Of a DNA stretch of 64,000 nucleotides, positions 1-64,000 are shown piece by piece. Under the pieces are notes generated by a model, which made no database searches, was not told the origin of the DNA, and saw only the letters and a list, made by a program, of their open reading frames with translations. A program made the position numbers and the translations under genes. Within the stretch, counting starts at the first letter, position 1; the number at the start of each line of letters is the position of its first letter. Origin of the DNA: Pelagicoccus sp. SDUM812005 (GTDB lineage: Bacteria; Verrucomicrobiota; Verrucomicrobiia; Opitutales; Opitutaceae); contig NZ_JARXIA010000004.1 in the NCBI RefSeq assembly GCF_031127875.1, positions 124,001 through 188,000 of the forward strand, read 5' to 3'.

Positions 1-2
1 TT

Positions 3-107
3 GTGCGAGGCAAACCTTCGGGGCGCTCCTGGCGCAGCAGAAAACCGCCCCTATTCGACATGGAAGGCAAGGCCGTTAAGGGGTATTTGCGGCCAGGCAA
101 CAGATAA
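3..107 (+). CDS. C-terminal end of an unknown protein cut by the window edge
   Basis: An open frame runs in from the window start and stops at TAA (105-107). It encodes about 34 residues, rich in Arg and Lys, with a PPLFDMEGKAVKGYL-like stretch near the end. No family is recognisable from so little sequence. It is reported because the frame is open to the edge and the composition looks protein-like. It could also be chance. Confidence 0.3.
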   Translation: MRGKPSGRSWRSRKPPLFDMEGKAVKGYLRPGNR

Positions 108-129
108 TGCCGCCCCCGGTTGATGCAGT

Positions 130-597
130 CTAGGATTGGTCGGAGCTTTGGAGTGCCGCAAGGATTGAAGCGAGCATCAGCACTTCTGGTTTCGATTTTC
201 GAACACCGTTTTGCAGGGCCGCTTGCAGGTTGCGGGGCAGCTCGCGGTATACGCCGTCGGCGAGCAGCTTGAGCTGCTCGGCAATGCCGAGTGCAAGTTT
301 GGTTTGCTCACCCAAATCGGACGTACTCGGAACCGGCACGCTGGTTGAGGGCAGCTCGACGTAGAAGCCAAGGAGTTGCTGTTTCGAAAGGCCCAGTTTG
401 TTGGCCTCCTCCATGCTCGGTTCTTTTTGCAGCAGCCTTGAGACCTCCGCGAGCTGGCGGAGCGTGTACTCGACCGTGGTTCTGTTGTGCGTTTGTGGAG
501 CGAGGTGAGGGCGGGCCACGTCGATTGAGATAAGCGTCGGCCGTGAGGTTTTAAGCAGCCTTGCGGCTGCTGATCGTGTAAGGCGTGATGTTCCCAT
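130..597 (-). CDS. Small protein with N-terminal helix-turn-helix, function unknown
   Basis: This is a 155-residue protein if translation starts at the ATG at 597. The N-terminus (RLTRSAAARLLKTSRPTLI) looks like an excisionase/MerR-type helix-turn-helix. The remainder is predicted helical with no recognised domain. A longer frame starts at 711, but that ATG overlaps the start of the divergent integrase gene and has no ribosome-binding site. The ATG at 597 has AGGAGG directly abutting it, closer than ideal, so the start is uncertain. Lying head-to-head with a tyrosine recombinase, it could be a recombination directionality factor or a regulator of that gene. This is inference; the family is not identified. 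Confidence 0.55.
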   Translation of the reverse strand: MGTSRLTRSAAARLLKTSRPTLISIDVARPHLAPQTHNRTTVEYTLRQLAEVSRLLQKEPSMEEANKLGLSKQQLLGFYVELPSTSVPVPSTSDLGEQTKLALGIAEQLKLLADGVYRELPRNLQAALQNGVRKSKPEVLMLASILAALQSSDQS

Positions 598-709
598 CCT
601 CCTTCTATGAGTGTTAACAGGGCGAATCCAAATCAGGCGACGAAAGCCAGGGTAGACGCTCTCGAAAACTTTTTTTTGCTTTGGCTTCCTTAAATAAAAT
701 AGGGGTAGC

Positions 710-1939
710 ATGGCATTAGATCATGCAGATAGGAACGACCCTCAGGGTCAATTGACAGTAACCGTCGACGGTCGGAGCTACAGACTCGTCCATCGCATCC
801 ACTATAGGGGAGGCAAAGGGAAACGGAGCAAGAACCTTTACCTGCGAATGTCCGTGGGGGGCAAGCAGCGTTGGATCAATCTCAAAACCAGCGATCCCGA
901 CTTGGCCGTCTTAGCGGCGCGAAAAAAGCTTCTAGTTGGCCCGTCGCTCAAAGTCGAGGATGTCGATTTTTCGCCGGCTACCGTCGCGCAGTACTTGGCT
1001 GCCTTCAAGGCGCTCGGAACTTTGCCGCCGAAGACCTACCGAGACTACCGGAACAGGGTTCTGCGTGTCGTCGCGTGGATCAAGGGTATCGAAGTTCCAA
1101 TCGCGACGAGAGGTCCTCGACGTATAGCTTTTGAGCGAGAGGTGGGAGCCGTAAGGCTATTGATGATCAAGGAGCGGGATCTGATGGCCTGGCGAGAGCG
1201 CCAGGTGGAACTTTGCCGTCGCGACGCGAAGGATCGGCTGAGCCCACGAACAGCAAACGGCTCGATCGCCGCCTGGTGGGCTGTTTTTCGGAAGTCATCG
1301 CTTTGGCCACTGTTTGGCCTGACAAGCTTTCCAGGGCTCGGGATGAAAAAGCTCTCTGCGAAGAAAGTAATTTTCCGTACTTTGGTCCCTCTGCAAGGCT
1401 TGATTGATAAAGCTAAACAAGAGCTCAGGGAGCAGGATCCCGATTGCTACGACCTGTTCCTGCTCGCTACTGCCCTGGGGCTCCGGCTCAAGGAAGCGGA
1501 CATGTTGTTGTGGTCCGCTTTTAATTTCGACCGCAAGATTCTCGATCTCAAGGCGAGCGTCTTGTACGGATACAAGAGCTACCAGTCTGAGGGGGAGGTG
1601 AAAATCTATAGCGACAAGGTTCTGGATCATTTCCGTTCGCGCTTTGAAAATCGAGCCGGCGACTTCGTCTTGAAGTCCGAGCGCCCGGCCGGGGAGGACA
1701 AAGACACTACCTACTATCGCTGCGAACCGACGAGTGATCGCCTGAAGGCATGGCTTCGCTCCCATGGTGTTGTATGCGATAAGCCGATACACTACTTGAG
1801 GGGGACGGGTGGGAACCAAGTCCGCATCGATAACGACATATTCGCGGCGCAGTGCTTCCTGCGGCATGCCAGCGTCCAAACGACCATTGAGTTCTATTCT
1901 GAGGTAGACACGAGCTACAGCACGACTCTGGAATTCTAG
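710..1939 (+). CDS. Tyrosine recombinase / phage-type integrase
   Basis: A 409-residue site-specific recombinase that would cut and rejoin DNA at att sites through a covalent 3'-phosphotyrosine. Residues 1-80 look like an arm-binding domain and 90-200 like the SAM-like core-binding domain. The catalytic domain shows Arg259 (ALGLRLKEAD), a candidate beta-hairpin Lys289, His361 and Arg364 (HYLR), His386 (LRHAS) and the nucleophile Tyr396 (EFYSE). All catalytic positions are present, so it may be active. A weak SD (AGGGG) precedes the ATG, and a good terminator follows. It sits 400 bp from the 3' end of a tRNA gene, a classic attachment site for such integrases, so it probably belongs to an older island independent of the Tn7-like element. 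The mobile element it serves is not determinable here. Confidence 0.85.
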   Translation: MALDHADRNDPQGQLTVTVDGRSYRLVHRIHYRGGKGKRSKNLYLRMSVGGKQRWINLKTSDPDLAVLAARKKLLVGPSLKVEDVDFSPATVAQYLAAFKALGTLPPKTYRDYRNRVLRVVAWIKGIEVPIATRGPRRIAFEREVGAVRLLMIKERDLMAWRERQVELCRRDAKDRLSPRTANGSIAAWWAVFRKSSLWPLFGLTSFPGLGMKKLSAKKVIFRTLVPLQGLIDKAKQELREQDPDCYDLFLLATALGLRLKEADMLLWSAFNFDRKILDLKASVLYGYKSYQSEGEVKIYSDKVLDHFRSRFENRAGDFVLKSERPAGEDKDTTYYRCEPTSDRLKAWLRSHGVVCDKPIHYLRGTGGNQVRIDNDIFAAQCFLRHASVQTTIEFYSEVDTSYSTTLEF

Positions 1940-1970
1940 GATCTTCCGGGAAGCCGAACTAACGTAAACC

Positions 1971-2009
1971 CCAGCCATGCCATCGCGTGCAAGGCTGGTG
2001 ATTTTTTTT
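1971..2009 (+). terminator. Rho-independent terminator after the integrase gene
   Basis: The arms CCAGCC (1971-1976) and GGCTGG (1993-1998) can pair and are followed by a run of eight T. It lies 31 bp after the integrase stop codon, on the same strand. Confidence 0.7.
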
Positions 2010-2253
2010 GGTTCTTCACCATTTTGCGGCGGCTGTCCGAAGCTCGGGAATTGTCGCTTGGGTAGCTCCGTTGGCTTCGAGCCGGTCGTTGCGGTTTGGG
2101 GGCTATCGGACCTGGGGGGCTGGTCCATTCGACGCCGAGAGGGCGGAGCTTAGCTGGGCGGGAATCTTTCTGGAAGGTGCGATTCTAGTGCCTTGTGCAA
2201 ATCTCCTTGCCGCCAGCCTTTCGAAGAGGCAGCTTTTCCGTCGAAAGGCGAAT

Positions 2254-2275
2254 CTAGTACAGAACTAGTACAGAA
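2254..2275. repeat. Tandem 11-bp direct repeat
   Basis: CTAGTACAGAA occurs twice, head to tail, in the 400-bp gene-free stretch between the integrase terminator and the tRNA. It could be a recombinase-binding site or an attachment-core remnant. Apart from the hairpin next to the tRNA, nothing else stands out between 2010 and 2338. Confidence 0.35.
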
Positions 2276-2312
2276 TCGGAAAACGCTTTACATGCGGTTT
2301 TGGTGTCTCTCG

Positions 2313-2337
2313 TAAGTCGTTTATGATTAACGACTTA
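2313..2337 (-). terminator. Hairpin just downstream of the tRNA
   Basis: A perfect 9-bp stem (TAAGTCGTT / AACGACTTA) with a 7-nt loop starts 1-2 bp after the tRNA CCA end. It lacks a U-tract in the tRNA direction, so it may be a processing or transcript-end structure rather than a canonical terminator. Confidence 0.45.
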
Positions 2338-2338
2338 T

Positions 2339-2415
2339 TGGTAGGCCCGCTCGGACTCGAACCGAGGACCAATGGATTATGAGTCCACTGCTCTAACCAA
2401 CTGAGCTACAGGCCC
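2339..2415 (-). tRNA. tRNA with CAT anticodon (tRNA-Met or tRNA-Ile2)
   Basis: The minus strand folds into a full cloverleaf: acceptor GGGCCTG with matching 3' strand (a G.U closing pair at 1-72), D arm GCTC, anticodon loop CTCATAA (anticodon CAT), T arm CTCGG/TTCGAGT/CCGAG, and an encoded CCA end. A CAT anticodon means elongator Met, initiator Met or lysidine-modified Ile2. The lack of initiator features and the overall sequence suggest elongator Met or Ile2, which cannot be separated by eye. The Tn7-like element begins only 7 bp upstream of its 5' end. Confidence 0.95.
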
Positions 2416-2417
2416 AA

Positions 2418-2422
2418 CTTAC
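2418..2422. repeat. Target-site duplication, left copy (CTTAC)
   Basis: The five bases immediately outside the left TGT terminus are identical to the five immediately outside the right ACA terminus (40137-40141). A 5-bp duplication is the hallmark of Tn7-family insertion. Confidence 0.9.
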
Positions 2423-2549
2423 TGTCGTTTCACTCATAAGTCTGCACTTAGTGCAGGCTGATGTGCAATTTTTGCGAGTGCAAACTTATGTGCAATTTTG
2501 CGAGTGCAAATTCATGCGCAATTCGATGCCAGTGCAAACTTATGTGCAA
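2423..2549. repeat. Left transposon end with TnsB-type repeats
   Basis: The terminal site (2435-2447, CATAAGTCTGCAC) is followed by four 18-bp copies at 2451-2468, 2478-2495, 2504-2521 and 2532-2549, spaced 26-28 bp. Two of them read exactly GTGCAAACTTATGTGCAA. The internal copies are in the opposite orientation to the terminal site, so sites 1 and 2 form a head-to-head palindrome around 2442-2456 (CTGCAC-TTA-GTGCAG). Each repeat is itself two GTGCAA hexamers 12 bp apart. Confidence 0.85.
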
Positions 2550-2627
2550 ACAACAACCAGTAATGGTGGATTAGCTGGATGCCTAAAATTCCAGCTACTG
2601 CAAGCCAAGAGTTAACCTTGGATTGTC

Positions 2628-2656
2628 GTAACCCTGATTCCCGTCTTCAGGGTTAC
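2628..2656 (-). terminator. Strong hairpin after the tniQ-tnsC-tnsAB operon
   Basis: A perfect 10-bp stem, GTAACCCTGA (2628-2637) with TCAGGGTTAC (2647-2656), lies 80 bp past the tniQ1 stop, between the operon and the left repeats. There is no clear U-tract. It would isolate the transposon end, and the nearby tRNA, from operon transcription. Confidence 0.5.
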
Positions 2657-2735
2657 ATGCCGAGGGGGCATCGGAAGGGTTTTGTTTGGAGTCCCCGGGG
2701 GAGGGGTCTCCTTTTGGGGTGGCGTTCCTTGGGGC

Positions 2736-4016
2736 CTACGCCTTGTTCTGCAGGTCGGCGACGAAATCGTTTGTCCACTCGGCCCTGAAGACTCCAGGAT
2801 TTTTCATGAAATGGACCATGTTTCGTTTGTTTGCTGGCATGCCAAGCTCGTGGCAAAGTTCCGCTGCTTCGGTGATTTCCGCTTTGATTCCCGCCGTTGC
2901 GACTCTGCTTCGCGCGCTCCTGAATAGAAGGTGCTTCGAACAGTACTCTTTCGCCATTTCAGGGTACCTGTTTCTGACGGCCCCGTGGGACTGTTTCAGT
3001 TCGTTTTCGCAAAGCGACCGAAAGGAAACCCTTGAGTACGCTCTGCTTGCTAGGGCTTTGTTGAGGAACTCTTCGGTTCTCTCGTGATCGAGCTCAGCTT
3101 TGCTTCTCCGCTTTTTAGGTCGGATGGCCAGCTTGAGTGGGTTTTGGGTTCGTTCTGCTGATCCTAACCCGAGATGTCGCTGGGTGAAGAACTCGACTGG
3201 TTTCACGTTGAAGCACTGGAGGACGTTGAGGAATTCGTCGATCTTTGGCAACGCGTTGTCCGCAAGCCACGAGCGAATGCATGATTTCGAGACCCCGAGG
3301 CTCTGGCTTTGCCCAGAGCTGCTGTCCAGGTTGAAGTATTCGAAATGCGCATGGAGCGACTTGCTGAAGCTAAAGCCGGAAGTGGCCCCGGTATAGGCGA
3401 GCAATTCGCCAATAGATCGGCTAGACCAGATGTAGTACTTGCGATTGTTGTAGCTACGGTGGGACCTTTCGTATTGATCTAGCTCCTCGGGCGGGTTTTC
3501 GCAGTATTCCTCGAGTTTGGCGTCGCAGTGGCTGCAGTATCCTATTTTGCCAGCAAGAGTACTGGCTTTGGCTTGCTTCTTGCAGCGGTTGCAAAACGTT
3601 TCAAGTAACTCGCCTTCCTCTGTCCAGTGTACCGGTTTGATTTCGAAGAGCAGGCGTTCGTATTGCGAGCTTTCCCACGGGGCGAAGTACTTTTGGGTCT
3701 TGAGGATTCCAGGTCCAATCACGTGGTTCCATCGAAGGGTTGTGAGGAGGGCCAATTGAGAGGCAGCCGTTAGCCTTTCAACCGCTTTTATCAGCTTAAC
3801 CGCAGTTTCGGTTCCTGAATTCAATGTGCTGAACAGGCTGTTGTTGAAGCGATTGCGTTTCCCGAGATCGATTGAGGCATTTCGTGAAAGGTACGTCATC
3901 AGATCTGATAGCGGCACGTAGTTGGCGCTTGCCAGTCGTGTCAGGTAGGAGGTAAGCGACTCGACTGACGCTGTTCCAATTCCGAGGGGGGCGACGGTAA
4001 CCAGTGAACTTTTCAT
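2736..4016 (-). CDS. tniQ: TniQ/TnsD-family target-selection protein 1
   Basis: A 426-residue TniQ family protein, the Tn7-type factor that binds target DNA (TnsD-like) or an adaptor and recruits TnsC. The N-terminus (PLGIGTASVESLTSYLTRLA) matches the TniQ start, and a zinc-binding pair of motifs lies at Cys142/Cys145 and Cys161/Cys164. A C-terminal helical half contains a likely HTH around residues 245-280. Its start overlaps the tnsC stop by 4 bp (ATGA), so the two are translationally coupled, and it is the last gene of the tnsAB-tnsC-tniQ operon next to the left end. As the operon-encoded TniQ it is the best candidate for recognising the tRNA attachment site; this is inference. A second TniQ lies at 9517-10866. 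Confidence 0.9.
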   Translation of the reverse strand: MKSSLVTVAPLGIGTASVESLTSYLTRLASANYVPLSDLMTYLSRNASIDLGKRNRFNNSLFSTLNSGTETAVKLIKAVERLTAASQLALLTTLRWNHVIGPGILKTQKYFAPWESSQYERLLFEIKPVHWTEEGELLETFCNRCKKQAKASTLAGKIGYCSHCDAKLEEYCENPPEELDQYERSHRSYNNRKYYIWSSRSIGELLAYTGATSGFSFSKSLHAHFEYFNLDSSSGQSQSLGVSKSCIRSWLADNALPKIDEFLNVLQCFNVKPVEFFTQRHLGLGSAERTQNPLKLAIRPKKRRSKAELDHERTEEFLNKALASRAYSRVSFRSLCENELKQSHGAVRNRYPEMAKEYCSKHLLFRSARSRVATAGIKAEITEAAELCHELGMPANKRNMVHFMKNPGVFRAEWTNDFVADLQNKA

Positions 4017-4954
4017 GGGCGTGCTCCCAGTTCGTCCTCAGGCTTTTTGCGCTTCCCTGGCCTTCGGCTTCCTTTCGAGGACTCTTTGCGTTGATCTGGT
4101 GCCCTGCTGCGAGCGAAGAAGCTTCGGACTTCGTCTATTTCTTGAGGCCGTTGATTGTAGGGGTCCACAGGGTTGACTTGTTTAATTAGTTCCTTGGTGA
4201 CCGTGCTTATCTCGAATTCCGACGCGACGGCTTCGCATCTTACCAGGAGTTCCTTCAACGCACCGATGCAGCCGTTCGTTGCGTCAAAGATGTGCTGAGC
4301 GTCCTTCCTTAGGTCCTCGCACAACTCGAGCGAAGTCTCTTTGAGGAATGCTGTGAGGGCCTGGCTGAAGACTTTACGTTCCTTTTCGTTGTGCGCGGAG
4401 TACGGTTTGAAGTGTAGGACGTGTGACCTGTTGATGACTTGGCCGTCCAGCGCTATAATCTTGGTCAAATGTCCCGTGCCGACGAACATATGCGGCACTT
4501 GGGTAATATTCATCAAATTCTTCAGGAACTGAAGGTTTGCGTATGTTTGCCTTGTACTTTCCAGGGATATGAAGAGATCCGCTTCGTCGATTATAACAAG
4601 CTTAACGTTCTGTTCCTTTATTCTTTTTGTGATCAGCTTGAGGGACAGGTCTTGGGTGGTCCTTTCTCGTACTCGAGATTCGGCGAAGGGATCGCCCAGC
4701 GCTTTTAGGTAGCTTACGAGAAAGGGTTTGTAGGTGAAAAAATTGGTTTGTCGAGGCGGGCAGTTAAAGTATATTGCGTTAGGTCCTCTGTTGTTATAGT
4801 CATCGTAAATCTCTCGGGCCAAGGTTGTCTTTCCGACTCGAGACACTCCGACCAGAAATATCATAAACTGTGTGAGTCTAGAGTTTATTAGGGATGTTGC
4901 TATCCTTTTGGCGCGCGCGTAATTGCCGTGCCGATATGGTGCGTTTTGCTTCAT
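4013..4954 (-). CDS. tnsC: TnsC AAA+ ATPase transposition regulator
   Basis: A 313-residue AAA+ ATPase that in Tn7-family elements forms rings or filaments on target DNA and links TniQ/TnsD to the TnsA/TnsB transposase. Walker A is GVSRVGKTT (Gly36-Thr44) and Walker B is VIIDEAD with Asp123-Glu124. The basic C-terminus (RRPGKRKKPEDE) may contact partners. The ATG lies 18 bp after the tnsAB stop and the stop overlaps tniQ1 by 4 bp, giving a compact operon. The length is close to short TnsC/TniB proteins and shorter than Tn7 TnsC (about 555 aa), so target-immunity or TnsA-interacting extensions may be reduced. Confidence 0.9.
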   Translation of the reverse strand: MKQNAPYRHGNYARAKRIATSLINSRLTQFMIFLVGVSRVGKTTLAREIYDDYNNRGPNAIYFNCPPRQTNFFTYKPFLVSYLKALGDPFAESRVRERTTQDLSLKLITKRIKEQNVKLVIIDEADLFISLESTRQTYANLQFLKNLMNITQVPHMFVGTGHLTKIIALDGQVINRSHVLHFKPYSAHNEKERKVFSQALTAFLKETSLELCEDLRKDAQHIFDATNGCIGALKELLVRCEAVASEFEISTVTKELIKQVNPVDPYNQRPQEIDEVRSFFARSRAPDQRKESSKGSRRPGKRKKPEDELGARP

Positions 4955-4972
4955 GATGCTAGATTGAGCTTT

Positions 4973-7609
4973 TTAGTCTTCGAACAGATCCATCTCGATG
5001 GGGTCAGTTGTCGTGTCGTCTAGGGCTATTTCGAGTTTCTGGTTCTCCTTCTTGTTGTTCTTTGGGGCGGGCGATTGGGGTTGCTTTGGAAGGGTCTTCT
5101 CCTTGATTTTAAGTTCCTGCAGCCATGCCGCCTTGTCGGTGACTCGTAATTTTTTAAGTAGCGGTCGCAGCGCTGCTTTTGCGCTTTCTAGGATGCTGAA
5201 CTCTCTGATTTCCGCGACGGACATGATGTTTTTCTTGTGCCCTTTAAGTTCCGCCCTGTGGTATTCCCCCTTGTAGGCGAATTCGATGTAAGTGAGATCA
5301 AGTGGGTCGTATCTTACCGGTAGGCTTTCCTTGTCGAGTTCTGGTCTGCTGAGGATAGCGGAACAGTATGTGAGGTTGTGCAGCTCCAAGGCCCCTCTGC
5401 GTACTGTTCGCTCTCCGTTACCCGAGGCTTCCGGGAGTGTCGCGGAACGAAATTTGTCAGCGTCGGATACTATCCGTTTTTCTTCGCTCAAAAGCTTTGA
5501 GAAACTTGCATCGTGTTTTTCGCGAGGTGTCGTGCAGATGCTGCTGTGTATGAGCGTTTCGTTGTACTTTTTAACGTAGTTTGCGAAGGTGTCCTCGACG
5601 TCACATATTCGCCATACGGCACGGTTCTTCGCTTTGAATTCCCTTGAGACTGATCGTGGGTTTACCATGAGTACCGTGTTGCCTTTCATGTTGTGCCACA
5701 AGTCGAGGTTCGCCGTCTTGAAGAACCGTTCGACTTTGTTCCCGCACCTTGGCTTCCCTACGGGTCTGTAGTGGATATCCGTGCGGTATCTAGCGCATAG
5801 CCCCTGAAACATGCCGGAGCTAAATTCGCTTCCGCCATCGACGCTAAAGCAGGTTGGCATGTATCCTACGTTCGATAGGATGCTCCTCATCGTAAGCATT
5901 ATGGACGCTCGGGAAGGCGGGATCATGAGGAAGCACCACCCCAGTATCATGCGACTGAACGTGTCGATTGCGACAGTCAGCCATAGCCTGCCTGATAGTT
6001 TTATCGACTCCTCCCCGATCGCTTCGAGGTCAATCTTCGTGTGGTCGATCTCGACGACGTGCCCGGCGTATTTGCCTACCGCCATCCCGGAGTGTTTCCC
6101 GGAGTAGTGTTGCTCCTTTTGGTAGGCAGCCTTTGGTCCTTCTTTTTTGAGGGTGACCAGACGTTCGCTAATTCTCTTGAAGGCCCTTGTGAAGCTTGAA
6201 TAGGTAACGGCTGGAAGCTTTCTGCGTTCCGCTTCAATCGCATAGTCCGCCCATGCTTGATGCAAGTTCTTGCTCTCTCGAGAGACCGAATCGGTGAGTC
6301 CGAAATTTTCGACATCCCTGATGTTGGCCTTCTCAAGCTCCTTGTCGCTCAAGCCCAGGTACGCCCTAAATATATAGCTTTTTAGGAGGTTGATCGACTT
6401 GCGATCCGTTTTAGGTTTTGTATTGCCGTTTCGTATTCTAGGTATGAGCCCTGAGATTCCGCAGCCGTACGCTGAGAGTCCAAACTTGTACTGCGCTTTG
6501 TAGCTGTAATATGTTCGTCTCGTTAGGCATTTCTTGTCGCCTCTTTCGTATCTGGATATTTTTTTTAGCTTCTCTAGCGCAATTCTTTGCCTGTCTGGAC
6601 TAGAGGCGTTGTAGGGGGTGTCTGGCTGTTGTGTATTGGAGGTATTGATCGTGCCCTCGCGAAACTTCTCTTCGATCGCGGCAGCGTTTAGTTCGGTGGG
6701 TTTATCGTTCTCGTCTATGGCTTGCAGTTTGCCGTTGTGCGAGCCGCAGATGCGGTAGGTTTTTGTGCCCCAGCGTATTTCCGATCCTTCGGACAGATTC
6801 AGCTCTCTTGGAAGGTCTTTAAGTCTTTGGGCACGCGGAACTGTATGTTCCGAGCATAATGAGCTGTATAGACGGAAATTCTTTATATCGTCAAGCGAGG
6901 TGCTGAAAACGTCGCTGTGAAACTTGCCGTTCGCGACGAGCCAGCGAGTGCATTCGAGGGTATCGTTCTTTCCTAATTCCTCGATGATTTCTGCCTGGGT
7001 GACCAATCCTCGGGAGCCAACCAGTTCGGCTATTTTTGTGGCCAACGCCTTGTTGGGTGCCTCCCTTTTTGTATAGCTTTTAAGTCGGCTTGCATTTTCG
7101 TGAAGAGCCGGACCTAGCTCCTCCCTCGTTACCAGTATATGCTGGATTCCCATCTTGGCGAAACTGGCTTCAGCTTCTGGATCGCGGTAACCGTTATGGT
7201 CCTTGATGAACTTGCTGTTCTGCTTTTTCAGCTCCTTTTCAATTTCCTCTTCCGGTTTCGTTTCGATGGCCACTTGGGTTCCGGTGTTGAGGGCTGCGAG
7301 GAAATCGGTGATGTAGTCCCTGGATGTCTCGCGCCCTAGCTTGTCGATGCGCTTAACCCGCACTGGAGGTGGTTGCTCCCAATATGCTGCGACGTGCGGG
7401 CAAACTTCCAAGGCGAGAGCGGTTTCGTACTCATGGTCAGATTCGCACCAAACCGTACGTCCCATTTTGTCGGACGCGAATTTCGTGAGGCGATTTCCGT
7501 AGCCTGTATCTGTTGGGTATCTCGAGGGTCCTTCGGCGATCCTTCTTTCGAGGTAGTGGCGATCGGGAGTGAGGTGGCTGATTTTGCTTAGTATGTGGTT
7601 CAAGTTCAT
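4973..7609 (-). CDS. tnsAB: TnsA-TnsB fusion transposase
   Basis: An 878-residue single polypeptide joining the two catalytic subunits of Tn7-type cut-and-paste transposition. Residues 50-170 are a TnsA-like restriction-type endonuclease: SDHE with Glu60, TDF with Asp102, and ETK with Lys118, matching the TnsA E/D/K active site that cuts the 5' strand. Residues 330-780 are TnsB/Mu-type DDE integrase: Asp522 (EIDHT), Asp591 (VDGGSEF) and Glu627 (KVERFF), which cuts and joins the 3' ends. The middle has an HTH-like DNA-binding region. The C-terminus is Lys/Pro/Asn-rich, ending in an acidic tail (PIEMDLFED) that may contact TnsC. All catalytic residues are present. TnsAB fusions are known in some Tn7-like and I-B CAST elements. 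The upstream region carries a candidate operator and a divergent repressor gene. Confidence 0.93.
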   Translation of the reverse strand: MNLNHILSKISHLTPDRHYLERRIAEGPSRYPTDTGYGNRLTKFASDKMGRTVWCESDHEYETALALEVCPHVAAYWEQPPPVRVKRIDKLGRETSRDYITDFLAALNTGTQVAIETKPEEEIEKELKKQNSKFIKDHNGYRDPEAEASFAKMGIQHILVTREELGPALHENASRLKSYTKREAPNKALATKIAELVGSRGLVTQAEIIEELGKNDTLECTRWLVANGKFHSDVFSTSLDDIKNFRLYSSLCSEHTVPRAQRLKDLPRELNLSEGSEIRWGTKTYRICGSHNGKLQAIDENDKPTELNAAAIEEKFREGTINTSNTQQPDTPYNASSPDRQRIALEKLKKISRYERGDKKCLTRRTYYSYKAQYKFGLSAYGCGISGLIPRIRNGNTKPKTDRKSINLLKSYIFRAYLGLSDKELEKANIRDVENFGLTDSVSRESKNLHQAWADYAIEAERRKLPAVTYSSFTRAFKRISERLVTLKKEGPKAAYQKEQHYSGKHSGMAVGKYAGHVVEIDHTKIDLEAIGEESIKLSGRLWLTVAIDTFSRMILGWCFLMIPPSRASIMLTMRSILSNVGYMPTCFSVDGGSEFSSGMFQGLCARYRTDIHYRPVGKPRCGNKVERFFKTANLDLWHNMKGNTVLMVNPRSVSREFKAKNRAVWRICDVEDTFANYVKKYNETLIHSSICTTPREKHDASFSKLLSEEKRIVSDADKFRSATLPEASGNGERTVRRGALELHNLTYCSAILSRPELDKESLPVRYDPLDLTYIEFAYKGEYHRAELKGHKKNIMSVAEIREFSILESAKAALRPLLKKLRVTDKAAWLQELKIKEKTLPKQPQSPAPKNNKKENQKLEIALDDTTTDPIEMDLFED

Positions 7610-7631
7610 GAGGAGGGTGTGGTTTAGGTTT

Positions 7632-7669
7632 AAGTGTTAAGAAAGTGTTAGAAAGGGGACGAAAGTGAC
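7632..7669. promoter_or_regulatory. Candidate operator between tnsAB and the repressor gene
   Basis: The octamer AAGTGTTA occurs at 7632-7639 and 7643-7650, exactly 11 bp (one helical turn) apart, with a variant AAGTGACA at 7662-7669. It lies 23-60 bp upstream of the tnsAB start, in the 182-bp divergent region shared with the XRE/S24 gene. Assignment to that repressor is inference. Confidence 0.4.
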
Positions 7670-7791
7670 AAATGGCAAGTGGAAAGTGAAAGGTGACTGG
7701 GGGTCGCGCTGTTAAAAGGCGGAAAACCTGGGCGACTTCGCACGAAATAATTTGAAGAAGTTGTCCTGATTGGCTCATCTTGAGGGCTGAA

Positions 7792-8718
7792 ATGAAACTA
7801 TCTGCGACAGGAACAGACTCTTTTGTGGAGCGAATGAAGGAAATCGTGGCCGACTCCGGCGGAATGAAGGCATTCTCCGAAAAAGTGGGGGTTTCTTATT
7901 CGTCTGTCAGGAAATACTTGAATGGAACTGACCCTTCTAGGGCGGTAGTTGCCCGTATTGTAACAACTTATAAGGTTAATTCCGATTGGCTGTTGAATGG
8001 CGTTGGCCCGAAGTCGCAAGCGGCCAAAGGGGGTGCCGAGCCTGAAAGTGCGTTCTTGAGGCAGTATCTTAAAGGATTTGCCAATGACCCTGATGTCGTG
8101 GCTGAAATTTGCAGTGGAGCTCGCCTTGAAGCAGGACGTTTGATTTCGATCGCAAACGGGGAAGAGCCCTCGTTGAGCGAGGCAATTAGGATATCGGAGG
8201 CCTCGAATTTGGGCAGGGTAGTGGGCGGTGGTGTCTCGGAGGAACCGAGGGCTGAGCTGGTTTGGGTGCCCGAGTTTGATTTATCTCTGTACAGGGAGAT
8301 TTTGTTGGAATACTTCGATTTTCGGGAAGAGTTCCAGCGCAAGCGCGAGTTCTTGAGGAAATCGAAAAAGAAGGGTGCGGTCGTATTCCGCAGGGAATTT
8401 TTGCGGCAGGAGTTTTCCGGTGACCTGCACGATTTGGTTTGTTATAGGATGGACAACGACTCGATGTTTCCGGATGCCCCTCGCGGAAGTATTCTTTTTT
8501 TGGATATCTCTAGGACGAATCTAGAGAACGGTCGAATGTTCCTGCTTTACTTCAATGGCAGTTTGCTTGTTCGGGAGGCCAGGGACACCGGAGTTGTGGC
8601 TAGCTGGGAGCTTCACGACAAACGTTCGTCCAAGCCCATCCAGCTGAGCAACACCGAGCTATCGGATAACAACATTGTTGTTGGCATGGTGACCCATGCT
8701 TTCAAGAGCTGTGGTTAG
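7792..8718 (+). CDS. XRE-family repressor with S24 (LexA/CI-like) C-terminal domain
   Basis: A 308-residue phage-type repressor divergent from tnsAB. The ATG at 7792 is preferred: AGGG lies 5 bp upstream, while an upstream TTG at 7780 has no such site. Residues 24-70 are an HTH of the C2/CI type ending in the usual DWLLNG motif. Residues 205-300 resemble the S24 domain, with Ser224 in DNDSMFP followed by RGSILFLD. The expected catalytic Lys is Arg261 here (LLVREA), so self-cleavage in response to RecA may be lost and another inducer is likely. Position and orientation suggest it represses transposition genes, its own promoter, or both. The following gene overlaps it by 23 bp. Confidence 0.82.
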   Translation: MKLSATGTDSFVERMKEIVADSGGMKAFSEKVGVSYSSVRKYLNGTDPSRAVVARIVTTYKVNSDWLLNGVGPKSQAAKGGAEPESAFLRQYLKGFANDPDVVAEICSGARLEAGRLISIANGEEPSLSEAIRISEASNLGRVVGGGVSEEPRAELVWVPEFDLSLYREILLEYFDFREEFQRKREFLRKSKKKGAVVFRREFLRQEFSGDLHDLVCYRMDNDSMFPDAPRGSILFLDISRTNLENGRMFLLYFNGSLLVREARDTGVVASWELHDKRSSKPIQLSNTELSDNNIVVGMVTHAFKSCG

Positions 8719-9160
8719 GCGGATGGTTAGAGTGGGGGCTCGGTTTCCGTATCGGCTGCTGCAACCCCCGGTTGATCGAGAGAGGCTCATTTGGCTGCTG
8801 GAGGGCATATTGTTCGAATTTCTGGATTCTCAGGCTTGCAACCTATATATAAATCAAAGGGGGATTGGAGAGTTCGAGGTTCGGATGCGTCGACGAAAAG
8901 GGGAGGAGCTGCGTCGACTCTTCAAGGTCGACGCTGCCTATATGGACCCGTTGATTGGATTGATATTGCACTTGGCGAACAGGGCGTTTGCTGGGGAGGG
9001 GCCTCTCTTGTCTGAGTTTGGTCAGGAAAGGATGCGGATTTATGCGCAGTTCGAATCCAAAATCTACGAGATTCCCGTTCTTATGGTTATCAACCCTAAG
9101 GATAAGCGATTTATAGATTTTGGGCGCCCGGAGGTTCAGGAGGAGAATAAGGGCATCTGA
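8696..9160 (+). CDS. Small protein cotranscribed with the transposon repressor, unknown function
   Basis: Up to 154 residues, overlapping the repressor gene; an alternative ATG at 8723, right after the repressor stop, would give 145. The fold looks alpha/beta, with a basic central stretch (RMRRRKGEELRRLFKV). The pattern of the middle (FLDSQACNLYINQ, then EVRMRRRKG) faintly recalls the N-domain of PilT/GspE secretion ATPases, but no ATPase domain follows and the match is too weak to name it. Co-transcription suggests a partner or modulator of the repressor, or of TniQ2, which converges from the other side. Confidence 0.6.
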   Translation: MLSRAVVRRMVRVGARFPYRLLQPPVDRERLIWLLEGILFEFLDSQACNLYINQRGIGEFEVRMRRRKGEELRRLFKVDAAYMDPLIGLILHLANRAFAGEGPLLSEFGQERMRIYAQFESKIYEIPVLMVINPKDKRFIDFGRPEVQEENKGI

Positions 9161-9516
9161 CCTGGGGCTAGCTCTGGTTGGGAATCTGCCGTTTTTTTAG
9201 TTCTGACATCGGTTGGGTTGCTCGTATTCAGATTCGTTGAATACTCGAGGAGGGTAGTGCTTTCTTTCGAGAATCAATCGCAGGATATGGGCAGGAGGAT
9301 GCGTTTTGTCTGGTTTTTTAACTACGCTTCCCCGATCGCGTCCGGGGATCCTTGTTCGATGATATTTGTCGTTAGTTTTTGTTCCTGTAATCCCGAGTTG
9401 TGGGTTTGGCAATTGCCACCTCGCTGTCTTGGGGATCCGACAAATTTAATGCTCGTCGCATTTTTCCCGTTGGGACCTTTCCTGGCAGAGTTTTTTTCGG
9501 GGGGCGGTCAAGTCGG
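9161..9516. other. Intergenic stretch between convergent genes, no gene seen
   Basis: These 356 bp separate the small partner gene from the converging tniQ2 stop. Frames of 70-100 codons exist on both strands but have no ribosome-binding site and poor composition. A T-run near 9193-9199 may end plus-strand transcription. Nothing else is recognised. Confidence 0.4.
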
Positions 9517-10866
9517 TCACGCTTGAGGCAGTTCTTCTCTTCGTTCGAGAAGTTTAGATCTACTCATTTCGTATGCTTGTTCTGGAGCATCGCGGATCTC
9601 TTGGATTAGTTCTGAAGCCCACTTAAAGTTCAATATCTTTGGTTCTGTAACCAAATGCGATATCGACGATCCCGTTATAGGGAGGCCCATTTTTGAGCAA
9701 ATCCATGCGGCCTCTCTGATTTCCTCTTCGCGAGCGGTTCGTTTCACGTGCGCTCTCAGCTTTTTGTAAAGCGAGTGCGACTGTAGGAAGTCTTCCGCTA
9801 GGTCGGGAAGCAGTCGTTTCACTGCCTCAGGTTTGATCTCTAGGTCTTCCTTACAAAACTTATAGAACGATTGCGTTGCAAAAGCTTTCCTTTTTATTGC
9901 TTTGCTTAGCGATGCTTCAATGAAATCTCGCTCAATTCGGAGCGAATTGGTCTTCGTCGCGGGTGGTTCTGAGATTGGTTGTGTGTTCGTCTCAAAGTCT
10001 ATCGCGATTTGCAGCTTGGTTTGGGTCAAGAGCTCGATCGGAGAGGTCTGTAGTGAGTGGCAAAGCTGAATGAATTGTTTGAGGGTGGGAAGCGTTTTTT
10101 CGTCTATCCAATCGTGTAGTAGTTTTGCGGAAAATGGAAGTCGACTTTTAGTCAGTTTAAGCTCCCCTTTACTCATGCAGGATAGGTGAGCCCGTAAGGC
10201 TTCGCTGAGGGAGAGTTTTGATGGGGACTTGCCGTAGGAGAGTAGATCGCCAACTGCTTTTGTGGCCCACGAGTAGTACTCGTTGTATTGGAGGTTTAGC
10301 ATTACTCTGCTAGTATTGTCGAATCGTTTCGCTGTAGGATCGCTGTATCGGTCGAGGAGCCTGCCGCATTTGTAGCAGCAGTTGAGGCTGCTTGGGGAGG
10401 GGTGATACCCCGATGGCCTATGGCATGCGTGGCAGTGTTTTTCTAAGGCCTTTCCCTCTAGGCTTTGGTAGACTGGGGTTAGGGAGAAAAGGAGTGGCTC
10501 GTAGGTTAGAACTGAATTTGGATCGAACCAGCGGTCCCTTTTTTGGATTCCGTTTCGTATTATATTGCTCCACCTTGAGATCGTAAGGAAGCTTAGGTTT
10601 TGTTTGCTGGTCAACGTTTCAAGCTCTGTAATTATTTTATTTGTTTCTTCGCGAACGGAATTGATAGTGCTGAGAATCTTGCTTGTTTGGAATTGACTGG
10701 TCTTGTCCGAGATTAGTCCTGCTTTCGTATACAAAAGCTGGAGCAGCTTTGTGGGTTTAACGTCGTTTGCCCAGGCTGTGCGAATGATGTACGAATAAAG
10801 GGATTCGACCATCGGCGTACCGATGCCGATTGGTTCTACGGGAATCAAGTTCTCTTTGAATGCCAT
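9517..10866 (-). CDS. tniQ: TniQ/TnsD-family target-selection protein 2
   Basis: A 449-residue second TniQ protein, paralogous to the first. The N-terminus (EPIGIGTPMVESLYSYIIR) aligns with that of TniQ1 (APLGIGTASVESLTSYLTR). Both share the zinc motifs, here Cys145/Cys148 and Cys164/Cys167, and a C-terminal helical region with an HTH-like segment. It is separately transcribed, convergent with the repressor unit. Tn7-like elements often have two targeting routes, a safe-site TniQ/TnsD and a second for plasmids or another site; which of these two does what cannot be told from sequence. The frame is intact with no sign of decay. Confidence 0.88.
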   Translation of the reverse strand: MAFKENLIPVEPIGIGTPMVESLYSYIIRTAWANDVKPTKLLQLLYTKAGLISDKTSQFQTSKILSTINSVREETNKIITELETLTSKQNLSFLTISRWSNIIRNGIQKRDRWFDPNSVLTYEPLLFSLTPVYQSLEGKALEKHCHACHRPSGYHPSPSSLNCCYKCGRLLDRYSDPTAKRFDNTSRVMLNLQYNEYYSWATKAVGDLLSYGKSPSKLSLSEALRAHLSCMSKGELKLTKSRLPFSAKLLHDWIDEKTLPTLKQFIQLCHSLQTSPIELLTQTKLQIAIDFETNTQPISEPPATKTNSLRIERDFIEASLSKAIKRKAFATQSFYKFCKEDLEIKPEAVKRLLPDLAEDFLQSHSLYKKLRAHVKRTAREEEIREAAWICSKMGLPITGSSISHLVTEPKILNFKWASELIQEIRDAPEQAYEMSRSKLLERREELPQA

Positions 10867-11286
10867 CGGATGTATAGTTTAGATAGTTATTTAGACGAAA
10901 ATTGATCAGCAACGTTCCGGTGTGTGACGTGATTGTTGCTCGGTAAAACTCGGATGGGATTTTTTTTGGGGGGGCTCGCTAAGGGAGACATGGTAGGTCA
11001 TCGGGGAGCGTTTTCCAGGTCAATGACAAAGAGCTCTGCTGGAAATCAACATTGAAGGCGAGCCTGTGTGTAATGTGGAGCTTGAGAGACATTCAGAATC
11101 GAGTCATTTGTGGTTCGGGATACCCCACCTGTAATTTAGCAAAGAATAGAGGTCCAAGTTGCTTGCGATCGCTCACGAGCAAATCGAGGGCTGTTTGCTT
11201 GTTCGGCTAGACCGAAATTTGCAGGACAATTAGTATTATGCATGTCATGCGGATGCTGAGTTCACAAAATTTCGGTTTTTAGCCTA
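10867..11286. other. Gap between tniQ2 and the IS element, no gene seen
   Basis: This holds the tniQ2 promoter region and no convincing gene. Arms of a 10-bp perfect inverted repeat (ACCGAAATTT at 11211-11220, AAATTTCGGT at 11267-11276) are 46 nt apart and followed by T-rich sequence. This could be a terminator with a long loop or a scar of an older element. Confidence 0.35.
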
Positions 11287-12060
11287 GGGAGTGTCTTCAA
11301 ATGCCGAGCCTTATAGTTTGAGCCAAATCATAGCGCCGCCCAAGGTGGTGAAGTCTGCGTAGGTTTCGGCCAGCTTTTCGTATCGGGTGGCGATTCTGCG
11401 ATAACCCTTTGAACGACCGAACAGGTTCTCGATTTTGTGGCGTTCCTTGTAGGTTTGCTTGTCGAAATCGAGCTTTAAGCTTCTGCTGGCATTTGCCGCT
11501 ATGACGGCGATGCCGCCCAATTGATCGACAGCCGCGCGGTTGGCGTCGATGTCTTAGCCCTTGTCCATCAGGGCGTACGAACCTTCGGGCAAATAGCTCT
11601 CCAGCAGTGACCTGGAGTTATCGTAGTCGGACTCGTTCGCTGCCCTGAGGTGGAAGCCTAGGGGGTATCCCAAGGCGTCGCAGGCGATGTGGATCCTGGT
11701 GAAGAGCCCTCCTTTCGATCTCCCCATCGCTTGGGCTTTTTGCCCGCCCTGAGGTCCGGAAGCGTCTTGATGGGCCCGGCAGTCGCTGCTGTCGACCATG
11801 ACCATCTCCAGGTCTTCGCCGACGCGCTTGAGCGCTGCGAGCAGCGCCTCGAACAAACCGTTCTCGGTAAACCTGCGGAAGGCTGAATACACGCTTTTCC
11901 ACTTGCCGAATCGCTCGGGCAAATCCCTCCAGCTCGCCGAGCAGCGTAATATCCAAAGGATTCCTTCGAGCTTCTTCAGCTCGTCCTTGGGCTTTCTGCC
12001 GCATCTCGAGCGCCCTTTTCGGCGCTCCCTGAAGTGGGGAGCTCATTTGAAGACACGCCC
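11287..12060. mobile_element. IS5-family insertion sequence (IS427-like), transposase broken
   Basis: A 774-bp element with inverted ends GGGAGTGTCTTCAAATG (left) and GGGCGTGTCTTCAAATG (right, minus strand). It is flanked by TA on both sides, the duplication typical of the IS427 group. It lies between the transposition module and the metal cargo and ends 20 bp past the stop of the last metal gene. Confidence 0.85.
11311..12042 (-). pseudogene. IS5-family DDE transposase, disrupted
   Basis: The frame begins without a start codon after a TGA at 12045-12043 and reads LEGILWILRCSASWRDLPER, MVDSSDCRAHQDASG and KGGLFTRIHIACDALG, all typical of IS5-family transposases (first catalytic Asp in VDSSD). 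After ALMDKG an in-frame TAA replaces the expected Tyr codon. The frame then continues to QTYKERHKIENLFGRSKGYR, with the catalytic Glu region, and a normal end. A small ATG-initiated frame at the right end is one frame off and may be orfA of a frameshifting pair. The nonsense codon makes a full-length product unlikely. Confidence 0.82.
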
Positions 12061-12080
12061 TAGTAGATCGAGGTCTTTTG

Positions 12081-12959
12081 TTAGAGGTGTTTTTTTCGCT
12101 GAGGTTGGCGAGTCACGCTCCGCAGCAACTGACCCCCGCAGTCTTTGCCTTCTTGGATCGGCTTCGACAGTTTGAGAATTTTCAACGCGCCTTTCATGAC
12201 GAAGGTGAAGACGGTGGCGCCGATTAGAAGGTCGGGCCAGCGGCTATCCAGAAGGTAGACGAGGACTCCTGCAATGATCACGCCGCCGTTTACGATGATG
12301 TCGTTGGAGGTGAATATAGCGCTGGCTTGCATGTGGGCTTCGCTGCTCTTGGCTTTGGTGATGATGATGAGCGAGACGATGTTGGCCGCTAGTGCGAGCG
12401 TGGCTACGAGGATCATCCAGCTGAATAATGGCGTTTGGGAGTCGGTGAAGAAGCGTCGCAGCACTTCGGCGAAACCGAGCAGTGCGAGGCTTATCTGAAA
12501 GTAGCCGCTGAGCTTGGCGATTTTCTTCTTGGTGGCGACGGCGGCTCCGACGGCGAAGAGGCTGAGGCCGTAGACCATGGAGTCGGCGAGCATGTCGAGG
12601 GAGTCGGCCACGAGCCCCATGGAATGGGAGATCCAGCCGGAGAGCATCTCGATGAGGAAGAAGCTGAAGTTGATGCCGAGCACCCAACTGAGGGCGGCGC
12701 GTTGGATGTTGCCTTTCGAACGCTCGGCGGATGGGTCGTCGTCGGTGGTCTCGATGGCTTTGGCTCCGAGACCGAGGGTATCGAGCTCGGCGGCGATATG
12801 GTCGGGATCTCCTTGGTGGTAGACTTCTAGGGTACGATTGGGAATGTCGAATTCGAGCTGAGATACATGGCCGAGGGGCTCTAGGGCCATGCGGATGATC
12901 TGCTCCTCGGAGGGGCAGTCCATGTCTTTGACGTGGAAGGTGGTCTTATTATTGGGCAT
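12081..12959 (-). CDS. HMA-CDF fusion cation exporter
   Basis: A 292-residue inner-membrane protein joining a ferredoxin-like HMA metal-binding domain (residues 1-75) to a six-helix cation diffusion facilitator domain (85-275), predicted to export divalent metal by proton antiport. The HMA motif is DMDCPSEE, with a single Cys where CxxC is usual. The CDF helix-2 site reads ADSLDMLADS and helix-5 reads FTSNDIIVN instead of the common HxxxD, so the metal preference is probably not a plain zinc site. It starts inside the end of the upstream RND gene (11-bp overlap), so it is the last gene of the first HME-RND operon. An IS begins just after its stop. Substrate is unknown. Confidence 0.82.
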   Translation of the reverse strand: MPNNKTTFHVKDMDCPSEEQIIRMALEPLGHVSQLEFDIPNRTLEVYHQGDPDHIAAELDTLGLGAKAIETTDDDPSAERSKGNIQRAALSWVLGINFSFFLIEMLSGWISHSMGLVADSLDMLADSMVYGLSLFAVGAAVATKKKIAKLSGYFQISLALLGFAEVLRRFFTDSQTPLFSWMILVATLALAANIVSLIIITKAKSSEAHMQASAIFTSNDIIVNGGVIIAGVLVYLLDSRWPDLLIGATVFTFVMKGALKILKLSKPIQEGKDCGGQLLRSVTRQPQRKKHL

Positions 12960-15900
12960 CTTCGCGTTTCGAATTCTTCTTTCCGAGCATGGTGTATAGG
13001 ATGGGCAGAACGATGAGCGTGAGGATGGTCGAGGTCACCACTCCTCCGATGACGACGGTTGCGAGCGGGCGTTGGACTTCGGCTCCTACGCCGGTGGAAA
13101 TGGCCATGGGGAGGAAGCCGACGGCGTCGGTGACGGCGGTGGCGAGGACGGGCTTGAGGCGTTGTTGGGCCGCGTTTATGACGGCGGTCCCCACGGCTTG
13201 CCCTTCGTCGATGAAGCTGCGGATGGCGACGACGAGGATTTGTCCGTTGAGCACGGCGATGCCGGAGAGCGCGATGAAGCCGACGGCGGCACTGACGCTG
13301 AAGTTGATATCCCGTAGCCATAGAGCGAATACGCCTCCAATGAGGGCGAAGGGTATGCCGGTGTAGATGAGCAGCACGTCTCGGAGATTCTTCATGCTGA
13401 AGTAGAGCAGCAGGAAGACGAGCAGGAGCGTGGCGGGCACGACGAGCATGAGGCGGTTTTGGGCGCGTTCGAGATTCTCGAATTGTCCGCCCCACTCAAT
13501 GACGTATCCTTCTGGCAATGACACGGTCTGGCTGATCTTTTCTTGGGCTTCTTCGATGAAGGAGCGGGCATCGCGTTCGGCGATGTTGCATTGGACGCGG
13601 ATGAGGCGGCGGCCCCACTCTCGGTTGATGGTGGCGGAGCCTTCGGTTTCGACGATGTCGGCGAGGGCACGTAGCGGGAGGCGTTGGCCGATCTCGGTAG
13701 GCACGATGGTGTTGGCGAGGGTTTCGACGTCGCTGCGGTGCTCGTCTGGGAGACGGGCGACGAGGTCGAAGTGTCGTTGTCCTTCGAATACTTCTCCTAC
13801 TTCGCGACCGCCGACGGCTTCGACGAATTGGAGCACGTCGTTGGCGGGGATCCCGTAGCGGGCGATGGCTTGCTGGTCGACGCGGACTTGGAGGGTTGGC
13901 TGTCCGGTGAGCTGGTCGACGGCGATGTCGGTCGCGCCTTCGACAGTGAGGAGGACGCGCTGGATGTCGTCGCTGATGCGGACGAGTTCATCGAAGTCGT
14001 CGCCGTAAACCTTGATGCCGATGTCGGAGCGGATGCCGGAGACCATTTCGTTGAGACGCATCTCGATGGGCTGGGTGAAGACGATGTTTAGCCCGGGGAG
14101 ATCTGCGACTGCGGCTTGCATGGCGGCGACGAGCTCGGCTTGGTTGTCGGCTTTGGTCCATGTGTCGCGTGGGTTGAGCGAAACGAAGATGTCGGTGAGC
14201 TCGGTGCCCATGGGGTCGGTGGCGACTTCGGCGGTGCCGATGCGGCTCCAGACGTGGCGGATCTCGTCGGGAAATTCTTTTTTGAGGAGTTGCTCGATCC
14301 GGGTGTTGTAGGCGGTGGATTCGTCTACGGAGATTCCGGCGAGGCGGATGGTGTTGATGGCGATGGCTCCTTCGCTGAGTCGTGGAAGGAATTCGCCGCC
14401 GAGTCGGAAGGCTTGCCAGCCCGTGAGGGCGAGCAAGGCGGCGACAGCGATCAGAACGCCTTTCTTGGCTTTCAACGCTCCCGCGAGACAGAGGCTGTAG
14501 GTGCCGAGCAAGGCTCTTTCGACGGGACCTTGGCTGTGCTTTTGCTTGCGGGGGAGGAAGTAGTAGCTGAGGACGGGCGAGAGTGTGAGGGCGAGGACGA
14601 GGGCTCCGAGCAAGGCGAAGATGAAGGTCCATGCCATGGGCTTGAACATTTTTCCTTCGATCCCTTCCAGGGTGAGAATGGGGATGAAAACGATGACGAT
14701 GATTCCGATGCCGAAGGCGATGGGTCGCGCGACTTGCTTGGCGGATTCGAGGATGGTTTGCAGGCGCTCGCTGGCGGTGAGCGGTCGGCCGAGCTGCTGG
14801 GATTTTTGGGAGAGGTTTCGCAGGTTGGCCTCGGTCATGACGACGGAGCCGTCGATAATGATGCCGAAGTCGATGGCGCCGAGACTGAGCAGGCTGGCGG
14901 CGATGGCGAATTCGTACATGCCAAGTATCGCGAGCAGCATGGCGAGCGGGATGGCGAAGGCGACGAGGAGCCCGGCTCGGAAATTTCCGAGCAGGAGAAA
15001 GAGAACGAGGATGACGAGGACGGCTCCGAGAAAGAGGTTGTGCTTTACGGTGTCGATGACGGAGGTGGTCAGCTCGGTGCGGTCGTAGACGACTTCTAGG
15101 ATCACGTCGTCGGGCAACGCGGGACGGACTTGGTCGAGCCGCTGCTTGAGGTTTTCGGTGACCTCCTGGCTGTTTTCGCCCATGAGCATGAAGGCGAGTC
15201 CGAGAACGGCTTCGCCTCGTCCGTCTGCGGTGACGGCGCCGCGACGGATCTCGCGGTCGATTTTGACCTCTTCCGCGATGTCTCGGACGCGGATGGGATT
15301 GCCGTCGAAGGAGTCGATGACGATGTTTTCGATCTGCTCGATGTTGGTTACGCGGCCGATGCCGTGCACGAGCTGGGAGACGCCGCTGGAGGTGATCACT
15401 CCCCCGCCGACATTGCTGTTGTTGGTTTCGAGGGCTTCGTAGACGTCGTCGAGCGTGAGGTTGAATTTGAGGAGCGCGGCGGGTGAAACGACGACGTGGT
15501 ACTGGCGGACTTCGCCGCCCCATGAGTTGACTTCGGCGACGCCGGAAACTTTTCGTAGTTCCGGTTTCACTACCCAATCGTGCAGGGTGCGAAGCTCTTC
15601 GAGGGTGCGTTCGGGATTGTCGGATCTGACGACGTAGTGGAATACTTCGCCGAGTCCGGTGGCGATGGGGCCGAGCTGGGGGCGTTCGATGCCGTCGGGC
15701 AGTTCGACGGAGTTGATCCGCTCGAAGACGTACTGCCGCGCGTCGATGATTTGGGTCTCGTCGTCGAAGGTGGCGACGACTTGAGAGAAGCCGAATTTGG
15801 ATACGGACCTGACGTTGCTCAGTCCCGGTAGGCCTCCGATGGAAAGTTCGATGGGGAGCGTGATTTGCTGCTCGATTTCTTCTGGGTTGAGCGATGGGGC

Positions 15901-16056
15901 TACGGTGTTGATTTGGACTTGTACGGGCGTGGTGTCTGGAAACGCGTCGATGGGCAGCATGCTCAGTCTCCAAATTCCAATGACGCTGACCGCAGCGAAG
16001 AGCAGTGCGATGAGCAGCCGGTTTTTAAGCGAGAATTCGACGAGTTTAGACAACAT
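12949..16056 (-). CDS. czcA: HME-RND heavy-metal efflux permease 1 (CzcA/CusA-like)
   Basis: A 1,035-residue proton-driven inner-membrane pump of the heavy-metal RND family, which passes metal from the periplasm or cytoplasm to an adaptor and outer-membrane channel. The start chosen is MLSKLVEFSLKNR at 16056; an upstream GTG start would overlap the adaptor gene. Topology is one TM, a large periplasmic loop, six TMs, a second loop and five TMs. The TM4 signature DFGIIIDGSVVMTEAN has the Asp-Asp-Glu pattern of HME1-type CzcA proteins, which export Zn, Co and Cd; the specificity is inferred from that pattern. It follows the adaptor by 41 bp and overlaps the CDF gene. Confidence 0.9.
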   Translation of the reverse strand: MLSKLVEFSLKNRLLIALLFAAVSVIGIWRLSMLPIDAFPDTTPVQVQINTVAPSLNPEEIEQQITLPIELSIGGLPGLSNVRSVSKFGFSQVVATFDDETQIIDARQYVFERINSVELPDGIERPQLGPIATGLGEVFHYVVRSDNPERTLEELRTLHDWVVKPELRKVSGVAEVNSWGGEVRQYHVVVSPAALLKFNLTLDDVYEALETNNSNVGGGVITSSGVSQLVHGIGRVTNIEQIENIVIDSFDGNPIRVRDIAEEVKIDREIRRGAVTADGRGEAVLGLAFMLMGENSQEVTENLKQRLDQVRPALPDDVILEVVYDRTELTTSVIDTVKHNLFLGAVLVILVLFLLLGNFRAGLLVAFAIPLAMLLAILGMYEFAIAASLLSLGAIDFGIIIDGSVVMTEANLRNLSQKSQQLGRPLTASERLQTILESAKQVARPIAFGIGIIVIVFIPILTLEGIEGKMFKPMAWTFIFALLGALVLALTLSPVLSYYFLPRKQKHSQGPVERALLGTYSLCLAGALKAKKGVLIAVAALLALTGWQAFRLGGEFLPRLSEGAIAINTIRLAGISVDESTAYNTRIEQLLKKEFPDEIRHVWSRIGTAEVATDPMGTELTDIFVSLNPRDTWTKADNQAELVAAMQAAVADLPGLNIVFTQPIEMRLNEMVSGIRSDIGIKVYGDDFDELVRISDDIQRVLLTVEGATDIAVDQLTGQPTLQVRVDQQAIARYGIPANDVLQFVEAVGGREVGEVFEGQRHFDLVARLPDEHRSDVETLANTIVPTEIGQRLPLRALADIVETEGSATINREWGRRLIRVQCNIAERDARSFIEEAQEKISQTVSLPEGYVIEWGGQFENLERAQNRLMLVVPATLLLVFLLLYFSMKNLRDVLLIYTGIPFALIGGVFALWLRDINFSVSAAVGFIALSGIAVLNGQILVVAIRSFIDEGQAVGTAVINAAQQRLKPVLATAVTDAVGFLPMAISTGVGAEVQRPLATVVIGGVVTSTILTLIVLPILYTMLGKKNSKREDAQ

Positions 16057-16097
16057 GATATTTCGTGTAGATATTTTCGAGATGGGCGAGGAGCGGC

Positions 16098-17699
16098 TTA
16101 GTCGTCCACGCAACCGGCTCCGAGGCGGGATTTTAGGAATTCGGACATGACGATGAAGCTGCCGTCGGTGACGACCGAGTCACGAGAGTCTAGCCCGGCG
16201 AGCACTTGGGCTTCTCCATTTCTGGATCGGCCAAGGGATACGCGGCGAAGCGCGAAGAGATCGGGAGCGTTTTGCACGAAGACGTAATTCGCCCCTTCAT
16301 GGCGTTGTACCGATTTATTGGGCACAATTGCGGACAGTCGCTCTTTGCCGGTGGCGATGAGGATCTTGCCGAAGAGACCTGAGGTGAGCTGCTCCGCATT
16401 TTCGGAGACTGTAGCGCGAGCTCGTAGCATGCGGGTGTTAGGGTCGATGGTGGTGTCAACCCATGTGATCTTTCCCGTGATTCTGGCGTTTGGCAGCTCT
16501 GGGAATGTCGCTTCGACGGCTTGTCCGACTTGAAGTTGGCCGACGTATTCGGCGGATACGGAAATCTCCAGCCAACGAGTGGACAGGTCTGCGAGCGTGA
16601 AGAGCGGATAGCCCGCTTCTACTGCTTCGCCCATAACTGCCTTTCGCTCGACGAGAGTGCCGGAGAATGGAGCACGGACGATCAGTCGCGCGGATGTGTC
16701 TTGGTCTTCTTCTACTTGGGCGATCTCGTTTTCATCGAGTCCGAGGTTGAGCAAGCGCTGGCGGAGATTGCTGGCAGCGAGTTGGGCTTTGCGGTAGGTG
16801 GCCTTCGCTTCGAGCAGGTCTTTCTCGGATGTGACGCTTTCCTTTTGCAGGCGCGTTTCACGTTCAAAGGATTGCTTGCGTATGTCCAGTTCCACTACGG
16901 CGGAAAGATAGTCGCTCTTGGCGGCTGCGACTTCGGATGAATGGAGTTCTACGAGAGGCTCGCCCGCGACGACTGTTTCGCCTTTGTCTTTGTGGACACG
17001 GCGGGTAACGCCCCCGACGAGGGGCGTTACCTTAGCCAAGGTGTTCAGGTTGTACTGCGTTTCGCAAAAGGCTCCGATTGTTGGAGAGATTTCGCTCATG
17101 CGCGGAAACTCCGTTTTGATCCCGGCTTTGCTTGCGGAGGCTTCGGAGATCATACGGACTTTCATTTCGCCGCCTGGGAGAAGCGATGCGGCGAGGTCTG
17201 GCTGGCAGATGCCGCATTCGGCTTCAGCCACGCCGTGTTCATTGCAGAAAAGGGCGTGGGAGCTTTTTTCCGAACGGGTAGTCTGATTCGTAGACGCGGA
17301 TCCGCCGTCGGCCTCTTTTAAATCTGGATGGCAAAGGTGGCATTCGTCTTCGTAGAGCGAGTGTTCTTTGCACCACATGCGGTCTTTTTCCTCAAGCTCG
17401 GGATGGCAGAGCCAGCAACGGTCTTCGTAGCGGGCGTGCTCCTTGCACCAGAGGCGGCCTTTGTCGCGTTTCGAGGCGTCGCAGATGAAGCAGGTCTCGC
17501 TCGCTACTTCGTGACTATGAGGGATAGGCACGTAAGCGACCTCCGAACCGTGATCGTGGCCGTCATGGTCGTGACCGGCGTGCTCGTCTACGTCGGCTTT
17601 CTCCTGCCCGCAGCCGCTTAGGATAAGCGCTCCGAGCGTAAGAGAGATCATCGCTAATAGCGAAGATCCGAATTTTGGATACGTTGTTTTTGATTTCAT
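16098..17699 (-). CDS. czcB: RND periplasmic adaptor 1 with N-terminal Cys/His metal-binding cassettes
   Basis: A 533-residue membrane-fusion lipoprotein (lipobox LILSGC, Cys30). After a His-rich stretch (DHDGHDH), residues 70-165 hold a Cys/His array: Cys70/Cys73, then three units of the form C-x-E-H, E-x2-C-x2-C at 85-98, 110-123 and 152-165. From about 180 the usual adaptor follows: alpha-hairpin (250-320), lipoyl and beta-barrel domains. The array probably chelates metal in the periplasm and delivers it to the pump. It lies between the TolC-type gene and czcA, in the order of czcCBA operons. Similar C-x-E-H arrays occur in some other metal adaptors, but three and a half units is long. Confidence 0.9.
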   Translation of the reverse strand: MKSKTTYPKFGSSLLAMISLTLGALILSGCGQEKADVDEHAGHDHDGHDHGSEVAYVPIPHSHEVASETCFICDASKRDKGRLWCKEHARYEDRCWLCHPELEEKDRMWCKEHSLYEDECHLCHPDLKEADGGSASTNQTTRSEKSSHALFCNEHGVAEAECGICQPDLAASLLPGGEMKVRMISEASASKAGIKTEFPRMSEISPTIGAFCETQYNLNTLAKVTPLVGGVTRRVHKDKGETVVAGEPLVELHSSEVAAAKSDYLSAVVELDIRKQSFERETRLQKESVTSEKDLLEAKATYRKAQLAASNLRQRLLNLGLDENEIAQVEEDQDTSARLIVRAPFSGTLVERKAVMGEAVEAGYPLFTLADLSTRWLEISVSAEYVGQLQVGQAVEATFPELPNARITGKITWVDTTIDPNTRMLRARATVSENAEQLTSGLFGKILIATGKERLSAIVPNKSVQRHEGANYVFVQNAPDLFALRRVSLGRSRNGEAQVLAGLDSRDSVVTDGSFIVMSEFLKSRLGAGCVDD

Positions 17700-17723
17700 G
17701 ATATGGATTGGTATGGGTGGTGA

Positions 17724-19079
17724 TTAGTTGGGCAGGTCGGCGAGACTGCGGCCGATTAGCGATTCGATGGTGGCTGCTGCGAAGTGGTAGTCTTCGAGCG
17801 CTTGCAAATAGCTTTCCTGGATTTCGAAAAGGGTTCTTTGGGCGTCGAGCACGTCGAGAAATGGCAGCTTGCCTTCCTTGAACGCGAACTGGGTGCCCTG
17901 GTAGGCTTTTTCAGCTGCGGGGAGCGCTCGGTCGCGAATGGCGGTTGCTTCGTCGTAGGCATTTGCGAGCGCCGAGTAGGATTCGCCGAGCTGGCTTTCG
18001 AGGCGTAGCTCGGTAGCGCGTTGACGGCTGCGTGCGGAGGCCTCGCTGGCCCGGGCGGATTGGGCTTTGGCTTGTCCTCTGTCGAAGAGAGGAAGTGGTA
18101 GCGATATTCCTAATACAAGCGCTTCGTCGCCGCTCTCTCTGTCGCGTTTGAGGCCGATCCTGCCCCGTAGGTTGGGGACTGCTTCGGCTCTGGCTAGGTG
18201 TCGCTCTGCTATGCGTGAGCTGATTTCGATGGCCCAACGAGCGACTTCGGGACTATCGCCGATGTATTGGGCAAGCGTGTCTGGACTGGGGGCTGGCGAC
18301 ACTGCGTCCAGGTCGCCAGCGATGTCGGTGAACGTCACTACTCGTTCTCCCCAGCTTAGGGAAAGGTTTCGATAAGCGGCATCGCGGAGCCGCTCGGCTC
18401 GTTTGAGGGCAAGCTCGGCGGTGACGACTGGAACGACTACGCGGGAAAGTTCGACCGGTGAAGCGTCGCCCGCATCGACTCGGCTTTGCGTGAGCTGCTC
18501 GGTGGCTTTTGCCAGCTCCAGCTCTTGTTTGGCCAGTTCCAGCCTTCGCTCTGCCGCTAGAGCGGCGACGAAGCGGTGGGTCACCGTGACGATTGTTTGG
18601 ATACGGGCGGCGTGGTAGTCCCAGTCGGCCAATTGCGAATCGAGCTCTGCTATCTTGCGCTGCTGCGTTCTTTTGCCGCCGAGCGGCAGGGTTTGGGCGA
18701 GGCTAAGTGTAGACTCTGCTTTGTCGGAACCGGAGAACTTTCCGGTGCCGCCGAAGTTTTCGCGCTCGTATTCAAGTTCTGGATTCTCCCAAAGACGCGC
18801 TTGCCTGATCCGAGCGAGGGAGCTCTGGGCATCCCAAGCGAAGGCTCGCAGCTCTGGGCTGCTCTCGATGGCAAGAGAGATCGCTTGCGGGAGCCTTAGC
18901 GTTCCTGTCGGCTTGGGCGCGTCTGCGGTTGCGGAGATTTCGCGAGGTGCGGGAAAGTCTGGCGCGGGCGTGTCGGCAGCATTTGCGGGTGAAGCAAGCA
19001 GGCTTGCGAGCGCGAGGGTTGTTAGTCCGAGTCGCCGGAGCGGAGATATTGATTGATAGGTGCTTTTGTATCTGGGCAT
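17724..19079 (-). CDS. czcC: TolC-family outer-membrane metal efflux channel 1 (CzcC/CusC-like)
   Basis: A 451-residue protein with a clear signal peptide (LTTLALASLLASPANA) and two OEP repeats, each a coiled-coil pair (about 70-260 and 275-445). It would form the trimeric outer-membrane duct for the czcB/czcA pump. It is followed 24 bp later by the adaptor gene. Upstream, separated by about 110 bp, is a small secreted Cys-rich protein, the same order as in the second pump operon. Confidence 0.88.
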   Translation of the reverse strand: MPRYKSTYQSISPLRRLGLTTLALASLLASPANAADTPAPDFPAPREISATADAPKPTGTLRLPQAISLAIESSPELRAFAWDAQSSLARIRQARLWENPELEYERENFGGTGKFSGSDKAESTLSLAQTLPLGGKRTQQRKIAELDSQLADWDYHAARIQTIVTVTHRFVAALAAERRLELAKQELELAKATEQLTQSRVDAGDASPVELSRVVVPVVTAELALKRAERLRDAAYRNLSLSWGERVVTFTDIAGDLDAVSPAPSPDTLAQYIGDSPEVARWAIEISSRIAERHLARAEAVPNLRGRIGLKRDRESGDEALVLGISLPLPLFDRGQAKAQSARASEASARSRQRATELRLESQLGESYSALANAYDEATAIRDRALPAAEKAYQGTQFAFKEGKLPFLDVLDAQRTLFEIQESYLQALEDYHFAAATIESLIGRSLADLPN

Positions 19080-19188
19080 GAAAAATCCTGTTTCATATTC
19101 GAAGAGTCAACCCGTGGCTCCTTGTTGGATGCTAGGGCTGGGAATTCGAGACGCGGCTGGGCGCTTCGAACGAATCTAAAACAGGATA

Positions 19189-19620
19189 TCAGATGCGGAG
19201 CTGAATCGTCTCCGTGTATTGCTGGGAAGCCTTGGGAAATGCGATGGGCGGAGCTCGCGTGTCGAGGGTCTTGATCGCTCTCAGTTCGCTACAGATGGAA
19301 AACAAGTCTGTAGGGACCAAGCCAACTACGATAGTCCCCTTGACCAGCGTGCGGTCGAAACTTGGGGCGATTTCCTCGTCGCTCGCTTCGACTTCGTAGT
19401 CCGTGCAATGGTCGCACTCGAAAGGAAGCGGAACGCTCGAAAGCTTGCGGGCTTGCTCGAATGGGCAGCATTTCTCGGATTCTTCCGTAGCTTTGGCTGT
19501 CGCCACGCTGCAAACCTCCCCGGTGCTCTTCTCGATGCAGTAAGACAAGGCAGGACCATTCGCCAGCGCTATATTGCAAGCGAGGAGGATCAAGCTGAAG
19601 ACTGCTACGAGAGGTTTCAT
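19189..19620 (-). CDS. Small secreted Cys-rich protein at the head of efflux operon 1
   Basis: 143 residues from the ATG at 19620 (signal peptide LVAVFSLILLACNIALA); a longer frame upstream has no signal peptide and is unlikely. The mature part has Cys pairs (EKCCPFE, CDHCTDYE) and ends in RAPPIAFP and QLRI. The second pump operon starts with a paralogue of the same length and layout (29723-30160: signal, CC pair, CGSC, RGPPISLP, LRI end). A periplasmic metal-binding or metal-sensing role is inferred from position and cysteines. I do not recognise a named family. Confidence 0.72.
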   Translation of the reverse strand: MKPLVAVFSLILLACNIALANGPALSYCIEKSTGEVCSVATAKATEESEKCCPFEQARKLSSVPLPFECDHCTDYEVEASDEEIAPSFDRTLVKGTIVVGLVPTDLFSICSELRAIKTLDTRAPPIAFPKASQQYTETIQLRI

Positions 19621-19678
19621 GCGGATGGGTTTACGTATTTGAATGGTTCGCGATTGCCGGGACTTCAAGCTTATTATT

Positions 19679-19691
19679 GAGAATGGTTCTC
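19679..19691. promoter_or_regulatory. Palindrome upstream of efflux operon 1
   Basis: GAGAATGGTTCTC: arms GAGAA/TTCTC around 3 bp, 59 bp upstream of the small Cys-rich gene and downstream of the methyltransferase stop. A similar palindrome (GAGAATCAGATTCTC) precedes the second TolC gene. It is a candidate metalloregulator site. Confidence 0.4.
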
Positions 19692-19729
19692 GATTAATGG
19701 AGGAGTGTTTGTGTCGCAATATTGTCGAA

Positions 19730-21169
19730 TTATACGCCCACCGTGGGTTTCACGTTTGTTGTGACGACATACTGGATCCTTTCGAGCGCTTGTTCGGGGG
19801 TGAGGAAATCGGGGAATTCGAAATGGACAATTTCCGCGATTCTCTTGCAATTCAGGGTCCCGTCGAAATGGGCCTGGATAAGAAAGTCTGCCCGATCTCG
19901 AAGCGGAAGAACAGGCTTGGCCATTGAGGGAATGCTCGCGTGGGTATTGAGGAAAAAGAAGGCGCGGCTAAGGGTATGTTCGATCTCGTCCGTAGAGAGG
20001 CTGGGATCTAGTTTTGATAAAATCGTAGCTAATTGGCGCTTTCCGCGGTTGCCATTCAATAACGATAAAACGTATGCAACCCAGCGATTTCCCGAATCGA
20101 CCGCAGGAGGAACTATTGGACCAATCAAGTCGGGAGGCAGTGAGAGAAGGGGGTAGCGTGTCGCACTGTAGTCGTAGATTTCTTTACCTTGCGAATCGGA
20201 TACTGTTATTCGCCAAGACGGGACGAACTCATAGCGAGTTTCCCAGGTGCAGAGGTGGATTGTTACGTTGTATCCAACTTCTAAGGATAATACCCTATCA
20301 ATGGAGAAATACACTTGGTCCCAACTGTTTTTTCCGCCCACAAGTCCATTCGAAATGGATACACCTTCGGATAGTTCTGCGGTAAAGTAGACGATGAATC
20401 CTGAAAGGGTTGTGTCGCGGTCAATCTCAAATCGAAGGGTTTTTCTGTTGATTTCAGAATAGGTTTGTTTGGCGTCTAGCTTTGCGCTCAGGAAGAGCTG
20501 AGGGGCGGATACTACTCTACTTGAATCGAAGTGCGCGAGGAAGAGCGTCTTCAGTTGCTCGTGCAGAAAAGTATCGAAGTATATGCCGTATAGACTCGAT
20601 TTCCATGGATCAATGTACCTTCTATGGAAACCGGTGTCCGATACGAGTGTTGCTGAAACCTCCAATCTGCTTGGGATCATCTTTCCGCCTGGTTTGAGGA
20701 AACGCTTAGCGGCATCCTGGTACATGGGAAGCATGTTCTCCTCGATTCCGAGGCTACCCAAGTTCTCTCCGACTATGACGTCTGCCAATTCTGGAAGCTC
20801 AATGTCATAGCTGACTCCACGAATGAACTCGATTCGATCGTCCATACTATTTCGTTTGGCGATTCTTTCAGCATAGCGAATGACAGGCCCGAGTTCGATA
20901 GCGTATACTTTTTTCGCTCCGGCTTCGACCGCGAAGAAAGCCAGCAGTCCAGACCCTGTTCCAAGATCTACAACGACGTCGCCTGCTTTCACTGTATCCA
21001 AGATAGCTTTCCGGTAGGCTTCGCATCGTGCCCGATCAGCTAGAAGGCGCTGGTGGGAGTAGTTTCTGCCTTCTAAGGAAGAAAGTGGTAGCTCGCGGAA
21101 TCGCATTTCAGAGAAGCCTGTTGTCCCTTCTTCTTGGCTCGAATCTTTGTGAGTGGTGAGCGTTTTCAC
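19730..21169 (-). CDS. PRMT-like SAM-dependent methyltransferase
   Basis: A 479-residue class I methyltransferase resembling protein arginine methyltransferases. The N-terminal region (YSHQRLLADRARCEAYRKAI) matches the PRMT helix that precedes motif I; motif I is VVDLGTGSGLLAFFA, then AKKVYAIE. A double-Glu-like loop is present (GENLGSLGIEENML) followed by LKPGGKMIPS. The C-terminal third is a beta-barrel-like part, and the last 70 residues look like a small PqqD-like winged helix. The start is GTG at 21169 within GTGA, overlapping the CDF stop by 4 bp, so it is coupled to a zinc exporter. The substrate is unknown; a protein or peptide linked to metal handling is possible. PRMT-like enzymes are uncommon in bacteria. 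Confidence 0.8.
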   Translation of the reverse strand: MKTLTTHKDSSQEEGTTGFSEMRFRELPLSSLEGRNYSHQRLLADRARCEAYRKAILDTVKAGDVVVDLGTGSGLLAFFAVEAGAKKVYAIELGPVIRYAERIAKRNSMDDRIEFIRGVSYDIELPELADVIVGENLGSLGIEENMLPMYQDAAKRFLKPGGKMIPSRLEVSATLVSDTGFHRRYIDPWKSSLYGIYFDTFLHEQLKTLFLAHFDSSRVVSAPQLFLSAKLDAKQTYSEINRKTLRFEIDRDTTLSGFIVYFTAELSEGVSISNGLVGGKNSWDQVYFSIDRVLSLEVGYNVTIHLCTWETRYEFVPSWRITVSDSQGKEIYDYSATRYPLLSLPPDLIGPIVPPAVDSGNRWVAYVLSLLNGNRGKRQLATILSKLDPSLSTDEIEHTLSRAFFFLNTHASIPSMAKPVLPLRDRADFLIQAHFDGTLNCKRIAEIVHFEFPDFLTPEQALERIQYVVTTNVKPTVGV

Positions 21170-22086
21170 TTGTGAAAGGGAATCAGGTTCCGATCAGGGC
21201 AGTCATTTGTCTCACTTGGAGTTTCCAGCTCTAGAGTAGAATGGGCTATACCGAATTTATCGTGGAGCAAGCGCTTGATCTCCCTGCGAACTCGACCTCG
21301 GTCGCTGTCTTCGGAAGCTAGCGCTATGTGGGCTTCGAGGGCTCGGTGGTTTTCGTCTAGTTCCCAGATGTGCAAGTGATGGAGGTCGGCGACTCCGTCG
21401 ATCTGTTGGACGGCTGTCTTGAGTTCGTCGAAGTCTAGGTCTTCGGGAGCGCCTTCCATGAGGATACGTGAGGTTTTTCGGATGAGGCCGAAGGACATGT
21501 AGAGGATGTATCCGGCGATAACGAGCGTGAGCGCGGGGTCGACCCAGTCCCAGGAAAACCAATACACAGCGGCTCCTCCGGCCATGACCGCCACGGAGGC
21601 TGCGGCGTCGGTGAGATTGTGCAGGAAGGCGGCTTTGACGTTGAGACTGCCTTTGGAGAGAGCCCAGAGGAGCCAGACTGTGCCGAGATCGACGACGAGG
21701 GCAACTGCCGAAGCGATCATCATCCACTTGCCAAGGATGGGCTGAGGATCGAAGAATCTGGATACGCCTTCGTAAACGAGGTAGAGGCCGACCATGATGA
21801 GAGCAGTAAGCTGGATCATGGCTCCGATGAGCTCGGCACGGCGGTACCCGAAAGTGTATTTACGGTCGGCTCCTTTGCGGGAAATCTTGCGGGCTACATA
21901 GGCTATGAGCAGCGCCGCGGCGTCGTTGGTGTTGTGCAGGGCGTCTGCCATGAGGGCCACGCTTCCGGCTATCGCGCCTGCAGCGAACTCGAAGACGGAG
22001 AGCCCTAGGTTTATCACTACGGACCAGAAAAGGGCTTTGTCGGACACCTCTTCGGATCCGTGACTGTGGGAGTGATCGTGGCTCAT
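21166..22086 (-). CDS. czcD: CDF-family zinc-type cation exporter (CzcD/ZitB-like)
   Basis: A 306-residue six-TM proton antiporter. The N-terminus is His-rich (SHDHSHSHG). TM2 has LHNTND and TM5 has LHNLTD, the two HxxxD pairs forming the tetrahedral Zn/Cd transport site of CzcD/YiiP-type proteins. The cytoplasmic C-terminal domain (about 210-290) carries the HLHIWEL stretch typical of the family. It follows a small membrane protein by 21 bp and its stop overlaps the methyltransferase start. It likely moves Zn to the periplasm, where the RND pump would take over. Confidence 0.92.
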   Translation of the reverse strand: MSHDHSHSHGSEEVSDKALFWSVVINLGLSVFEFAAGAIAGSVALMADALHNTNDAAALLIAYVARKISRKGADRKYTFGYRRAELIGAMIQLTALIMVGLYLVYEGVSRFFDPQPILGKWMMIASAVALVVDLGTVWLLWALSKGSLNVKAAFLHNLTDAAASVAVMAGGAAVYWFSWDWVDPALTLVIAGYILYMSFGLIRKTSRILMEGAPEDLDFDELKTAVQQIDGVADLHHLHIWELDENHRALEAHIALASEDSDRGRVRREIKRLLHDKFGIAHSTLELETPSETNDCPDRNLIPFHK

Positions 22087-22107
22087 GGAGATTGGCGATG
22101 GTTGATC

Positions 22108-22365
22108 TTAGCGGTGGCGGTACCAGTCGAAGACGGTGAATAGGGTGAGAAGGAGCATAATCGCTAGTAGCATTAGCACAGAGACAGAGACTCGAAAGTG
22201 ATCCGTTTGGACCATGGAGCGATGCCTTGCTACAAAGAGAGCTCCGAATGCAAGAGCGGTTACGATACTCATACCGGCAGCCAGATTCCTTCGCTCGCGT
22301 TGCTCCTTCGCTTTTGCTTTAGCGGAGCGTTTGGAAGTCGCGGGCTTTCTTTTCTTGAGGCTCAT
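22108..22365 (-). CDS. Small two-TM membrane protein of unknown function
   Basis: 85 residues: a basic N-terminus (KKRKPATSKRSAKAKAKEQR) then two predicted helices (about 30-46 and 60-79). Its ATG overlaps the stop of the upstream gene by 4 bp (ATGA), and the CDF gene follows 21 bp later. It may be an accessory subunit of the exporter. No family recognised. Confidence 0.7.
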   Translation of the reverse strand: MSLKKRKPATSKRSAKAKAKEQRERRNLAAGMSIVTALAFGALFVARHRSMVQTDHFRVSVSVLMLLAIMLLLTLFTVFDWYRHR

Positions 22366-23324
22366 TCTGGTTCGTCAGTTTCCGTCCCGCAGGTTTCGGT
22401 GTGCTTTTGCGTAAAGGCCTCAATCTCGACGAGGTCGATTTGGGGGTTGGAGAGGTCGATGTACTTGAAGAAGCGTTTGAACTTATTTCCGTCGTCGAAG
22501 TCATTGCGCCTAAAACGGTAGGTGATGCGGTCGAGGAGGACTTCCTCCTCTTGGCCCTCGTCGTTCGTTTCTAGGTCAATTAAGTCTATATGCAGATGCG
22601 ATCCCCAAGGCATGAATTTGTTACGGATTTTGAATACGGATCCGTTGATAGCAGTTTTTCCTTCCTTTTCGATTATCTCTACGTTCTTGATCTTTAGGAA
22701 TTCGTGCTCGTTGGGTAGTTCGATTTTGGGCATGATCGCCCGCCCGTATGAGGTCGTTGCAATGATGCAAAGCAGGAAAAGCGAAATCTTTCTGGCGGTG
22801 GTCGGGGTCATGTTTTTCATGTCTGTCTTTCTGGGGTGTTTTCGCTCATCTAGGCGGCTGGTCCTTTGTTCACTTTTCCGTCCATTTTCGTGGTCGTGCG
22901 CTTTTTGAACGCTGCGGATGACTATTTTCGAGATGGCGGCGTCTCGGTTTTGTTCGGTGTCGTAGTTTATTGTCTGCTGCAAGTGGTGGCGACCAATTGC
23001 GGTCTTCTGAAAGTCGCGTTGCGAAATTTTCAGATATGCTATTTTCACCAGCGTGCCGTCGGCGTCATGCATTTCTATATGCAGATGGCTATCGGGAGGA
23101 AGTTTCTTGAAGCGGATCATTGAAAGGCGCATTTGGATCCATAACTCATCAGATCGATAAAGAGGTTTAGCCCAAACGACATTCACTACTTGCCCCTTGT
23201 CTTGAATTTCGACGTGTGGGACGTCCTTCGATTTGCGAGCCTCTGCAAATGTAAGGTGAATTGATAATGCGAAGAAAATCAGAACGTATCTTCGTGCGGT
23301 GTTGTGTGTGTGGAATACCTTCAT
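22362..23324 (-). CDS. Tandem secreted domain protein, or two fused genes, in the metal cluster
   Basis: A 320-residue frame with two similar halves, each beginning with its own signal peptide: first ARRYVLIFFALSIHLTFA (ATG at 23324), then ISLFLLCIIATTSYGRA (second ATG at 22820, internal). Each half has a beta-rich segment with a matching motif, DSHLHIEMHD in the first and GSHLHIDLID in the second. The junction (residues 145-170) is very polar. Either a stop between two adjacent paralogues was lost, giving a fusion, or the second half is translated on its own from the internal ATG. The function is unknown; placement points to periplasmic metal handling. Confidence 0.65.
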   Translation of the reverse strand: MKVFHTHNTARRYVLIFFALSIHLTFAEARKSKDVPHVEIQDKGQVVNVVWAKPLYRSDELWIQMRLSMIRFKKLPPDSHLHIEMHDADGTLVKIAYLKISQRDFQKTAIGRHHLQQTINYDTEQNRDAAISKIVIRSVQKAHDHENGRKSEQRTSRLDERKHPRKTDMKNMTPTTARKISLFLLCIIATTSYGRAIMPKIELPNEHEFLKIKNVEIIEKEGKTAINGSVFKIRNKFMPWGSHLHIDLIDLETNDEGQEEEVLLDRITYRFRRNDFDDGNKFKRFFKYIDLSNPQIDLVEIEAFTQKHTETCGTETDEPE

Positions 23325-23433
23325 TTTTATGGATGGTTGCAGCACTTCCTTGTTGGTTGGCAGCTCGCGTCCTGGGCAAGTTGGGCGAGAGCTGCTCGAT
23401 GGTGTGTATGCGACCATTTAGGTCGCTGGCACT

Positions 23434-24021
23434 CTAGTGATTGTGTCCTTCGTGGCCGTGTCCATGGTCATGGCCTTCGTGATCGTCCTCGCCGTGTTCG
23501 CATACGCAGGCGTATTCTTTATATTCGCAAGTTGGGCACTTGCTGAGGTTGAGGTTGAATTTCTCGCGTACTGTCTTGGAATTTGGCGTTGCCTTTATAT
23601 TGAGGACGATCGGCAAGTTGTTACCAGGCGGTAGCGCTTTATCGGATACGAGCACATTGCCTTTCGCGGCGAAGCTGAGGCGCGTGGGGTTGGAACGGTC
23701 GCCACCGATGACGCTGATGTTTTGACCTGCCGGGGCTACTACGTGGCCTTCGTCGTCGAGGAATGTGATCGTTACGGATCCGTCGTCGGCAACGAAGAAT
23801 TCGAGATGTGGCTCTACGGAGTCTATGATGCGGCCTCCGTTGGGAGCTTTGATCTCTCCATGGTTCTGATCGTCGTGATCACCGTGGTCATGGCCTGCAT
23901 GGTCGCTGTGGTCATGGCCGGAGTGGTCGTGGTCCGAGTGGTCGTGGCTTTGGGCGTTGGCGGTTTCGTATGCGAGTGTCGTTGCGAGTATTGCTACGAG
24001 TGTTTTGATTTTTGTATTCAT
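23434..24021 (-). CDS. Periplasmic His-rich metal-binding protein
   Basis: A 195-residue exported protein (signal peptide ending ETANA). Residues 24-54 are a His/Asp array built from HDHSD-type units, and the C-terminus has CPTCEYKEYACVC followed by another His-rich tail (HEGHDHGHGHEG). The centre (60-160) is predicted beta-rich. These are typical of periplasmic buffers for Zn, Ni or Cu. It lies 24 bp after the second RND permease gene, so it is part of the same operon. Metal identity cannot be told. Confidence 0.85.
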   Translation of the reverse strand: MNTKIKTLVAILATTLAYETANAQSHDHSDHDHSGHDHSDHAGHDHGDHDDQNHGEIKAPNGGRIIDSVEPHLEFFVADDGSVTITFLDDEGHVVAPAGQNISVIGGDRSNPTRLSFAAKGNVLVSDKALPPGNNLPIVLNIKATPNSKTVREKFNLNLSKCPTCEYKEYACVCEHGEDDHEGHDHGHGHEGHNH

Positions 24022-24044
24022 AATAATATTTCAGTTGATTAGGA

Positions 24045-27000
24045 TTATTCGGAAGCGGCGGCTTCTAGCCGGATCGCTTTTTCGGCCTGCTTGCGGCCAA
24101 ATAGATAGAAGAGCGCTGGCGTGACGCCGAGGCCTAGAAAGGTGGAACTGACAAGCCCTCCAATGATGACGATGGCTACAGGATTTAGTATTTCCTTGCC
24201 GGGTTCGTCAGCGGCGAGCACGAGCGGTATCAGCGCCAATCCTGCAGAGATTGCGGTCATGAGGATGGGAACGAGTCGTTCCAAGGTACCTCGCTCGACC
24301 ATCTGGCGGCTGAATGTCTCGCCTTCGAATCTCATCAGATGCAGGTAATGCGATATGAGCATGATGTTGTTTCGGGCCGCGATGCCAGCGACTGCGATAA
24401 AGCCGACAAGCGTTGCTATGCTGATATTATCGAGCGTGTAGCGCGTGTAGATAACGCTGCCGATGAGTGAGATGGGCAGAATCGACAGCACCAGCAGCAC
24501 GAAGCCGAATCCCTTAAAGTAGCTATAGAGCAGGAAGACGATGATGAGCATAATGATGCACGACATCACAAATATCGTTTTTCTGGCCTCTTGCTGTGCT
24601 TGGTACTCGCCTTCGAATGAGATGGAGTAGCCAGTGGGCAGTTGGACCTGTTCTGCGACTTCCGCTTGGAGCTTTTCTACGACCGCGTTCAGATCTTCGA
24701 CCGTTGGATTTATGGATACGACGAATCGCCGCACTGTGTTCTCGCGTAGGATCGTATTTGGACCGGTCGCTTGACGAATATTGGCGATGTAACTGAGCGG
24801 AACGCGTTGACCGCTTTGCGTATCAAGATAAAGCTTGGCGAGGCGCTGTGGTGACTCTCGCCATTCGAGAGGCAAGCGAACAACGAGATCGTAGACGCGT
24901 TGACCTTCGTAGATTTCGGCTACTGCCTCGCCTCCCATAAGTGCGGCGAGTTGTTCGTTGAGGTCGCCGGGTGTAATCCCGTAGGCGAGCGCACGCTTGC
25001 GGTCGATTTCGATACGGAGCTGAGGGATGGGAGCCTGCTGCTCGACTCTTGCTTCTTCTAGGCCGGGAATCTCTCTAGCGATGTCGGCGATTTGCGTACC
25101 GAGCCTTCTAAGTTCATCAAGATCCGAGCCGTAGACTTTTACGGCAACCTTTGCTGATACTCCGCTAAGCATGTGGCCTATACGGTCGGCGAGTGGTCCG
25201 CTCAGAGCACTAAAGGTTCCAGGGATGCCTTGCATGGCAGATCTGATATCGGCCATTACTTCGGCTCGCGAACGCTCGTAGTCCTTCAAGAATTCGATAT
25301 CGAACTCGACAGTGGATACGGGGACGACGTGATCTCCCCGTTCTGCTCTTCCAACACGGTAGGCTACGGTTTCGACTTCGGGGATCTCAAGCAGCAGGTT
25401 TTGAGCAGTGTCTGCGATTTCAGTGGTCTGCTTAAGCGAAGTGCCGGGAGCAGTCGTGGTCGCGACTACGACTGTTGGCTCGCGGAAAGCTGGAAGGAAA
25501 TTAGCCCCCATGCCCATGAAGGAAACGTAGGCGAAGTAGAGCAGCCCACCAGTCAGTAGAAAAACGACGAACGGCTGTGACAGCGACAGATTGAGCCAAG
25601 TCTTACGGAAGAGCCATTTTAGGAATCGCACGAAGAACACGTCTTTGTGCTCCTTGTTTTCCTTAGGATTGAGAAGGAAGGATCCGAGCACGGGCACAAT
25701 GGTAAGCGACATGAAGAACGAAGCGGCCATACTGACGATGGTCGCTATCGCGATGGGCGAAAAGAGTCGCCCTTCTACTCCGCTGAGAGCAAGAAGCGGC
25801 ACGAATACCAGTATAATGAGGATGGTGGCGTACAGGATGGAGGACCGGACTTCGGCGGAGGCTTCCGCTATGACGTTCAGGCGGGGTTTTGGGCTACCTT
25901 TGGCAGCGTTTTCCCGCAAGCGTCGGTACACGTTTTCTACATCCACGATAGCGTCATCGACTACCATTCCTATGGCGACTGCCAGACCGCCAAGCGTCAT
26001 CGAATTGACACCTAGACCGAACAAATCGAATACAATAATTGTGGTGCCCAATGATAGCGGAATGGCAGTCAGAGTGATGAAGGTGATGCGTACATTGAGT
26101 AGAAATAGAAACAAAACCGCCGCTACCATGATTGCTCCGTCTCGTAGGGCTTCTTCCAGATTTCCAATGGATAGTTCGATAAAGTCAGACTGTCGGTAGA
26201 TGGTGAGCAGCTTCACGCCTTCTGGGAAAGTGGCTTGGAGCTCGGCCATAGCGGCTTCGACCTTGGCGGTAAGACTCAACGTGTCGAAGCCGGGCGATTT
26301 CGTGACGCTGAGGACGATGCCAGGATAGCCTGTTGCTTCGTGGCTGGACTCGTCTTCGGAGAGCAACTTGCTGCCCATGCCGGCGTCGCCGCGCATCGGC
26401 TCGACGTCCCAACGAATGTCGGCCACGTCCTTGAGGCGTATTGGCCGGTCGTTCTCATAGTTTACGATCGTGTCGCCAATTTCATCAAGATCGGTGGTCA
26501 TGGCTAGATTTCTGACCATGATTTCCTGGGCTGATTCGGTGAGGAAACCGCCGGTGGTGTTCTTGACGGCCTTCTGAGCTGCATTGTGTATTTGCTCGAA
26601 GGATACACCTAGAGCTAACATTCTGTCAGGATCCGGCTGCACTTGCACTTGCTTGACGCCTCCTCCCATTGAGAGGACTTCGGCGATACCGGGTATGGAT
26701 TGGAATCGTCGAGCGACAGTCCAATCGGCTATGGTTCGCAGATCCCTGACGTCCGTGTTGCCAGACGGATCTACGAGTCCTACGAGCAGGATGTTTCCCA
26801 TGAGAGAAGCGACGGGCGTCATGTAGGGGCTCACGCCTTCGGGCAGGGTCTCGGTAGCTCCGGTAATGCGTTCCTGAACGAATTGTCGTGCTCGATAGAT
26901 GTCGGTGCCCCATTCGAATTCGACGAAGATGAGAGAGAGCCCGATGTCGTTGACCGATCTGATTCGAGTAACCCCAGTTACTCCCATGAGGGAATTTTCC

Positions 27001-27206
27001 AAGGGAACAGTGACGAGCGTTTCCACTTCTTCGGGGGCGAAGCCGGGAGCTTCAGTCAAGAGTGTAACGGTCGGTTTCGTGAGGTCTGGCAGAACGTCCA
27101 CTGGAAGTTCGAGTGTCGTCTTGACACCCAAAACCAAGATGACCAGCGATGCGGCCACAATCAGTGCTCTCTGTTTGAGAGAAAAGCGTATGAGTAGATT
27201 GAGCAT
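24045..27206 (-). CDS. HME-RND heavy-metal efflux permease 2 (CusA/CzcA family)
   Basis: A 1,053-residue RND pump. The ATG at 27206 (MLNLLIRFSLKQRALI) is chosen because it lies 5 bp past the adaptor stop and starts the usual first TM; an upstream frame to 27299 overlaps the adaptor. The TM4 signature is AIGMVVDDAIVDVENVYRRL, a VDD/VEN pattern different from the DFG-DG-E pattern of permease 1. The two pumps therefore probably export different metals. Which metal is not settled by sequence alone. Other RND landmarks are in place, with no frameshift. Confidence 0.9.
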   Translation of the reverse strand: MLNLLIRFSLKQRALIVAASLVILVLGVKTTLELPVDVLPDLTKPTVTLLTEAPGFAPEEVETLVTVPLENSLMGVTGVTRIRSVNDIGLSLIFVEFEWGTDIYRARQFVQERITGATETLPEGVSPYMTPVASLMGNILLVGLVDPSGNTDVRDLRTIADWTVARRFQSIPGIAEVLSMGGGVKQVQVQPDPDRMLALGVSFEQIHNAAQKAVKNTTGGFLTESAQEIMVRNLAMTTDLDEIGDTIVNYENDRPIRLKDVADIRWDVEPMRGDAGMGSKLLSEDESSHEATGYPGIVLSVTKSPGFDTLSLTAKVEAAMAELQATFPEGVKLLTIYRQSDFIELSIGNLEEALRDGAIMVAAVLFLFLLNVRITFITLTAIPLSLGTTIIVFDLFGLGVNSMTLGGLAVAIGMVVDDAIVDVENVYRRLRENAAKGSPKPRLNVIAEASAEVRSSILYATILIILVFVPLLALSGVEGRLFSPIAIATIVSMAASFFMSLTIVPVLGSFLLNPKENKEHKDVFFVRFLKWLFRKTWLNLSLSQPFVVFLLTGGLLYFAYVSFMGMGANFLPAFREPTVVVATTTAPGTSLKQTTEIADTAQNLLLEIPEVETVAYRVGRAERGDHVVPVSTVEFDIEFLKDYERSRAEVMADIRSAMQGIPGTFSALSGPLADRIGHMLSGVSAKVAVKVYGSDLDELRRLGTQIADIAREIPGLEEARVEQQAPIPQLRIEIDRKRALAYGITPGDLNEQLAALMGGEAVAEIYEGQRVYDLVVRLPLEWRESPQRLAKLYLDTQSGQRVPLSYIANIRQATGPNTILRENTVRRFVVSINPTVEDLNAVVEKLQAEVAEQVQLPTGYSISFEGEYQAQQEARKTIFVMSCIIMLIIVFLLYSYFKGFGFVLLVLSILPISLIGSVIYTRYTLDNISIATLVGFIAVAGIAARNNIMLISHYLHLMRFEGETFSRQMVERGTLERLVPILMTAISAGLALIPLVLAADEPGKEILNPVAIVIIGGLVSSTFLGLGVTPALFYLFGRKQAEKAIRLEAAASE

Positions 27207-27211
27207 GGCGG

Positions 27212-28336
27212 CTAGGAATTGTTGTTGGAACGCTTTCTCCAGAGTAGTTGAGCGAAGACTACGCACACTAGTGTGGAGAGGCCGGAGTAGATCATCCACG
27301 GTAGGCTTGAGGAGCCGCTGTGCGATTCGTCGCCTTCGCCGTGGTCGTGTCCATGGTCGTCGTCTGACTTTTGGTCGTCGGTGATTTCGGACCCGTCTTC
27401 GTTGTGCGCGTGTCCATGGGCGGCGTCGAGGGCCTCCTTGAGCGAAACGCCGCTACCGCCTCCAGCAAAACTCAGGGAGTAGGAACCACGCGTCACGATT
27501 TCGTCCCCAGGGAAGAGGCCTGAGAGGATTTCCACGAATTGGTCGTTTTGTTCGCCGAGTCGAACGGGGGTGCGGATAAACGCGTTTGGAAGGTCGAAGT
27601 CTTTTACGAAAACGACTCTCTCCGCTGGGCTTCCTTGTAGTGACACCTTGGGTACCATTAGGACGTTCTGCCTCGTGCTGAGCACGATGGAGAACTCGGC
27701 TCGCATGCCGGGGCTGAGTTTTCCGTGAGGGTTGTCGAGAGTGAAAATGCCCTCGACTGTACCCGCTTCCCTGTCGGCATCTACGCCGAAACGCTGGAGT
27801 TTGGCCTCTATAAGCTGATCGCCAAGGGCTGGTATGCGTATGTGGGCCGAAGAACCGATCGTCACGAGTGCGGCTTCTTGCTCGGGGATCTTGGCTATTG
27901 CCCACATCTGCGAGCGATCAGCGATGTCGAGAAGTTCCGTGTCGGGCTCTACTGGCTGGCCTAGGCGAACGTGGGAATCAATGATCTTTCCCTGCTGGGG
28001 TGCTTTGAGTTCGATGCTTGGCGGAGGATCGCCGAGCTGTCGGCTTTCCACTCTGGCGAGCGTTTGACCTTTGTTGACGTAGTCTCCTTCGAAGGCTTTG
28101 AGCTCGACGACACGTCCCGCGATGCGGCTCGAGAGAACGGATCGGTTGGATGGGATGTCTTCGATGCGTCCGATTGCGAAAACAGTCGTTTCGAACTCTC
28201 GTTCATCTGCCTCCACTGTTTGGATACGCAAGTTATGTATGCCGTTCTCGTCGAGAATGACCATGTCGGCTGTATTCTGGGCTAGTAGGCTGTTTGCTCC
28301 CATGAGGAGAGCTGCTAGTGAAAGTTTAAGCTTCAT
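27212..28336 (-). CDS. RND periplasmic adaptor 2 with C-terminal His-rich tail
   Basis: A 374-residue CusB/CzcB-type membrane-fusion protein with a signal peptide (LSLAALLMGANSLLA). Lipoyl-like halves (SSRIAGRVVELKAFEGDYV and LKAPQQGKIIDSHVRLGQ) flank a very short hairpin. Beta-barrel and membrane-proximal domains follow to about residue 290. Unusually, it ends with a His/Asp-rich segment (HGHAHNED, DDDHGHDHGEG) and a C-terminal TM helix (345-365) with a basic tail. This puts a metal-binding patch near the membrane. The gene lies 15 bp after tolC2 and 5 bp before the permease. Confidence 0.88.
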   Translation of the reverse strand: MKLKLSLAALLMGANSLLAQNTADMVILDENGIHNLRIQTVEADEREFETTVFAIGRIEDIPSNRSVLSSRIAGRVVELKAFEGDYVNKGQTLARVESRQLGDPPPSIELKAPQQGKIIDSHVRLGQPVEPDTELLDIADRSQMWAIAKIPEQEAALVTIGSSAHIRIPALGDQLIEAKLQRFGVDADREAGTVEGIFTLDNPHGKLSPGMRAEFSIVLSTRQNVLMVPKVSLQGSPAERVVFVKDFDLPNAFIRTPVRLGEQNDQFVEILSGLFPGDEIVTRGSYSLSFAGGGSGVSLKEALDAAHGHAHNEDGSEITDDQKSDDDHGHDHGEGDESHSGSSSLPWMIYSGLSTLVCVVFAQLLWRKRSNNNS

Positions 28337-28351
28337 TTTCTTCTAAAGGAT

Positions 28352-29626
28352 TTATCGTTGGCTGATATTGAGTGCAGTAACGGCGCGCCACTCGACGAGG
28401 GCCTGCTGGTAGTCGTGAGCCATTGTTAGGTGGGCAGACTGGATCTTCAGCCGTTGCTCTTGGGCTCGAAAAAGTTCGTTGAGATCAACGAGCCCTGCTC
28501 CATAGGCGGAGTTCATTTGCTCGAGGTTCTGCTCTACGAGATGCGTCATGTTCGTTTCGTAGAGTTGGGCTTGCTCGTAGAGCTTCAGGGCTTTGGCCTT
28601 TTGGGCTGCTGCCGCGTTGCGAAGTTCTAACGAAGTAGCCTCAAGCACGGATTTCAGTTGGCTTTGCTTCGCGACGCGTTCCCGTGTCGCTGGCTCGTAG
28701 CGCTTTCGAACGGGCAATGGAATCGATACGCTAAGGCCTAGAAATCGGTCCGTGCCGATGCCAGACGGTTCGTCAACGGATCGCTCGTTTTCAAACCCTA
28801 CGCCTACTGTTATATCGTCCCAACGTCTTCGCAGGGTGAGCTGGGTCTCTTTGTTCGCAATATCGAGAAGCAGAGTTTTTATTCTGTATTCAGGATGTGA
28901 ATTTAGAAACGTTTCGTTTGCTTCAGCTAAGTCTGGCGAGCCATTGAGATGGACTAGCTTTTCGGCTAGCTGCAACTCTCGAGTGGGCTCCAGATTCAGG
29001 AGGGTTCGAAGATCCGATATTCGCGCGTCTCGCTCGTTTTCCAATCTCTGTATCTCCTGTTCAATTACGTATAATTCGATTTTGACTTGATTGGCGTCGA
29101 GTTCGGAAGCCTCTGCGGTTTCGATTCGCGACTCCACGAAGCTGGCGAACTCGGTGTTGAGCTTCACCAAAGATTGGCGGAGCTCTAGTTGGGCATCGAT
29201 GTGGGCAAGGTCGTTGATGGCCAGCTCGACGTCGCGCACCAAGCGTCGCTCGAAGTTGCGAATCTCGGCATTCGCGAGCTGGATCTCGATATCGGCGATC
29301 TCCTTTTGAAGCCCGATGCGTTTGGCAATCGGGAATCGCTGTTCGAACGCGATGCCAAAGGAGGATTCGCCCTCGTCGTTGAAGAGCCAATCGTTCGAGT
29401 AGTCGATCGACAGCTCAGGATCCGCCCATTTGCCCGCGAGGTCTCGGCGAGCTTTAGCCTGGTCGACCGTATGCCGCGCTGCCAACAAGTACTTATTGTG
29501 GTCGAGCGCGCGTTGAACAGCCTGCGCTTTAGACAGCGCTAGGCTTGAAGTTGAGTCAGCATGAAGCGCTGAGATTATGGATACATTGAATGCAAGTATA
29601 GAAACTAGTTTTGAAAATCTGGACAT
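28352..29626 (-). CDS. TolC-family outer-membrane metal efflux channel 2
   Basis: A 424-residue outer-membrane factor with a signal peptide (LVSILAFNVSIISALHA) and two OEP repeats rich in coiled coil. It begins the second tripartite set, in order small Cys/His protein, TolC, adaptor, permease, His-rich protein. It is paralogous in layout to the first set but clearly diverged in sequence. Confidence 0.88.
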   Translation of the reverse strand: MSRFSKLVSILAFNVSIISALHADSTSSLALSKAQAVQRALDHNKYLLAARHTVDQAKARRDLAGKWADPELSIDYSNDWLFNDEGESSFGIAFEQRFPIAKRIGLQKEIADIEIQLANAEIRNFERRLVRDVELAINDLAHIDAQLELRQSLVKLNTEFASFVESRIETAEASELDANQVKIELYVIEQEIQRLENERDARISDLRTLLNLEPTRELQLAEKLVHLNGSPDLAEANETFLNSHPEYRIKTLLLDIANKETQLTLRRRWDDITVGVGFENERSVDEPSGIGTDRFLGLSVSIPLPVRKRYEPATRERVAKQSQLKSVLEATSLELRNAAAAQKAKALKLYEQAQLYETNMTHLVEQNLEQMNSAYGAGLVDLNELFRAQEQRLKIQSAHLTMAHDYQQALVEWRAVTALNISQR

Positions 29627-29717
29627 AAAAAACTCCTGAAGTGTTTAGCGTGCCCGAACCATGGCAGGTTCGGAAGAGCGCCTGACGAGCATTCGCCAAA
29701 CGTAGCTAGACAATCAG

Positions 29718-29732
29718 GAGAATCAGATTCTC
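29718..29732. promoter_or_regulatory. Palindrome upstream of the second TolC gene
   Basis: GAGAATCAGATTCTC: 6-bp arms around CAG, overlapping the stop of the small Cys/His gene and about 90 bp before the TolC start. It matches in form the palindrome at 19679-19691. It could be an operator or a short RNA hairpin. Confidence 0.35.
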
Positions 29733-30160
29733 AGTATTGTGGTTTCTATATGAATCGCTACCTGTGGAAGCGAAATGGGCGGCCCCCTCGCAGGTGCGAG
29801 AGAACCGCGAAAGGTGGATTTCGAAGGTGAAAAGTTTTCAACTTCGATGGCGACCAAGGCTTTTGCTAGATCCGCTGACGTATTAACTCTGTCATTGGAT
29901 TTGATCGCATCGTTGCGCTCGCTGGTGTCGATTTCGGTATCGACGCATGATCCGCACCCAGTGTTGGCGTTTATTTCATCGGAGTGGGACGCATCGTCGT
30001 GGTGACAGCATTCGCCATGGCTTTCCTGCTTGTGAGTCGCTCCGGAAACCCGATGGGATTCCCCGTCCAAATGCTTGCAGAGCGTGATCACGCCAGTGCC
30101 CATGCCCGCCGCTTGAAGGGCGAACATAAAGAGGCTTAGGAATGCAACTACTCTGCTCAT
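29723..30160 (-). CDS. Small secreted Cys/His-rich protein at the head of efflux operon 2
   Basis: 145 residues with a signal peptide (VVAFLSLFMFALQAAG). The mature part has GECCHHDDASH, then CGSC, and ends in RGPPISLP and TILRI. It is a paralogue of the protein at 19189-19620, each preceding a TolC gene of an HME-RND set. A metal-binding periplasmic role is inferred. The His-rich stretch here and its absence in the other copy fits different metals for the two sets. It is the first gene of the long metal run; no metalloregulator gene is seen near it. Confidence 0.75.
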   Translation of the reverse strand: MSRVVAFLSLFMFALQAAGMGTGVITLCKHLDGESHRVSGATHKQESHGECCHHDDASHSDEINANTGCGSCVDTEIDTSERNDAIKSNDRVNTSADLAKALVAIEVENFSPSKSTFRGSLAPARGPPISLPQVAIHIETTILRI

Positions 30161-30545
30161 TGTCGTTTTTTAGACGCCGGTTGACTCGCGCTTATTGCAA
30201 GAAGTTTCAAGAATAATCACTTATTGGCTCCACCAATCCTTCTTATCGCCAACGCTTTGCAAAACCAATGCCGACGAAGAAGTCTGGGGCGTTGTCGTCC
30301 TTGTCGAACCAAGATTTTCTCATTTGAAGCTCATCGGGGGGGGGGGCTTCCCCCGAAATCAATTCCCTCTGCGTCAGTACGGCGTAGGGTCGAACGCTTT
30401 TGATAGTACTTATCGTCAAGTGGTTCTGGCATGAAATTTTGAATTTGGATCGATCTGAATTCTACTGGAGCAAACGTAGTTCTTGGTTGTTCAGCCTACG
30501 TTCGGTTGTCGAGCCCTCAGCCCGGAGCGCAGCGACTTAGAAAAT
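30161..30545. other. Region upstream of the metal run, no gene seen
   Basis: This should contain the promoter for the minus-strand metal run, but no convincing -35/-10 pair stands out. It also holds a run of nine or more G near 30339. The short frames here are not protein-like. Confidence 0.35.
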
Positions 30546-30802
30546 CTATTTCGGATTACCGCACAAAGCATCGTGAACCCAAGCTGCAAGCCATTGAGGC
30601 CTTCCCGTTTTGATAACTTCCAGAGGGCGCATTCTCTCATCACCGATTAGCGGAAACCTCTCATTCGGAGTACATAGCAAATTGGCGAGCAGATCTCTAT
30701 CGCCATCGGTTGCGACCAAGCCAAAAATAGATTTCTCGAATGCCTTAAGCTTAGCTTGGACGCTAAGCTAAGCCAGTGTTCGATTCTGCCTAGCAATTCC
30801 AT
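30546..30802 (-). pseudogene. Remnant of a small gene with a frameshift
   Basis: From an ATG at 30802 the frame reads MELLGRIEHWLSLA. The protein-like reading then continues in another frame as KAFEKSIFGLVATDGDRDLL, LCTPNERFPLIGDERMRPLE and QWLAAWVHDALCGNPK up to the TAG at 30546. The total length is not a multiple of three, so one base was gained or lost near 30770. The second part weakly resembles the DUF2384 (MbcA/ParS/Xre antitoxin) pattern of TPN followed by RPLEVI. A 7-bp hairpin (GCTTAGC/GCTAAGC) sits at the frameshift. Confidence 0.4.
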
Positions 30803-31679
30803 AATCCCCGTGGCTCCTTCCCTCGTTTTGCAAGCGTCGCAAGGTCGCCTGCCGCCCAGCCCCGCAAGTGGCCTAGCCAGCTAACCGCTAACGGATTTCC
30901 CGTCCCCCGAAGAGTTCCCATGCCCTGCGGCAGACCTCCTGTTCCTTCGTGCTAGCTTGACCCTCGTTGCTCGCTTCAGACATGAGTCGAAGCATGTCCG
31001 ATGGCCAGCACACCCTCGTTTGGCCAGTCCAAACCAGCTGGCGAGGCTTCTCGCCAACTCTGCCAAAGCATACGTATAGCAAGCAGAGTTCCCCCGACGC
31101 GAAACTACAGCCGCTCGAGAAGCCTCGGAGACGAACAACCTTGCGGGCAACCCGAGTCGTAGCGACGAAAATCTACCCTTCAGAACCGGGCGCCTTAGCA
31201 CGGAGCTAATCACCGGGCCTGGCTGCGAACCAGGTCGCTCCCGTCTGCATGATACTTAGCCCTCTGCTAGCTTTTGTTAATCGATAACCAAATTACGAAT
31301 TGAGCCGTCGCAATGCCATCAAAGTCATTCGAGGCTCGAACATCGGCTAGAGCACGGCTCGTTCGCAGTTACGAAGGATGGCCACCGAAAACTCAAGGCG
31401 GAAGCCAAACAAGGAATCCTAGCCCCGCCCTGCAAGGCTTCTCCTCGAAGCATATTGTCCATGAACTGTCTTCTCGTCTCAATACCTTCACTTCGACAGC
31501 CCCCCATGCCAGCAAATCATAAGGGTCAACGAAAAGGCCCCACGCAGTTTGCAAGTAATAACGCGGTATGGGACAGCCTTTGTCCTATGCCTTGGGGTAC
31601 AGTTAGAAATCCGGGCAAATAGAGCGATAGTTCAACCTCTCTTGGCCGCGAGCTGCCAGATAATTGATCAAACAAGGAG
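30803..31679. other. 877-bp cargo stretch without a convincing gene
   Basis: Frames of up to 110 codons exist (minus 30881-31213), but they are Arg/Ser-rich, lack ribosome-binding sites and have no family resemblance. The sequence is rich in short inverted repeats, such as TTAGC-ACGGA-GCTAA near 31193. It may be decayed coding DNA or a structured non-coding segment. Confidence 0.4.
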
Positions 31680-32537
31680 ATGAAGCTACAAGACATTAAG
31701 CAAGCCCAGCACAGGGCACACGAACTCAAGGACCCAAAGCTCTTTGAGAAAATACTGGTAGACCTTCAGAAGCTTAGCAAAAAGGACGCCGAGAATTTTT
31801 TCGGAGCAAAGCTAACCAGACTGGATTGTTACTACATGCTCGGACGCTGGAAAGACCTCGCGGATTACAGCCTGGAGTTAATCAAGAACGACGAAGAAGA
31901 CCCGCTAGCCTACCTTGGAGCGGCTCAAGGACTCTCCAAGCTAGGGCGAAAGGAAGAAGCGGCTGAAATGCTGAACAAGTCGCTGGAAATCTGGCCGGAC
32001 AACTATGAGACCTTAAAGTTTCTCGGTTCACTGGAGGGAGGCTCCGAGTCTACCGAAGAGCAAAATGATGCGCCCCAAAAAGGGAGGATTATTTACGTCG
32101 GTATGGACGATGTGCTGTGTGATTACTCTACGGCTCACGATGAAGCGCTACATTTACACCCCGAGGTACAGTTTCCTCAAAGCATACCGGGATTCTTTGA
32201 AAATCTGCCAGCGATTGACGGAGCTGTCGACGCGGTCAACGAACTGAGGAAAAGCTACGACCTTTACATTCTCACCGCTCCATCAACCCGAAATCCAACG
32301 AGCTATAGCGAAAAACGAATCTGGATTGAAGAGCACTTCGATTACGAGCTTACCAAGCGATTGATAATCTGCCCAAACAAGGGGCTACTGATTGGTGACT
32401 TCCTGATCGACGACCGGAGTTCGGGAAAGGGGCAGGAGAACTTTAAAGGGCAACTTATTCAGTTTGGATCAACGGGTTACCGGGATTGGGAAACTGTCGT
32501 GGAATACTTTCACTGCTTACCAGAAAAACCCGAATAA
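31680..32537 (+). CDS. TPR-HAD (5'-nucleotidase NT5C-like) fusion lacking the nucleophile Asp
   Basis: 285 residues. Residues 1-120 form two or three TPR-like helical hairpins (DPLAYLGAAQGLSKLGRKEE). Residues 136-280 match the bacterial 5'(3')-deoxyribonucleotidase/NT5C-like HAD fold, ending with GDFLIDDR and a FKGQLIQFGS stretch. The HAD motif, normally DMDGV, reads GMDDV here: Gly141 stands in place of the nucleophile Asp (codon GGT, one base from GAT), with Asp143 kept. The protein may bind but not hydrolyse nucleotides. An AGGAG abuts the ATG. The metallophosphoesterase gene follows 37 bp later on the same strand. Confidence 0.75.
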   Translation: MKLQDIKQAQHRAHELKDPKLFEKILVDLQKLSKKDAENFFGAKLTRLDCYYMLGRWKDLADYSLELIKNDEEDPLAYLGAAQGLSKLGRKEEAAEMLNKSLEIWPDNYETLKFLGSLEGGSESTEEQNDAPQKGRIIYVGMDDVLCDYSTAHDEALHLHPEVQFPQSIPGFFENLPAIDGAVDAVNELRKSYDLYILTAPSTRNPTSYSEKRIWIEEHFDYELTKRLIICPNKGLLIGDFLIDDRSSGKGQENFKGQLIQFGSTGYRDWETVVEYFHCLPEKPE

Positions 32538-32574
32538 CTCAGTGCGGGACCGAGGGCGTCCATACTCTCAACAC

Positions 32575-33375
32575 ATGAAGATACAGGTAATCAGCGACTT
32601 ACATCTGGAGCGAGATTCAACCCCCTTCCGCTTCATCGACGCTGGGACTGAGCTAGTCGTCCTTGCTGGAGATATTCATTCACTAACCCTCGGAGTTGAC
32701 TGGGCAGTATCCGCGATACCGAACAAGCCGGTTCTGTATGTCCTAGGCAATCACGAGTACTACGGCGGTAGCTTTCCCAGATTGATTGATGAATGCCGAG
32801 CGAAAGCGGAAGGCACTAATGTAACGGTACTTGAGCGGGATATCGTGGAATATGGAGGATTCAGGTTCTTTGGAGCTACACTTTGGACTGACTTCTCCCT
32901 GTACGGAAACCCCGGGCTACATTCTCGCATCGCTCGTGTTGCGATGAACGACTATAGGTTAATCCGAAACAACACGACTGGTCGAGGCTTGGACCCTAGG
33001 GACACGAAGCACTGCCACTCGGAAACGCTAGTGAATCTGATCGAGTTTCTAGAGTCCGGAGACTTGAGCAGATCCATCGTAATAACCCACCATTTGCCCA
33101 CATATTGTTCGGTACATCAGGACTACCAAGGCAATCCGCTAAGCGCAGCCTTCGCATCTAGGTTGGACAGCCTGATCGAGAGCGAAGGCCCCTCGGTATG
33201 GATACACGGTCACAATCATCAGGGCCTTGATTACCTAATTGATAGAACCCGAATTTTCGCGAACCAGAAAGGCTACTCTGGCGAGATCCCTAAAGGATTG
33301 GAGTTCGACCCAACAGCCACAATCGACCTGGAAGCGGAACGAATACGCTACGCTAAACAAACTAAAAAACTATAA
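32575..33375 (+). CDS. Calcineurin-like metallophosphoesterase
   Basis: 266 residues from ATG 32575 (MKIQVISDLHLE). All metallophosphoesterase motifs are present: SDLH (DxH), LAGDIH (GD), GNHEYY (GNHE), THHLPT (H) and IHGHNH (GHxH), giving a two-metal hydrolase of phosphoesters. No signal peptide, so cytoplasmic. The substrate is unknown. It is paired with the nucleotidase-like gene upstream, which suggests a nucleotide-related role. A longer frame starting at 32464 overlaps the upstream gene and is not preferred. Confidence 0.85.
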   Translation: MKIQVISDLHLERDSTPFRFIDAGTELVVLAGDIHSLTLGVDWAVSAIPNKPVLYVLGNHEYYGGSFPRLIDECRAKAEGTNVTVLERDIVEYGGFRFFGATLWTDFSLYGNPGLHSRIARVAMNDYRLIRNNTTGRGLDPRDTKHCHSETLVNLIEFLESGDLSRSIVITHHLPTYCSVHQDYQGNPLSAAFASRLDSLIESEGPSVWIHGHNHQGLDYLIDRTRIFANQKGYSGEIPKGLEFDPTATIDLEAERIRYAKQTKKL

Positions 33376-33777
33376 CTACATGTAGATCTGTAACCTAACA
33401 AGCACTCTACTCTGGCCCAAATTCGCTGAATGTCCTCGCTTGAGGTATGCTTGGCTTCCTGAAAAAATCTCGCAAACCAATCGGGATCTCTCGCTCCTTC
33501 AGGTATATCAGAGGAAATTTCGTCCACGCTTTTCGCAACGATGGATTCGATGTTCGCCTGCCTCCTAGCTTCCTGAATGGCTAGCCTCATTTCAGCGTTT
33601 GTAAGAAGCTCTGAGGCTTGGAATTCCGCAGTCGTCTCCATAATCCTTGCCGGCGGCCTCAGCCTTCCGGACATTTTTGGTTGGCTCATAGAGAGTCCCG
33701 CAACCGGGCTCTATCATTATAAGAAATACGGTGATTGGCTCTGATCGCTTGCCGACAGATTCGATGAGTTCTTTCAT
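33348..33777 (-). pseudogene. Truncated, frameshifted DUF2806-like gene
   Basis: The N-terminal part reads GTLYEPTKNVRKAEA in one frame. The protein then continues in another frame as METTAEFQASELLTNAEMRL, QANIESIVAKSVDEI, DPDWFARFFQEAKHTSSEDI and IQRIWARVE, a pattern I associate with DUF2806. The shift falls near 33650. After WARVE the homology stops and the frame runs into the end of the convergent metallophosphoesterase gene, so the C-terminus is lost as well. Confidence 0.6.
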
Positions 33778-33872
33778 TTTCGTTGGAGCTCACTCTGAAG
33801 ATGAGTGCTTTGGTCAAGGTCGCATGTTCGCTGGCAATCCGGCTCACACCATTTGAGGTGGGTGTAGTTGGG

Positions 33873-34187
33873 TCAGGGGGGCACTCTATCCCGATTGCGG
33901 GGATCGGGGACTGTCGTCACTCGCGCGAGACACTTGAGTCTAGCTGGACCCTGTAGAAATTGTCGTCCCTGGTAGCCTACGAGGAATTCGACAGGTGAAT
34001 AGTCCCCAAATAGCCGGATTTCGAAGGAGTCTGGGGTTCGGATCGCTTCGACGATGTCGAGGACGAACATATCTTCGAGTGAAGGATCGCGTTTGCGAGC
34101 TTTCTCCTCAAGCTTCTTTCGCCTGAATGGAAGAAAGCGATAGAGAAGAAATTCTAGCCAGACTTCGCGGAAGAGGGGAAGAGGCCC
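33873..34187 (-). pseudogene. Protein-like open frame without a start, possible gene fragment
   Basis: A frame open from a TGA at 34190-34188 to the TGA at 33873 reads FREVWLEFLLYRFLPFRRKK, LEEKARKRDPSLEDMFVLDI and DSFEIRLFGDYSPVEFLVGY. The composition is typical of real protein, but the only ATG is internal (34070). Its upstream part overlaps the divergent gene at 34127. It is probably a fragment cut during rearrangement; family not recognised. Confidence 0.4.
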
Positions 34188-34570
34188 TCAAGCGACTGGC
34201 TTTTGAGGTCGAGGCCGAAGGCGGGTTCGCTTCCCCTGCCGAATTCGCGGCCCTAATAAGGACGTCCGAGAGCGAGGTCCTCGCGATGCTCGCTCGCGGC
34301 GAACTCATCGACGCTTCGGACGATGGGGGATTTTCCGACGGGATTCCCGAGCTCCTGGCGTGGGAAGGCAAGCCGCTTCCGCTTCTCCCCTGGCTCCTCG
34401 AGCGTGCAGACCGCAAGGGGATGAGGGATTCGCTCTTCATGGTTGACTACCTCCTAGCCGACTTCGAATTGCTGGGCGGCCGTCCGCTGGATTTCCTGAG
34501 GGAAGGATCGAAAAGGTCCCTCGATCTCGTCGAGGAGCATTTCTGCCGTTTCGGCGAAATGGGCGGATAG
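34127..34570 (+). CDS. Hypothetical acidic protein, possible antitoxin-like
   Basis: 147 residues, highly charged and helical (EEILARLRGRGEEALKRLAF, then SPAEFAALIRTSESEVLAML with an HTH-like look). The C-terminal part (GGRPLDFLREGSKRSLDLVE) faintly recalls the toxin-binding end of DUF2384 antitoxins. Third codon positions are GC-rich as in true genes. There is no clear ribosome-binding site, and no toxin gene beside it is intact. Function unknown. Confidence 0.5.
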   Translation: MEESDREEILARLRGRGEEALKRLAFEVEAEGGFASPAEFAALIRTSESEVLAMLARGELIDASDDGGFSDGIPELLAWEGKPLPLLPWLLERADRKGMRDSLFMVDYLLADFELLGGRPLDFLREGSKRSLDLVEEHFCRFGEMGG

Positions 34571-34754
34571 GGCCGTTTCGCTCCTGCCCGTACGGGGGCT
34601 TTCGTTCGCTGTCCTGGTGGGCAGCGCATGTGGAAGTTCTGGCCCTTCCAAGGGATAAATAAAAGCAAAATACATGTATGTATCCAGTTGAACCTGACGT
34701 GGACCGCGGCTTGTTCAACCGTGGGCAATGCGAACCTGCGGTTCGAAGGTCCTT

Positions 34755-37700
34755 TTATTGACATGCATTGTCGCGACCGAGATTCTTTTTGAAGAAAACG
34801 CGTCCAACCGGTTCTCCGGCTTCAAGAAAAAATGTGCCTCGATAGTCGAGCTTTCCATGGAATTTCAAGTTGCGTGAGTTCCAAAGTTGTTTCTCCCCGT
34901 AGGTCAGCCAGAAGACGGCTAGATTGTTCTGTTGGAGCCAGGATTCGAATGCGGTACGATCTACGAGTGCAAAGCTTGGACCTTTTTCATCAACACTTGG
35001 ATCTCGGAAAACCGTATTCCCTTCAGGGTCTTGCCATGAGCCGAAAAGACCGTACTTGTGCTTGAGCCCCAGTCCTTCAATTAGCTCCAGTGACGGCACA
35101 TGAATGCTGAAAGACTCTTCAATCGAGTGATCCCGACTTTTGCTTTCCAGTCCGAATGTAGATGTTGGGACGAGATAGTCGACGGGAACCAAAGGCCTGA
35201 AACTGTCTTTTGAACTTCTCCAGTTTGAGTCTCCGCAGGTCTGGTGCCAAGGGTATTCCAGATAGAATGTCTCATTTCCGATTTCTGGCGTGTTCATCCA
35301 TTCACGCTTATTCTTTGGATCGATCAGATGGGCTTTGACTGCATCCACATCTTCTGATCTAACTATAATTGTCCTGATGTAGAATGACGCGTCTAACCGT
35401 GGCGCGTGTTTGTCAGCATCGTCTTTTTGGTTTTCGTGCCAACCGCCATTGAGAACAAGCCATTCGCATCCATTGCCCGGCTCTTTTGCGCAGAATAGGG
35501 AGGGGAAATCTGGGATGTTATCTTCTGACCAAACGAATTTTTCCTGAGCGTCGTAGTCGTTGAGCTTTTCTAGATTAAATTGAAAGCTTTGCCACCATGT
35601 CGGTGTTGTGTCGTAGAATGAATTCGGTGACGCTTTTTTCCTGATCCAGATCGTGGGATCAATGTCACGCTTGGATAATTGCCATGGCCCTTCATATCTG
35701 CGGTCTTCATCTTCAGAGTAGTCGTTTACGATCCAGTGCAGGTTGTCCGCAAGCCTTGCGAGTAGCTCATGGAGAGCAATCCATTGGTATTTCTTTCCCA
35801 TACGCTCCATATGCGATGTAGCACGGCTAGTGCTGCTTCTGTGGGAACAGACCTCTTCGAAAGACTTAAAGAGCTTCTCAGTCCATCCGAACCTATAGGC
35901 ACGTTTGCAAACCCATCGCTGTGCCCACTTTCGGCTAAATGCTGGCGCTCCTCTTGTATCAACACCTTTGAGCCATCGAAAGTACTCCTTGTCCTCAGGA
36001 GAAAGGTTTTGGGTGATCCTCGTGAAAAACTCCTCGCGCTCTTTTTGGAATTCTTGGTTCAATTTGCGAAGATCCTCTAACTTGGCTTTGGTTATGTCCT
36101 CTAGAAAATCGATTTGCTGCAAATCGTAGTCTTTGCGGCTTCGAGTGGGCTTTGAAATCGCTAGAAATCTTATCTTATCGATTTCGGAAAAGTGCTTTTC
36201 GGCAAATTCATAACATAGCTCGTATCCGGTTTTTGGGGATTGTTCGCTTAAGGGCGTTGGCGACCAGTCATGAACGCAGCTCATCGTGTAGTTGCCAAAG
36301 TCTCCTGGAAACCCCATGAGAGAGCTGCGGATGCTTGATCGGTATTGGTCTCCGGTTAGCTCATCGAGTTCGGCCTCGGTCGGGTTTTCGATAGGCCATT
36401 CGCTTTTGTATGGGGGACGAAAGCTATCTGGGGCGATTGAACTGGGAAGAACACCTCTATGGAGTGCCAGCTCCAGTATGCTACGTGCATAATCCCGCAA
36501 GAGGATATGCGCCGGTGGTTCACCGCCTCGGAAGAGTGTCTCGTAGACCAGGTCGGCGATCTTGGTTTGAAGTCTCCCATCTTCGATGTGGCAGAATACG
36601 CCAAGAACGACGGCATATAGTCTCTCGCTCAAATAGGGGTCATTTATGTCTGAGAACTCTTTAATCAAGGAGGGCACGAATGCAGGATGATTCGCTAGAA
36701 GTCTTACGATCGCTTTTGTTGTCAGATCTCTGACTCTCCGGTTCGGTGTGGTATGAAACCACATGAGCGCTGTTGCACATAGGCGAATTCTTTCAGCTTC
36801 GGTTTCTGATATGTCGCCGAGGCAAGCCCAATCAATGAGAGTAAGGACGATGCTTTCCGGTTGGTCTTCGTCTTCTTCGTAGTCGGAGATCGCGATATAG
36901 GTTGACCAGATATAGTCGCGCTCTGCCATTGATCGCTTTTTCAGGCTGTTGTGGAGCATGTCCGCGTTCCACGGATGGTTGGGTTCGGTAGAGAGTTGAA
37001 GCAGGATATCGATCGCTGGTTTCTCGTGTAGGCTGGATCTACAAAGATTGAGGAGTTCCCGCGTTCTCTCAGTTATTGAAGTGCCGGATCTCCACAGCAC
37101 GGTGTTTCTGAATAGATCCTCTAGCCCCCATCTGGAGATATTTATTTCTCCTGGAAGCAGGTCAATAAATTCGAGTTTAAAGTGCTCAGCGATGGCGATG
37201 GCCAAAGCCTCATATATCCCTTGTAGGCGGAGGAAGCTATTTTCGGTTAAAAGGGCGTTGATTTGCCCGCCCTTCTCGAAAAGCTGTGAAATGTCTGCGC
37301 CCGTGCATCCTTTTAGGATTTGATCTGCTATGAAGTGATCGCTGAATCGCTCATATGTGAATCGAATGACCGGTTGAGACGAGTGCTCCGAATACACGAT
37401 GTCTTCTGCGAGGATGCCCTCATCCATCAAGATCTTGAACAGGTTCTCTCCTCTTTGAGGATCTGGATCAAAGGCGTTAATGATTCCTCTGGCCTGCGTC
37501 ATTGGAAAGCCTTCTGTGTGGTTGGGAAAGAGTTCTGAGGCGAAGCTCAGAAGGGTATTGCGAACGATTGCTTCAGCCGGATTGTATCCCTTTATCTTGG
37601 CGATATTTGCTTCGACGCTTGTGACAAAGAAATCGAATAGGCGGGTTATGCCGTTTAGCCCTTTAGGGAAGGCGGTTTCGCCGCGCGATTTTAGGGCTTT

Positions 37701-39284
37701 GCAGCAGGTTTTGAGGAAAAGTGGGTTGCTGAATTCCGGAGCAAGGATGGGTGCGCTTGGTTTGGAGATGCCTTGGCCAGAGAGGTATATGCTGGCAGCA
37801 CGATGTTCGAACCCTCGAAAGCCTTTATGTTGCACGCGCACCATCAATCCGCTGTCAAAATCATCTGGAAGGATATAGCGCAGGTACGTCGTCCTACAGC
37901 TTATCAGGAGGGAGATGTTTTGATATTGTTGAACCTCGACTAGAAATTTGCGGATGTTGTGTTTCCAGTTTTCTCGGCTTGAGCCTTCGTTGATCGCGTC
38001 AATGATGATCAATGTTTTGCTTCTTGCGGCTTCACCGGCAGCATCTAGGGCACCGAGTACATCGCCGTCTCTATGGCTCTTTAGATCGAGCTCGGTTTTT
38101 ATCAGGTCGATTGGATTGCCGCCGCAGTAGTGCTGCCCAAGCAGGAACACTGTGGGGAGATTGCTTTCATTGCGGTGCTCTGATATGTCGCAAAGCGTAT
38201 GGGATTTGCCGATACCCGCTTCTCCGTATAGGAGGGCTGAGCGTTTGAGGGCTATCTGATAGGCTGTTGTATTCAGAAAATACTTCAAAGATTGCCATTC
38301 ATTGAAGAATGATCTGAACGTGCTCTTCTCCGAGCTGTGTGTGGCGTTCCTATCGAGTTTGAGGTATTCATCATAAAATGACGCGTCGTATTCCTCTATT
38401 CTCTTGAGTGCATTTTTAAGATTATCAGTTCTATCGGAAATGTTGCGGTTTTTGATGGATTCTTTTAGCCTGGAAAGTAGTGTTTCGCTTTCGCTGATTA
38501 GAGCCTTGAGTGGTTCTGGCGATAGTGGCGGGGGCTGTGTTTTGGTGAATTCCTGAACGAATCTTTCGTGCCGGTCGGCTATGTTTCGGTGGATCGACTT
38601 TAACCTGTCCCACCATTCCGAGTTTGATCCAAGCCCGTCGAAATCTTTGATAATGGGGAGTTCAACGTTTTGCTCGGGCGTGTATCTCTCTCCCAGAACA
38701 AGCTTAGATTTTTGGCACAGGTCTTTGAATTGACGTGTGCCTATGATTGGTTCGTTGAACCAGAACAGAGCTCTACCGGTGTAGTGTGGATCGTCTGTTG
38801 AGAGATAGGTGGTGATTTCGTGAGCGCCCCAATATTTGATTTCGATGTCACGATTTTTTGCGGCTGCCAGCTTTTGCCATTTTTCGACAGTCTCGTTCCA
38901 TTTGTCGTCGAATGACTTTACCTTGTTACCCTTCGCACTTTTCTTGCGGCTATCGGTGCGGTCGAAGGGCAGGGCAACATAGAATTTTGTGAGCTTAGGG
39001 TGTTTCTGGAGTGCCGAAATAAAAGACTTATCAAGTTGCTTCCATTGGGAGGCGGTCATTCTTCGATCAAAATATTTCGCCTGCCAGCCGTGTTCGGTGC
39101 CATCTTCGAGCGTCCAATAACACTCGATCCCCGCATCGCCACCGGCTCCGTCTTTTCGGATAAAGGTGGTTGCTCCTTCGGGGGGAGCGAGATGTGCGAG
39201 TTGACAGACTAATTCTTCGAAGCCTTCGTCCTGGCTTCCGTTGTGTATTCTTATTTTAGAAAAATCTAGCTGAATGCTGGCCAT
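34755..39284 (-). CDS. STAND NTPase with N-terminal Mrr-like nuclease, Avs-type anti-phage candidate
   Basis: 1,509 residues. Residues 15-110 form a PD-(D/E)xK (Mrr-like) nuclease: Glu23 region (GFEELV), then GGDAGIE (Asp50, Glu54) and GWQAKYF (Gln68, Lys70). A STAND ATPase follows, with Walker A GEAGIGKS (354-361) and Walker B LIIIDAINEG (Asp429, Glu433). The remaining 1,000 residues are a long helical sensor region with no named repeats. This order, nuclease-NTPase-large sensor, and the length fit Avs (AVAST) proteins, which recognise a phage protein and then degrade DNA by oligomerising; the nuclease type points to an Avs4-like member, but the subtype is inference. It is the last cargo gene before the right end of the transposon, transcribed alone. 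Confidence 0.8.
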   Translation of the reverse strand: MASIQLDFSKIRIHNGSQDEGFEELVCQLAHLAPPEGATTFIRKDGAGGDAGIECYWTLEDGTEHGWQAKYFDRRMTASQWKQLDKSFISALQKHPKLTKFYVALPFDRTDSRKKSAKGNKVKSFDDKWNETVEKWQKLAAAKNRDIEIKYWGAHEITTYLSTDDPHYTGRALFWFNEPIIGTRQFKDLCQKSKLVLGERYTPEQNVELPIIKDFDGLGSNSEWWDRLKSIHRNIADRHERFVQEFTKTQPPPLSPEPLKALISESETLLSRLKESIKNRNISDRTDNLKNALKRIEEYDASFYDEYLKLDRNATHSSEKSTFRSFFNEWQSLKYFLNTTAYQIALKRSALLYGEAGIGKSHTLCDISEHRNESNLPTVFLLGQHYCGGNPIDLIKTELDLKSHRDGDVLGALDAAGEAARSKTLIIIDAINEGSSRENWKHNIRKFLVEVQQYQNISLLISCRTTYLRYILPDDFDSGLMVRVQHKGFRGFEHRAASIYLSGQGISKPSAPILAPEFSNPLFLKTCCKALKSRGETAFPKGLNGITRLFDFFVTSVEANIAKIKGYNPAEAIVRNTLLSFASELFPNHTEGFPMTQARGIINAFDPDPQRGENLFKILMDEGILAEDIVYSEHSSQPVIRFTYERFSDHFIADQILKGCTGADISQLFEKGGQINALLTENSFLRLQGIYEALAIAIAEHFKLEFIDLLPGEINISRWGLEDLFRNTVLWRSGTSITERTRELLNLCRSSLHEKPAIDILLQLSTEPNHPWNADMLHNSLKKRSMAERDYIWSTYIAISDYEEDEDQPESIVLTLIDWACLGDISETEAERIRLCATALMWFHTTPNRRVRDLTTKAIVRLLANHPAFVPSLIKEFSDINDPYLSERLYAVVLGVFCHIEDGRLQTKIADLVYETLFRGGEPPAHILLRDYARSILELALHRGVLPSSIAPDSFRPPYKSEWPIENPTEAELDELTGDQYRSSIRSSLMGFPGDFGNYTMSCVHDWSPTPLSEQSPKTGYELCYEFAEKHFSEIDKIRFLAISKPTRSRKDYDLQQIDFLEDITKAKLEDLRKLNQEFQKEREEFFTRITQNLSPEDKEYFRWLKGVDTRGAPAFSRKWAQRWVCKRAYRFGWTEKLFKSFEEVCSHRSSTSRATSHMERMGKKYQWIALHELLARLADNLHWIVNDYSEDEDRRYEGPWQLSKRDIDPTIWIRKKASPNSFYDTTPTWWQSFQFNLEKLNDYDAQEKFVWSEDNIPDFPSLFCAKEPGNGCEWLVLNGGWHENQKDDADKHAPRLDASFYIRTIIVRSEDVDAVKAHLIDPKNKREWMNTPEIGNETFYLEYPWHQTCGDSNWRSSKDSFRPLVPVDYLVPTSTFGLESKSRDHSIEESFSIHVPSLELIEGLGLKHKYGLFGSWQDPEGNTVFRDPSVDEKGPSFALVDRTAFESWLQQNNLAVFWLTYGEKQLWNSRNLKFHGKLDYRGTFFLEAGEPVGRVFFKKNLGRDNACQ

Positions 39285-39586
39285 TGAACGTGAATAAGTA
39301 TCTGATAGGTAGTGGGTAACTCCTCATTAGGCGTATAGCATTGTGGCAAATCAACCTATTTCTCTAGCAGCGAGCATTGGGGTAGCCTCAATTGTCTGCT
39401 GTTTCCCAGGCATCGGGAGGGGGAAGTTTTGGCTGAGAACGGGGTTCTGTTAGCACCTGTTGCTCGAGGGCATGTGCAATAGGCTCTTATGAACCGTAGG
39501 AGATTGTCTCCCATTTCAGAGCCCTTCAGTAAAAAAGACAAGATGGCCCCAAAAGATCACATATGGAGGGGAGTCTCATTGATCAC
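39285..39586. other. Upstream region of the Avs-type gene, no gene seen
   Basis: About 300 bp between the Avs start and the first right-end repeat. It should hold that gene's promoter; no strong consensus promoter is visible. The short frames present are not protein-like. Confidence 0.4.
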
Positions 39587-40136
39587 GTGCAAACCTATGC
39601 CGCGATTGATGTTCGGAGTTGATGATAATAGACTCAAATTGCGTCCAAAAATGCAAATTGATGGTTGAGGAGAGTGCACGGCTTTGCCTTATGCGACGTG
39701 ACAGTTCAAATGGTGAAGATCTGATAGCCGCGCGAGAATTCAATATAAGTCGAGATAGAAGGTTCTGAATTTAGGAAAGCGCATCTACACCAGAAGTTTC
39801 GGTGCAAACTTATGCGCAAATCTGGGAACTCGCGCATATTCTCTTGGTGCGTGTACGAGAGTGTGATTATCAGCAAGTTTCAGAATATGAGTGAATTACA
39901 CTGACTCTAGGAAAGGGTGACTTTGGAACGCGTGTACTGAGTGCAAGCTCATGTACAACAAAATCGAGTGCAAACTTATGTGCAATTTACGCGGTGCACG
40001 CTTATGCGCAATAATGTAGTTTCGTGCAAACTCATGCGCAAGAAACAGGGGCCCAAGACCTGGAAAAAAGGCATAAAAAAGCCGCAACGTGCAAATATAT
40101 GCGCAATTGCGGTGCAAGTTTATGGGTGAAACGACA
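39587..40136. repeat. Right transposon end with TnsB-type repeats
   Basis: Copies of the 18-bp repeat lie at 39587-39604 (degenerate), 39802-39819, 39941-39958, 39968-39985, 39994-40011, 40024-40041 and 40089-40106, then the terminal site from 40112 to the ACA at 40134-40136. All have the same orientation as the terminal site. The dense cluster (39941-40136) has six sites in about 195 bp, more than at the left end. The asymmetry between ends is normal in Tn7. Confidence 0.85.
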
Positions 40137-40141
40137 CTTAC
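40137..40141. repeat. Target-site duplication, right copy (CTTAC)
   Basis: Identical to 2418-2422. Joining 2417 to 40137 rebuilds the pre-insertion site, in which the sequence from 40137 onward was the natural upstream region of the tRNA. Confidence 0.9.
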
Positions 40142-40207
40142 TGGAGTTCAATAGGTTATGAAGTAGACTTTTCGCTCAAGTTTGGTGGGTTGTAACCCGC
40201 TTCTGTA
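40142..40207 (-). promoter_or_regulatory. Former upstream (promoter) region of the tRNA gene, now displaced
   Basis: Read on the minus strand, this would have led straight into the tRNA before insertion. It contains TTGAGC (40174-40179) and TAACCT 15 bp further on, a weak -35/-10 candidate. The match to consensus is poor, so its promoter role rests mainly on position. Confidence 0.35.
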
Positions 40208-40462
40208 ATGCAGAAACTGGTTTCAACTCCAACACCCAACTCCAGTATGAAAAAAGTAGCCGAGTGCCTTTACTTGAACGAATCGTCAGGGACCTATTTC
40301 GCTCTGGTAAAAAGAGGAGGGCAGCAAATAAGGCGCTCTCTTAAAACTCAAGATCGAAAATTGGCCAATCGTAGGCTCAAGGAATTCCGAGAAAACGCCG
40401 CCTGGCTCCCTCATTGGGCGGGCCTAGGGAAACTTCCGTTCGGAGGGCTTGCGGATGGTTAG
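40208..40462 (+). pseudogene. N-terminal remnant of a tyrosine integrase
   Basis: 84 codons. The stretch YLNESSGTYFALVKRGGQQI, then RRSLKTQDRKLANRRLKEF, is the three-stranded arm-binding domain at the start of many integrases. After RENAA the sequence leaves the family and stops at 40462, with no core or catalytic domain downstream. Without the Tn7-like element, this fragment would lie just beyond the tRNA from the intact integrase, marking an older integration hotspot. Confidence 0.6.
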
Positions 40463-40576
40463 CTTAAGCGGACCAATGCCATTCTCGTGGATTCCAGCTC
40501 TTTTCGAGCTTAAGATTTTAAGGTCGGGGGCAAGGTCCGGCAAATTTGCGTTGTGAGGTTTGGCCCTTATGGATGC

Positions 40577-41662
40577 CTAGTGACACTTTCTTTGGATAAG
40601 GCGGTAAAGGTTGAGCAGCTCTTGGCTTTCCTTTTCGATGGTGAAATTTTGAAGGATGTTTTTTCGGGCGGCCCGGCCCATTGTTTCTAGGCGGCTTGGG
40701 TTTGAGAGCAGTGTGTGGAATGCCTTGACCAGAGCTCGTGGATCGTTGACAGGGATGACTTCGCCGTCGATTCCAGGGCGCACGATGGACTCGAAAGCGC
40801 CGGTCTGCGTAGCGATCACCGGTACGCCGCTGGCCATGGCTTCAAGGCAGGTGAGGCCGAAGCCCTCGGACCGCGAGACGGCAGCGACAAGCGACATACG
40901 CCGAAACCAAATCGGGATCTCCTCGAAGGGGCGTTTGCCAAGCCAGACGACACGGTGAGTGAGGCCGGCATCGGCTATCTTTTGTGCGAGTTTTGCCTGG
41001 AAGGACTTAAACTCTGGACGGGTTTCACCTAGGACAACGGCTGTGAAATCTGGATACAAAGGGAGGGTTTCCAGGAGTGCGTTTATGAAGACATCAGTGC
41101 CTTTGCTGGGCCTGATGCGTCCGAATATTCCGATGGCGTATCGCCCGGGAAGACCAGCCTCAGCCCAGAGACTTGATCTGTCGGAAGGAGGATGGAAGAG
41201 TTGCGTGTCTATACCGTGGGGAACGATGTGGCACGGCGTTCGGTGGAGATAGGAAGCGGACCGATCAGAGGTGGAAAGGAGTGTATCCATTTTCCAGTAG
41301 AGAAAACGCGTGATCCATGAGTGCTGGCGCTGGGCAACAGAGGTAAAGATGAGGTGGATGTTTCGGCGAAAGACTTTTTTGAGGATAAGGCCGAGGATCA
41401 TGTCGTCGTTGCGACGGGCGTGATATATGACGGGACGGTCACTGGAGGTCCGGCTCCGTGTGTGGCGGATAAGTTCGAGAAAGCTTAGGAGGGGGAGATT
41501 TTCGAGGGTAGGGAGTGGGTGCCGATAAACTGCGACTTTGAGCAAGGGCGCGAGCTCGGTAAGGACTTGGATCGTAGTGGAAGTGATGCCGGAGAAGCGG
41601 CGTTTAACGTTGGGTACCACGAGATCTAATGGAGCGAGAGGCGATTGGCTTGATTGGGTCAT
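40577..41662 (-). CDS. GT4 glycosyltransferase, LPS core type (LpcC/LpsB-like)
   Basis: A 361-residue GT-B enzyme. The N-terminus VVPNVKRRFSGITSTTIQVL matches the PN-KRR-SG-TST signature of LPS-core mannosyltransferases of the LpcC/LpsB type. The C-terminal nucleotide-sugar domain shows GIFGRIRPSKGTDVF and SRSEGFGLTCLEAMASG with the EGFGL-E motif for donor binding. No signal or TM, so it acts at the cytoplasmic face during LPS or glycan assembly. It stands alone, about 115 bp from the integrase remnant. Confidence 0.85.
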   Translation of the reverse strand: MTQSSQSPLAPLDLVVPNVKRRFSGITSTTIQVLTELAPLLKVAVYRHPLPTLENLPLLSFLELIRHTRSRTSSDRPVIYHARRNDDMILGLILKKVFRRNIHLIFTSVAQRQHSWITRFLYWKMDTLLSTSDRSASYLHRTPCHIVPHGIDTQLFHPPSDRSSLWAEAGLPGRYAIGIFGRIRPSKGTDVFINALLETLPLYPDFTAVVLGETRPEFKSFQAKLAQKIADAGLTHRVVWLGKRPFEEIPIWFRRMSLVAAVSRSEGFGLTCLEAMASGVPVIATQTGAFESIVRPGIDGEVIPVNDPRALVKAFHTLLSNPSRLETMGRAARKNILQNFTIEKESQELLNLYRLIQRKCH

Positions 41663-41916
41663 CGTGAAATAGCGAGGTGCTGTTGGAAGATGGAATACGG
41701 AACTCAGGTGAGCGGGGAGAGGAGGTGAAGGCTTGGGGAGGGACGGAGCGAAGCTGTGGCCAAGACCGCTTCTCTCTTCTTCTCGCTTGAATCGACGGGC
41801 GCTAGTAGCAAAAATTTAAGCCGAGATTTCATGCGACTCATCATGCAGGGCTGCCCTCTTCTGCGCTCATTCTCACCGCGAAAGAGGAAGACGTGCGGGT
41901 ATTAAGCTCGACCTAT

Positions 41917-42741
41917 TTAGAAATGGTAGATGACGCCGAGGCCGAATTCGGTGGAGGTGCTGTCGCCGTATGTTTTTATGAGGGGGCTTTCTTTCGCTTT
42001 TGAGAAGTAGCACTCGACGGAAGCTCCGCCGATGAGACTCCAGTGTTCGGTTAGGCGACGTTGAACGGTTAAGTCGAGGGTGGTGGACTTCGAACCGGCC
42101 CCCGGGGTGTATGCTTGGTAGCCGGTCGCTGCGGCATCTTTGCTGCTTATTCCGAACTCCGTCATCATGTATTCGCTGTTTCCCCACGCTATGTCGAAGC
42201 GGGTGTCGAGCGACCATTTTCCGTCTTCCGTGGCAAAGTCCATTCCGCCGCCGATGAAGTAGACTAGTCCTTTACCGCGACCGAGAACGTCAGGCTGTAA
42301 GTGGGCGTAGAGATACTTGTTGTTCCGGCGGTAAGCGAGGATGAGCTCGCCTTCGATCGTGCTAGGAACGGGTGTCAAGCCTTTCAGGATCGGTTCTTCG
42401 TCAGCGTCGCGTCCTTCCTCGTATTCAAAAATCACTTGTGCGAACCAGTTTTCACTGAGCGGGAAGGTGGCTTTCGCTTCTCCAAGGCCGAATTGGTAGA
42501 GGTTTCCGTTTTTGCTACGGTAGCTAGCCCGAATATTGGCGTTGGGTTCACTCTCGTAATTCTTCGATCCTGCATAGGTGGGCTCGTGCTCGATGCCAGC
42601 CATTAATTCGAAGGTCCATTGCGAGTCTTGCATGATGGACTCACTGGCGAGGCTGAGATCATTGAGATCGGTCTGAGAGTAAGCATTGAAGGCCAATGCA
42701 GCTATGGATACTGAACTGAGGCGTTTTAGGATTTTTGTCAT
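41917..42741 (-). CDS. MipA/OmpV-family outer-membrane protein 1
   Basis: A 274-residue protein with a signal peptide (SVSIAALAFNAYS) and alternating beta-strands. It begins WTFELMAGIEHEPTYAGSKN, like MipA/OmpV proteins, and ends in an aromatic C-terminal residue (VIYHF), the outer-membrane insertion signal. In other bacteria MipA/OmpV proteins scaffold murein enzymes or respond to envelope stress. Two copies of the ATTAAA-N4-TTTAAT palindrome lie 49 and 163 bp upstream of its start. A second member is at 46578-47378. Confidence 0.8.
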   Translation of the reverse strand: MTKILKRLSSVSIAALAFNAYSQTDLNDLSLASESIMQDSQWTFELMAGIEHEPTYAGSKNYESEPNANIRASYRSKNGNLYQFGLGEAKATFPLSENWFAQVIFEYEEGRDADEEPILKGLTPVPSTIEGELILAYRRNNKYLYAHLQPDVLGRGKGLVYFIGGGMDFATEDGKWSLDTRFDIAWGNSEYMMTEFGISSKDAAATGYQAYTPGAGSKSTTLDLTVQRRLTEHWSLIGGASVECYFSKAKESPLIKTYGDSTSTEFGLGVIYHF

Positions 42742-42789
42742 AGGGGTCGTATCCTAGAGCATCGATGCTTTCGTAGGGGTTGCGCATGA

Positions 42790-42806
42790 ATTAAAACTAT
42801 TTAATG
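42790..42806. promoter_or_regulatory. ATTAAA-N4-TTTAAT palindrome, copy 1
   Basis: ATTAAAACTATTTAATG, 49 bp upstream of the MipA1 start. It is one of four matching sites in this block. Confidence 0.6.
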
Positions 42807-42903
42807 TTTGGTAGGTATTCGGTAGTTGGATATTATAAAATATTCTAAGTGGCGCAGGGGTTGGAATTACCTTTTGGGACCTATGAAACTCTTCGCGTAT
42901 AAG

Positions 42904-42920
42904 ATTAAACGCATTTAATG
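42904..42920. promoter_or_regulatory. ATTAAA-N4-TTTAAT palindrome, copy 2
   Basis: ATTAAACGCATTTAATG, in the divergent region between MipA1 and the GT2 gene; could serve either gene. Confidence 0.55.
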
Positions 42921-43151
42921 TTTTCTTAACGATGGCGTCAGGTGGCTTCCGATAGAGTGGGGCCATGGATTCTGTTTTCATACTTTTGATGTTCGCGCCT
43001 TTTGGTACTTTGATTGCGTGCAGAGGGGCGAAGGGTACTCGGGTATGCTCCGTGGTGAGAGCAATGCAGGCATATGTTTCGCAGTATAGTGAGCACGCGA
43101 CGGATGCGGGGGTGGTCGGGATCGCCGACGAATTCTAGAAAGCGAAAGTCG

Positions 43152-44003
43152 ATGAAGATTTCGGTAGTGATTAGCACTTACAATTCTTCGGATTGGTTGG
43201 AGAAGGTTCTGTGGGGCTACGAAAATCAGCGGGATAGGGATTTTGAGATCGTCTTGGCGGACGACGGGTCGAATGCTGTCCATTGTAGTAGGATCGAGAA
43301 GCTCATGGGCAGTAGTCCTTTGGAGATTCAGCATGTTTGGCAGGATGACTTGGGTTTTCGGAAAACGATGATTCTCAATATAGCGATCAGGAAATGTCGG
43401 GGCGAGTATGTGATAATCACGGATGGGGATTGTATTCCGCGTAGCGACTTTGTGATGACGCATAGGAATCTCGCCGAATTTGGAAGGTACCTATCAGGCG
43501 GATACATCAAGCTTCCGATGAAGACGAGTCGGGCAATCCTAAAGGAGGACGTAGTCTCCGGTTGCGCTTTTCGTTACCGTTGGCTGCGAGAGTCGGGCTT
43601 GGCCTGGAATCGAAAAAACTCGAAGCTATTGGTGAAGGGGAGGTTCGCTCGGATGTTGGACAAGCTAACCCCGACGAAGCCTTCCTTTAACGGTCAAAAT
43701 AGTTCCGCTTGGAAGAAGGACATCCTGAAGGTGAACGGCTTCGACAACCGGATGGCCTACGGAGCGGAGGATTGCGAGTTGGGGATGCGGTTGAGCAATG
43801 CGGGCGTAACGGGAAAGTGTATACGTTATTCTGCAATTGCTGTTCATCTGGATCATGCACGTGGTTACGTTACGGAGGATGGCTGGGAACTCAGCCGTAG
43901 GATTCGCACTGAGACGCGCAAGCGTCGGTTGGTGGCGACTCGCTTTGGTATCGCGCAGTTGGATAGGGCGGAAGCTGCCAGATTTTCCGTGGTAAGACTT
44001 TAA
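43152..44003 (+). CDS. GT2 glycosyltransferase, LPS core type (WaaE-like)
   Basis: 283 residues from ATG 43152. A GT-A fold enzyme: MKISVVISTYNSSDWLEKVL start, ADDGS, then the metal-binding DGDC in EYVIITDGDCIPRSDFV, and the acceptor-side GAEDCELGMRL (ED motif). The pattern DDLGFRK is typical of the WaaE/KdtX beta-1,4-glucosyltransferase subgroup. Likely adds a sugar to LPS or another glycan; donor unknown. A longer upstream frame (43074) is not preferred because it lacks family similarity. Confidence 0.83.
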   Translation: MKISVVISTYNSSDWLEKVLWGYENQRDRDFEIVLADDGSNAVHCSRIEKLMGSSPLEIQHVWQDDLGFRKTMILNIAIRKCRGEYVIITDGDCIPRSDFVMTHRNLAEFGRYLSGGYIKLPMKTSRAILKEDVVSGCAFRYRWLRESGLAWNRKNSKLLVKGRFARMLDKLTPTKPSFNGQNSSAWKKDILKVNGFDNRMAYGAEDCELGMRLSNAGVTGKCIRYSAIAVHLDHARGYVTEDGWELSRRIRTETRKRRLVATRFGIAQLDRAEAARFSVVRL

Positions 44004-44104
44004 GGTGTGAATCCGTACTGTTTTATATCATCGCTTCCTTTCTTTGCTAGATAGCGCTTGGGGTGTTTCAGCGGCGATCCGCCCGTATGCGGGGAGTTTC
44101 GAAC

Positions 44105-44121
44105 ATTAAACATTTTTAATG
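44105..44121. promoter_or_regulatory. ATTAAA-N4-TTTAAT palindrome, copy 3
   Basis: ATTAAACATTTTTAATG within an extended inverted repeat (GAACATTAAA/TTTAATGTTC), 174-190 bp upstream of the response-regulator start. It suggests autoregulation. Confidence 0.6.
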
Positions 44122-44294
44122 TTCGAGTTCGTTCTTCGAGCGATGCCTTGTTCCTTGTCCGACCGGAGGCCTTTGTCTTAACGGGATCTGGCAGAGTGGG
44201 CGGCTAAAATGGGGAGAGGCTTAGTAATTTCCCAAACGAGGTGTGGAGGCGTTCGGGCTCGACAAGCTCGATCGGCTGCCTTTCGAGTTTTCCG

Positions 44295-44990
44295 ATGAGA
44301 ATTTTGGTGGTCGAGGATGACGAGCAGGTGGCGGCCTATATCGCAAAGGGGTTCAAGGAGAGCGGATCGGTGGTGGACGTAGCGGTCGATGGGCGCGAGG
44401 GGCTTTTTCTGGCGACGACGGAGGACTACGACGTGGTGGTGTTGGACCGGATGTTGCCGCAGTTGGATGGGCTGACTGTCTTGCGTACCTTGAGGGGGAG
44501 CGGGAAGCAGGTGCCGATCTTGATTTTGAGTACCTTGGACCAAGTCAACGAGAAGGTGGAGGGGCTGAAGTCGGGGGCGGACGACTATTTGGCGAAGCCG
44601 TTTTCGTTTTCCGAGCTGCTGGCGCGGGTGGAGGCTTTGGCGCGGCGGGGAGGTGTGGCGGCTGGCGGAGCGGATGCGACGGTGCTGCGTATCCACGATC
44701 TGGAGGTGGATTTGCTGGCCCGGCGAGTCAAGCGGGCGGGGCGGGAAATCGAGATGCAAGCGAAGGAGTTTAGCTTGCTGGAGTTTTTGATAAGGCATGC
44801 CGACCAGGTGGTGTCGCGCACGATGTTGCTGGAGAAGGTTTGGCATTACCACTTCGACCCGCAGACGAACGTGATCGACGTGCATATAAGTCGCTTGCGT
44901 TCGAAGGTGGACAAGGCCTTCGAGGGGGAGCCTGCCTTGCTGAAAACCATTCGCGGGATGGGCTACAAGTTGGAGAGTCCGCAGGCATGA
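44295..44990 (+). CDS. OmpR-family response regulator
   Basis: 231 residues from ATG 44295 (MRILVVEDDEQVAAYIAKGF); the longer upstream frame precedes the conserved start and is rejected. The receiver has Asp8-Asp9, phospho-acceptor Asp51 (VVLDRMLPQLDG), Thr80 and Lys101. The C-terminal winged helix is of the OmpR/PhoB kind (TNVIDVHISRLRSKVD). The sequence is close to CusR/CopR-like regulators. It is coupled to the kinase by a 4-bp overlap (ATGA). It is the best candidate for binding the ATTAAA-N4-TTTAAT sites; this is inference. Confidence 0.9.
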   Translation: MRILVVEDDEQVAAYIAKGFKESGSVVDVAVDGREGLFLATTEDYDVVVLDRMLPQLDGLTVLRTLRGSGKQVPILILSTLDQVNEKVEGLKSGADDYLAKPFSFSELLARVEALARRGGVAAGGADATVLRIHDLEVDLLARRVKRAGREIEMQAKEFSLLEFLIRHADQVVSRTMLLEKVWHYHFDPQTNVIDVHISRLRSKVDKAFEGEPALLKTIRGMGYKLESPQA

Positions 44991-46402
44991 AGCGTAAGGG
45001 AAGTCGTACCTTGAGGCGCCTGGGCGTTTTCTACCTCTTGATCCTGGCTGCTGCGATTTGGATGGTGTCGGTCCAGCGGTTTGGAGGGAAGGCGGACAGT
45101 ATCCGCCTGCGGACTACGGCGGAGGCTGAAGCGGAGACTCAAGCTTTGCTGGCTCTTTTCGAGGCGGAGGGGCCGGCGGGCTTCGAAGTGTATTTGGCGA
45201 AACGGCTTGAGCTGGCGGCGCATGGCGCGGCGGGGAGCGAGTGCTATTATCGCTTGGTGGATGGGCAAGGCGAGGTGCGGGTCGGAAATATTCCGGAGTG
45301 GGGAGAGGAGAGCGTGCGGCGAATTTCGCCGGGGGTGATCTTGTTGGACGACATCGAGCGGCCTGGGGCGCCGCGATGGTGGAGCCTGTCGTGGCTGCTG
45401 CAAGGGGACTACAATCCGGACTATGACCTGTTGCTCGTGGAGCGAGATTTGCCGGGAGGCGGGAAGCTTTACGTGGGAAGGGACACGGAGTATTGGAGCG
45501 ACTTGCATGTGTTTTATCAGGTGTCGGCTTGGTCGTTGTTGGTGGTGACTTTGGTGGGCTTGGCTGCGGGCATGCTCAGCAGTCGCTCGATCTTGCGGAC
45601 GATGGGCAAGATCAACGGGATGGCGCAGGAGATCATCCGTACGAAGGACTTGGGGAAGCGAATTCCTACCGATCGCATCGGCAGCGACTTTTTGGATACG
45701 GTGGGCAACCTGAACGAGATGCTGGACAAGATCGAGGAGTCGGTGAGCCGGATCCGGGAAGCGTCCAACGGCATCGCCCATGACCTGCGCACACCCTTGA
45801 CTCGCTTGAGGAATCGCTTGGAGGAGCTTAGCTCCCAGGGGCGTTCGGCTACGCCGGAAGAGATCGACTTGCTGCTGGGGGAGGTGGACGGGTTGCTATC
45901 CACCTTTCGCTCCATCTTGCATATTTCACAGCTGGAGATGGGCTCGGCGAGCTTGCCGCAGGAGGAAGTGGACTTGGCGACGATTGCCCGGGATGCGGTG
46001 GAGATGTACGAACCGCTTTTGGAGGAGAGGCGGCAGTCGGTGGTATTCGAGGGGGAGTCGGCTCTGCTGAAGGCTGACGGGAACTTGCTGTTTCAGCTAG
46101 TATCCAATTTTCTAGACAACGCTCGCAAGTACGGGCCCGAGGGCGGGCGCGTCGTTTGTCGGGTGCAGCGGGAAGCTGATGGGAGCGTGCTCTTGGAAGT
46201 GACGGACGAAGGGGCGGGAATTCCCGTCGAGCATCAGAGTCGCGTTTTCGAGCGCTTCTACCGCTTGGAGACGAGTCGTGGCAGTCCTGGGGTGGGCTTG
46301 GGGTTGAGCATGGTGGCTGCGATCGCCCAGCTGCACGGAGCCACGGTATCGCTGCGCAACCGGAATCCGGGGCTTGCGGCCCAGGTGCGGTTTCCTGCGT
46401 GA
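44987..46402 (+). CDS. Sensor histidine kinase paired with the OmpR-type regulator
   Basis: 471 residues from the ATG overlapping the regulator stop. TM1 (about 12-29), a periplasmic sensor of some 150 residues, TM2 (about 178-200), HAMP (KINGMAQEIIRTKDLGKRI), then the H-box (SNGIAHDLRTPLTRLRNRLE, with the His before DLRTP), N-box (QLVSNFLDNARKYG), G1 (VTDEGAGIP), F-box (FERFYRLETSR) and G2 (GVGLGLSMV). All catalytic motifs are present. The sensor region has no recognised domain. Probably senses envelope or metal stress for the neighbouring porin and RND genes. Confidence 0.9.
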   Translation: MKRKGSRTLRRLGVFYLLILAAAIWMVSVQRFGGKADSIRLRTTAEAEAETQALLALFEAEGPAGFEVYLAKRLELAAHGAAGSECYYRLVDGQGEVRVGNIPEWGEESVRRISPGVILLDDIERPGAPRWWSLSWLLQGDYNPDYDLLLVERDLPGGGKLYVGRDTEYWSDLHVFYQVSAWSLLVVTLVGLAAGMLSSRSILRTMGKINGMAQEIIRTKDLGKRIPTDRIGSDFLDTVGNLNEMLDKIEESVSRIREASNGIAHDLRTPLTRLRNRLEELSSQGRSATPEEIDLLLGEVDGLLSTFRSILHISQLEMGSASLPQEEVDLATIARDAVEMYEPLLEERRQSVVFEGESALLKADGNLLFQLVSNFLDNARKYGPEGGRVVCRVQREADGSVLLEVTDEGAGIPVEHQSRVFERFYRLETSRGSPGVGLGLSMVAAIAQLHGATVSLRNRNPGLAAQVRFPA

Positions 46403-46456
46403 GCATCGGCAGCTTAGCGCCGCTCGCAGCCGGGCGAGCGGCACCGGGCGGTAAAC

Positions 46457-46473
46457 ATTAATTGTATTTAATG
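46457..46473. promoter_or_regulatory. ATTAAA-N4-TTTAAT palindrome, copy 4
   Basis: ATTAATTGTATTTAATG, one mismatch in the left arm, about 105-120 bp upstream of the MipA2 start. Confidence 0.55.
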
Positions 46474-46577
46474 GTCCCTTCACCCTGGCGCCATGCGCTT
46501 TGGGCTAAGATCGCCAACGTGAATGTCAGCCCCTTTCCGGGGGTGACGCACGTGAACCGAAAGAAGGACTCATTAAG

Positions 46578-47378
46578 ATGAAATTTGGCGTATCTGCACT
46601 TATTTGTACGAACTTGTCGCTCGTTTTGGCCAGCCTGGCCAACGGGCAGCACCGAGCCGAGGAGGGCGATGGCGACTGGGATGTGATGATCGGCGTGGGA
46701 GCGATCGTGGAACCGATCTCGCCGGGGTTGGATGAAACGGAAACGGACCCGATGCCGTTCTTGGACATTACGTATAAGGATCGCTTTTTCGTAAACCGCC
46801 ACGGGATTGGCGGCTACCTTTTCCGAGGTCCGCAGGACGAGCATGGCGAAGGTTTTTCGCTTGGTTTGGCCTTGGGACGAGCGGATGGTCGCGACGAGAA
46901 GGACTACGCGGCCCACCTCAAGGGGATGGGGGATATCGACGAAGGTTTCGAGGCGAACTTCTTCATGGAAGGGGAACTGGGGCCTGCCGAATACACGTGG
47001 ACGGTGTCGAAGGGTTTGAAGTCGGAGGGGCATGACGGCTTGCACTCCGAGCTAGGCTTTTCTTTTGGAGGAGCTTTGACGGACAATTTTCTATTGGAGT
47101 ACGGTCCCTTTATTCACTACGCGGACTCGAATTATATGCAGTCCTTCTACGGCGTGACTGCGAATCAGGCGGCCTTGTCAAAGTTTTCCGAATACAAGCC
47201 ATCCAGTGGAATCGACCTGGCGGGCTTTAAGGTGATCGCGAAGACGCGTCTGACGGGTAATTGGATGCTGATGGGAATGGTCGAGTACAATTCCCTGCTC
47301 GGGGACGCGAAGGACAGTCCGATCGTGGAGGACGATAGTTTCGTCTCCTACGGCCTTGGTGTCGGTTTCCAGTTCTAA
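46578..47378 (+). CDS. MipA/OmpV-family outer-membrane protein 2
   Basis: 266 residues with a signal peptide (ICTNLSLVLASLANG) and a beta-barrel pattern ending in Phe (GVGFQF). It shares with MipA1 the general layout and a late segment (TRLTGNWMLMGMVEYNSLLG compared with RRLTEHWSLIGGASVECYFS). In proteobacteria mipA genes often sit beside two-component systems, as here. It starts the row MipA, outer-membrane factor, MFP, RND pump. Confidence 0.8.
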   Translation: MKFGVSALICTNLSLVLASLANGQHRAEEGDGDWDVMIGVGAIVEPISPGLDETETDPMPFLDITYKDRFFVNRHGIGGYLFRGPQDEHGEGFSLGLALGRADGRDEKDYAAHLKGMGDIDEGFEANFFMEGELGPAEYTWTVSKGLKSEGHDGLHSELGFSFGGALTDNFLLEYGPFIHYADSNYMQSFYGVTANQAALSKFSEYKPSSGIDLAGFKVIAKTRLTGNWMLMGMVEYNSLLGDAKDSPIVEDDSFVSYGLGVGFQF

Positions 47379-47434
47379 GCGGAATACGGGAAACGAATTT
47401 TGGGCGTTCGGGAGTCCGGGCGTCCTACGCTAAG

Positions 47435-48859
47435 GTGAAATACTTCTCACGAGTTTGGTCGCCGCAAGGAGCGCTGGTGGCGGGCCTTGTCGGAGTGCTT
47501 GCTGGCTGCGCTTCGACGCCGCCCGCAGGTGCGAGCCGAGAGAGAATCTCGATGCCGCTGCGGTACCAGGAGGGCGTTGGAGTGGATGGCGGTTCCGATC
47601 GAGCGGGCATGCTGTATGCGATGTTTGGCGACGGCGATCTTGTCGCCGCCATGAACGAGGCCCTGTCCCGAAACTATTCCGTGCAGGAAGCGAAGGCCCG
47701 GCTCGACGAGCTTGTGGTATCGGCAGTTCGGATACGTGGGAGGCGTCGGCCTCGCCTCGATGTCGGGATCGACGCAGGGCAAGCGCGATCCTATGTTTCG
47801 CAGGGGCAGGATACGAGCGCGGATGAGTATCGCTTTTGGTACAGCTTTCGGTGGGATCTCGATTTACGAGGCCGTTTGGCCGCTCTGGAGGAAGCCCAGC
47901 TGCGTTACGTGGATGCGATGGAAGCCAATGGGCTGGAAGCGAGGCGACTGCTTTGCCAAGCCTTTGTCCAGACCTGGTTCGATTTGGCGAGCGCTGCGGA
48001 GGAGCGGGATGTATTGGACGAGGAAATACGCTTCAGCGAGCATTTGCTCGAAATGGTGAAGCTGCGTGCCCTGAACGGCGAAGCGAGTCGGCTCGATGTT
48101 CTGGAGCAGGAGCGAAATCTGGAAGCGCTGCGATCGGAGCGACCGGAGCTGATGGAAACGATCGCGGCTGCTCGTTACCAGCTCGCGGCTTTGTCGGGGC
48201 GTGATTCCAGCTTCGCGAGCAAGTACGAGCCGAGGGGCTTGCCGGATTTGCCGGGGTTGCCGCGGGTGGGCGAACCGCAGGAGCTGCTGTCGATGCGGCC
48301 GGACCTCGACGCTGCCTTTCGCGAACTGGAAGCGGCCGATTGGGAGCTGGCTTCGGCTTTGGCCAATCGATTTCCGGAGCTGTCGTTGGCGATCAACTAC
48401 GAGACCTTTTCGGGAAGCGCGAGTGGCTTGTTCGAGCGACAGTTGCTTGACCTGGTGGGATCTGTGGTGGCTCGAGTCTGGAACGGCGGCGAACGGAAGG
48501 GACGGGTCGTGGAAGGCCGGGCCGTGGTGGAGCAGAGGCTCTATGCTCTGCAAGGCTTGCTCTTGGCTGCGTTGAACGACGTGGAGAAGGCCTTGCTCGC
48601 GGAGCGGATGTCGCTCGAGAGGCTGCAGCACTTAAGGCGGCGAAAGGCCTTGGCCCGGGAAAGCCTCGAGGAAGCTCGGTCGCGCTTTTTCAACGGGGCC
48701 GAGAGCTACGCTCGGGTCGTGGAGGCCCTCGGGGAGTGGCAGGAAGTGGAGCGGGCGTTGATTCGCGAGCATCGCCGGGCGCTGGGAGCTCGAGTGGAAC
48801 TCTATGCGGCGCTGGGCGCTGGGGCGCGAAAGGGTGAGAAGGAAAAGGTTTTGAAATGA
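47435..48859 (+). CDS. NodT-type outer-membrane efflux lipoprotein
   Basis: 474 residues with a GTG start (AAGGTGAAATAC). Lipobox LVGVLAGC makes it a lipoprotein of the NodT/OprM kind. Two OEP repeats with long coiled coils follow (EAEAKARLDEL-type at 80-230 and 270-460). It would form the duct of the tripartite pump with the next two genes. The stop overlaps the adaptor start (ATGA). Confidence 0.87.
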   Translation: MKYFSRVWSPQGALVAGLVGVLAGCASTPPAGASRERISMPLRYQEGVGVDGGSDRAGMLYAMFGDGDLVAAMNEALSRNYSVQEAKARLDELVVSAVRIRGRRRPRLDVGIDAGQARSYVSQGQDTSADEYRFWYSFRWDLDLRGRLAALEEAQLRYVDAMEANGLEARRLLCQAFVQTWFDLASAAEERDVLDEEIRFSEHLLEMVKLRALNGEASRLDVLEQERNLEALRSERPELMETIAAARYQLAALSGRDSSFASKYEPRGLPDLPGLPRVGEPQELLSMRPDLDAAFRELEAADWELASALANRFPELSLAINYETFSGSASGLFERQLLDLVGSVVARVWNGGERKGRVVEGRAVVEQRLYALQGLLLAALNDVEKALLAERMSLERLQHLRRRKALARESLEEARSRFFNGAESYARVVEALGEWQEVERALIREHRRALGARVELYAALGAGARKGEKEKVLK

Positions 48860-49992
48860 ATCGTAAGGTGAGACAGGCCGTATTGGCGGGGGTGATCCTG
48901 CTTTTGGGGGTTGGAGGATTGGCGTGGATGTCTGCGAGTCGGACTGAGCTGGAGGCGGCGGAGAGCGTCCGTCCACACGTTTTCGTGGAAACGATGCGGG
49001 TGTATCCAGAAAACCGACGCGTTTCGATTCCATTCACTGGAGAGGTTAGGGCGAGCCGGCGCTACCCGATATCGTTTCAGGTGAGCGGGGTGGTGAAGCG
49101 GCTGCATCCGAAGCTGATGCTGGGCGGTCGGATTGAAGAAGGGGAGGTCTTGCTGGAGCTGGACGATGCGGAATACCAGTTGAAGCTGCAGGAGAGCCGG
49201 GCTCGGCTTGCGGTGGCGGAGAGCGAGCTTCAGCTCGAGAAGGGGCGCCAAGCGATCGCGAAGAGAGAGCTGGAGATGTATTCAATAAATGGAGAGGTCG
49301 AAGAGGAAGCGGCGCGGTTGGCCCGTCGCGAACCTCAGCTGAAGGCCCGGATGGCGGAGGTTTTGCTGGCCGAGAGTCAAGTGGCGACGGCGGAACTGCA
49401 GGTGGAGCGGTGTACGATACGGGCGGAAGAGGCTTGGGTTGTAGTAGAGGAGCAGGTCGAGCTGGGGCAGTTCGTGGAACGTGGGGCGAAGGTTGCGACC
49501 TTGGTCTCGGCGGTGGATTGGGAGGTCCTTGCCTGCGTGTCGGCGAGCGATTTGGCGTATCTGGAAGAGGGGAATGCGGCGAAGATACGCTGGGGCGGGT
49601 CCGAGGTGGATGGCGCCTTGGTCAGTAAGCTGAAGCAAGTCGAGGAGCGGACGCGGAAGGGTGAGGTGTTGTTGAAGTTTGAATACGTCGAAGGTATTCT
49701 GGCGGGCTCTTTTGTGGAAGGCTCGTTGTGGGGACGAGTATTGGAAGACGTATACGTCCTGCCTCGCGAGCTGTTGAGTGCGGGGAATGCCGTTTGGGTG
49801 AAGGACTCGAATGGGGGGCTCAAGCGGATCGAAGTAAAGCCGGTTTGGGCGCAGGGGAAGAGTGCGTTCGTCAAGGGGAACTTCGGTTCTGGGACGGAGG
49901 TCGTGCTCGACCCGAATCCAGGGCGACTGCAGGGCAAGGAAATTAGATGGGTGAAGCGGTCCCAAGTACGAAGTTTCGTATCGGAAAGTTAA
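48856..49992 (+). CDS. RND membrane-fusion adaptor
   Basis: 378 residues: an N-terminal TM anchor (AVLAGVILLLGVGGLAWM), lipoyl half (RRYPISFQVSGVVKRLHPKL), a long alpha-hairpin (105-180, KLQESRARLAVAESELQLEK), second lipoyl half and beta-barrel (to 300). An HlyD/AcrA-type bridge between the inner-membrane pump and the outer-membrane factor. It is 11 bp before the permease and overlaps the outer-membrane gene by 4 bp. Confidence 0.87.
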   Translation: MNRKVRQAVLAGVILLLGVGGLAWMSASRTELEAAESVRPHVFVETMRVYPENRRVSIPFTGEVRASRRYPISFQVSGVVKRLHPKLMLGGRIEEGEVLLELDDAEYQLKLQESRARLAVAESELQLEKGRQAIAKRELEMYSINGEVEEEAARLARREPQLKARMAEVLLAESQVATAELQVERCTIRAEEAWVVVEEQVELGQFVERGAKVATLVSAVDWEVLACVSASDLAYLEEGNAAKIRWGGSEVDGALVSKLKQVEERTRKGEVLLKFEYVEGILAGSFVEGSLWGRVLEDVYVLPRELLSAGNAVWVKDSNGGLKRIEVKPVWAQGKSAFVKGNFGSGTEVVLDPNPGRLQGKEIRWVKRSQVRSFVSES

Positions 49993-50002
49993 TTACGAAT
50001 CG

Positions 50003-53000
50003 ATGAAGAGTATGAGGAATGAGCGCTTAGGAGGCGGGATTCTGGAGGCTATGCTGCGGCGTCCGGTTGCGGTTAACCTCCTGTTGGTGGCCTTGGTGGC
50101 GGTAGGGGGATTGCTTCTTGTAAAGAGCAAGCGCGAGGTGTTTCCGCATTTCGAGTTGGATCGAATATTGGTCGAAGTAGCGGTCGAGGGAGCGAATGCG
50201 TCGGAGATCGAGAGCGGGGTTCTGCTGGCGATCGACGACGCGGTGTTGGGCTTGGATGGAGTCAAGCGAGTCGCGAGCGAGGCGCGGCGAGGAATGGGGG
50301 TTGTGGCGATCGACGTCTATCGTTCCGCGGATCTTCAACGCGTGTTGCAGGATGTGAAGAACGCGGTCGATCGGGTACCGACCTTGCCAGCTAATGCGGA
50401 GCGTCCGGTGGTGAGGGTGGCGGCTCAGCCGGACCGCGTGTTCTCCCTGATCGTCTATGGGGAGCTTCCGCGCGTGGAGATCGTTCGGGAGGCGGAAAGG
50501 CTGCGTCTGGAGCTGCTCGCTCAGGATGGGATTTCAAGGGTGGAGCATGCTATGAAGCTGAAGCGGGAATTTCAGGTCGAAGTGGATCCATGGCGCTTGG
50601 AAGCGCTGGGGATGTCGGGCGTCGACCTTGCAGAGGCGGTGGGAAAGGCGGTGGTGGAGCTGAATGGGGGAAACCTGCAGGGGGATTGGTCGGAGGTGGC
50701 GGTGTCTTTCGATTCCAATCGGTATCAAGTGGAGGACTACAGTGACATCCCTTTGGTGAGCTCTGCGGGTGGCGGTATCGTGCGCCTGGGCGAGGTCGGA
50801 TCCGTGTCGGAAGGCTTTGGGGAGAATCGGTCGGCTGCTTTTTTCAATGGAGCGCCAGCGGCGCGTTTGGACGTGTTTCGCAAGGGGGACGAAAGGCCGG
50901 AGGCGATCGCCGCGACTTTTCGTGAGTACCTTGCGCGGGCTGACTTGCCGGAGGGAGTTCGCGTTCAGGTTGTGGACGACCAAACGGAAGCGTTTGAGGG
51001 GCGGGTGAGGCTGATGCTCGATAGCGCCTGGATGGGCTTGGTTTTGGTGGTGGTGATGCTGGGTTTGTTCTTGGAGCCGCGGGTCGCGTTTTGGGTGATG
51101 CTGGGGATCCCTGTGTCCTTCGTGGGAGCCTTCATTCCCATTACTTTGCTGGGCGGGAGCATCAACATGTTTTCCTTGGCGGCCTTTATCGTGTCGATCG
51201 GCGTGGTCGTGGACGATGCGATCATCGTGGGGGAAGGGATCTACGCGAAGCGTCGCGCTGGCCGGAGCGGGTACGAGGCGGCTTGCGAGGGGCTGCGCGA
51301 GCTGGCGGGGCCGGTGAGTGTCGCGGTGCTAACGAATGTGGTCGTGTTTTTGCCCCTGTTCTTTTTGCCGGGGTTTTTGGGCAAGATACTGTTCCATATA
51401 CCAGTGGTAGTCGTATCCGTTTTGTTGATATCGTTGCTCGAGTCCTTGTTTATTTTGCCGCGGCATTTGCTTTCTGCTTCTGATGCGTCGGAGACGGGTT
51501 GCAGCAGATGGGGGTCGCTTTCCCGAAAGGTGAATGCAGGGCTGCAAGGCTTTGCGGAACGGCGTTTCGACCGTTGGCTGAGAGCTGGGCTTCGCTGGCG
51601 CTATGCCAGTTTGGCGGGGGTGGCGGCGTTTTTCCTTCTGAGCTTGGGACTGCTGAGTAGTGGCTGGGTGAAGACGGCGTTTACGCCGCAGCTCGACGCG
51701 GACGTTGCGACTGCGCTTGTCAAGCTGCCGTTGGGGACTCCGATTTCGGAAGCGGAGCGGGTGGGGCGACTGTTGGAAAAGGCGGCCCGCAGGAGCATGG
51801 AAAGCCGCGGCATGGAGGCGGATTACGAAGGGGTGGCGACTCAGATCTCCGATCAAGCCATGGGCGAGGAGGAAGGTTCGGATGGACGGATCGGAGTGGA
51901 GGCGCTCGTCTTCTTAGGGGGCCTGGGAGCTCGATCCTTCGGGGGAGAGCGCTTCGCCGAGGTTTGGGCGGAGCACGCGAAGGTGCTGCCGGGGGCGGAG
52001 GGAGCGTTGTTCAGCGGGGTTGACGATGCAGGAGCGGAGGCGATCGAGCTGGAGTTTGCGCATCCCGACTTCGAAGTCGCGAAGCGAGCCGGAGAAGCGC
52101 TGGAGTCCTTGTTGATTGGATACGAGGATATTGTCGCTGTCGACTTGGGAGGCGTGCAAGGGCGTCGCTCCTTCGAGGTGGAGCTTTTGCCAAGCGGGGA
52201 GGCCTTGGGCTTGTCGCAGCGGGCCTTGTCGGAAGCGGTGCGCGGCGCTTTCTATGGAGTGGAGGCCTTGCGCTTCCAGGATGGTTTGGAAGAGGTTCGG
52301 GTGAAGGTTCGTTTTCCGAGCGGATACCGGAAAACCTGGGAGGATCTGGAGCGGATGCCGATTTCGTTGTCGGGAGGGGGCTCGGCTTTGTTGCGAGATG
52401 TTGCTCGGCTGAAGGAAAGCGAGACCGTGGGGCGCCTCTTGAGGGTTGATGGACGGCGGGTGGTTCCGGTCTCGGTGCAACTGTCGCCCCGCGGCGACGA
52501 TGACGGCGTTGCGGAGCTATTGGAGGAACGTCTGTTGCCGGAGCTGGAAGCTTTGTATCCGGGCTTGGAATACGCGTTTGCGGGGGAGCAGCGAGAGGAC
52601 GAGGAAACCTTGGCGGCGTTGTCGCTCGGTCTGCTGCTGGCAGCGTTGGGCGTGTATGCCTTGCTGGCGGTTTCCTTTAACGACTATTGGGTTCCGCTGG
52701 TGGTGGTGGCGGTCATCCCGCTGGGGATTACGGGGGCGATACTGGGGCATCTGGTGATGGGAGTTCCGTTTAGCTTGGTGAGTTTCGTAGGAGTGATTGC
52801 CCTATCGGGAATCGTGGTGAACGACGCTTTGGTTCTGGCCCATGCGGCTTTGCGAATGAGCAGGGCGGGCCGTGCTTGGTTCGATGCGCTTGTCCTTGCT
52901 GCCCAATCGAGGCTGCGACCGATCTTGCTCACAAGCTTGACGACCTTCGTGGGCTTGCTGCCGATGGTGCTGGAGACCTCTGCCCAAGCCCGCTTCTTGG

Positions 53001-53116
53001 CGCCGCTTGCGATCTCGATCGGCTTTGGCGTGTTGGTGGCGACGGCGACTACCTTGTTGGTCGTTCCGTGCCTTTTGCTGGCGCAAGGGGACCTACGCGG
53101 TCGCGAGGCGCCTTGA
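50003..53116 (+). CDS. RND multidrug-type efflux permease (AcrB/MexF superfamily)
   Basis: 1,037 residues with 12 TMs in the RND pattern. TM4 reads FIVSIGVVVDDAIIVGEGIY with the Asp-Asp proton relay, as in HAE-type pumps, instead of the HME metal signatures. A second in-frame ATG at 50012 is possible. It probably exports organic toxic compounds or lipids. Together with the preceding outer-membrane factor and adaptor it makes one operon downstream of the two-component system. Confidence 0.88.
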   Translation: MKSMRNERLGGGILEAMLRRPVAVNLLLVALVAVGGLLLVKSKREVFPHFELDRILVEVAVEGANASEIESGVLLAIDDAVLGLDGVKRVASEARRGMGVVAIDVYRSADLQRVLQDVKNAVDRVPTLPANAERPVVRVAAQPDRVFSLIVYGELPRVEIVREAERLRLELLAQDGISRVEHAMKLKREFQVEVDPWRLEALGMSGVDLAEAVGKAVVELNGGNLQGDWSEVAVSFDSNRYQVEDYSDIPLVSSAGGGIVRLGEVGSVSEGFGENRSAAFFNGAPAARLDVFRKGDERPEAIAATFREYLARADLPEGVRVQVVDDQTEAFEGRVRLMLDSAWMGLVLVVVMLGLFLEPRVAFWVMLGIPVSFVGAFIPITLLGGSINMFSLAAFIVSIGVVVDDAIIVGEGIYAKRRAGRSGYEAACEGLRELAGPVSVAVLTNVVVFLPLFFLPGFLGKILFHIPVVVVSVLLISLLESLFILPRHLLSASDASETGCSRWGSLSRKVNAGLQGFAERRFDRWLRAGLRWRYASLAGVAAFFLLSLGLLSSGWVKTAFTPQLDADVATALVKLPLGTPISEAERVGRLLEKAARRSMESRGMEADYEGVATQISDQAMGEEEGSDGRIGVEALVFLGGLGARSFGGERFAEVWAEHAKVLPGAEGALFSGVDDAGAEAIELEFAHPDFEVAKRAGEALESLLIGYEDIVAVDLGGVQGRRSFEVELLPSGEALGLSQRALSEAVRGAFYGVEALRFQDGLEEVRVKVRFPSGYRKTWEDLERMPISLSGGGSALLRDVARLKESETVGRLLRVDGRRVVPVSVQLSPRGDDDGVAELLEERLLPELEALYPGLEYAFAGEQREDEETLAALSLGLLLAALGVYALLAVSFNDYWVPLVVVAVIPLGITGAILGHLVMGVPFSLVSFVGVIALSGIVVNDALVLAHAALRMSRAGRAWFDALVLAAQSRLRPILLTSLTTFVGLLPMVLETSAQARFLAPLAISIGFGVLVATATTLLVVPCLLLAQGDLRGREAP

Positions 53117-53227
53117 GGGGTGGCACTTGGTGGGAGTCCCGGCGCCGGGGTGCGAAACAGGCGGAATTTGACGGTCAGTTTTTGAGGCGATTGCGAGAGG
53201 CTGGGGGCATTCTAGCTTCTTGTTGTT

Positions 53228-55897
53228 ATGCTTTTTCGTTTCGCTTTTCGGTTTCTCGTTTTTGTCGGTTCGCTCGCGAGCGCTTTTGTGGCTCGAGCGA
53301 CGGAGACCCTCGCCGAGAGAGGTGCTTTGACGGGCGATGCAGCGCGTTCCACGCTGTCGGATCCGGTGTTGGGGGAATTGAATCCTTGGGTTTCTAGGAC
53401 GAAGTCGGAAGGGGCCTTCGCCTTGGCGGAAAGGGGCACTCTTGCTTCGCTGGTGGTGGCGGAAGGGGATTTCGAAGTGGTGAAGATCGCTGCCGCGGAC
53501 CTGGCGGAAGACTTGGGACGGGTAACGGGCGCAGAGGCGGAGGTTGCGGGACGGTTCAAGCCGCGTCAGGGCGGGCAAGTTGTGGTTGGCACCTTGGGCA
53601 GTTCGGAGGTGGTGGATACGCTTCTGAAGCGGACTGGCCTCGATGTCAGCGAATTGGAGGGCGCGTGGGAGAGCTTCGTCGTCGCGGTGGTCGGCGAAGG
53701 GGAAAAGGCGAATTTGGCGATCATCGGCAGCGATCGCCGGGGAACGGCCTATGGCGTTTACGAACTCTCGCAAGCGATTGGCGTCTCGCCTTGGCATTGG
53801 TGGGCGGATGCGGCGGTACGAAAATCGGAATCGCTTTATGTATCCAGCGGAACCCGACGTTTCGGTCCGCCGTCGGTCAAGTACCGTGGCATCTTCATCA
53901 ACGACGAGGATTGGGGCTTGCAGCCCTGGGCGGCTCACACCTTTGACCCCGAGCTCGGCGATATCGGTCCTAAGACTTACGAGAAGGTCTTCGAACTTCT
54001 CCTGCGCTTGAAGGCGAATACGCTGTGGCCGGCGATGCACGAGGTAACGAAGGCGTTCAACTTGTATCCGGAAAATAAGACATTGGCGGATCGCTATGCG
54101 ATCGTAATGGGCTCTTCCCATGCGGAACCGATGTTGCGCAACAACGTAACTGAGTGGACTGAGCCGAAGCGGCACTTCAATTACGCTACGCATCCAGAGG
54201 TGGTGAAGGGGTATTGGGAGGAGCGACTGAAGGAGAACGGCGGCTTCGAGAACGTTTACACGCTCGGCATGCGTGGCATTCATGATAGCGGCATGACGGG
54301 CGGCGGATCGAAGGAAGACAAGATCGCGCTGCTGGAGCGGATCATCGCCGACCAGCGGGGCTTGCTGGCTAAGCACGTCGATGCCGACGTGGCAGCGGTG
54401 CCTCAGGTCTTTACGCCTTACAAGGAAGTGCTGGAGCTTTATGAGGGCGGGATGCAGGTGCCGGACGACGTGACGTTGGTGTGGCCGGACGACAACCATG
54501 GCTACTTGCGTCGCTTTCCGAACGAAGTGGAGCGCCCTCGTAAGGGCGGATCGGGCGTGTATTACCATATTTCCTACCTCGGGGCCCCGCTCGCGTATTT
54601 GTGGTTGGATACAACTCCCTTGGCTTTGATTTGGGAGGAAATGCAACGTTCCTATGCCTTGGGCTCGCGAGATTATTGGATCGTGAACGTAGGGGATATC
54701 AAGCCGCAGGAGCGTGGCATGGAGTTTTTTCTTTCCATGGCTTGGGATATCGAGCGTTGGGGGCGCGACGCGCAACCTGCTTTCTTGAAGGCCTTGGCTG
54801 AGCGCGAGTTTGGAGGGGGCTTAGCGGAAGCGGTGAGGGACCTGCTCAACGAATACTACGCGCTTAACTTCCAGCGACGCCCCGAGCACTTGCAGTGGTG
54901 GATGCCTTACACGCGAGTGAAGACGAGTCCCTTGACGGATCGCGAGCTCGAGGAGCGTCTGGAGCGGATGCTGGACTTGATCGAACGCTGCGATGCGCTG
55001 GAGGCGTCTTTGCCGCCGGAGGAGCGGGACAGCTTCTTCCACTTGGTGGCGTATCCGGTTAAGGGCGCTGCGTATGCAAATTTGCAATACTTCCATTTGG
55101 AGCAGTACCACCGTCTCTTTCATGCCGACAACGCGCAGGCCCGCAAGCACGGCGGGCTGGGCAAGCTGGCGGCTGATCGCTTGGAGGCGCTGACGCAACG
55201 CTACAACGAGGAGACGGGCGCGGGCAAGTGGCGTAGGATGATGGCGGTCGAGCCGGCGGACAGCGCTTGGCGCAGCTATCGAACTACACCGTGGATCGTG
55301 CCGGCGGCGGGTATGCGGGAAACGGTAGCGGATTTCCGCGAGACGTACGAGCAGCTGCGTTTCGACCCATGGCGGCCTCATGCGGCGGCGCAAGCGGAAG
55401 TCATGCGGGAGGCGGAGTCTTTCGATCGCCGAGGCGGGCGGGGCGCTCGTTGGGAGGTCGTGCAGCAGCTCGGATGGTCGGGCGACGCGATTGCGGTTTT
55501 TCCGCAGGATTTTGGAAGCGTCGCGTTCGAGGAGCTCGGCGAGGATACGCCTTGGGTTGAGTATGCGGTCGATTTGTCTGGAGAGGGGGCGTATCGCTTG
55601 TTCTTGGAGTTTTTGCCGACGTTTCCTTCGGAGGAGTCGGAACACTTGGAGGTGGGCGTTTCGGTCGATGGCGGCGAGATGCAGCGGGTGTCGATCTTTC
55701 GCAAGTCGAAGACGCAAGAGTGGTCGCGCAACGTGCTGGAAGGCAGCGTGGGCGCGGAGCTTGAGGTGCAGATCGCGCAGGCCGGTACGCATCGGATCCG
55801 TATATACATGATGGATACCGGTACGGTGCTCGACCGGCTCTTCTTGCATCAAGGAGAGCTGGCTCCGAGCTTCAGCGGCCCGAGCGTATTGCGTTAG
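53228..55897 (+). CDS. GH115 alpha-glucuronidase, secreted
   Basis: 889 residues, family length 830-980. Signal peptide FAFRFLVFVGSLASAFVARA. Residues 75-210 are the N-terminal domain with the SDRRGTAYGVYELSQAIGVS stretch. The catalytic TIM barrel begins with KYRGIFINDEDWGLQPWAAH and contains the LKANTLWPAMHEVTKAFN segment. A late beta-domain covers 700-889. GH115 enzymes remove (4-O-methyl-)glucuronic acid from internal and terminal xylose of xylan. No xylanase or TonB genes neighbour it, so it may act alone or serve in a dispersed xylan pathway. Confidence 0.9.
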   Translation: MLFRFAFRFLVFVGSLASAFVARATETLAERGALTGDAARSTLSDPVLGELNPWVSRTKSEGAFALAERGTLASLVVAEGDFEVVKIAAADLAEDLGRVTGAEAEVAGRFKPRQGGQVVVGTLGSSEVVDTLLKRTGLDVSELEGAWESFVVAVVGEGEKANLAIIGSDRRGTAYGVYELSQAIGVSPWHWWADAAVRKSESLYVSSGTRRFGPPSVKYRGIFINDEDWGLQPWAAHTFDPELGDIGPKTYEKVFELLLRLKANTLWPAMHEVTKAFNLYPENKTLADRYAIVMGSSHAEPMLRNNVTEWTEPKRHFNYATHPEVVKGYWEERLKENGGFENVYTLGMRGIHDSGMTGGGSKEDKIALLERIIADQRGLLAKHVDADVAAVPQVFTPYKEVLELYEGGMQVPDDVTLVWPDDNHGYLRRFPNEVERPRKGGSGVYYHISYLGAPLAYLWLDTTPLALIWEEMQRSYALGSRDYWIVNVGDIKPQERGMEFFLSMAWDIERWGRDAQPAFLKALAEREFGGGLAEAVRDLLNEYYALNFQRRPEHLQWWMPYTRVKTSPLTDRELEERLERMLDLIERCDALEASLPPEERDSFFHLVAYPVKGAAYANLQYFHLEQYHRLFHADNAQARKHGGLGKLAADRLEALTQRYNEETGAGKWRRMMAVEPADSAWRSYRTTPWIVPAAGMRETVADFRETYEQLRFDPWRPHAAAQAEVMREAESFDRRGGRGARWEVVQQLGWSGDAIAVFPQDFGSVAFEELGEDTPWVEYAVDLSGEGAYRLFLEFLPTFPSEESEHLEVGVSVDGGEMQRVSIFRKSKTQEWSRNVLEGSVGAELEVQIAQAGTHRIRIYMMDTGTVLDRLFLHQGELAPSFSGPSVLR

Positions 55898-55919
55898 CGG
55901 GAAGTGTACTTCGGAGAGC

Positions 55920-58900
55920 CTAGTCCTCGTGATTCGAAGCGTAGCCGGTATTGTCTACGATCAGCTGCTGGTCGTTGGGAGGCGTGGCGTTGGCCGGGGT
56001 TGAAGCGGGCAGAGAGACATCCTGCTTGTCGCTCTTGGCCTCTTGCTGAGTGGGGTTGTGGGAGGTTCCGTTAGAAGGGAGCGAAGTGCTCACTACGCTC
56101 GAAGTCACCTCGGAGTATACTGCTGCGGGCGTGGCAATGTGCAGCGTACCCGAAAGGAACGAAATGTCGTAGTTGGCGCTACTCACGCCTTGAGGGAGGA
56201 TCCTGTATTCGCCCGCTTCGACTGCGCCGATCGCAGAACCTGCGTATTGGATGCTTCCGTTTAGTGTATCGGGATTTTCGGTACCGGCAAATCCTTGGTA
56301 GACGAAGCCGTTTTTTCCGGAGTAGGGAATTCCAGTGAAAAGTACAGAATCGTTGTTTGCGGTGACGGTGAGGGCAGCCTTGTCCACGGTGAGGGTTCCG
56401 TCGACGAAGGAGATGTCGTAGTTGCCGGAGGTGAGCCCGCTGGCGGAGAGGGTGTAGGAACCTGCATCGCGGGCGCCTTGTGAGTCTCCGCCATAGATGA
56501 GGGATCCGTCGAGGGCACTTGCGTCTTCGTTGCCGGCGAACCCTTGGTAAGAGAGCCCGTTCCCGCCGGTGTAGGCTTGGGCGTCGTAGGTCTTGCTGGC
56601 GTCCATGGCGGTGACGGTGAGGGCAGCCTTGTCCACGGTGAGGGTTCCGTCGACGAAGGAGATGTCGTAGTTGCCGGAGGTCAGGCCGCTGGCTGTGATG
56701 GTGTGGTCGCCCGCATTGATTGCTCCCTGGGAGTCTCCGCCGTAGACGAGGGATCCGTCGAGGGAGCTTGCGTCTTCGTTGCCGGCGAACCCTTGGTAGG
56801 AGAGTCCATTTCCGCCGGTGTAGGCTTGGGCGTCGTAAGTCTTGCTGGCGTCCATAGCGGTGACGGTGAGGGCAGCCTTGTCCACGGTGAGGGTTCCGTC
56901 GACGTAGGAAATGTCGTAGTTTCCGGAGGTGAGCCCGCTGGCGGAGAGGGTGTAGGAACCTGCGTCGCTGGCGCCTTGGGAGTCTCCGCCGTAGACTAGG
57001 GAACCGTCGAGGGCGCTTGCGTCTTCGTTGCCGGCGAACCCTTGGTAGGAGAGTCCGTTTCCGCCGGTGTAGGCTTGGGCGTCGTAGGTCTTGCTGGCGT
57101 CCATGGCGGTGACGGTGAGGGCAGCCTTGTTCACGGTGAGGGTTCCGTCGACGTAGGAAATGTCGTAGTTTCCGGAGGTGAGCCCGCTGGCGGAGAGGGT
57201 GTAGGAACCTGCGTCGCGGGCGCCTTGGGAGTCTCCGCCGTAGACTAGGGAACCGTCGAGGGCGCTTGCGTCTTCGTTGCCGGCGAACCCTTGGTAGGAG
57301 AGTCCATTTCCGCCGGTGTAGGCTTGGGCGTCGTAGGTCTTGCTGGCGTCCATAGCGGTGACGGTGAGGGCAGCCTTGTCCACGGTGAGGGTTCCGTCGA
57401 CGTAGGAAATGTCGTAGTTGCCAGAGGTGAGCCCGCTGGCGGAGAGGGTGTAGGAACCTGCGTCGCTGGCACCTTGGGAGTCTCCGCCGTAGACGAGGGA
57501 TCCGTCGAGGGCGCTTGCGTCTTCGTTGCCGGCGAACCCTTGGAAGGAGAGTCCGTTTCCGCCGGTGAAGGCTTGGGCGTCGTAGGTCTTGCGGGCGTCC
57601 ATGGCGGTGACGGTGAGGGCAGCCTTGTCCACGGTGAGGGTTCCGTCGACGTAGGAAATGTCGTAGTTTCCGGAGGTGAATCCGCTGGCGCAGAGGGTGT
57701 AGGATCCTGCGTCGCTGGCGCCTTGGGAGTCTCCTCCGTAGACTAGTGATCCGTCGAGGGCACTTGCGTCTTCGCTTCCGGCGAAACCTGCGAACGTGTA
57801 TCCGTTTCCTCCTGAATAGGTATTGGCGTCGTAGATTTTGCTGTCATTGGCGAGCGTCACGGTGAGAGCGGCCTTGTCGACGGCGAGCATCCCATTCGTA
57901 TAGGTGATGTCGTAGTTCTCGGAGGTCAGCCCGCTCGCTGTGATGGTGTAGTTTCCGGCGTCGAGGGCACCTTGGGCGTTTCCGCCGTAGACGACGGATC
58001 CTCCGAGTGCGGAGGCGTCTTCGGTTCCAACGAAGCCGTCGTAGGAGAGCCCGTTTCCACCGGAGTAGGCGAGGGCGTCGTAGGTCTTGCTGTCGTCGTT
58101 TGCGGTAACGGTGAGGGCAGCCTTGTTGACGGTGAGGTCTCCGTCGACGTAGGAGATGTCGTAGTTTCCGGAGGTCAGTCCGCTGGCGGAGATGGTGTAG
58201 TCTCCGGCGTTGAGGGCGCCTTGGGCGTTTCCGCTGTAGACGACGGATCCTCCGAGTGCGGAGACGTCTTCGGTTCCAACGAAGCCGTCGTAGGAGAGCC
58301 CGTTTCCACCGGAGTAGGCGAGGGCGTCGTAGGTCTTGCTGTCGTCGTTTGCGGTGACGGTGAGTGCAGCCTTGTTGACGGTGAGGTCGCCGTCGACGTA
58401 GGAGATGTCATAGTTTCCGGAGGTCAGTCCACTGGCGGAGATGGTGTAGTCTCCGGCGTTGAGGGCGCCTTGGGCGTTTCCGCTGTAGACGACGGATCCT
58501 CCGAGTGCGGAGGCGTCTTCGGTTCCAACGAAGCCGTCGTAAGAGAGCCCGTACCCACCGGAGTAGGCGAGGGCGTCGTAGGTCTTGCTGTCGTCGTTTG
58601 CAGTGACGGTGAGTGCAGCTTTGTTGACGGTGAGGTCGCCGTCGACGTAGGAGATGTCGTAGTTTCCGGAGGTCAGGCCGCTGGCTGTGATGGTGTAGTC
58701 GCCCGCATTGATTGCTCCTTGGGAGTTGCCGCTGTAGGCGAACGATCCGCCAAGGTTAGATTCGTTTTCCGTACCGACGAAACCGGATACCGTGTATCCG
58801 TTTCCGCCTGAGTAAGAGAGACTGTCGTAGGTTTTGCTGTCGTCGTTGAGGGTGACAGTGAGAGCGGCTTTGTTGACGGAAAGGTCTCCGTCAACGTAAG

Positions 58901-61900
58901 AGATGGCGTAGTTCCCGGAGGTGAAGCCGGCACCGGAAAGGGTATAGTCGCCGACGTTGGTTACGCCTTGGGCATTGCCTCCGTATGTGAAGGATCCGCC
59001 GAGGTTCGCTTCGCTTTCGCTATTCACGAATCCGGCTATATTGTATCCATTTCCTCCTGAGTATGCGAGCGAGTCGTAGGTCTTGCTATCATTGTTCAGG
59101 GTAACCGTTAGATCCGCCTTGGTAACTGTTAAGGTCCCGTTCGTGTAGCTGCTGGCTCCATACCCGGTGGGCGCTGATAGCGTGCCCGCAGCGATGTTGA
59201 TGGTGTGGGATCCGCTTGCAACATTGGCGGAGGCTGCAGCCCCACTGGAGCTCATGGAGGGAGCGCCGGCGGCGCTGTCTTGGATGAAAACGTTTCCGTA
59301 GGTGGATGCGTCTACTAGTCCCGTAACGGTGTAGTGGGTTCCGGATACAGGTGAACTGTAGTCGATGGTATCACCGTAGGTCTTATTTTGGTCTACGGCT
59401 GCAAATGTAAGGTTAGGTTGGATACCGAACAGGTAGCGATTGCCGGATTCGGAAACGCTGCTGGGGCCGTAGGACCCGTAGCTTGCATTCCAGACAGCCG
59501 TGTTGCCGCTGTCGAGGCCGCCGAAGGTGTTGTCGGCTGGGTCCGCAGAATAGATGAGCCAGCGGCTGGCGACGATCGGCGAGCTGCCGGCATTGTTGAT
59601 AAAGCTTCCGCCTGCAGCGAGCACCGCTTCACCGGTGCCGACATCCAGGCTTACACCGGAGCCGAGCGTAATGTCTCCTCCGCTCAAGATATTGAGCTCG
59701 TTGGTATCGAGGGTGATGTTTCCGTCGAAGGTGACGTTTCCTCCGTCCATGCGACCGATATTGAGAGTCGCTGCGGATAGTTCGCTGAGCACAGAATTGC
59801 TCAAAGCGGATCCGATGGTGATGGGATTGGATACAGTCTGCTGTTGCAGAGCGATCTCGCCGTTGCCGGAGTTTGCGATGACGCCGCGGGAGATCGTAAA
59901 GCTGTCGCCTGTCAGAACGATGTCGCCTCCCGAGTTGGCGAGAGTTCCGGAGCTGATGTCGATGGATCCGTTGGCGAGTTCAAGGAAGCCGGAGAAGTTT
60001 ACGGTGGTATCGGCGAGCACTTTGGTTGTACCCGTTCCGTCACTACGTCCAACGGTGATGTTCTCGAAGTTCACGAAGCGAGCCATGTTGGAGGCGGTGA
60101 TGGTCATGTCGCCCGAACCGGAGGCTCCGATATCGACATTGGTTGACGCGTCATAGGGAGCGATCGTGACGCTGGCTCCGCTACCCGTGATGTCCTGCTG
60201 GAAGTCGAAATCGTTGGCGGTTAGGGTGAGGCTGGAAGAGGCACCCTGCATGCTGGCGGTGCTGCCGAAGGTCAGTTTGCCAGTGGTCTCTATTTCCGCC
60301 TCCGAGCCGAATTGAAGGGGCTGGGAGATATTTACGTCGCCGGTGGAGCTTACCTTGGCGGAAATGCGGTAGGTGGCGTTTCGGGCGGTTCCCAGCCGGT
60401 CGAAGTAGAGGCGACCTGATCCGGTAGAAATATCTGCATTTACGTAGACTCCGGAGGTCCCGGCGTCTAGGTCGATGTCGCCGCCGTTGGAAGAGAGGGG
60501 TTGGTTGAGGTGCAACACGCCTCCGCCCAGGTTGTCGGAGTCGGCCCAAAGCTCGATGCCGCCGCCGTTGGTGGTGATCGAATTGCCGACTGTCAGTCCG
60601 TTGTCTCCCCAAAGCGTGATCTTGCCCGTTTCGGAGGAGAGCTTGCCGGAGTTTATGCTCATCGCGGCGCGGATATAGATCGCTCCGTTTCCGGAGGCAG
60701 CGATCTCATCGTTGGAGTCTACTGTCGAGTAATTGTGGTATTCACCGCCGAAGTAGTCGCCCGCGATGATGGTCAAGCTCACGTTGTCTTGAAGGGTGAT
60801 GACGCCGTCGGTGGTCAAGTCGTTGAGCGTGATGCCGTCGCCCCAGCTGCCGCCGCTGGTCTGGAGGGTGATATTGGCAAGCTGGGCTTCAAGATCCTTT
60901 TCGTAGACCACGGAGCCGCTGATGCTTCCGGAGCCAGTGCCGCCGTCCACGATATCGATGGAGCTCGGGTCAAGGAGGAGGTCTCCGGTGTTTCCGTGGG
61001 GGGCACGCGCGTCCGTGATTCCTGAGTACGCAAGCGTATTCTTGCCAGAGACTTCCACTTGGCCACCGTCGCCTCCGTTATCTCCGCCTCGGGAGGAGAT
61101 GCGGCCTGAAAATGCATTGTGGTCGTCGCTCCAGAAAACGACTGTTCCGCCGTTTCCGTTGTCAAGGGCGTCGGCGAAAACCTTGACAGATTCTCCGATG
61201 CTTACGGATTGGGCATTGTGGATTTCTGGATCGCTTCCCTGCCAGCCTCCACCGACGTAGATCTGACCTCCTGCGTTTGTACCGGAAACATCGATACGGG
61301 ACTCTCCATCGACAGAAATTGTGTTGCCGGTGACCTGAATGTATCCACCGCCGTCGGTTGCGCTCGCGGCAAGGAGATCGCCTTGGACGTTGACGGAACC
61401 TTCTCCCGCGTCCAGGAAGATGCGTCCACCCTTGGCCTTGAGTCCTTGCGCTTCTATGATGCCGGTGTTGTTGACGACGGATTGGGCGAGCGAATCTGCT
61501 GACTGGGCAGACATGATGACTGTGCCAGCGTTCGCTTGGATAAGTCCTGCGTTGCTGGCTTCTGTTGCTACGGCGTCTTGAGTGACGCTGTAGTTGATCA
61601 AGCCGTCGCCGTCGAAGTCGAGAGTGAGTTTGGAACCGGCGAGCAGAGCGGTGGTGCCTTCTGGGGTAATGATGCTGCCGTCGTTTTGCACGCGTTGTCC
61701 GACGAGGGCCACGACGCCTCCGGATTGGGCAGTGATATTTCCGAAGTTCGCTACCGAACCGCCGATTCCGGAGAAGGTGAAATCACCCGTTAGGAAGGAG
61801 TTGTTGTCGATCTGAAGGGAAGAGGCCACGAGTCCGCCGACGTTCACTTGTGCTGACTCTCCGAATACAATGCCATTCGGATTGACTAGGAACAGGCGCC

Positions 61901-62231
61901 CATTGCTTTCGAGTTGGCCGAAGATCTGTGTGGGGTTTTCGCTGAGGATGCGGTTGAGGGCGATACTGTCAGAATTTGGTTGGGAGAAACTGACCGAGGC
62001 GTCGCTGCCAATATCGAACTGGCTCCATTCAGCGATGAGGCGGTCGCTGTATTGGAGAACCGTCAAGTCGCTGCCGGCGCTTTGGAACGCTCCGTTTCCG
62101 GAAACGATATTTCCGCCGCTGGGCAGGGTGCTGGGGCTTAGGTTTTGAGGGGCCGCGACTGTTGAGAGGGCGCAGCTTACGGCGATCGCCAGGTAGCTAG
62201 GCTTTGTGAAGGTATGGTGGGAAAATGACAT
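55920..62231 (-). CDS. TpsA: filamentous-haemagglutinin-like exoprotein with MBG repeats
   Basis: 2,103 residues from ATG 62231; a frame opening upstream overlaps tpsB and is not favoured. A signal region (YLAIAVSCALSTVAA) is followed by the two-partner-secretion domain (about 30-290), including the NPNG motif (RLFLVNPNGIVFGESAQVNV). A beta-helical stretch with many Gly/Asp/Asn residues runs to about 1000, then an MBG domain of the YGX type (NKTYGDTIDY), then twelve 83-residue MBG repeats to about residue 2035, and a Ser/Pro/Thr-rich tail. Secreted through the partner TpsB, it is likely a surface adhesin. It starts 16 bp after the tpsB stop and ends convergently with the GH115 gene, 22 bp apart. 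Confidence 0.9.
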   Translation of the reverse strand: MSFSHHTFTKPSYLAIAVSCALSTVAAPQNLSPSTLPSGGNIVSGNGAFQSAGSDLTVLQYSDRLIAEWSQFDIGSDASVSFSQPNSDSIALNRILSENPTQIFGQLESNGRLFLVNPNGIVFGESAQVNVGGLVASSLQIDNNSFLTGDFTFSGIGGSVANFGNITAQSGGVVALVGQRVQNDGSIITPEGTTALLAGSKLTLDFDGDGLINYSVTQDAVATEASNAGLIQANAGTVIMSAQSADSLAQSVVNNTGIIEAQGLKAKGGRIFLDAGEGSVNVQGDLLAASATDGGGYIQVTGNTISVDGESRIDVSGTNAGGQIYVGGGWQGSDPEIHNAQSVSIGESVKVFADALDNGNGGTVVFWSDDHNAFSGRISSRGGDNGGDGGQVEVSGKNTLAYSGITDARAPHGNTGDLLLDPSSIDIVDGGTGSGSISGSVVYEKDLEAQLANITLQTSGGSWGDGITLNDLTTDGVITLQDNVSLTIIAGDYFGGEYHNYSTVDSNDEIAASGNGAIYIRAAMSINSGKLSSETGKITLWGDNGLTVGNSITTNGGGIELWADSDNLGGGVLHLNQPLSSNGGDIDLDAGTSGVYVNADISTGSGRLYFDRLGTARNATYRISAKVSSTGDVNISQPLQFGSEAEIETTGKLTFGSTASMQGASSSLTLTANDFDFQQDITGSGASVTIAPYDASTNVDIGASGSGDMTITASNMARFVNFENITVGRSDGTGTTKVLADTTVNFSGFLELANGSIDISSGTLANSGGDIVLTGDSFTISRGVIANSGNGEIALQQQTVSNPITIGSALSNSVLSELSAATLNIGRMDGGNVTFDGNITLDTNELNILSGGDITLGSGVSLDVGTGEAVLAAGGSFINNAGSSPIVASRWLIYSADPADNTFGGLDSGNTAVWNASYGSYGPSSVSESGNRYLFGIQPNLTFAAVDQNKTYGDTIDYSSPVSGTHYTVTGLVDASTYGNVFIQDSAAGAPSMSSSGAAASANVASGSHTINIAAGTLSAPTGYGASSYTNGTLTVTKADLTVTLNNDSKTYDSLAYSGGNGYNIAGFVNSESEANLGGSFTYGGNAQGVTNVGDYTLSGAGFTSGNYAISYVDGDLSVNKAALTVTLNDDSKTYDSLSYSGGNGYTVSGFVGTENESNLGGSFAYSGNSQGAINAGDYTITASGLTSGNYDISYVDGDLTVNKAALTVTANDDSKTYDALAYSGGYGLSYDGFVGTEDASALGGSVVYSGNAQGALNAGDYTISASGLTSGNYDISYVDGDLTVNKAALTVTANDDSKTYDALAYSGGNGLSYDGFVGTEDVSALGGSVVYSGNAQGALNAGDYTISASGLTSGNYDISYVDGDLTVNKAALTVTANDDSKTYDALAYSGGNGLSYDGFVGTEDASALGGSVVYGGNAQGALDAGNYTITASGLTSENYDITYTNGMLAVDKAALTVTLANDSKIYDANTYSGGNGYTFAGFAGSEDASALDGSLVYGGDSQGASDAGSYTLCASGFTSGNYDISYVDGTLTVDKAALTVTAMDARKTYDAQAFTGGNGLSFQGFAGNEDASALDGSLVYGGDSQGASDAGSYTLSASGLTSGNYDISYVDGTLTVDKAALTVTAMDASKTYDAQAYTGGNGLSYQGFAGNEDASALDGSLVYGGDSQGARDAGSYTLSASGLTSGNYDISYVDGTLTVNKAALTVTAMDASKTYDAQAYTGGNGLSYQGFAGNEDASALDGSLVYGGDSQGASDAGSYTLSASGLTSGNYDISYVDGTLTVDKAALTVTAMDASKTYDAQAYTGGNGLSYQGFAGNEDASSLDGSLVYGGDSQGAINAGDHTITASGLTSGNYDISFVDGTLTVDKAALTVTAMDASKTYDAQAYTGGNGLSYQGFAGNEDASALDGSLIYGGDSQGARDAGSYTLSASGLTSGNYDISFVDGTLTVDKAALTVTANNDSVLFTGIPYSGKNGFVYQGFAGTENPDTLNGSIQYAGSAIGAVEAGEYRILPQGVSSANYDISFLSGTLHIATPAAVYSEVTSSVVSTSLPSNGTSHNPTQQEAKSDKQDVSLPASTPANATPPNDQQLIVDNTGYASNHED
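56137..59120 (-). repeat. Twelve tandem 249-bp MBG-domain repeats inside tpsA
   Basis: Each unit of 83 codons starts with KAALTVT and includes SKTYDA, then GGNGLSYQGF and SGNYDISYVDGTLTV. The units from about 56.4 to 57.6 kb are nearly identical in DNA, while those at either edge are more diverged. This is consistent with copy-number change by recombination in the middle. Confidence 0.9.
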
Positions 62232-62247
62232 CGAAAAAGTGTGTTGC

Positions 62248-63966
62248 TTAGAACCAGAATAGTGTTTGTAGCCAGATGCGGGTATCGTCGTCGCGGTTGT
62301 CCGCATCGTTGCCGGATAGATCTCGTCCTGCGTTTTTCCCGATCGTACGGGCGACGCTGCCGCGAATCATGAACTTGTCGGACTTGCCGAAGTTGAGGCC
62401 GAACCCTGCGCCTGAGATCGAGTAGTGGTTGTCTCCGGTCGCGGTGTTGATGGAGTTGCTCCAAGGGTTCTTGTGAAGCTGGATGTAGCCAGAATCGTAG
62501 AAGCTGACGAATTGTAGTCGGCTGCCGAATACGTCTGAGGCAAGGTCGTGTCTCCATTCGGCAGTGAGGGTGAGGCCTTGGTCGCCGGAGGCTTCGCCGA
62601 CGGGGTAGGCGCGAACGCCGTAGGGGCCCCCGAGGATGAATTTTTCCGAGGAGTCCAGGTTTCCGTCTGCGATTTGGCCGTTAATGGACAGGAACAGGGT
62701 GTCGTTCTCGGAAATGCGCTGCAGTCGCGTGGCGTTGTATACGAGCTTAGCGTAAGAGCCAGCAGTGCCAGCGGTGGCGGCGTCCGCGGTTTTGTCGAAC
62801 GGGACGCCAAGGGTTAAGTCGCCGAAAAGCACTTTGGTGTAGGCGGTGGTCAAGCCACCGCCTGCGAAACGGTCGTAGCGGTGCAGGGTGAAGTCGGTCG
62901 CGACGGTCTTGATTTCTCTGTCGCGTAGTTCCTCGCCCGATACATCGTCTTCCAGCTGTCGGTAGCCTATTTGCGCGCCTTGCCACAGGCTAAGGGCTCG
63001 GGTGCGTATCGTCGGGTAAGTGACGGATGCGGAGAAGGAGTGAGCTAGGCCTTCGATCGCGAGATCTTTGTACTCGTCGCCTAGTTCGTACGTGAGTCCC
63101 GAGTAGGAGATGGATGCGTTTAGCCCGTCGAATCCGAGAGGCGAGCTGTAGGAGATGTCTCCTCTGCGAAGTCCCTCCGAGCCGCCGATTCCGATGGCTA
63201 GGCGATCGCCGTAGCCGCTCAGGTTATTGAAGGCGACCTGACCGTTTCCTTGCAGAATACCAGTATGTCGGTTGCCGAAGGTATCCAAGGTGAAGATACC
63301 GTTCAGGATTTGGTCCTCTTCTACCTTAAGGATGACTTGGGTGGATCCAGGTCGGCTTCCTCGCTCGAGGATGCTTTGAGCAGAAATGTTCGGCAGGTCG
63401 TTTACCAGCAGGACGGCGCGTTCAAGCTCCTCGGTTCTGAGAGGTTCGCCTGGAGTTGCGCCACGTAGAGAGAGTTTGGATACGAAGTCGGCACGGATGC
63501 GGGCATTTTCTGCGAGCTCGACTGTAGGAATGTCGTCGGAAGCTCCCGAAAGCAGGGAGATCTGGAGCTCTCCGTCCGCGATTTCTTGCTTTGGCAGGTA
63601 GGCGCGAGCGAGCAGAAAGCCTTTTTTGCGAAGATAGGCGGTGACGCTGTCGGTGAGGCTGAGGAGCTGCTCGTAGCTGAGGGTCTGCCCGAGACTGCCT
63701 ACGACGATTGATTGCAGTTCCGCATCGCTGGCCAGCCCTTCCAACTGAGTGAATCGAACCGTATCGACGCGTACGCTGGGGCCGCCCGATTGCGGGTGAG
63801 CTGGGTCATTGCCCGGTTCTGCGGCGGGGAGATGTTTCGGGAGCTGTGGCTGCGTTTTCTGTTGGTTTAGGATTTGGCCGGAGTCAGGAGCGGCGAGGGC
63901 GAAGAGTGGGAGAGAACTGCCCAAAACTGCGCCTAAACGAAGCGAGGTTCGAAAGCGTCGGTACAT
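62248..63966 (-). CDS. TpsB: ShlB/FhaC/HecB-type outer-membrane transporter
   Basis: 572 residues with a signal peptide (LGAVLGSSLPLFALA). Residues 65-215 hold two POTRA domains (SVRVDTVRFTQLEGL, YLRKKGFLLARAYLPKQEI). A 16-strand barrel follows, with the conserved GGPYGVRAYP motif of Omp85/TpsB secretion loops and the terminal Phe (LQTLFWF). It moves TpsA through the outer membrane. The pair order tpsB-tpsA with 16 bp spacing indicates one operon. Confidence 0.9.
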   Translation of the reverse strand: MYRRFRTSLRLGAVLGSSLPLFALAAPDSGQILNQQKTQPQLPKHLPAAEPGNDPAHPQSGGPSVRVDTVRFTQLEGLASDAELQSIVVGSLGQTLSYEQLLSLTDSVTAYLRKKGFLLARAYLPKQEIADGELQISLLSGASDDIPTVELAENARIRADFVSKLSLRGATPGEPLRTEELERAVLLVNDLPNISAQSILERGSRPGSTQVILKVEEDQILNGIFTLDTFGNRHTGILQGNGQVAFNNLSGYGDRLAIGIGGSEGLRRGDISYSSPLGFDGLNASISYSGLTYELGDEYKDLAIEGLAHSFSASVTYPTIRTRALSLWQGAQIGYRQLEDDVSGEELRDREIKTVATDFTLHRYDRFAGGGLTTAYTKVLFGDLTLGVPFDKTADAATAGTAGSYAKLVYNATRLQRISENDTLFLSINGQIADGNLDSSEKFILGGPYGVRAYPVGEASGDQGLTLTAEWRHDLASDVFGSRLQFVSFYDSGYIQLHKNPWSNSINTATGDNHYSISGAGFGLNFGKSDKFMIRGSVARTIGKNAGRDLSGNDADNRDDDTRIWLQTLFWF

Positions 63967-64000
63967 ATGGAATTGAGTCTTACTTTGAAAGAGATTGATC

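Follow-up and report, generated by a model that had tools for sequence, protein, structure and literature searches.

A complete Tn7-like transposon with metal efflux and Avs2 genes on the 5' side of a CAT tRNA gene in Pelagicoccus sp. SDUM812005

Results and discussion

Bases 2423-40136 of the window (the whole 64-kb stretch of DNA that was analysed) constitute a complete Tn7-like transposon, a kind of element that is already known. We hold it to be likely that it is an intact cut-and-paste transposon of the tRNA-homing branch with fused TnsA-TnsB and without CRISPR. The TnsD-like TniQ1 would recognise a tRNA-Ile2(CAU) gene and, via TnsC, direct TnsAB to insert the element at a distance of 7-12 bp before the 5' end of the tRNA. 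TniQ2 may serve a second target class, an HTH-S24 protein may repress tnsAB, and the metal pumps together with Avs2 would represent the selectable cargo.

Boundaries and ends of the element

The preliminary description of this DNA had reported a complete 37.7-kb Tn7-like element with visible ends, a CTTAC duplication, intact core genes and exact boundaries, all of which hold. The element is bounded to the base with a length of 37,714 bp and has the terminal sequences TGTCGTTT at one end and AAACGACA at the other. Over 28 positions its terminal inverted repeats share 21, including an unbroken run of the first 11, and the 5-bp target-site duplication is perfect on both sides.

2418-2422, no strand: target-site duplication CTTAC, left copy
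2423-2549, no strand: left (tRNA-side) end with terminal TGTCGTTTCAC and five predicted TnsB-type sites at 2430-2449 (-) and at 2449-2468, 2476-2495, 2502-2521 and 2530-2549 (all +)
39800-40136, no strand: right end with seven predicted TnsB-type sites starting at 39800, 39939, 39966, 39992, 40022, 40087 and 40110 (all +) and terminal GTGAAACGACA
40137-40141, no strand: target-site duplication CTTAC, right copy

At the end next to the tRNA the terminal site is, unusually, oriented opposite to the inner sites. A weight matrix for TnsB-type sites detected 12 repeats above 20 bits, five in the left 127 bp and seven in the right 337 bp, and none outside the two ends across the 64-kb window, where two weaker sites reached 12-13 bits (9030 and 42780); no site exceeded 20 bits when the window was resampled 30 times with a first-order Markov model. 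Since the end repeats themselves served to train the matrix, the informative part of this result is the absence of sites elsewhere.

Transposition core genes

2736-4016 (-): TniQ1, TnsD-like target selector, 426 aa; Pfam TniQ 2.2e-5; transcribed outward to the tRNA
4013-4954 (-): TnsC/TniB AAA+ ATPase, 313 aa; Pfam TniB 5.5e-12; PDB TnsC 8fcu_Q 5.7e-16
4973-7609 (-): TnsA-TnsB fusion transposase, 878 aa; Pfam rve, Mu-transpos_C and TnsA N-terminal; PDB 9bw1_M 2.3e-59
7780-8718 (+): HTH and S24-like repressor, divergent from tnsAB
8696-9160 (+): 154-aa ORF overlapping the repressor gene; no Pfam family
9517-10866 (-): TniQ2, 449 aa, TniQ family; PDB 8v32_J TnsD over residues 7-285 only, 3.6e-19

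All core reading frames are uninterrupted, and tnsC overlaps the start of the TniQ1 gene by 4 bp. The Pfam scores of TniQ (25.6 and 26.2 versus 27), rve (32.1 versus 32.6) and TnsA_N (25.0 versus 26.5) lie slightly below the cut-offs; these calls are backed by matches to solved TnsAB, TnsC and TnsD chains. The fusion protein contains the DDE residues D522/D591/E627 as well as the TnsA-type residues D102/E116/K118, and TnsC contains a Walker B motif and, as read by eye, the Walker A motif GVSRVGKT. The assignment to the Tn7-like elements is thus based on a TnsB-type DDE transposase encoded together with a TnsC ATPase and TniQ, on a predicted TnsA endonuclease domain that would allow cut-and-paste transposition, on TGT...ACA ends bearing arrays of predicted TnsB-type sites and on the 5-bp duplication. 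Residues 3-413 of TniQ1 align to 23-447 of the TnsD chain 8v32_J (3.2e-22), and this full-length alignment of a TnsD-type selector is in line with a place in the tRNA-homing branch. TniQ2 is a paralogue of TniQ1 (28% identity, 120/425); it also resembles the 8v32_J TnsD and is a candidate selector alongside TniQ1.

No operator repeats of at least 14 nt were found between tnsAB and the repressor gene, and a similar divergent HTH/S24-like ORF adjoins a TnsAB gene in genome G010 (read by eye). The NDSM motif of the repressor carries a serine (read by eye). In S24 self-cleavage a lysine is expected at the position at which this repressor has an arginine, and for this reason self-cleavage of the SOS type is doubtful.

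Cargo

12081-12959 (-): CDF-type exporter with N-terminal extension, 292 aa; Pfam Cation_efflux 1.3e-15
12949-19079 (-): tripartite metal pump 1 (RND 12949-16113, adaptor 16098-17699, outer-membrane protein 17724-19079)
19730-21169 (-): PrmA/PRMT-like methyltransferase, 479 aa
21166-22086 (-): CDF exporter, 306 aa; Pfam 3.8e-48 and TIGR01297 265.7 bits, over both cut-offs
24045-29626 (-): tripartite metal pump 2 (RND 24045-27299, adaptor 27212-28336, outer-membrane protein 28352-29626)
31680-32537 (+): TPR and NT5C nucleotidase-like protein, 285 aa; common to the relative in sister species G003 (57% aa)
32464-33375 (+): metallophosphoesterase, 303 aa; PADLOC candidate PDC-S10 3.7e-9
34755-39284 (-): Avs2 STAND NTPase, 1509 aa; PADLOC PDLC02164 1605.8 bits over residues 4-1501

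The Pfam and NCBIfam searches recovered the two tripartite metal pumps and two CDF exporters of the preliminary description. Both RND permeases exceed the CusA/CzcA (TIGR00914) cut-off and each is accompanied by an adaptor and an outer-membrane protein, while the CDF-type exporter at 12081-12959 exceeds the Pfam cut-off and scores 61.7 bits with the NCBIfam CDF model, below the cut-off of 82.35. The DNA at 12165-19199, comprising pump 1, has piecewise identities of 74-84% with copies at two places in G006 and with DNA of G002. The large STAND NTPase, described earlier as anti-phage, could be specified as Avs2, the PADLOC model matching nearly the whole protein, and is predicted to act against phages. 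The protein also matches the Avs2 structure 9o4e_A (3.7e-134) over residues 196-1494, and nothing out of the ordinary was seen in this gene; no Pfam family was detected in it at 0.001.

The tRNA gene and the insertion site

2339-2415 (-): target-adjacent tRNA gene, anticodon CAT (ARAGORN; Rfam tRNA 71.2 bits), the 5' end at 2415 facing the element
40208-40462 (+): truncated tyrosine-integrase start; DUF6538 match below cut-off; alignment with G003

The adjacent tRNA had been labelled tRNA-Met, and ARAGORN likewise names it Met(CAT). However, the E. coli matches listed (best 3, 81%) are all annotated as tRNA-Ile, and one of them that was examined receives the same Met(CAT) call, which is the mark of tRNA-Ile2. 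As tilS is moreover present in the genome, the gene most likely encodes the AUA-reading tRNA-Ile2(CAU). One full-length copy was found in each of the eight genomes of the genus; this single-copy gene is probably essential.

On the promoter side of the tRNA, 7 bp separate its 5' end from the element. A TTGACA or TTGCCA box is located about 50 nt upstream of the tRNA in six of seven relatives, and in the seventh it is placed beyond another element. We regard the tRNA-Ile2 gene as most likely the homing target of the element and not as a plain neighbour.

The integrase fragment stems from an island that occupied this tRNA earlier; its longer homologue in G003 matches Phage_integrase (1.4e-16). 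The same tRNA also draws tyrosine-integrase islands.

A relative in the sister species and comparison within the genus

The sister species G003 harbours a deleted relative of 6.3 kb with the same ends, located 12 bp upstream of a displaced copy of the 5' half of the tRNA and not beside the whole gene. It shares the left end, TniQ1, the NT5C gene and the right end with the element in the window, while its remaining content differs, and the same end faces the tRNA in both cases with different flanks beyond. Thus, the same ends surround different cargo, as the preliminary description had proposed to look for. Its suggested search for an empty site was likewise successful: G003 also has a homologue of this site, which aligns through the insertion point without extra sequence, and none of the seven genomes of the genus other than the window's own shows an end repeat in the 1 kb preceding the intact tRNA (the closest sequences have 6-7 mismatches in 18) or a TnsAB match. 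The G003 relative is flanked by CATGT and TTTGG, i.e. by no matching target duplication, its TniQ1 lacks the N-terminal part and no TnsAB match was detected in the G003 genome, so that its original insertion is not fixed to the base.

In a search of 372 genomes of the order for the end repeat (one mismatch allowed; G002 and G007 outside the resulting list), more than one match occurred only in G000 (5) and G003 (3), and four other genomes had one match each. Two insertions have been seen at a tRNA-Ile2 sequence, 7 and 12 bp from its 5' end and both in one genus; since they lie at one place, they lend support to targeting of the 5' side of the tRNA.

Alternative explanations

Both copies might descend from one ancestral insertion, representing one targeting event and not two, since the ends, TniQ1 and the NT5C gene are common to both in the same order. 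However, past the right end the window continues with the integrase leader and G003 with a region containing the TTGACA box, and G003 retains an uninterrupted tRNA and integrase leader homologous to the empty site of the window, which makes a common insertion rather improbable. A rearrangement could still mimic two separate insertions. Somewhat less probable is that a Tn7-like element unguided to this tRNA hit its 5' leader by chance, or that tRNA borders are generally tolerated. Such a view would fit the restriction to two cases in one genus and the attraction of tyrosine-integrase islands to the same tRNA, but it accounts poorly for two insertions 7 and 12 bp from the same 5' end with the same element end facing it and different flanks beyond, and for a selector resembling a TnsD.

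A CRISPR-associated transposon with an unseen guide or effector appears highly improbable. The nearest solved TnsAB, TnsC and TnsD chains come from CAST studies; however, no Cas effector with a guide RNA was found in the element, as no cas family was detected in 30 chosen element ORFs (Pfam, E 0.001), the tRNA was the sole Rfam match at gathering score and tandem repeats occurred only at the left end and within a His-rich ORF. Nor does the element contain a spacer-like match to the target: the longest exact match to the tRNA or its flanks is 11 nt, compared to a mean of 12.25 and a maximum of 15 in 100 control segments. RNA-guided homing was rejected on these grounds (no guide match, no Rfam guide and no CRISPR-like tandem repeats). 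The earlier proposal of a recent and possibly active element is plausible in view of the perfect duplication and the uninterrupted core frames but only partly supported, as the element is present in a single copy in its own genome. This single copy, and the fact that no excision was seen, would also suit a defective relic with intact ends and dead transposition; as the catalytic residues are present as well, we consider a relic unlikely and favour an intact transposon.

Possible capture of tRNA transcription

It is conceivable, but rather doubtful, that elements of this lineage target the promoter side of the tRNA-Ile2(CAU) gene, part it from its native promoter and take over its transcription. 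If so, the tRNA would be transcribed either from the end of the element or by read-through from the outward-directed operon of tnsAB, tnsC and tniQ; its supply would be tied to transposase expression, and the cell would come to need the transposon in its position. The pair of oppositely oriented sites at the end facing the tRNA would take part in the choice of the 5' side. In a consensus scan of 2339-2800 at the left end no sigma-70-type promoter was matched, and the only terminator-like site is on the plus strand.

Wider relatives

TnsAB matches were found in seven of the 95 genomes searched (relatives and own, own included). A single-protein contig scan for close TnsAB relatives yielded 42 pattern stretches, none of which was confirmed, while a scan with alignment A1 gave 167 confirmed matches, the best 80 of which represent 79 distinct loci. 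Among these best 80, relatives covering most of the query are about 23-26% identical, higher values stemming from partial segments; the three relatives aligned for catalytic residues are 22-24% identical. TnsAB matches were also present in 1,830 plasmid records, all below 60%, and the 20 matches listed are cyanobacterial.

Among 252 genomes of the family, nine, counting the window's own, have TniQ matches. The TniQ/TnsC relatives in G228 and G250 of this family lie on the 3' sides of tRNA-Arg and tmRNA genes, which indicates that 5'-side targeting is not general in the family; no far ends of these two elements were found. In the stretches examined around the TnsAB/TniQ genes of G010, G011, G257 and the short G118 locus no tRNA was detected except for isolated CAT tRNAs at distances above 20 kb (L133, L135), and in G125 a tRNA cluster is more than 12 kb from TniQ. 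A general link of the TniQ family to 5' tRNA ends is not supported by these genomes.

Comparison with known systems

The branch of the I-B2 system PmcCAST and the I-D systems CyCAST and McCAST (PMC10293859, PMC11406308) shares with the element a fused TnsA-TnsB, TnsC and a TnsD-type selector with a second TniQ, and among solved structures TniQ1 and TnsAB have their best relatives there. In this branch a tRNA gene serves as attachment site, as it probably does here. In contrast to this branch, no CRISPR effector was found here, and TnsAB is only about 23-26% identical to full-length relatives. For CyCAST, insertion is reported at 30-33 nt beyond the end of the tRNA, whereas here the insertions precede the 5' end by 7-12 bp. 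The survey PMC8649781 likewise describes integration downstream of tRNAs, unlike the present element, and in the literature passages covered we found no Tn7-like element described as inserted on the upstream side of a tRNA.

That survey counts five Verrucomicrobia host species and reports defence and metal-detoxification genes as cargo, as here, the word Avs being absent from its main text. The present element adds a natural combination of metal pumps with Avs2 and a divergent TnsAB/TnsD set outside cyanobacteria. Its landing between a single-copy tRNA gene and the likely promoter is an exception to the rule and directly testable, and it raises the questions of what sustains production of the tRNA and in what way the side of the target that is used depends on TnsD and the end layout.

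With prototypic Tn7 the element shares the TnsA/B/C/TniQ logic, TGT/ACA ends, the 5-bp duplication and the end-site arrays; no TnsE family match was obtained in the 30 element ORFs scanned. It differs from Tn7 in that TnsA and TnsB are fused, the site is a tRNA leader and the core operon is transcribed outward to the end nearest the target.

Element boundaries and end repeats

The host genome comprises 6.65 Mb in 118 contigs. The element at 2423-40136 starts with TGTCGTTTCAC at one terminus and closes with its inverse at the other, and CTTAC borders it on both sides, which bears out the ends and the 5-bp duplication claimed in the preliminary description. Both ends are filled by a 20-bp repeat with a core of about GTGCAAACTTATGYGCAA, present in five copies on the left and seven on the right. 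A weight matrix scan detected no further copy above 20 bits anywhere in the window, and none above 20 bits was found in 30 first-order Markov resamples of it.

The repeat is markedly one-sided, scoring 21 to 31 bits in its own orientation and -15 to -2 on the opposite strand. The seven right-end copies, including the terminal one, all lie on the plus strand. At the left end the terminal copy (2430-2449) is the only one on the minus strand, the orientation required of an inverted end; the other four are on the plus strand, and copies 1 and 2 stand head to head with one base in common. The left end of a related element in the genus relative G003 has the identical layout, in which the terminal copy is flipped and the next two are direct, thus the flipped copy is not a local accident.

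Transposition machinery

The operon tnsAB-tnsC-tniQ1 reads outward to the left end, i.e. toward the tRNA, with 320 bp between the tniQ1 stop codon and the tRNA. TnsAB is an 878-aa fusion in which the DDE and TnsA residues are present; its closest solved structure is 9bw1_M (2.3e-59), and that of TnsC is 8fcu_Q. TniQ1 is closest to the TnsD chain 8v32_J (aligned span 3-413 of 426 residues), which is also matched by its paralogue TniQ2 (28% identity to TniQ1) across 7-285 of 449 residues. A gene encoding an HTH-S24-like repressor is oriented divergently from tnsAB, and in genome G010 a similar ORF, identified by eye, adjoins a TnsAB gene. At the thresholds used, searches of the element detected neither a Cas family nor a CRISPR-type RNA family, nor any guide matching the target.

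TniQ1 presumably recognises the tRNA gene, while TniQ2 may provide a second route and the repressor may hold tnsAB low.

Probable target tRNA

The element lies upstream of a tRNA that ARAGORN assigns to tRNA-Met(CAT) and starts 7 bp from the 5' end of that gene. The best E. coli matches of this tRNA (81%; the best three among 6,036 records) are annotated as tRNA-Ile, and the one examined also has a CAT anticodon and is therefore tRNA-Ile2. The host genome encodes tilS, detected above the cut-off. From these comparisons the neighbouring tRNA is most likely tRNA-Ile2(CAU) rather than Met. The full-length tRNA was found once per genome in all eight genomes of the genus; of the nine other matches in the own genome, seven belong to different tRNAs that all lack a CAT anticodon, and the last two are fragments of a single half-tRNA place.

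Three genomes (G000:C96, G005:C1 and G007:C50; loci L143, L144 and L145) carry, at another place, a conserved 46-48-bp copy of the tRNA 3' half followed by common sequence with CTAGTACAGAACTAGTACAG, which is also present alongside the window's tRNA, within 2247-2276. The arrangement resembles an attachment site used by a different family of elements.

Five of the seven relatives have a TTGACA box ahead of the tRNA, starting 45-52 nt upstream, and G004 has TTGCCA at 48 nt. G003 lacks such a box within 200 nt upstream of the tRNA, but one lies directly past the right end of the element that it carries. In the window the 200 nt upstream contain no box, whether the site is taken as occupied or as joined. 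The box is a promoter candidate only, as a matching -10 sequence is not established. The tRNA may now be transcribed from the element. A consensus scan of 2339-2800 detected neither a promoter-like site nor, on the minus strand, a terminator-like one, which allows read-through into the tRNA without demonstrating it.

Empty-site homologue and second insertion in G003

The empty site sought following the preliminary description has a homologue in G003, where an integrase leader lies directly adjacent to the intact tRNA; both align with the joined flanks of the window straight across the insertion point, the leader of roughly 110 bp being diverged between the two.

G003 also carries a second occupant at the matching place. 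This element (C101:47527 to 53875; 6,349 bp, both ends present) adjoins a 39-bp copy of the same tRNA's 5' half, with 12 bp between the element and the 5' end of that copy. The element encodes a TniQ1 relative without the N-terminal part (66% across residues 153-425), a HipA-like gene and an NT5C protein with 57% identity to that of the window element. The 5-bp flanks differ (CATGT, TTTGG) with no matching duplication, and no TnsAB match was found in the G003 genome, which argues that the element is a relic.

The TPR and NT5C nucleotidase-like gene (window 31680-32537; L127:5070-5918) is the sole non-transposition gene found common to both elements and may therefore be part of the element core.

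The half-tRNA and the intact tRNA in G003 are separated by about 8 kb with a tyrosine-integrase gene at its start, suggesting that an island has inserted into the tRNA. This island (G003:C101:39481-47514) apparently uses this tRNA's 5' half and appears to resupply that half and the leader. Of such an integrase gene, the window retains just the start.

Cargo and surroundings

The metal and Avs cargo of the preliminary description stands. Pump 1 and its CDF gene (12165-19199) share 74-84% DNA identity, in pieces, with copies in the relatives G006 and G002. G006 has copies at two places, at one of which 20385-22726 is matched as well (71-73%). The genome search for the ends, in whose listing G002 does not appear, gave no end-repeat match in G006, so that there, at least, the module is not part of any transposon of this kind. 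For Avs2, the seven other genus genomes gave no match. Further features are listed below.

Small open reading frames beside the pumps and loci past the element
19189-19719, small ORF beside the pumps, no Pfam family
23434-24021, small His-rich ORF beside the pumps, no Pfam family
29723-30160, small ORF beside the pumps, no Pfam family
44840-53116, third RND-type efflux locus, past the element: sensor kinase, MipA-like protein, outer-membrane protein, RND
53228-55897, GH115 glycosidase gene, after the third RND-type efflux locus
55920-62306, minus strand, 2128-aa open reading frame

Comparison with known Tn7-like elements

Metal and defence cargo on Tn7-like elements is already known according to excerpts of PMC8649781, and the TnsAB-fusion branch that targets tRNAs is likewise known (excerpts of PMC11406308 and PMC10293859). 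The excerpted review PMC11406308 describes a wide variation of end layouts, an attachment site possible at either element end, and a tendency of the end with overlapping sites to face it. The window element, whose overlapping-site end faces the tRNA, fits this tendency; a flipped terminal site is not described in those excerpts. For CyCAST, the reported insertion point is 30-33 nt beyond the end of the tRNA, whereas the window element lies upstream, 7 bp from the 5' end. In two genomes of the same bacterial family TniQ/TnsC relatives, with unconfirmed ends, are located just beyond the 3' ends of tmRNA (L123, G250) and tRNA-Arg (L124, G228), in contrast to the 5' side in the window. The differing features of the window element are thus its 5'-side position and its flipped end site.
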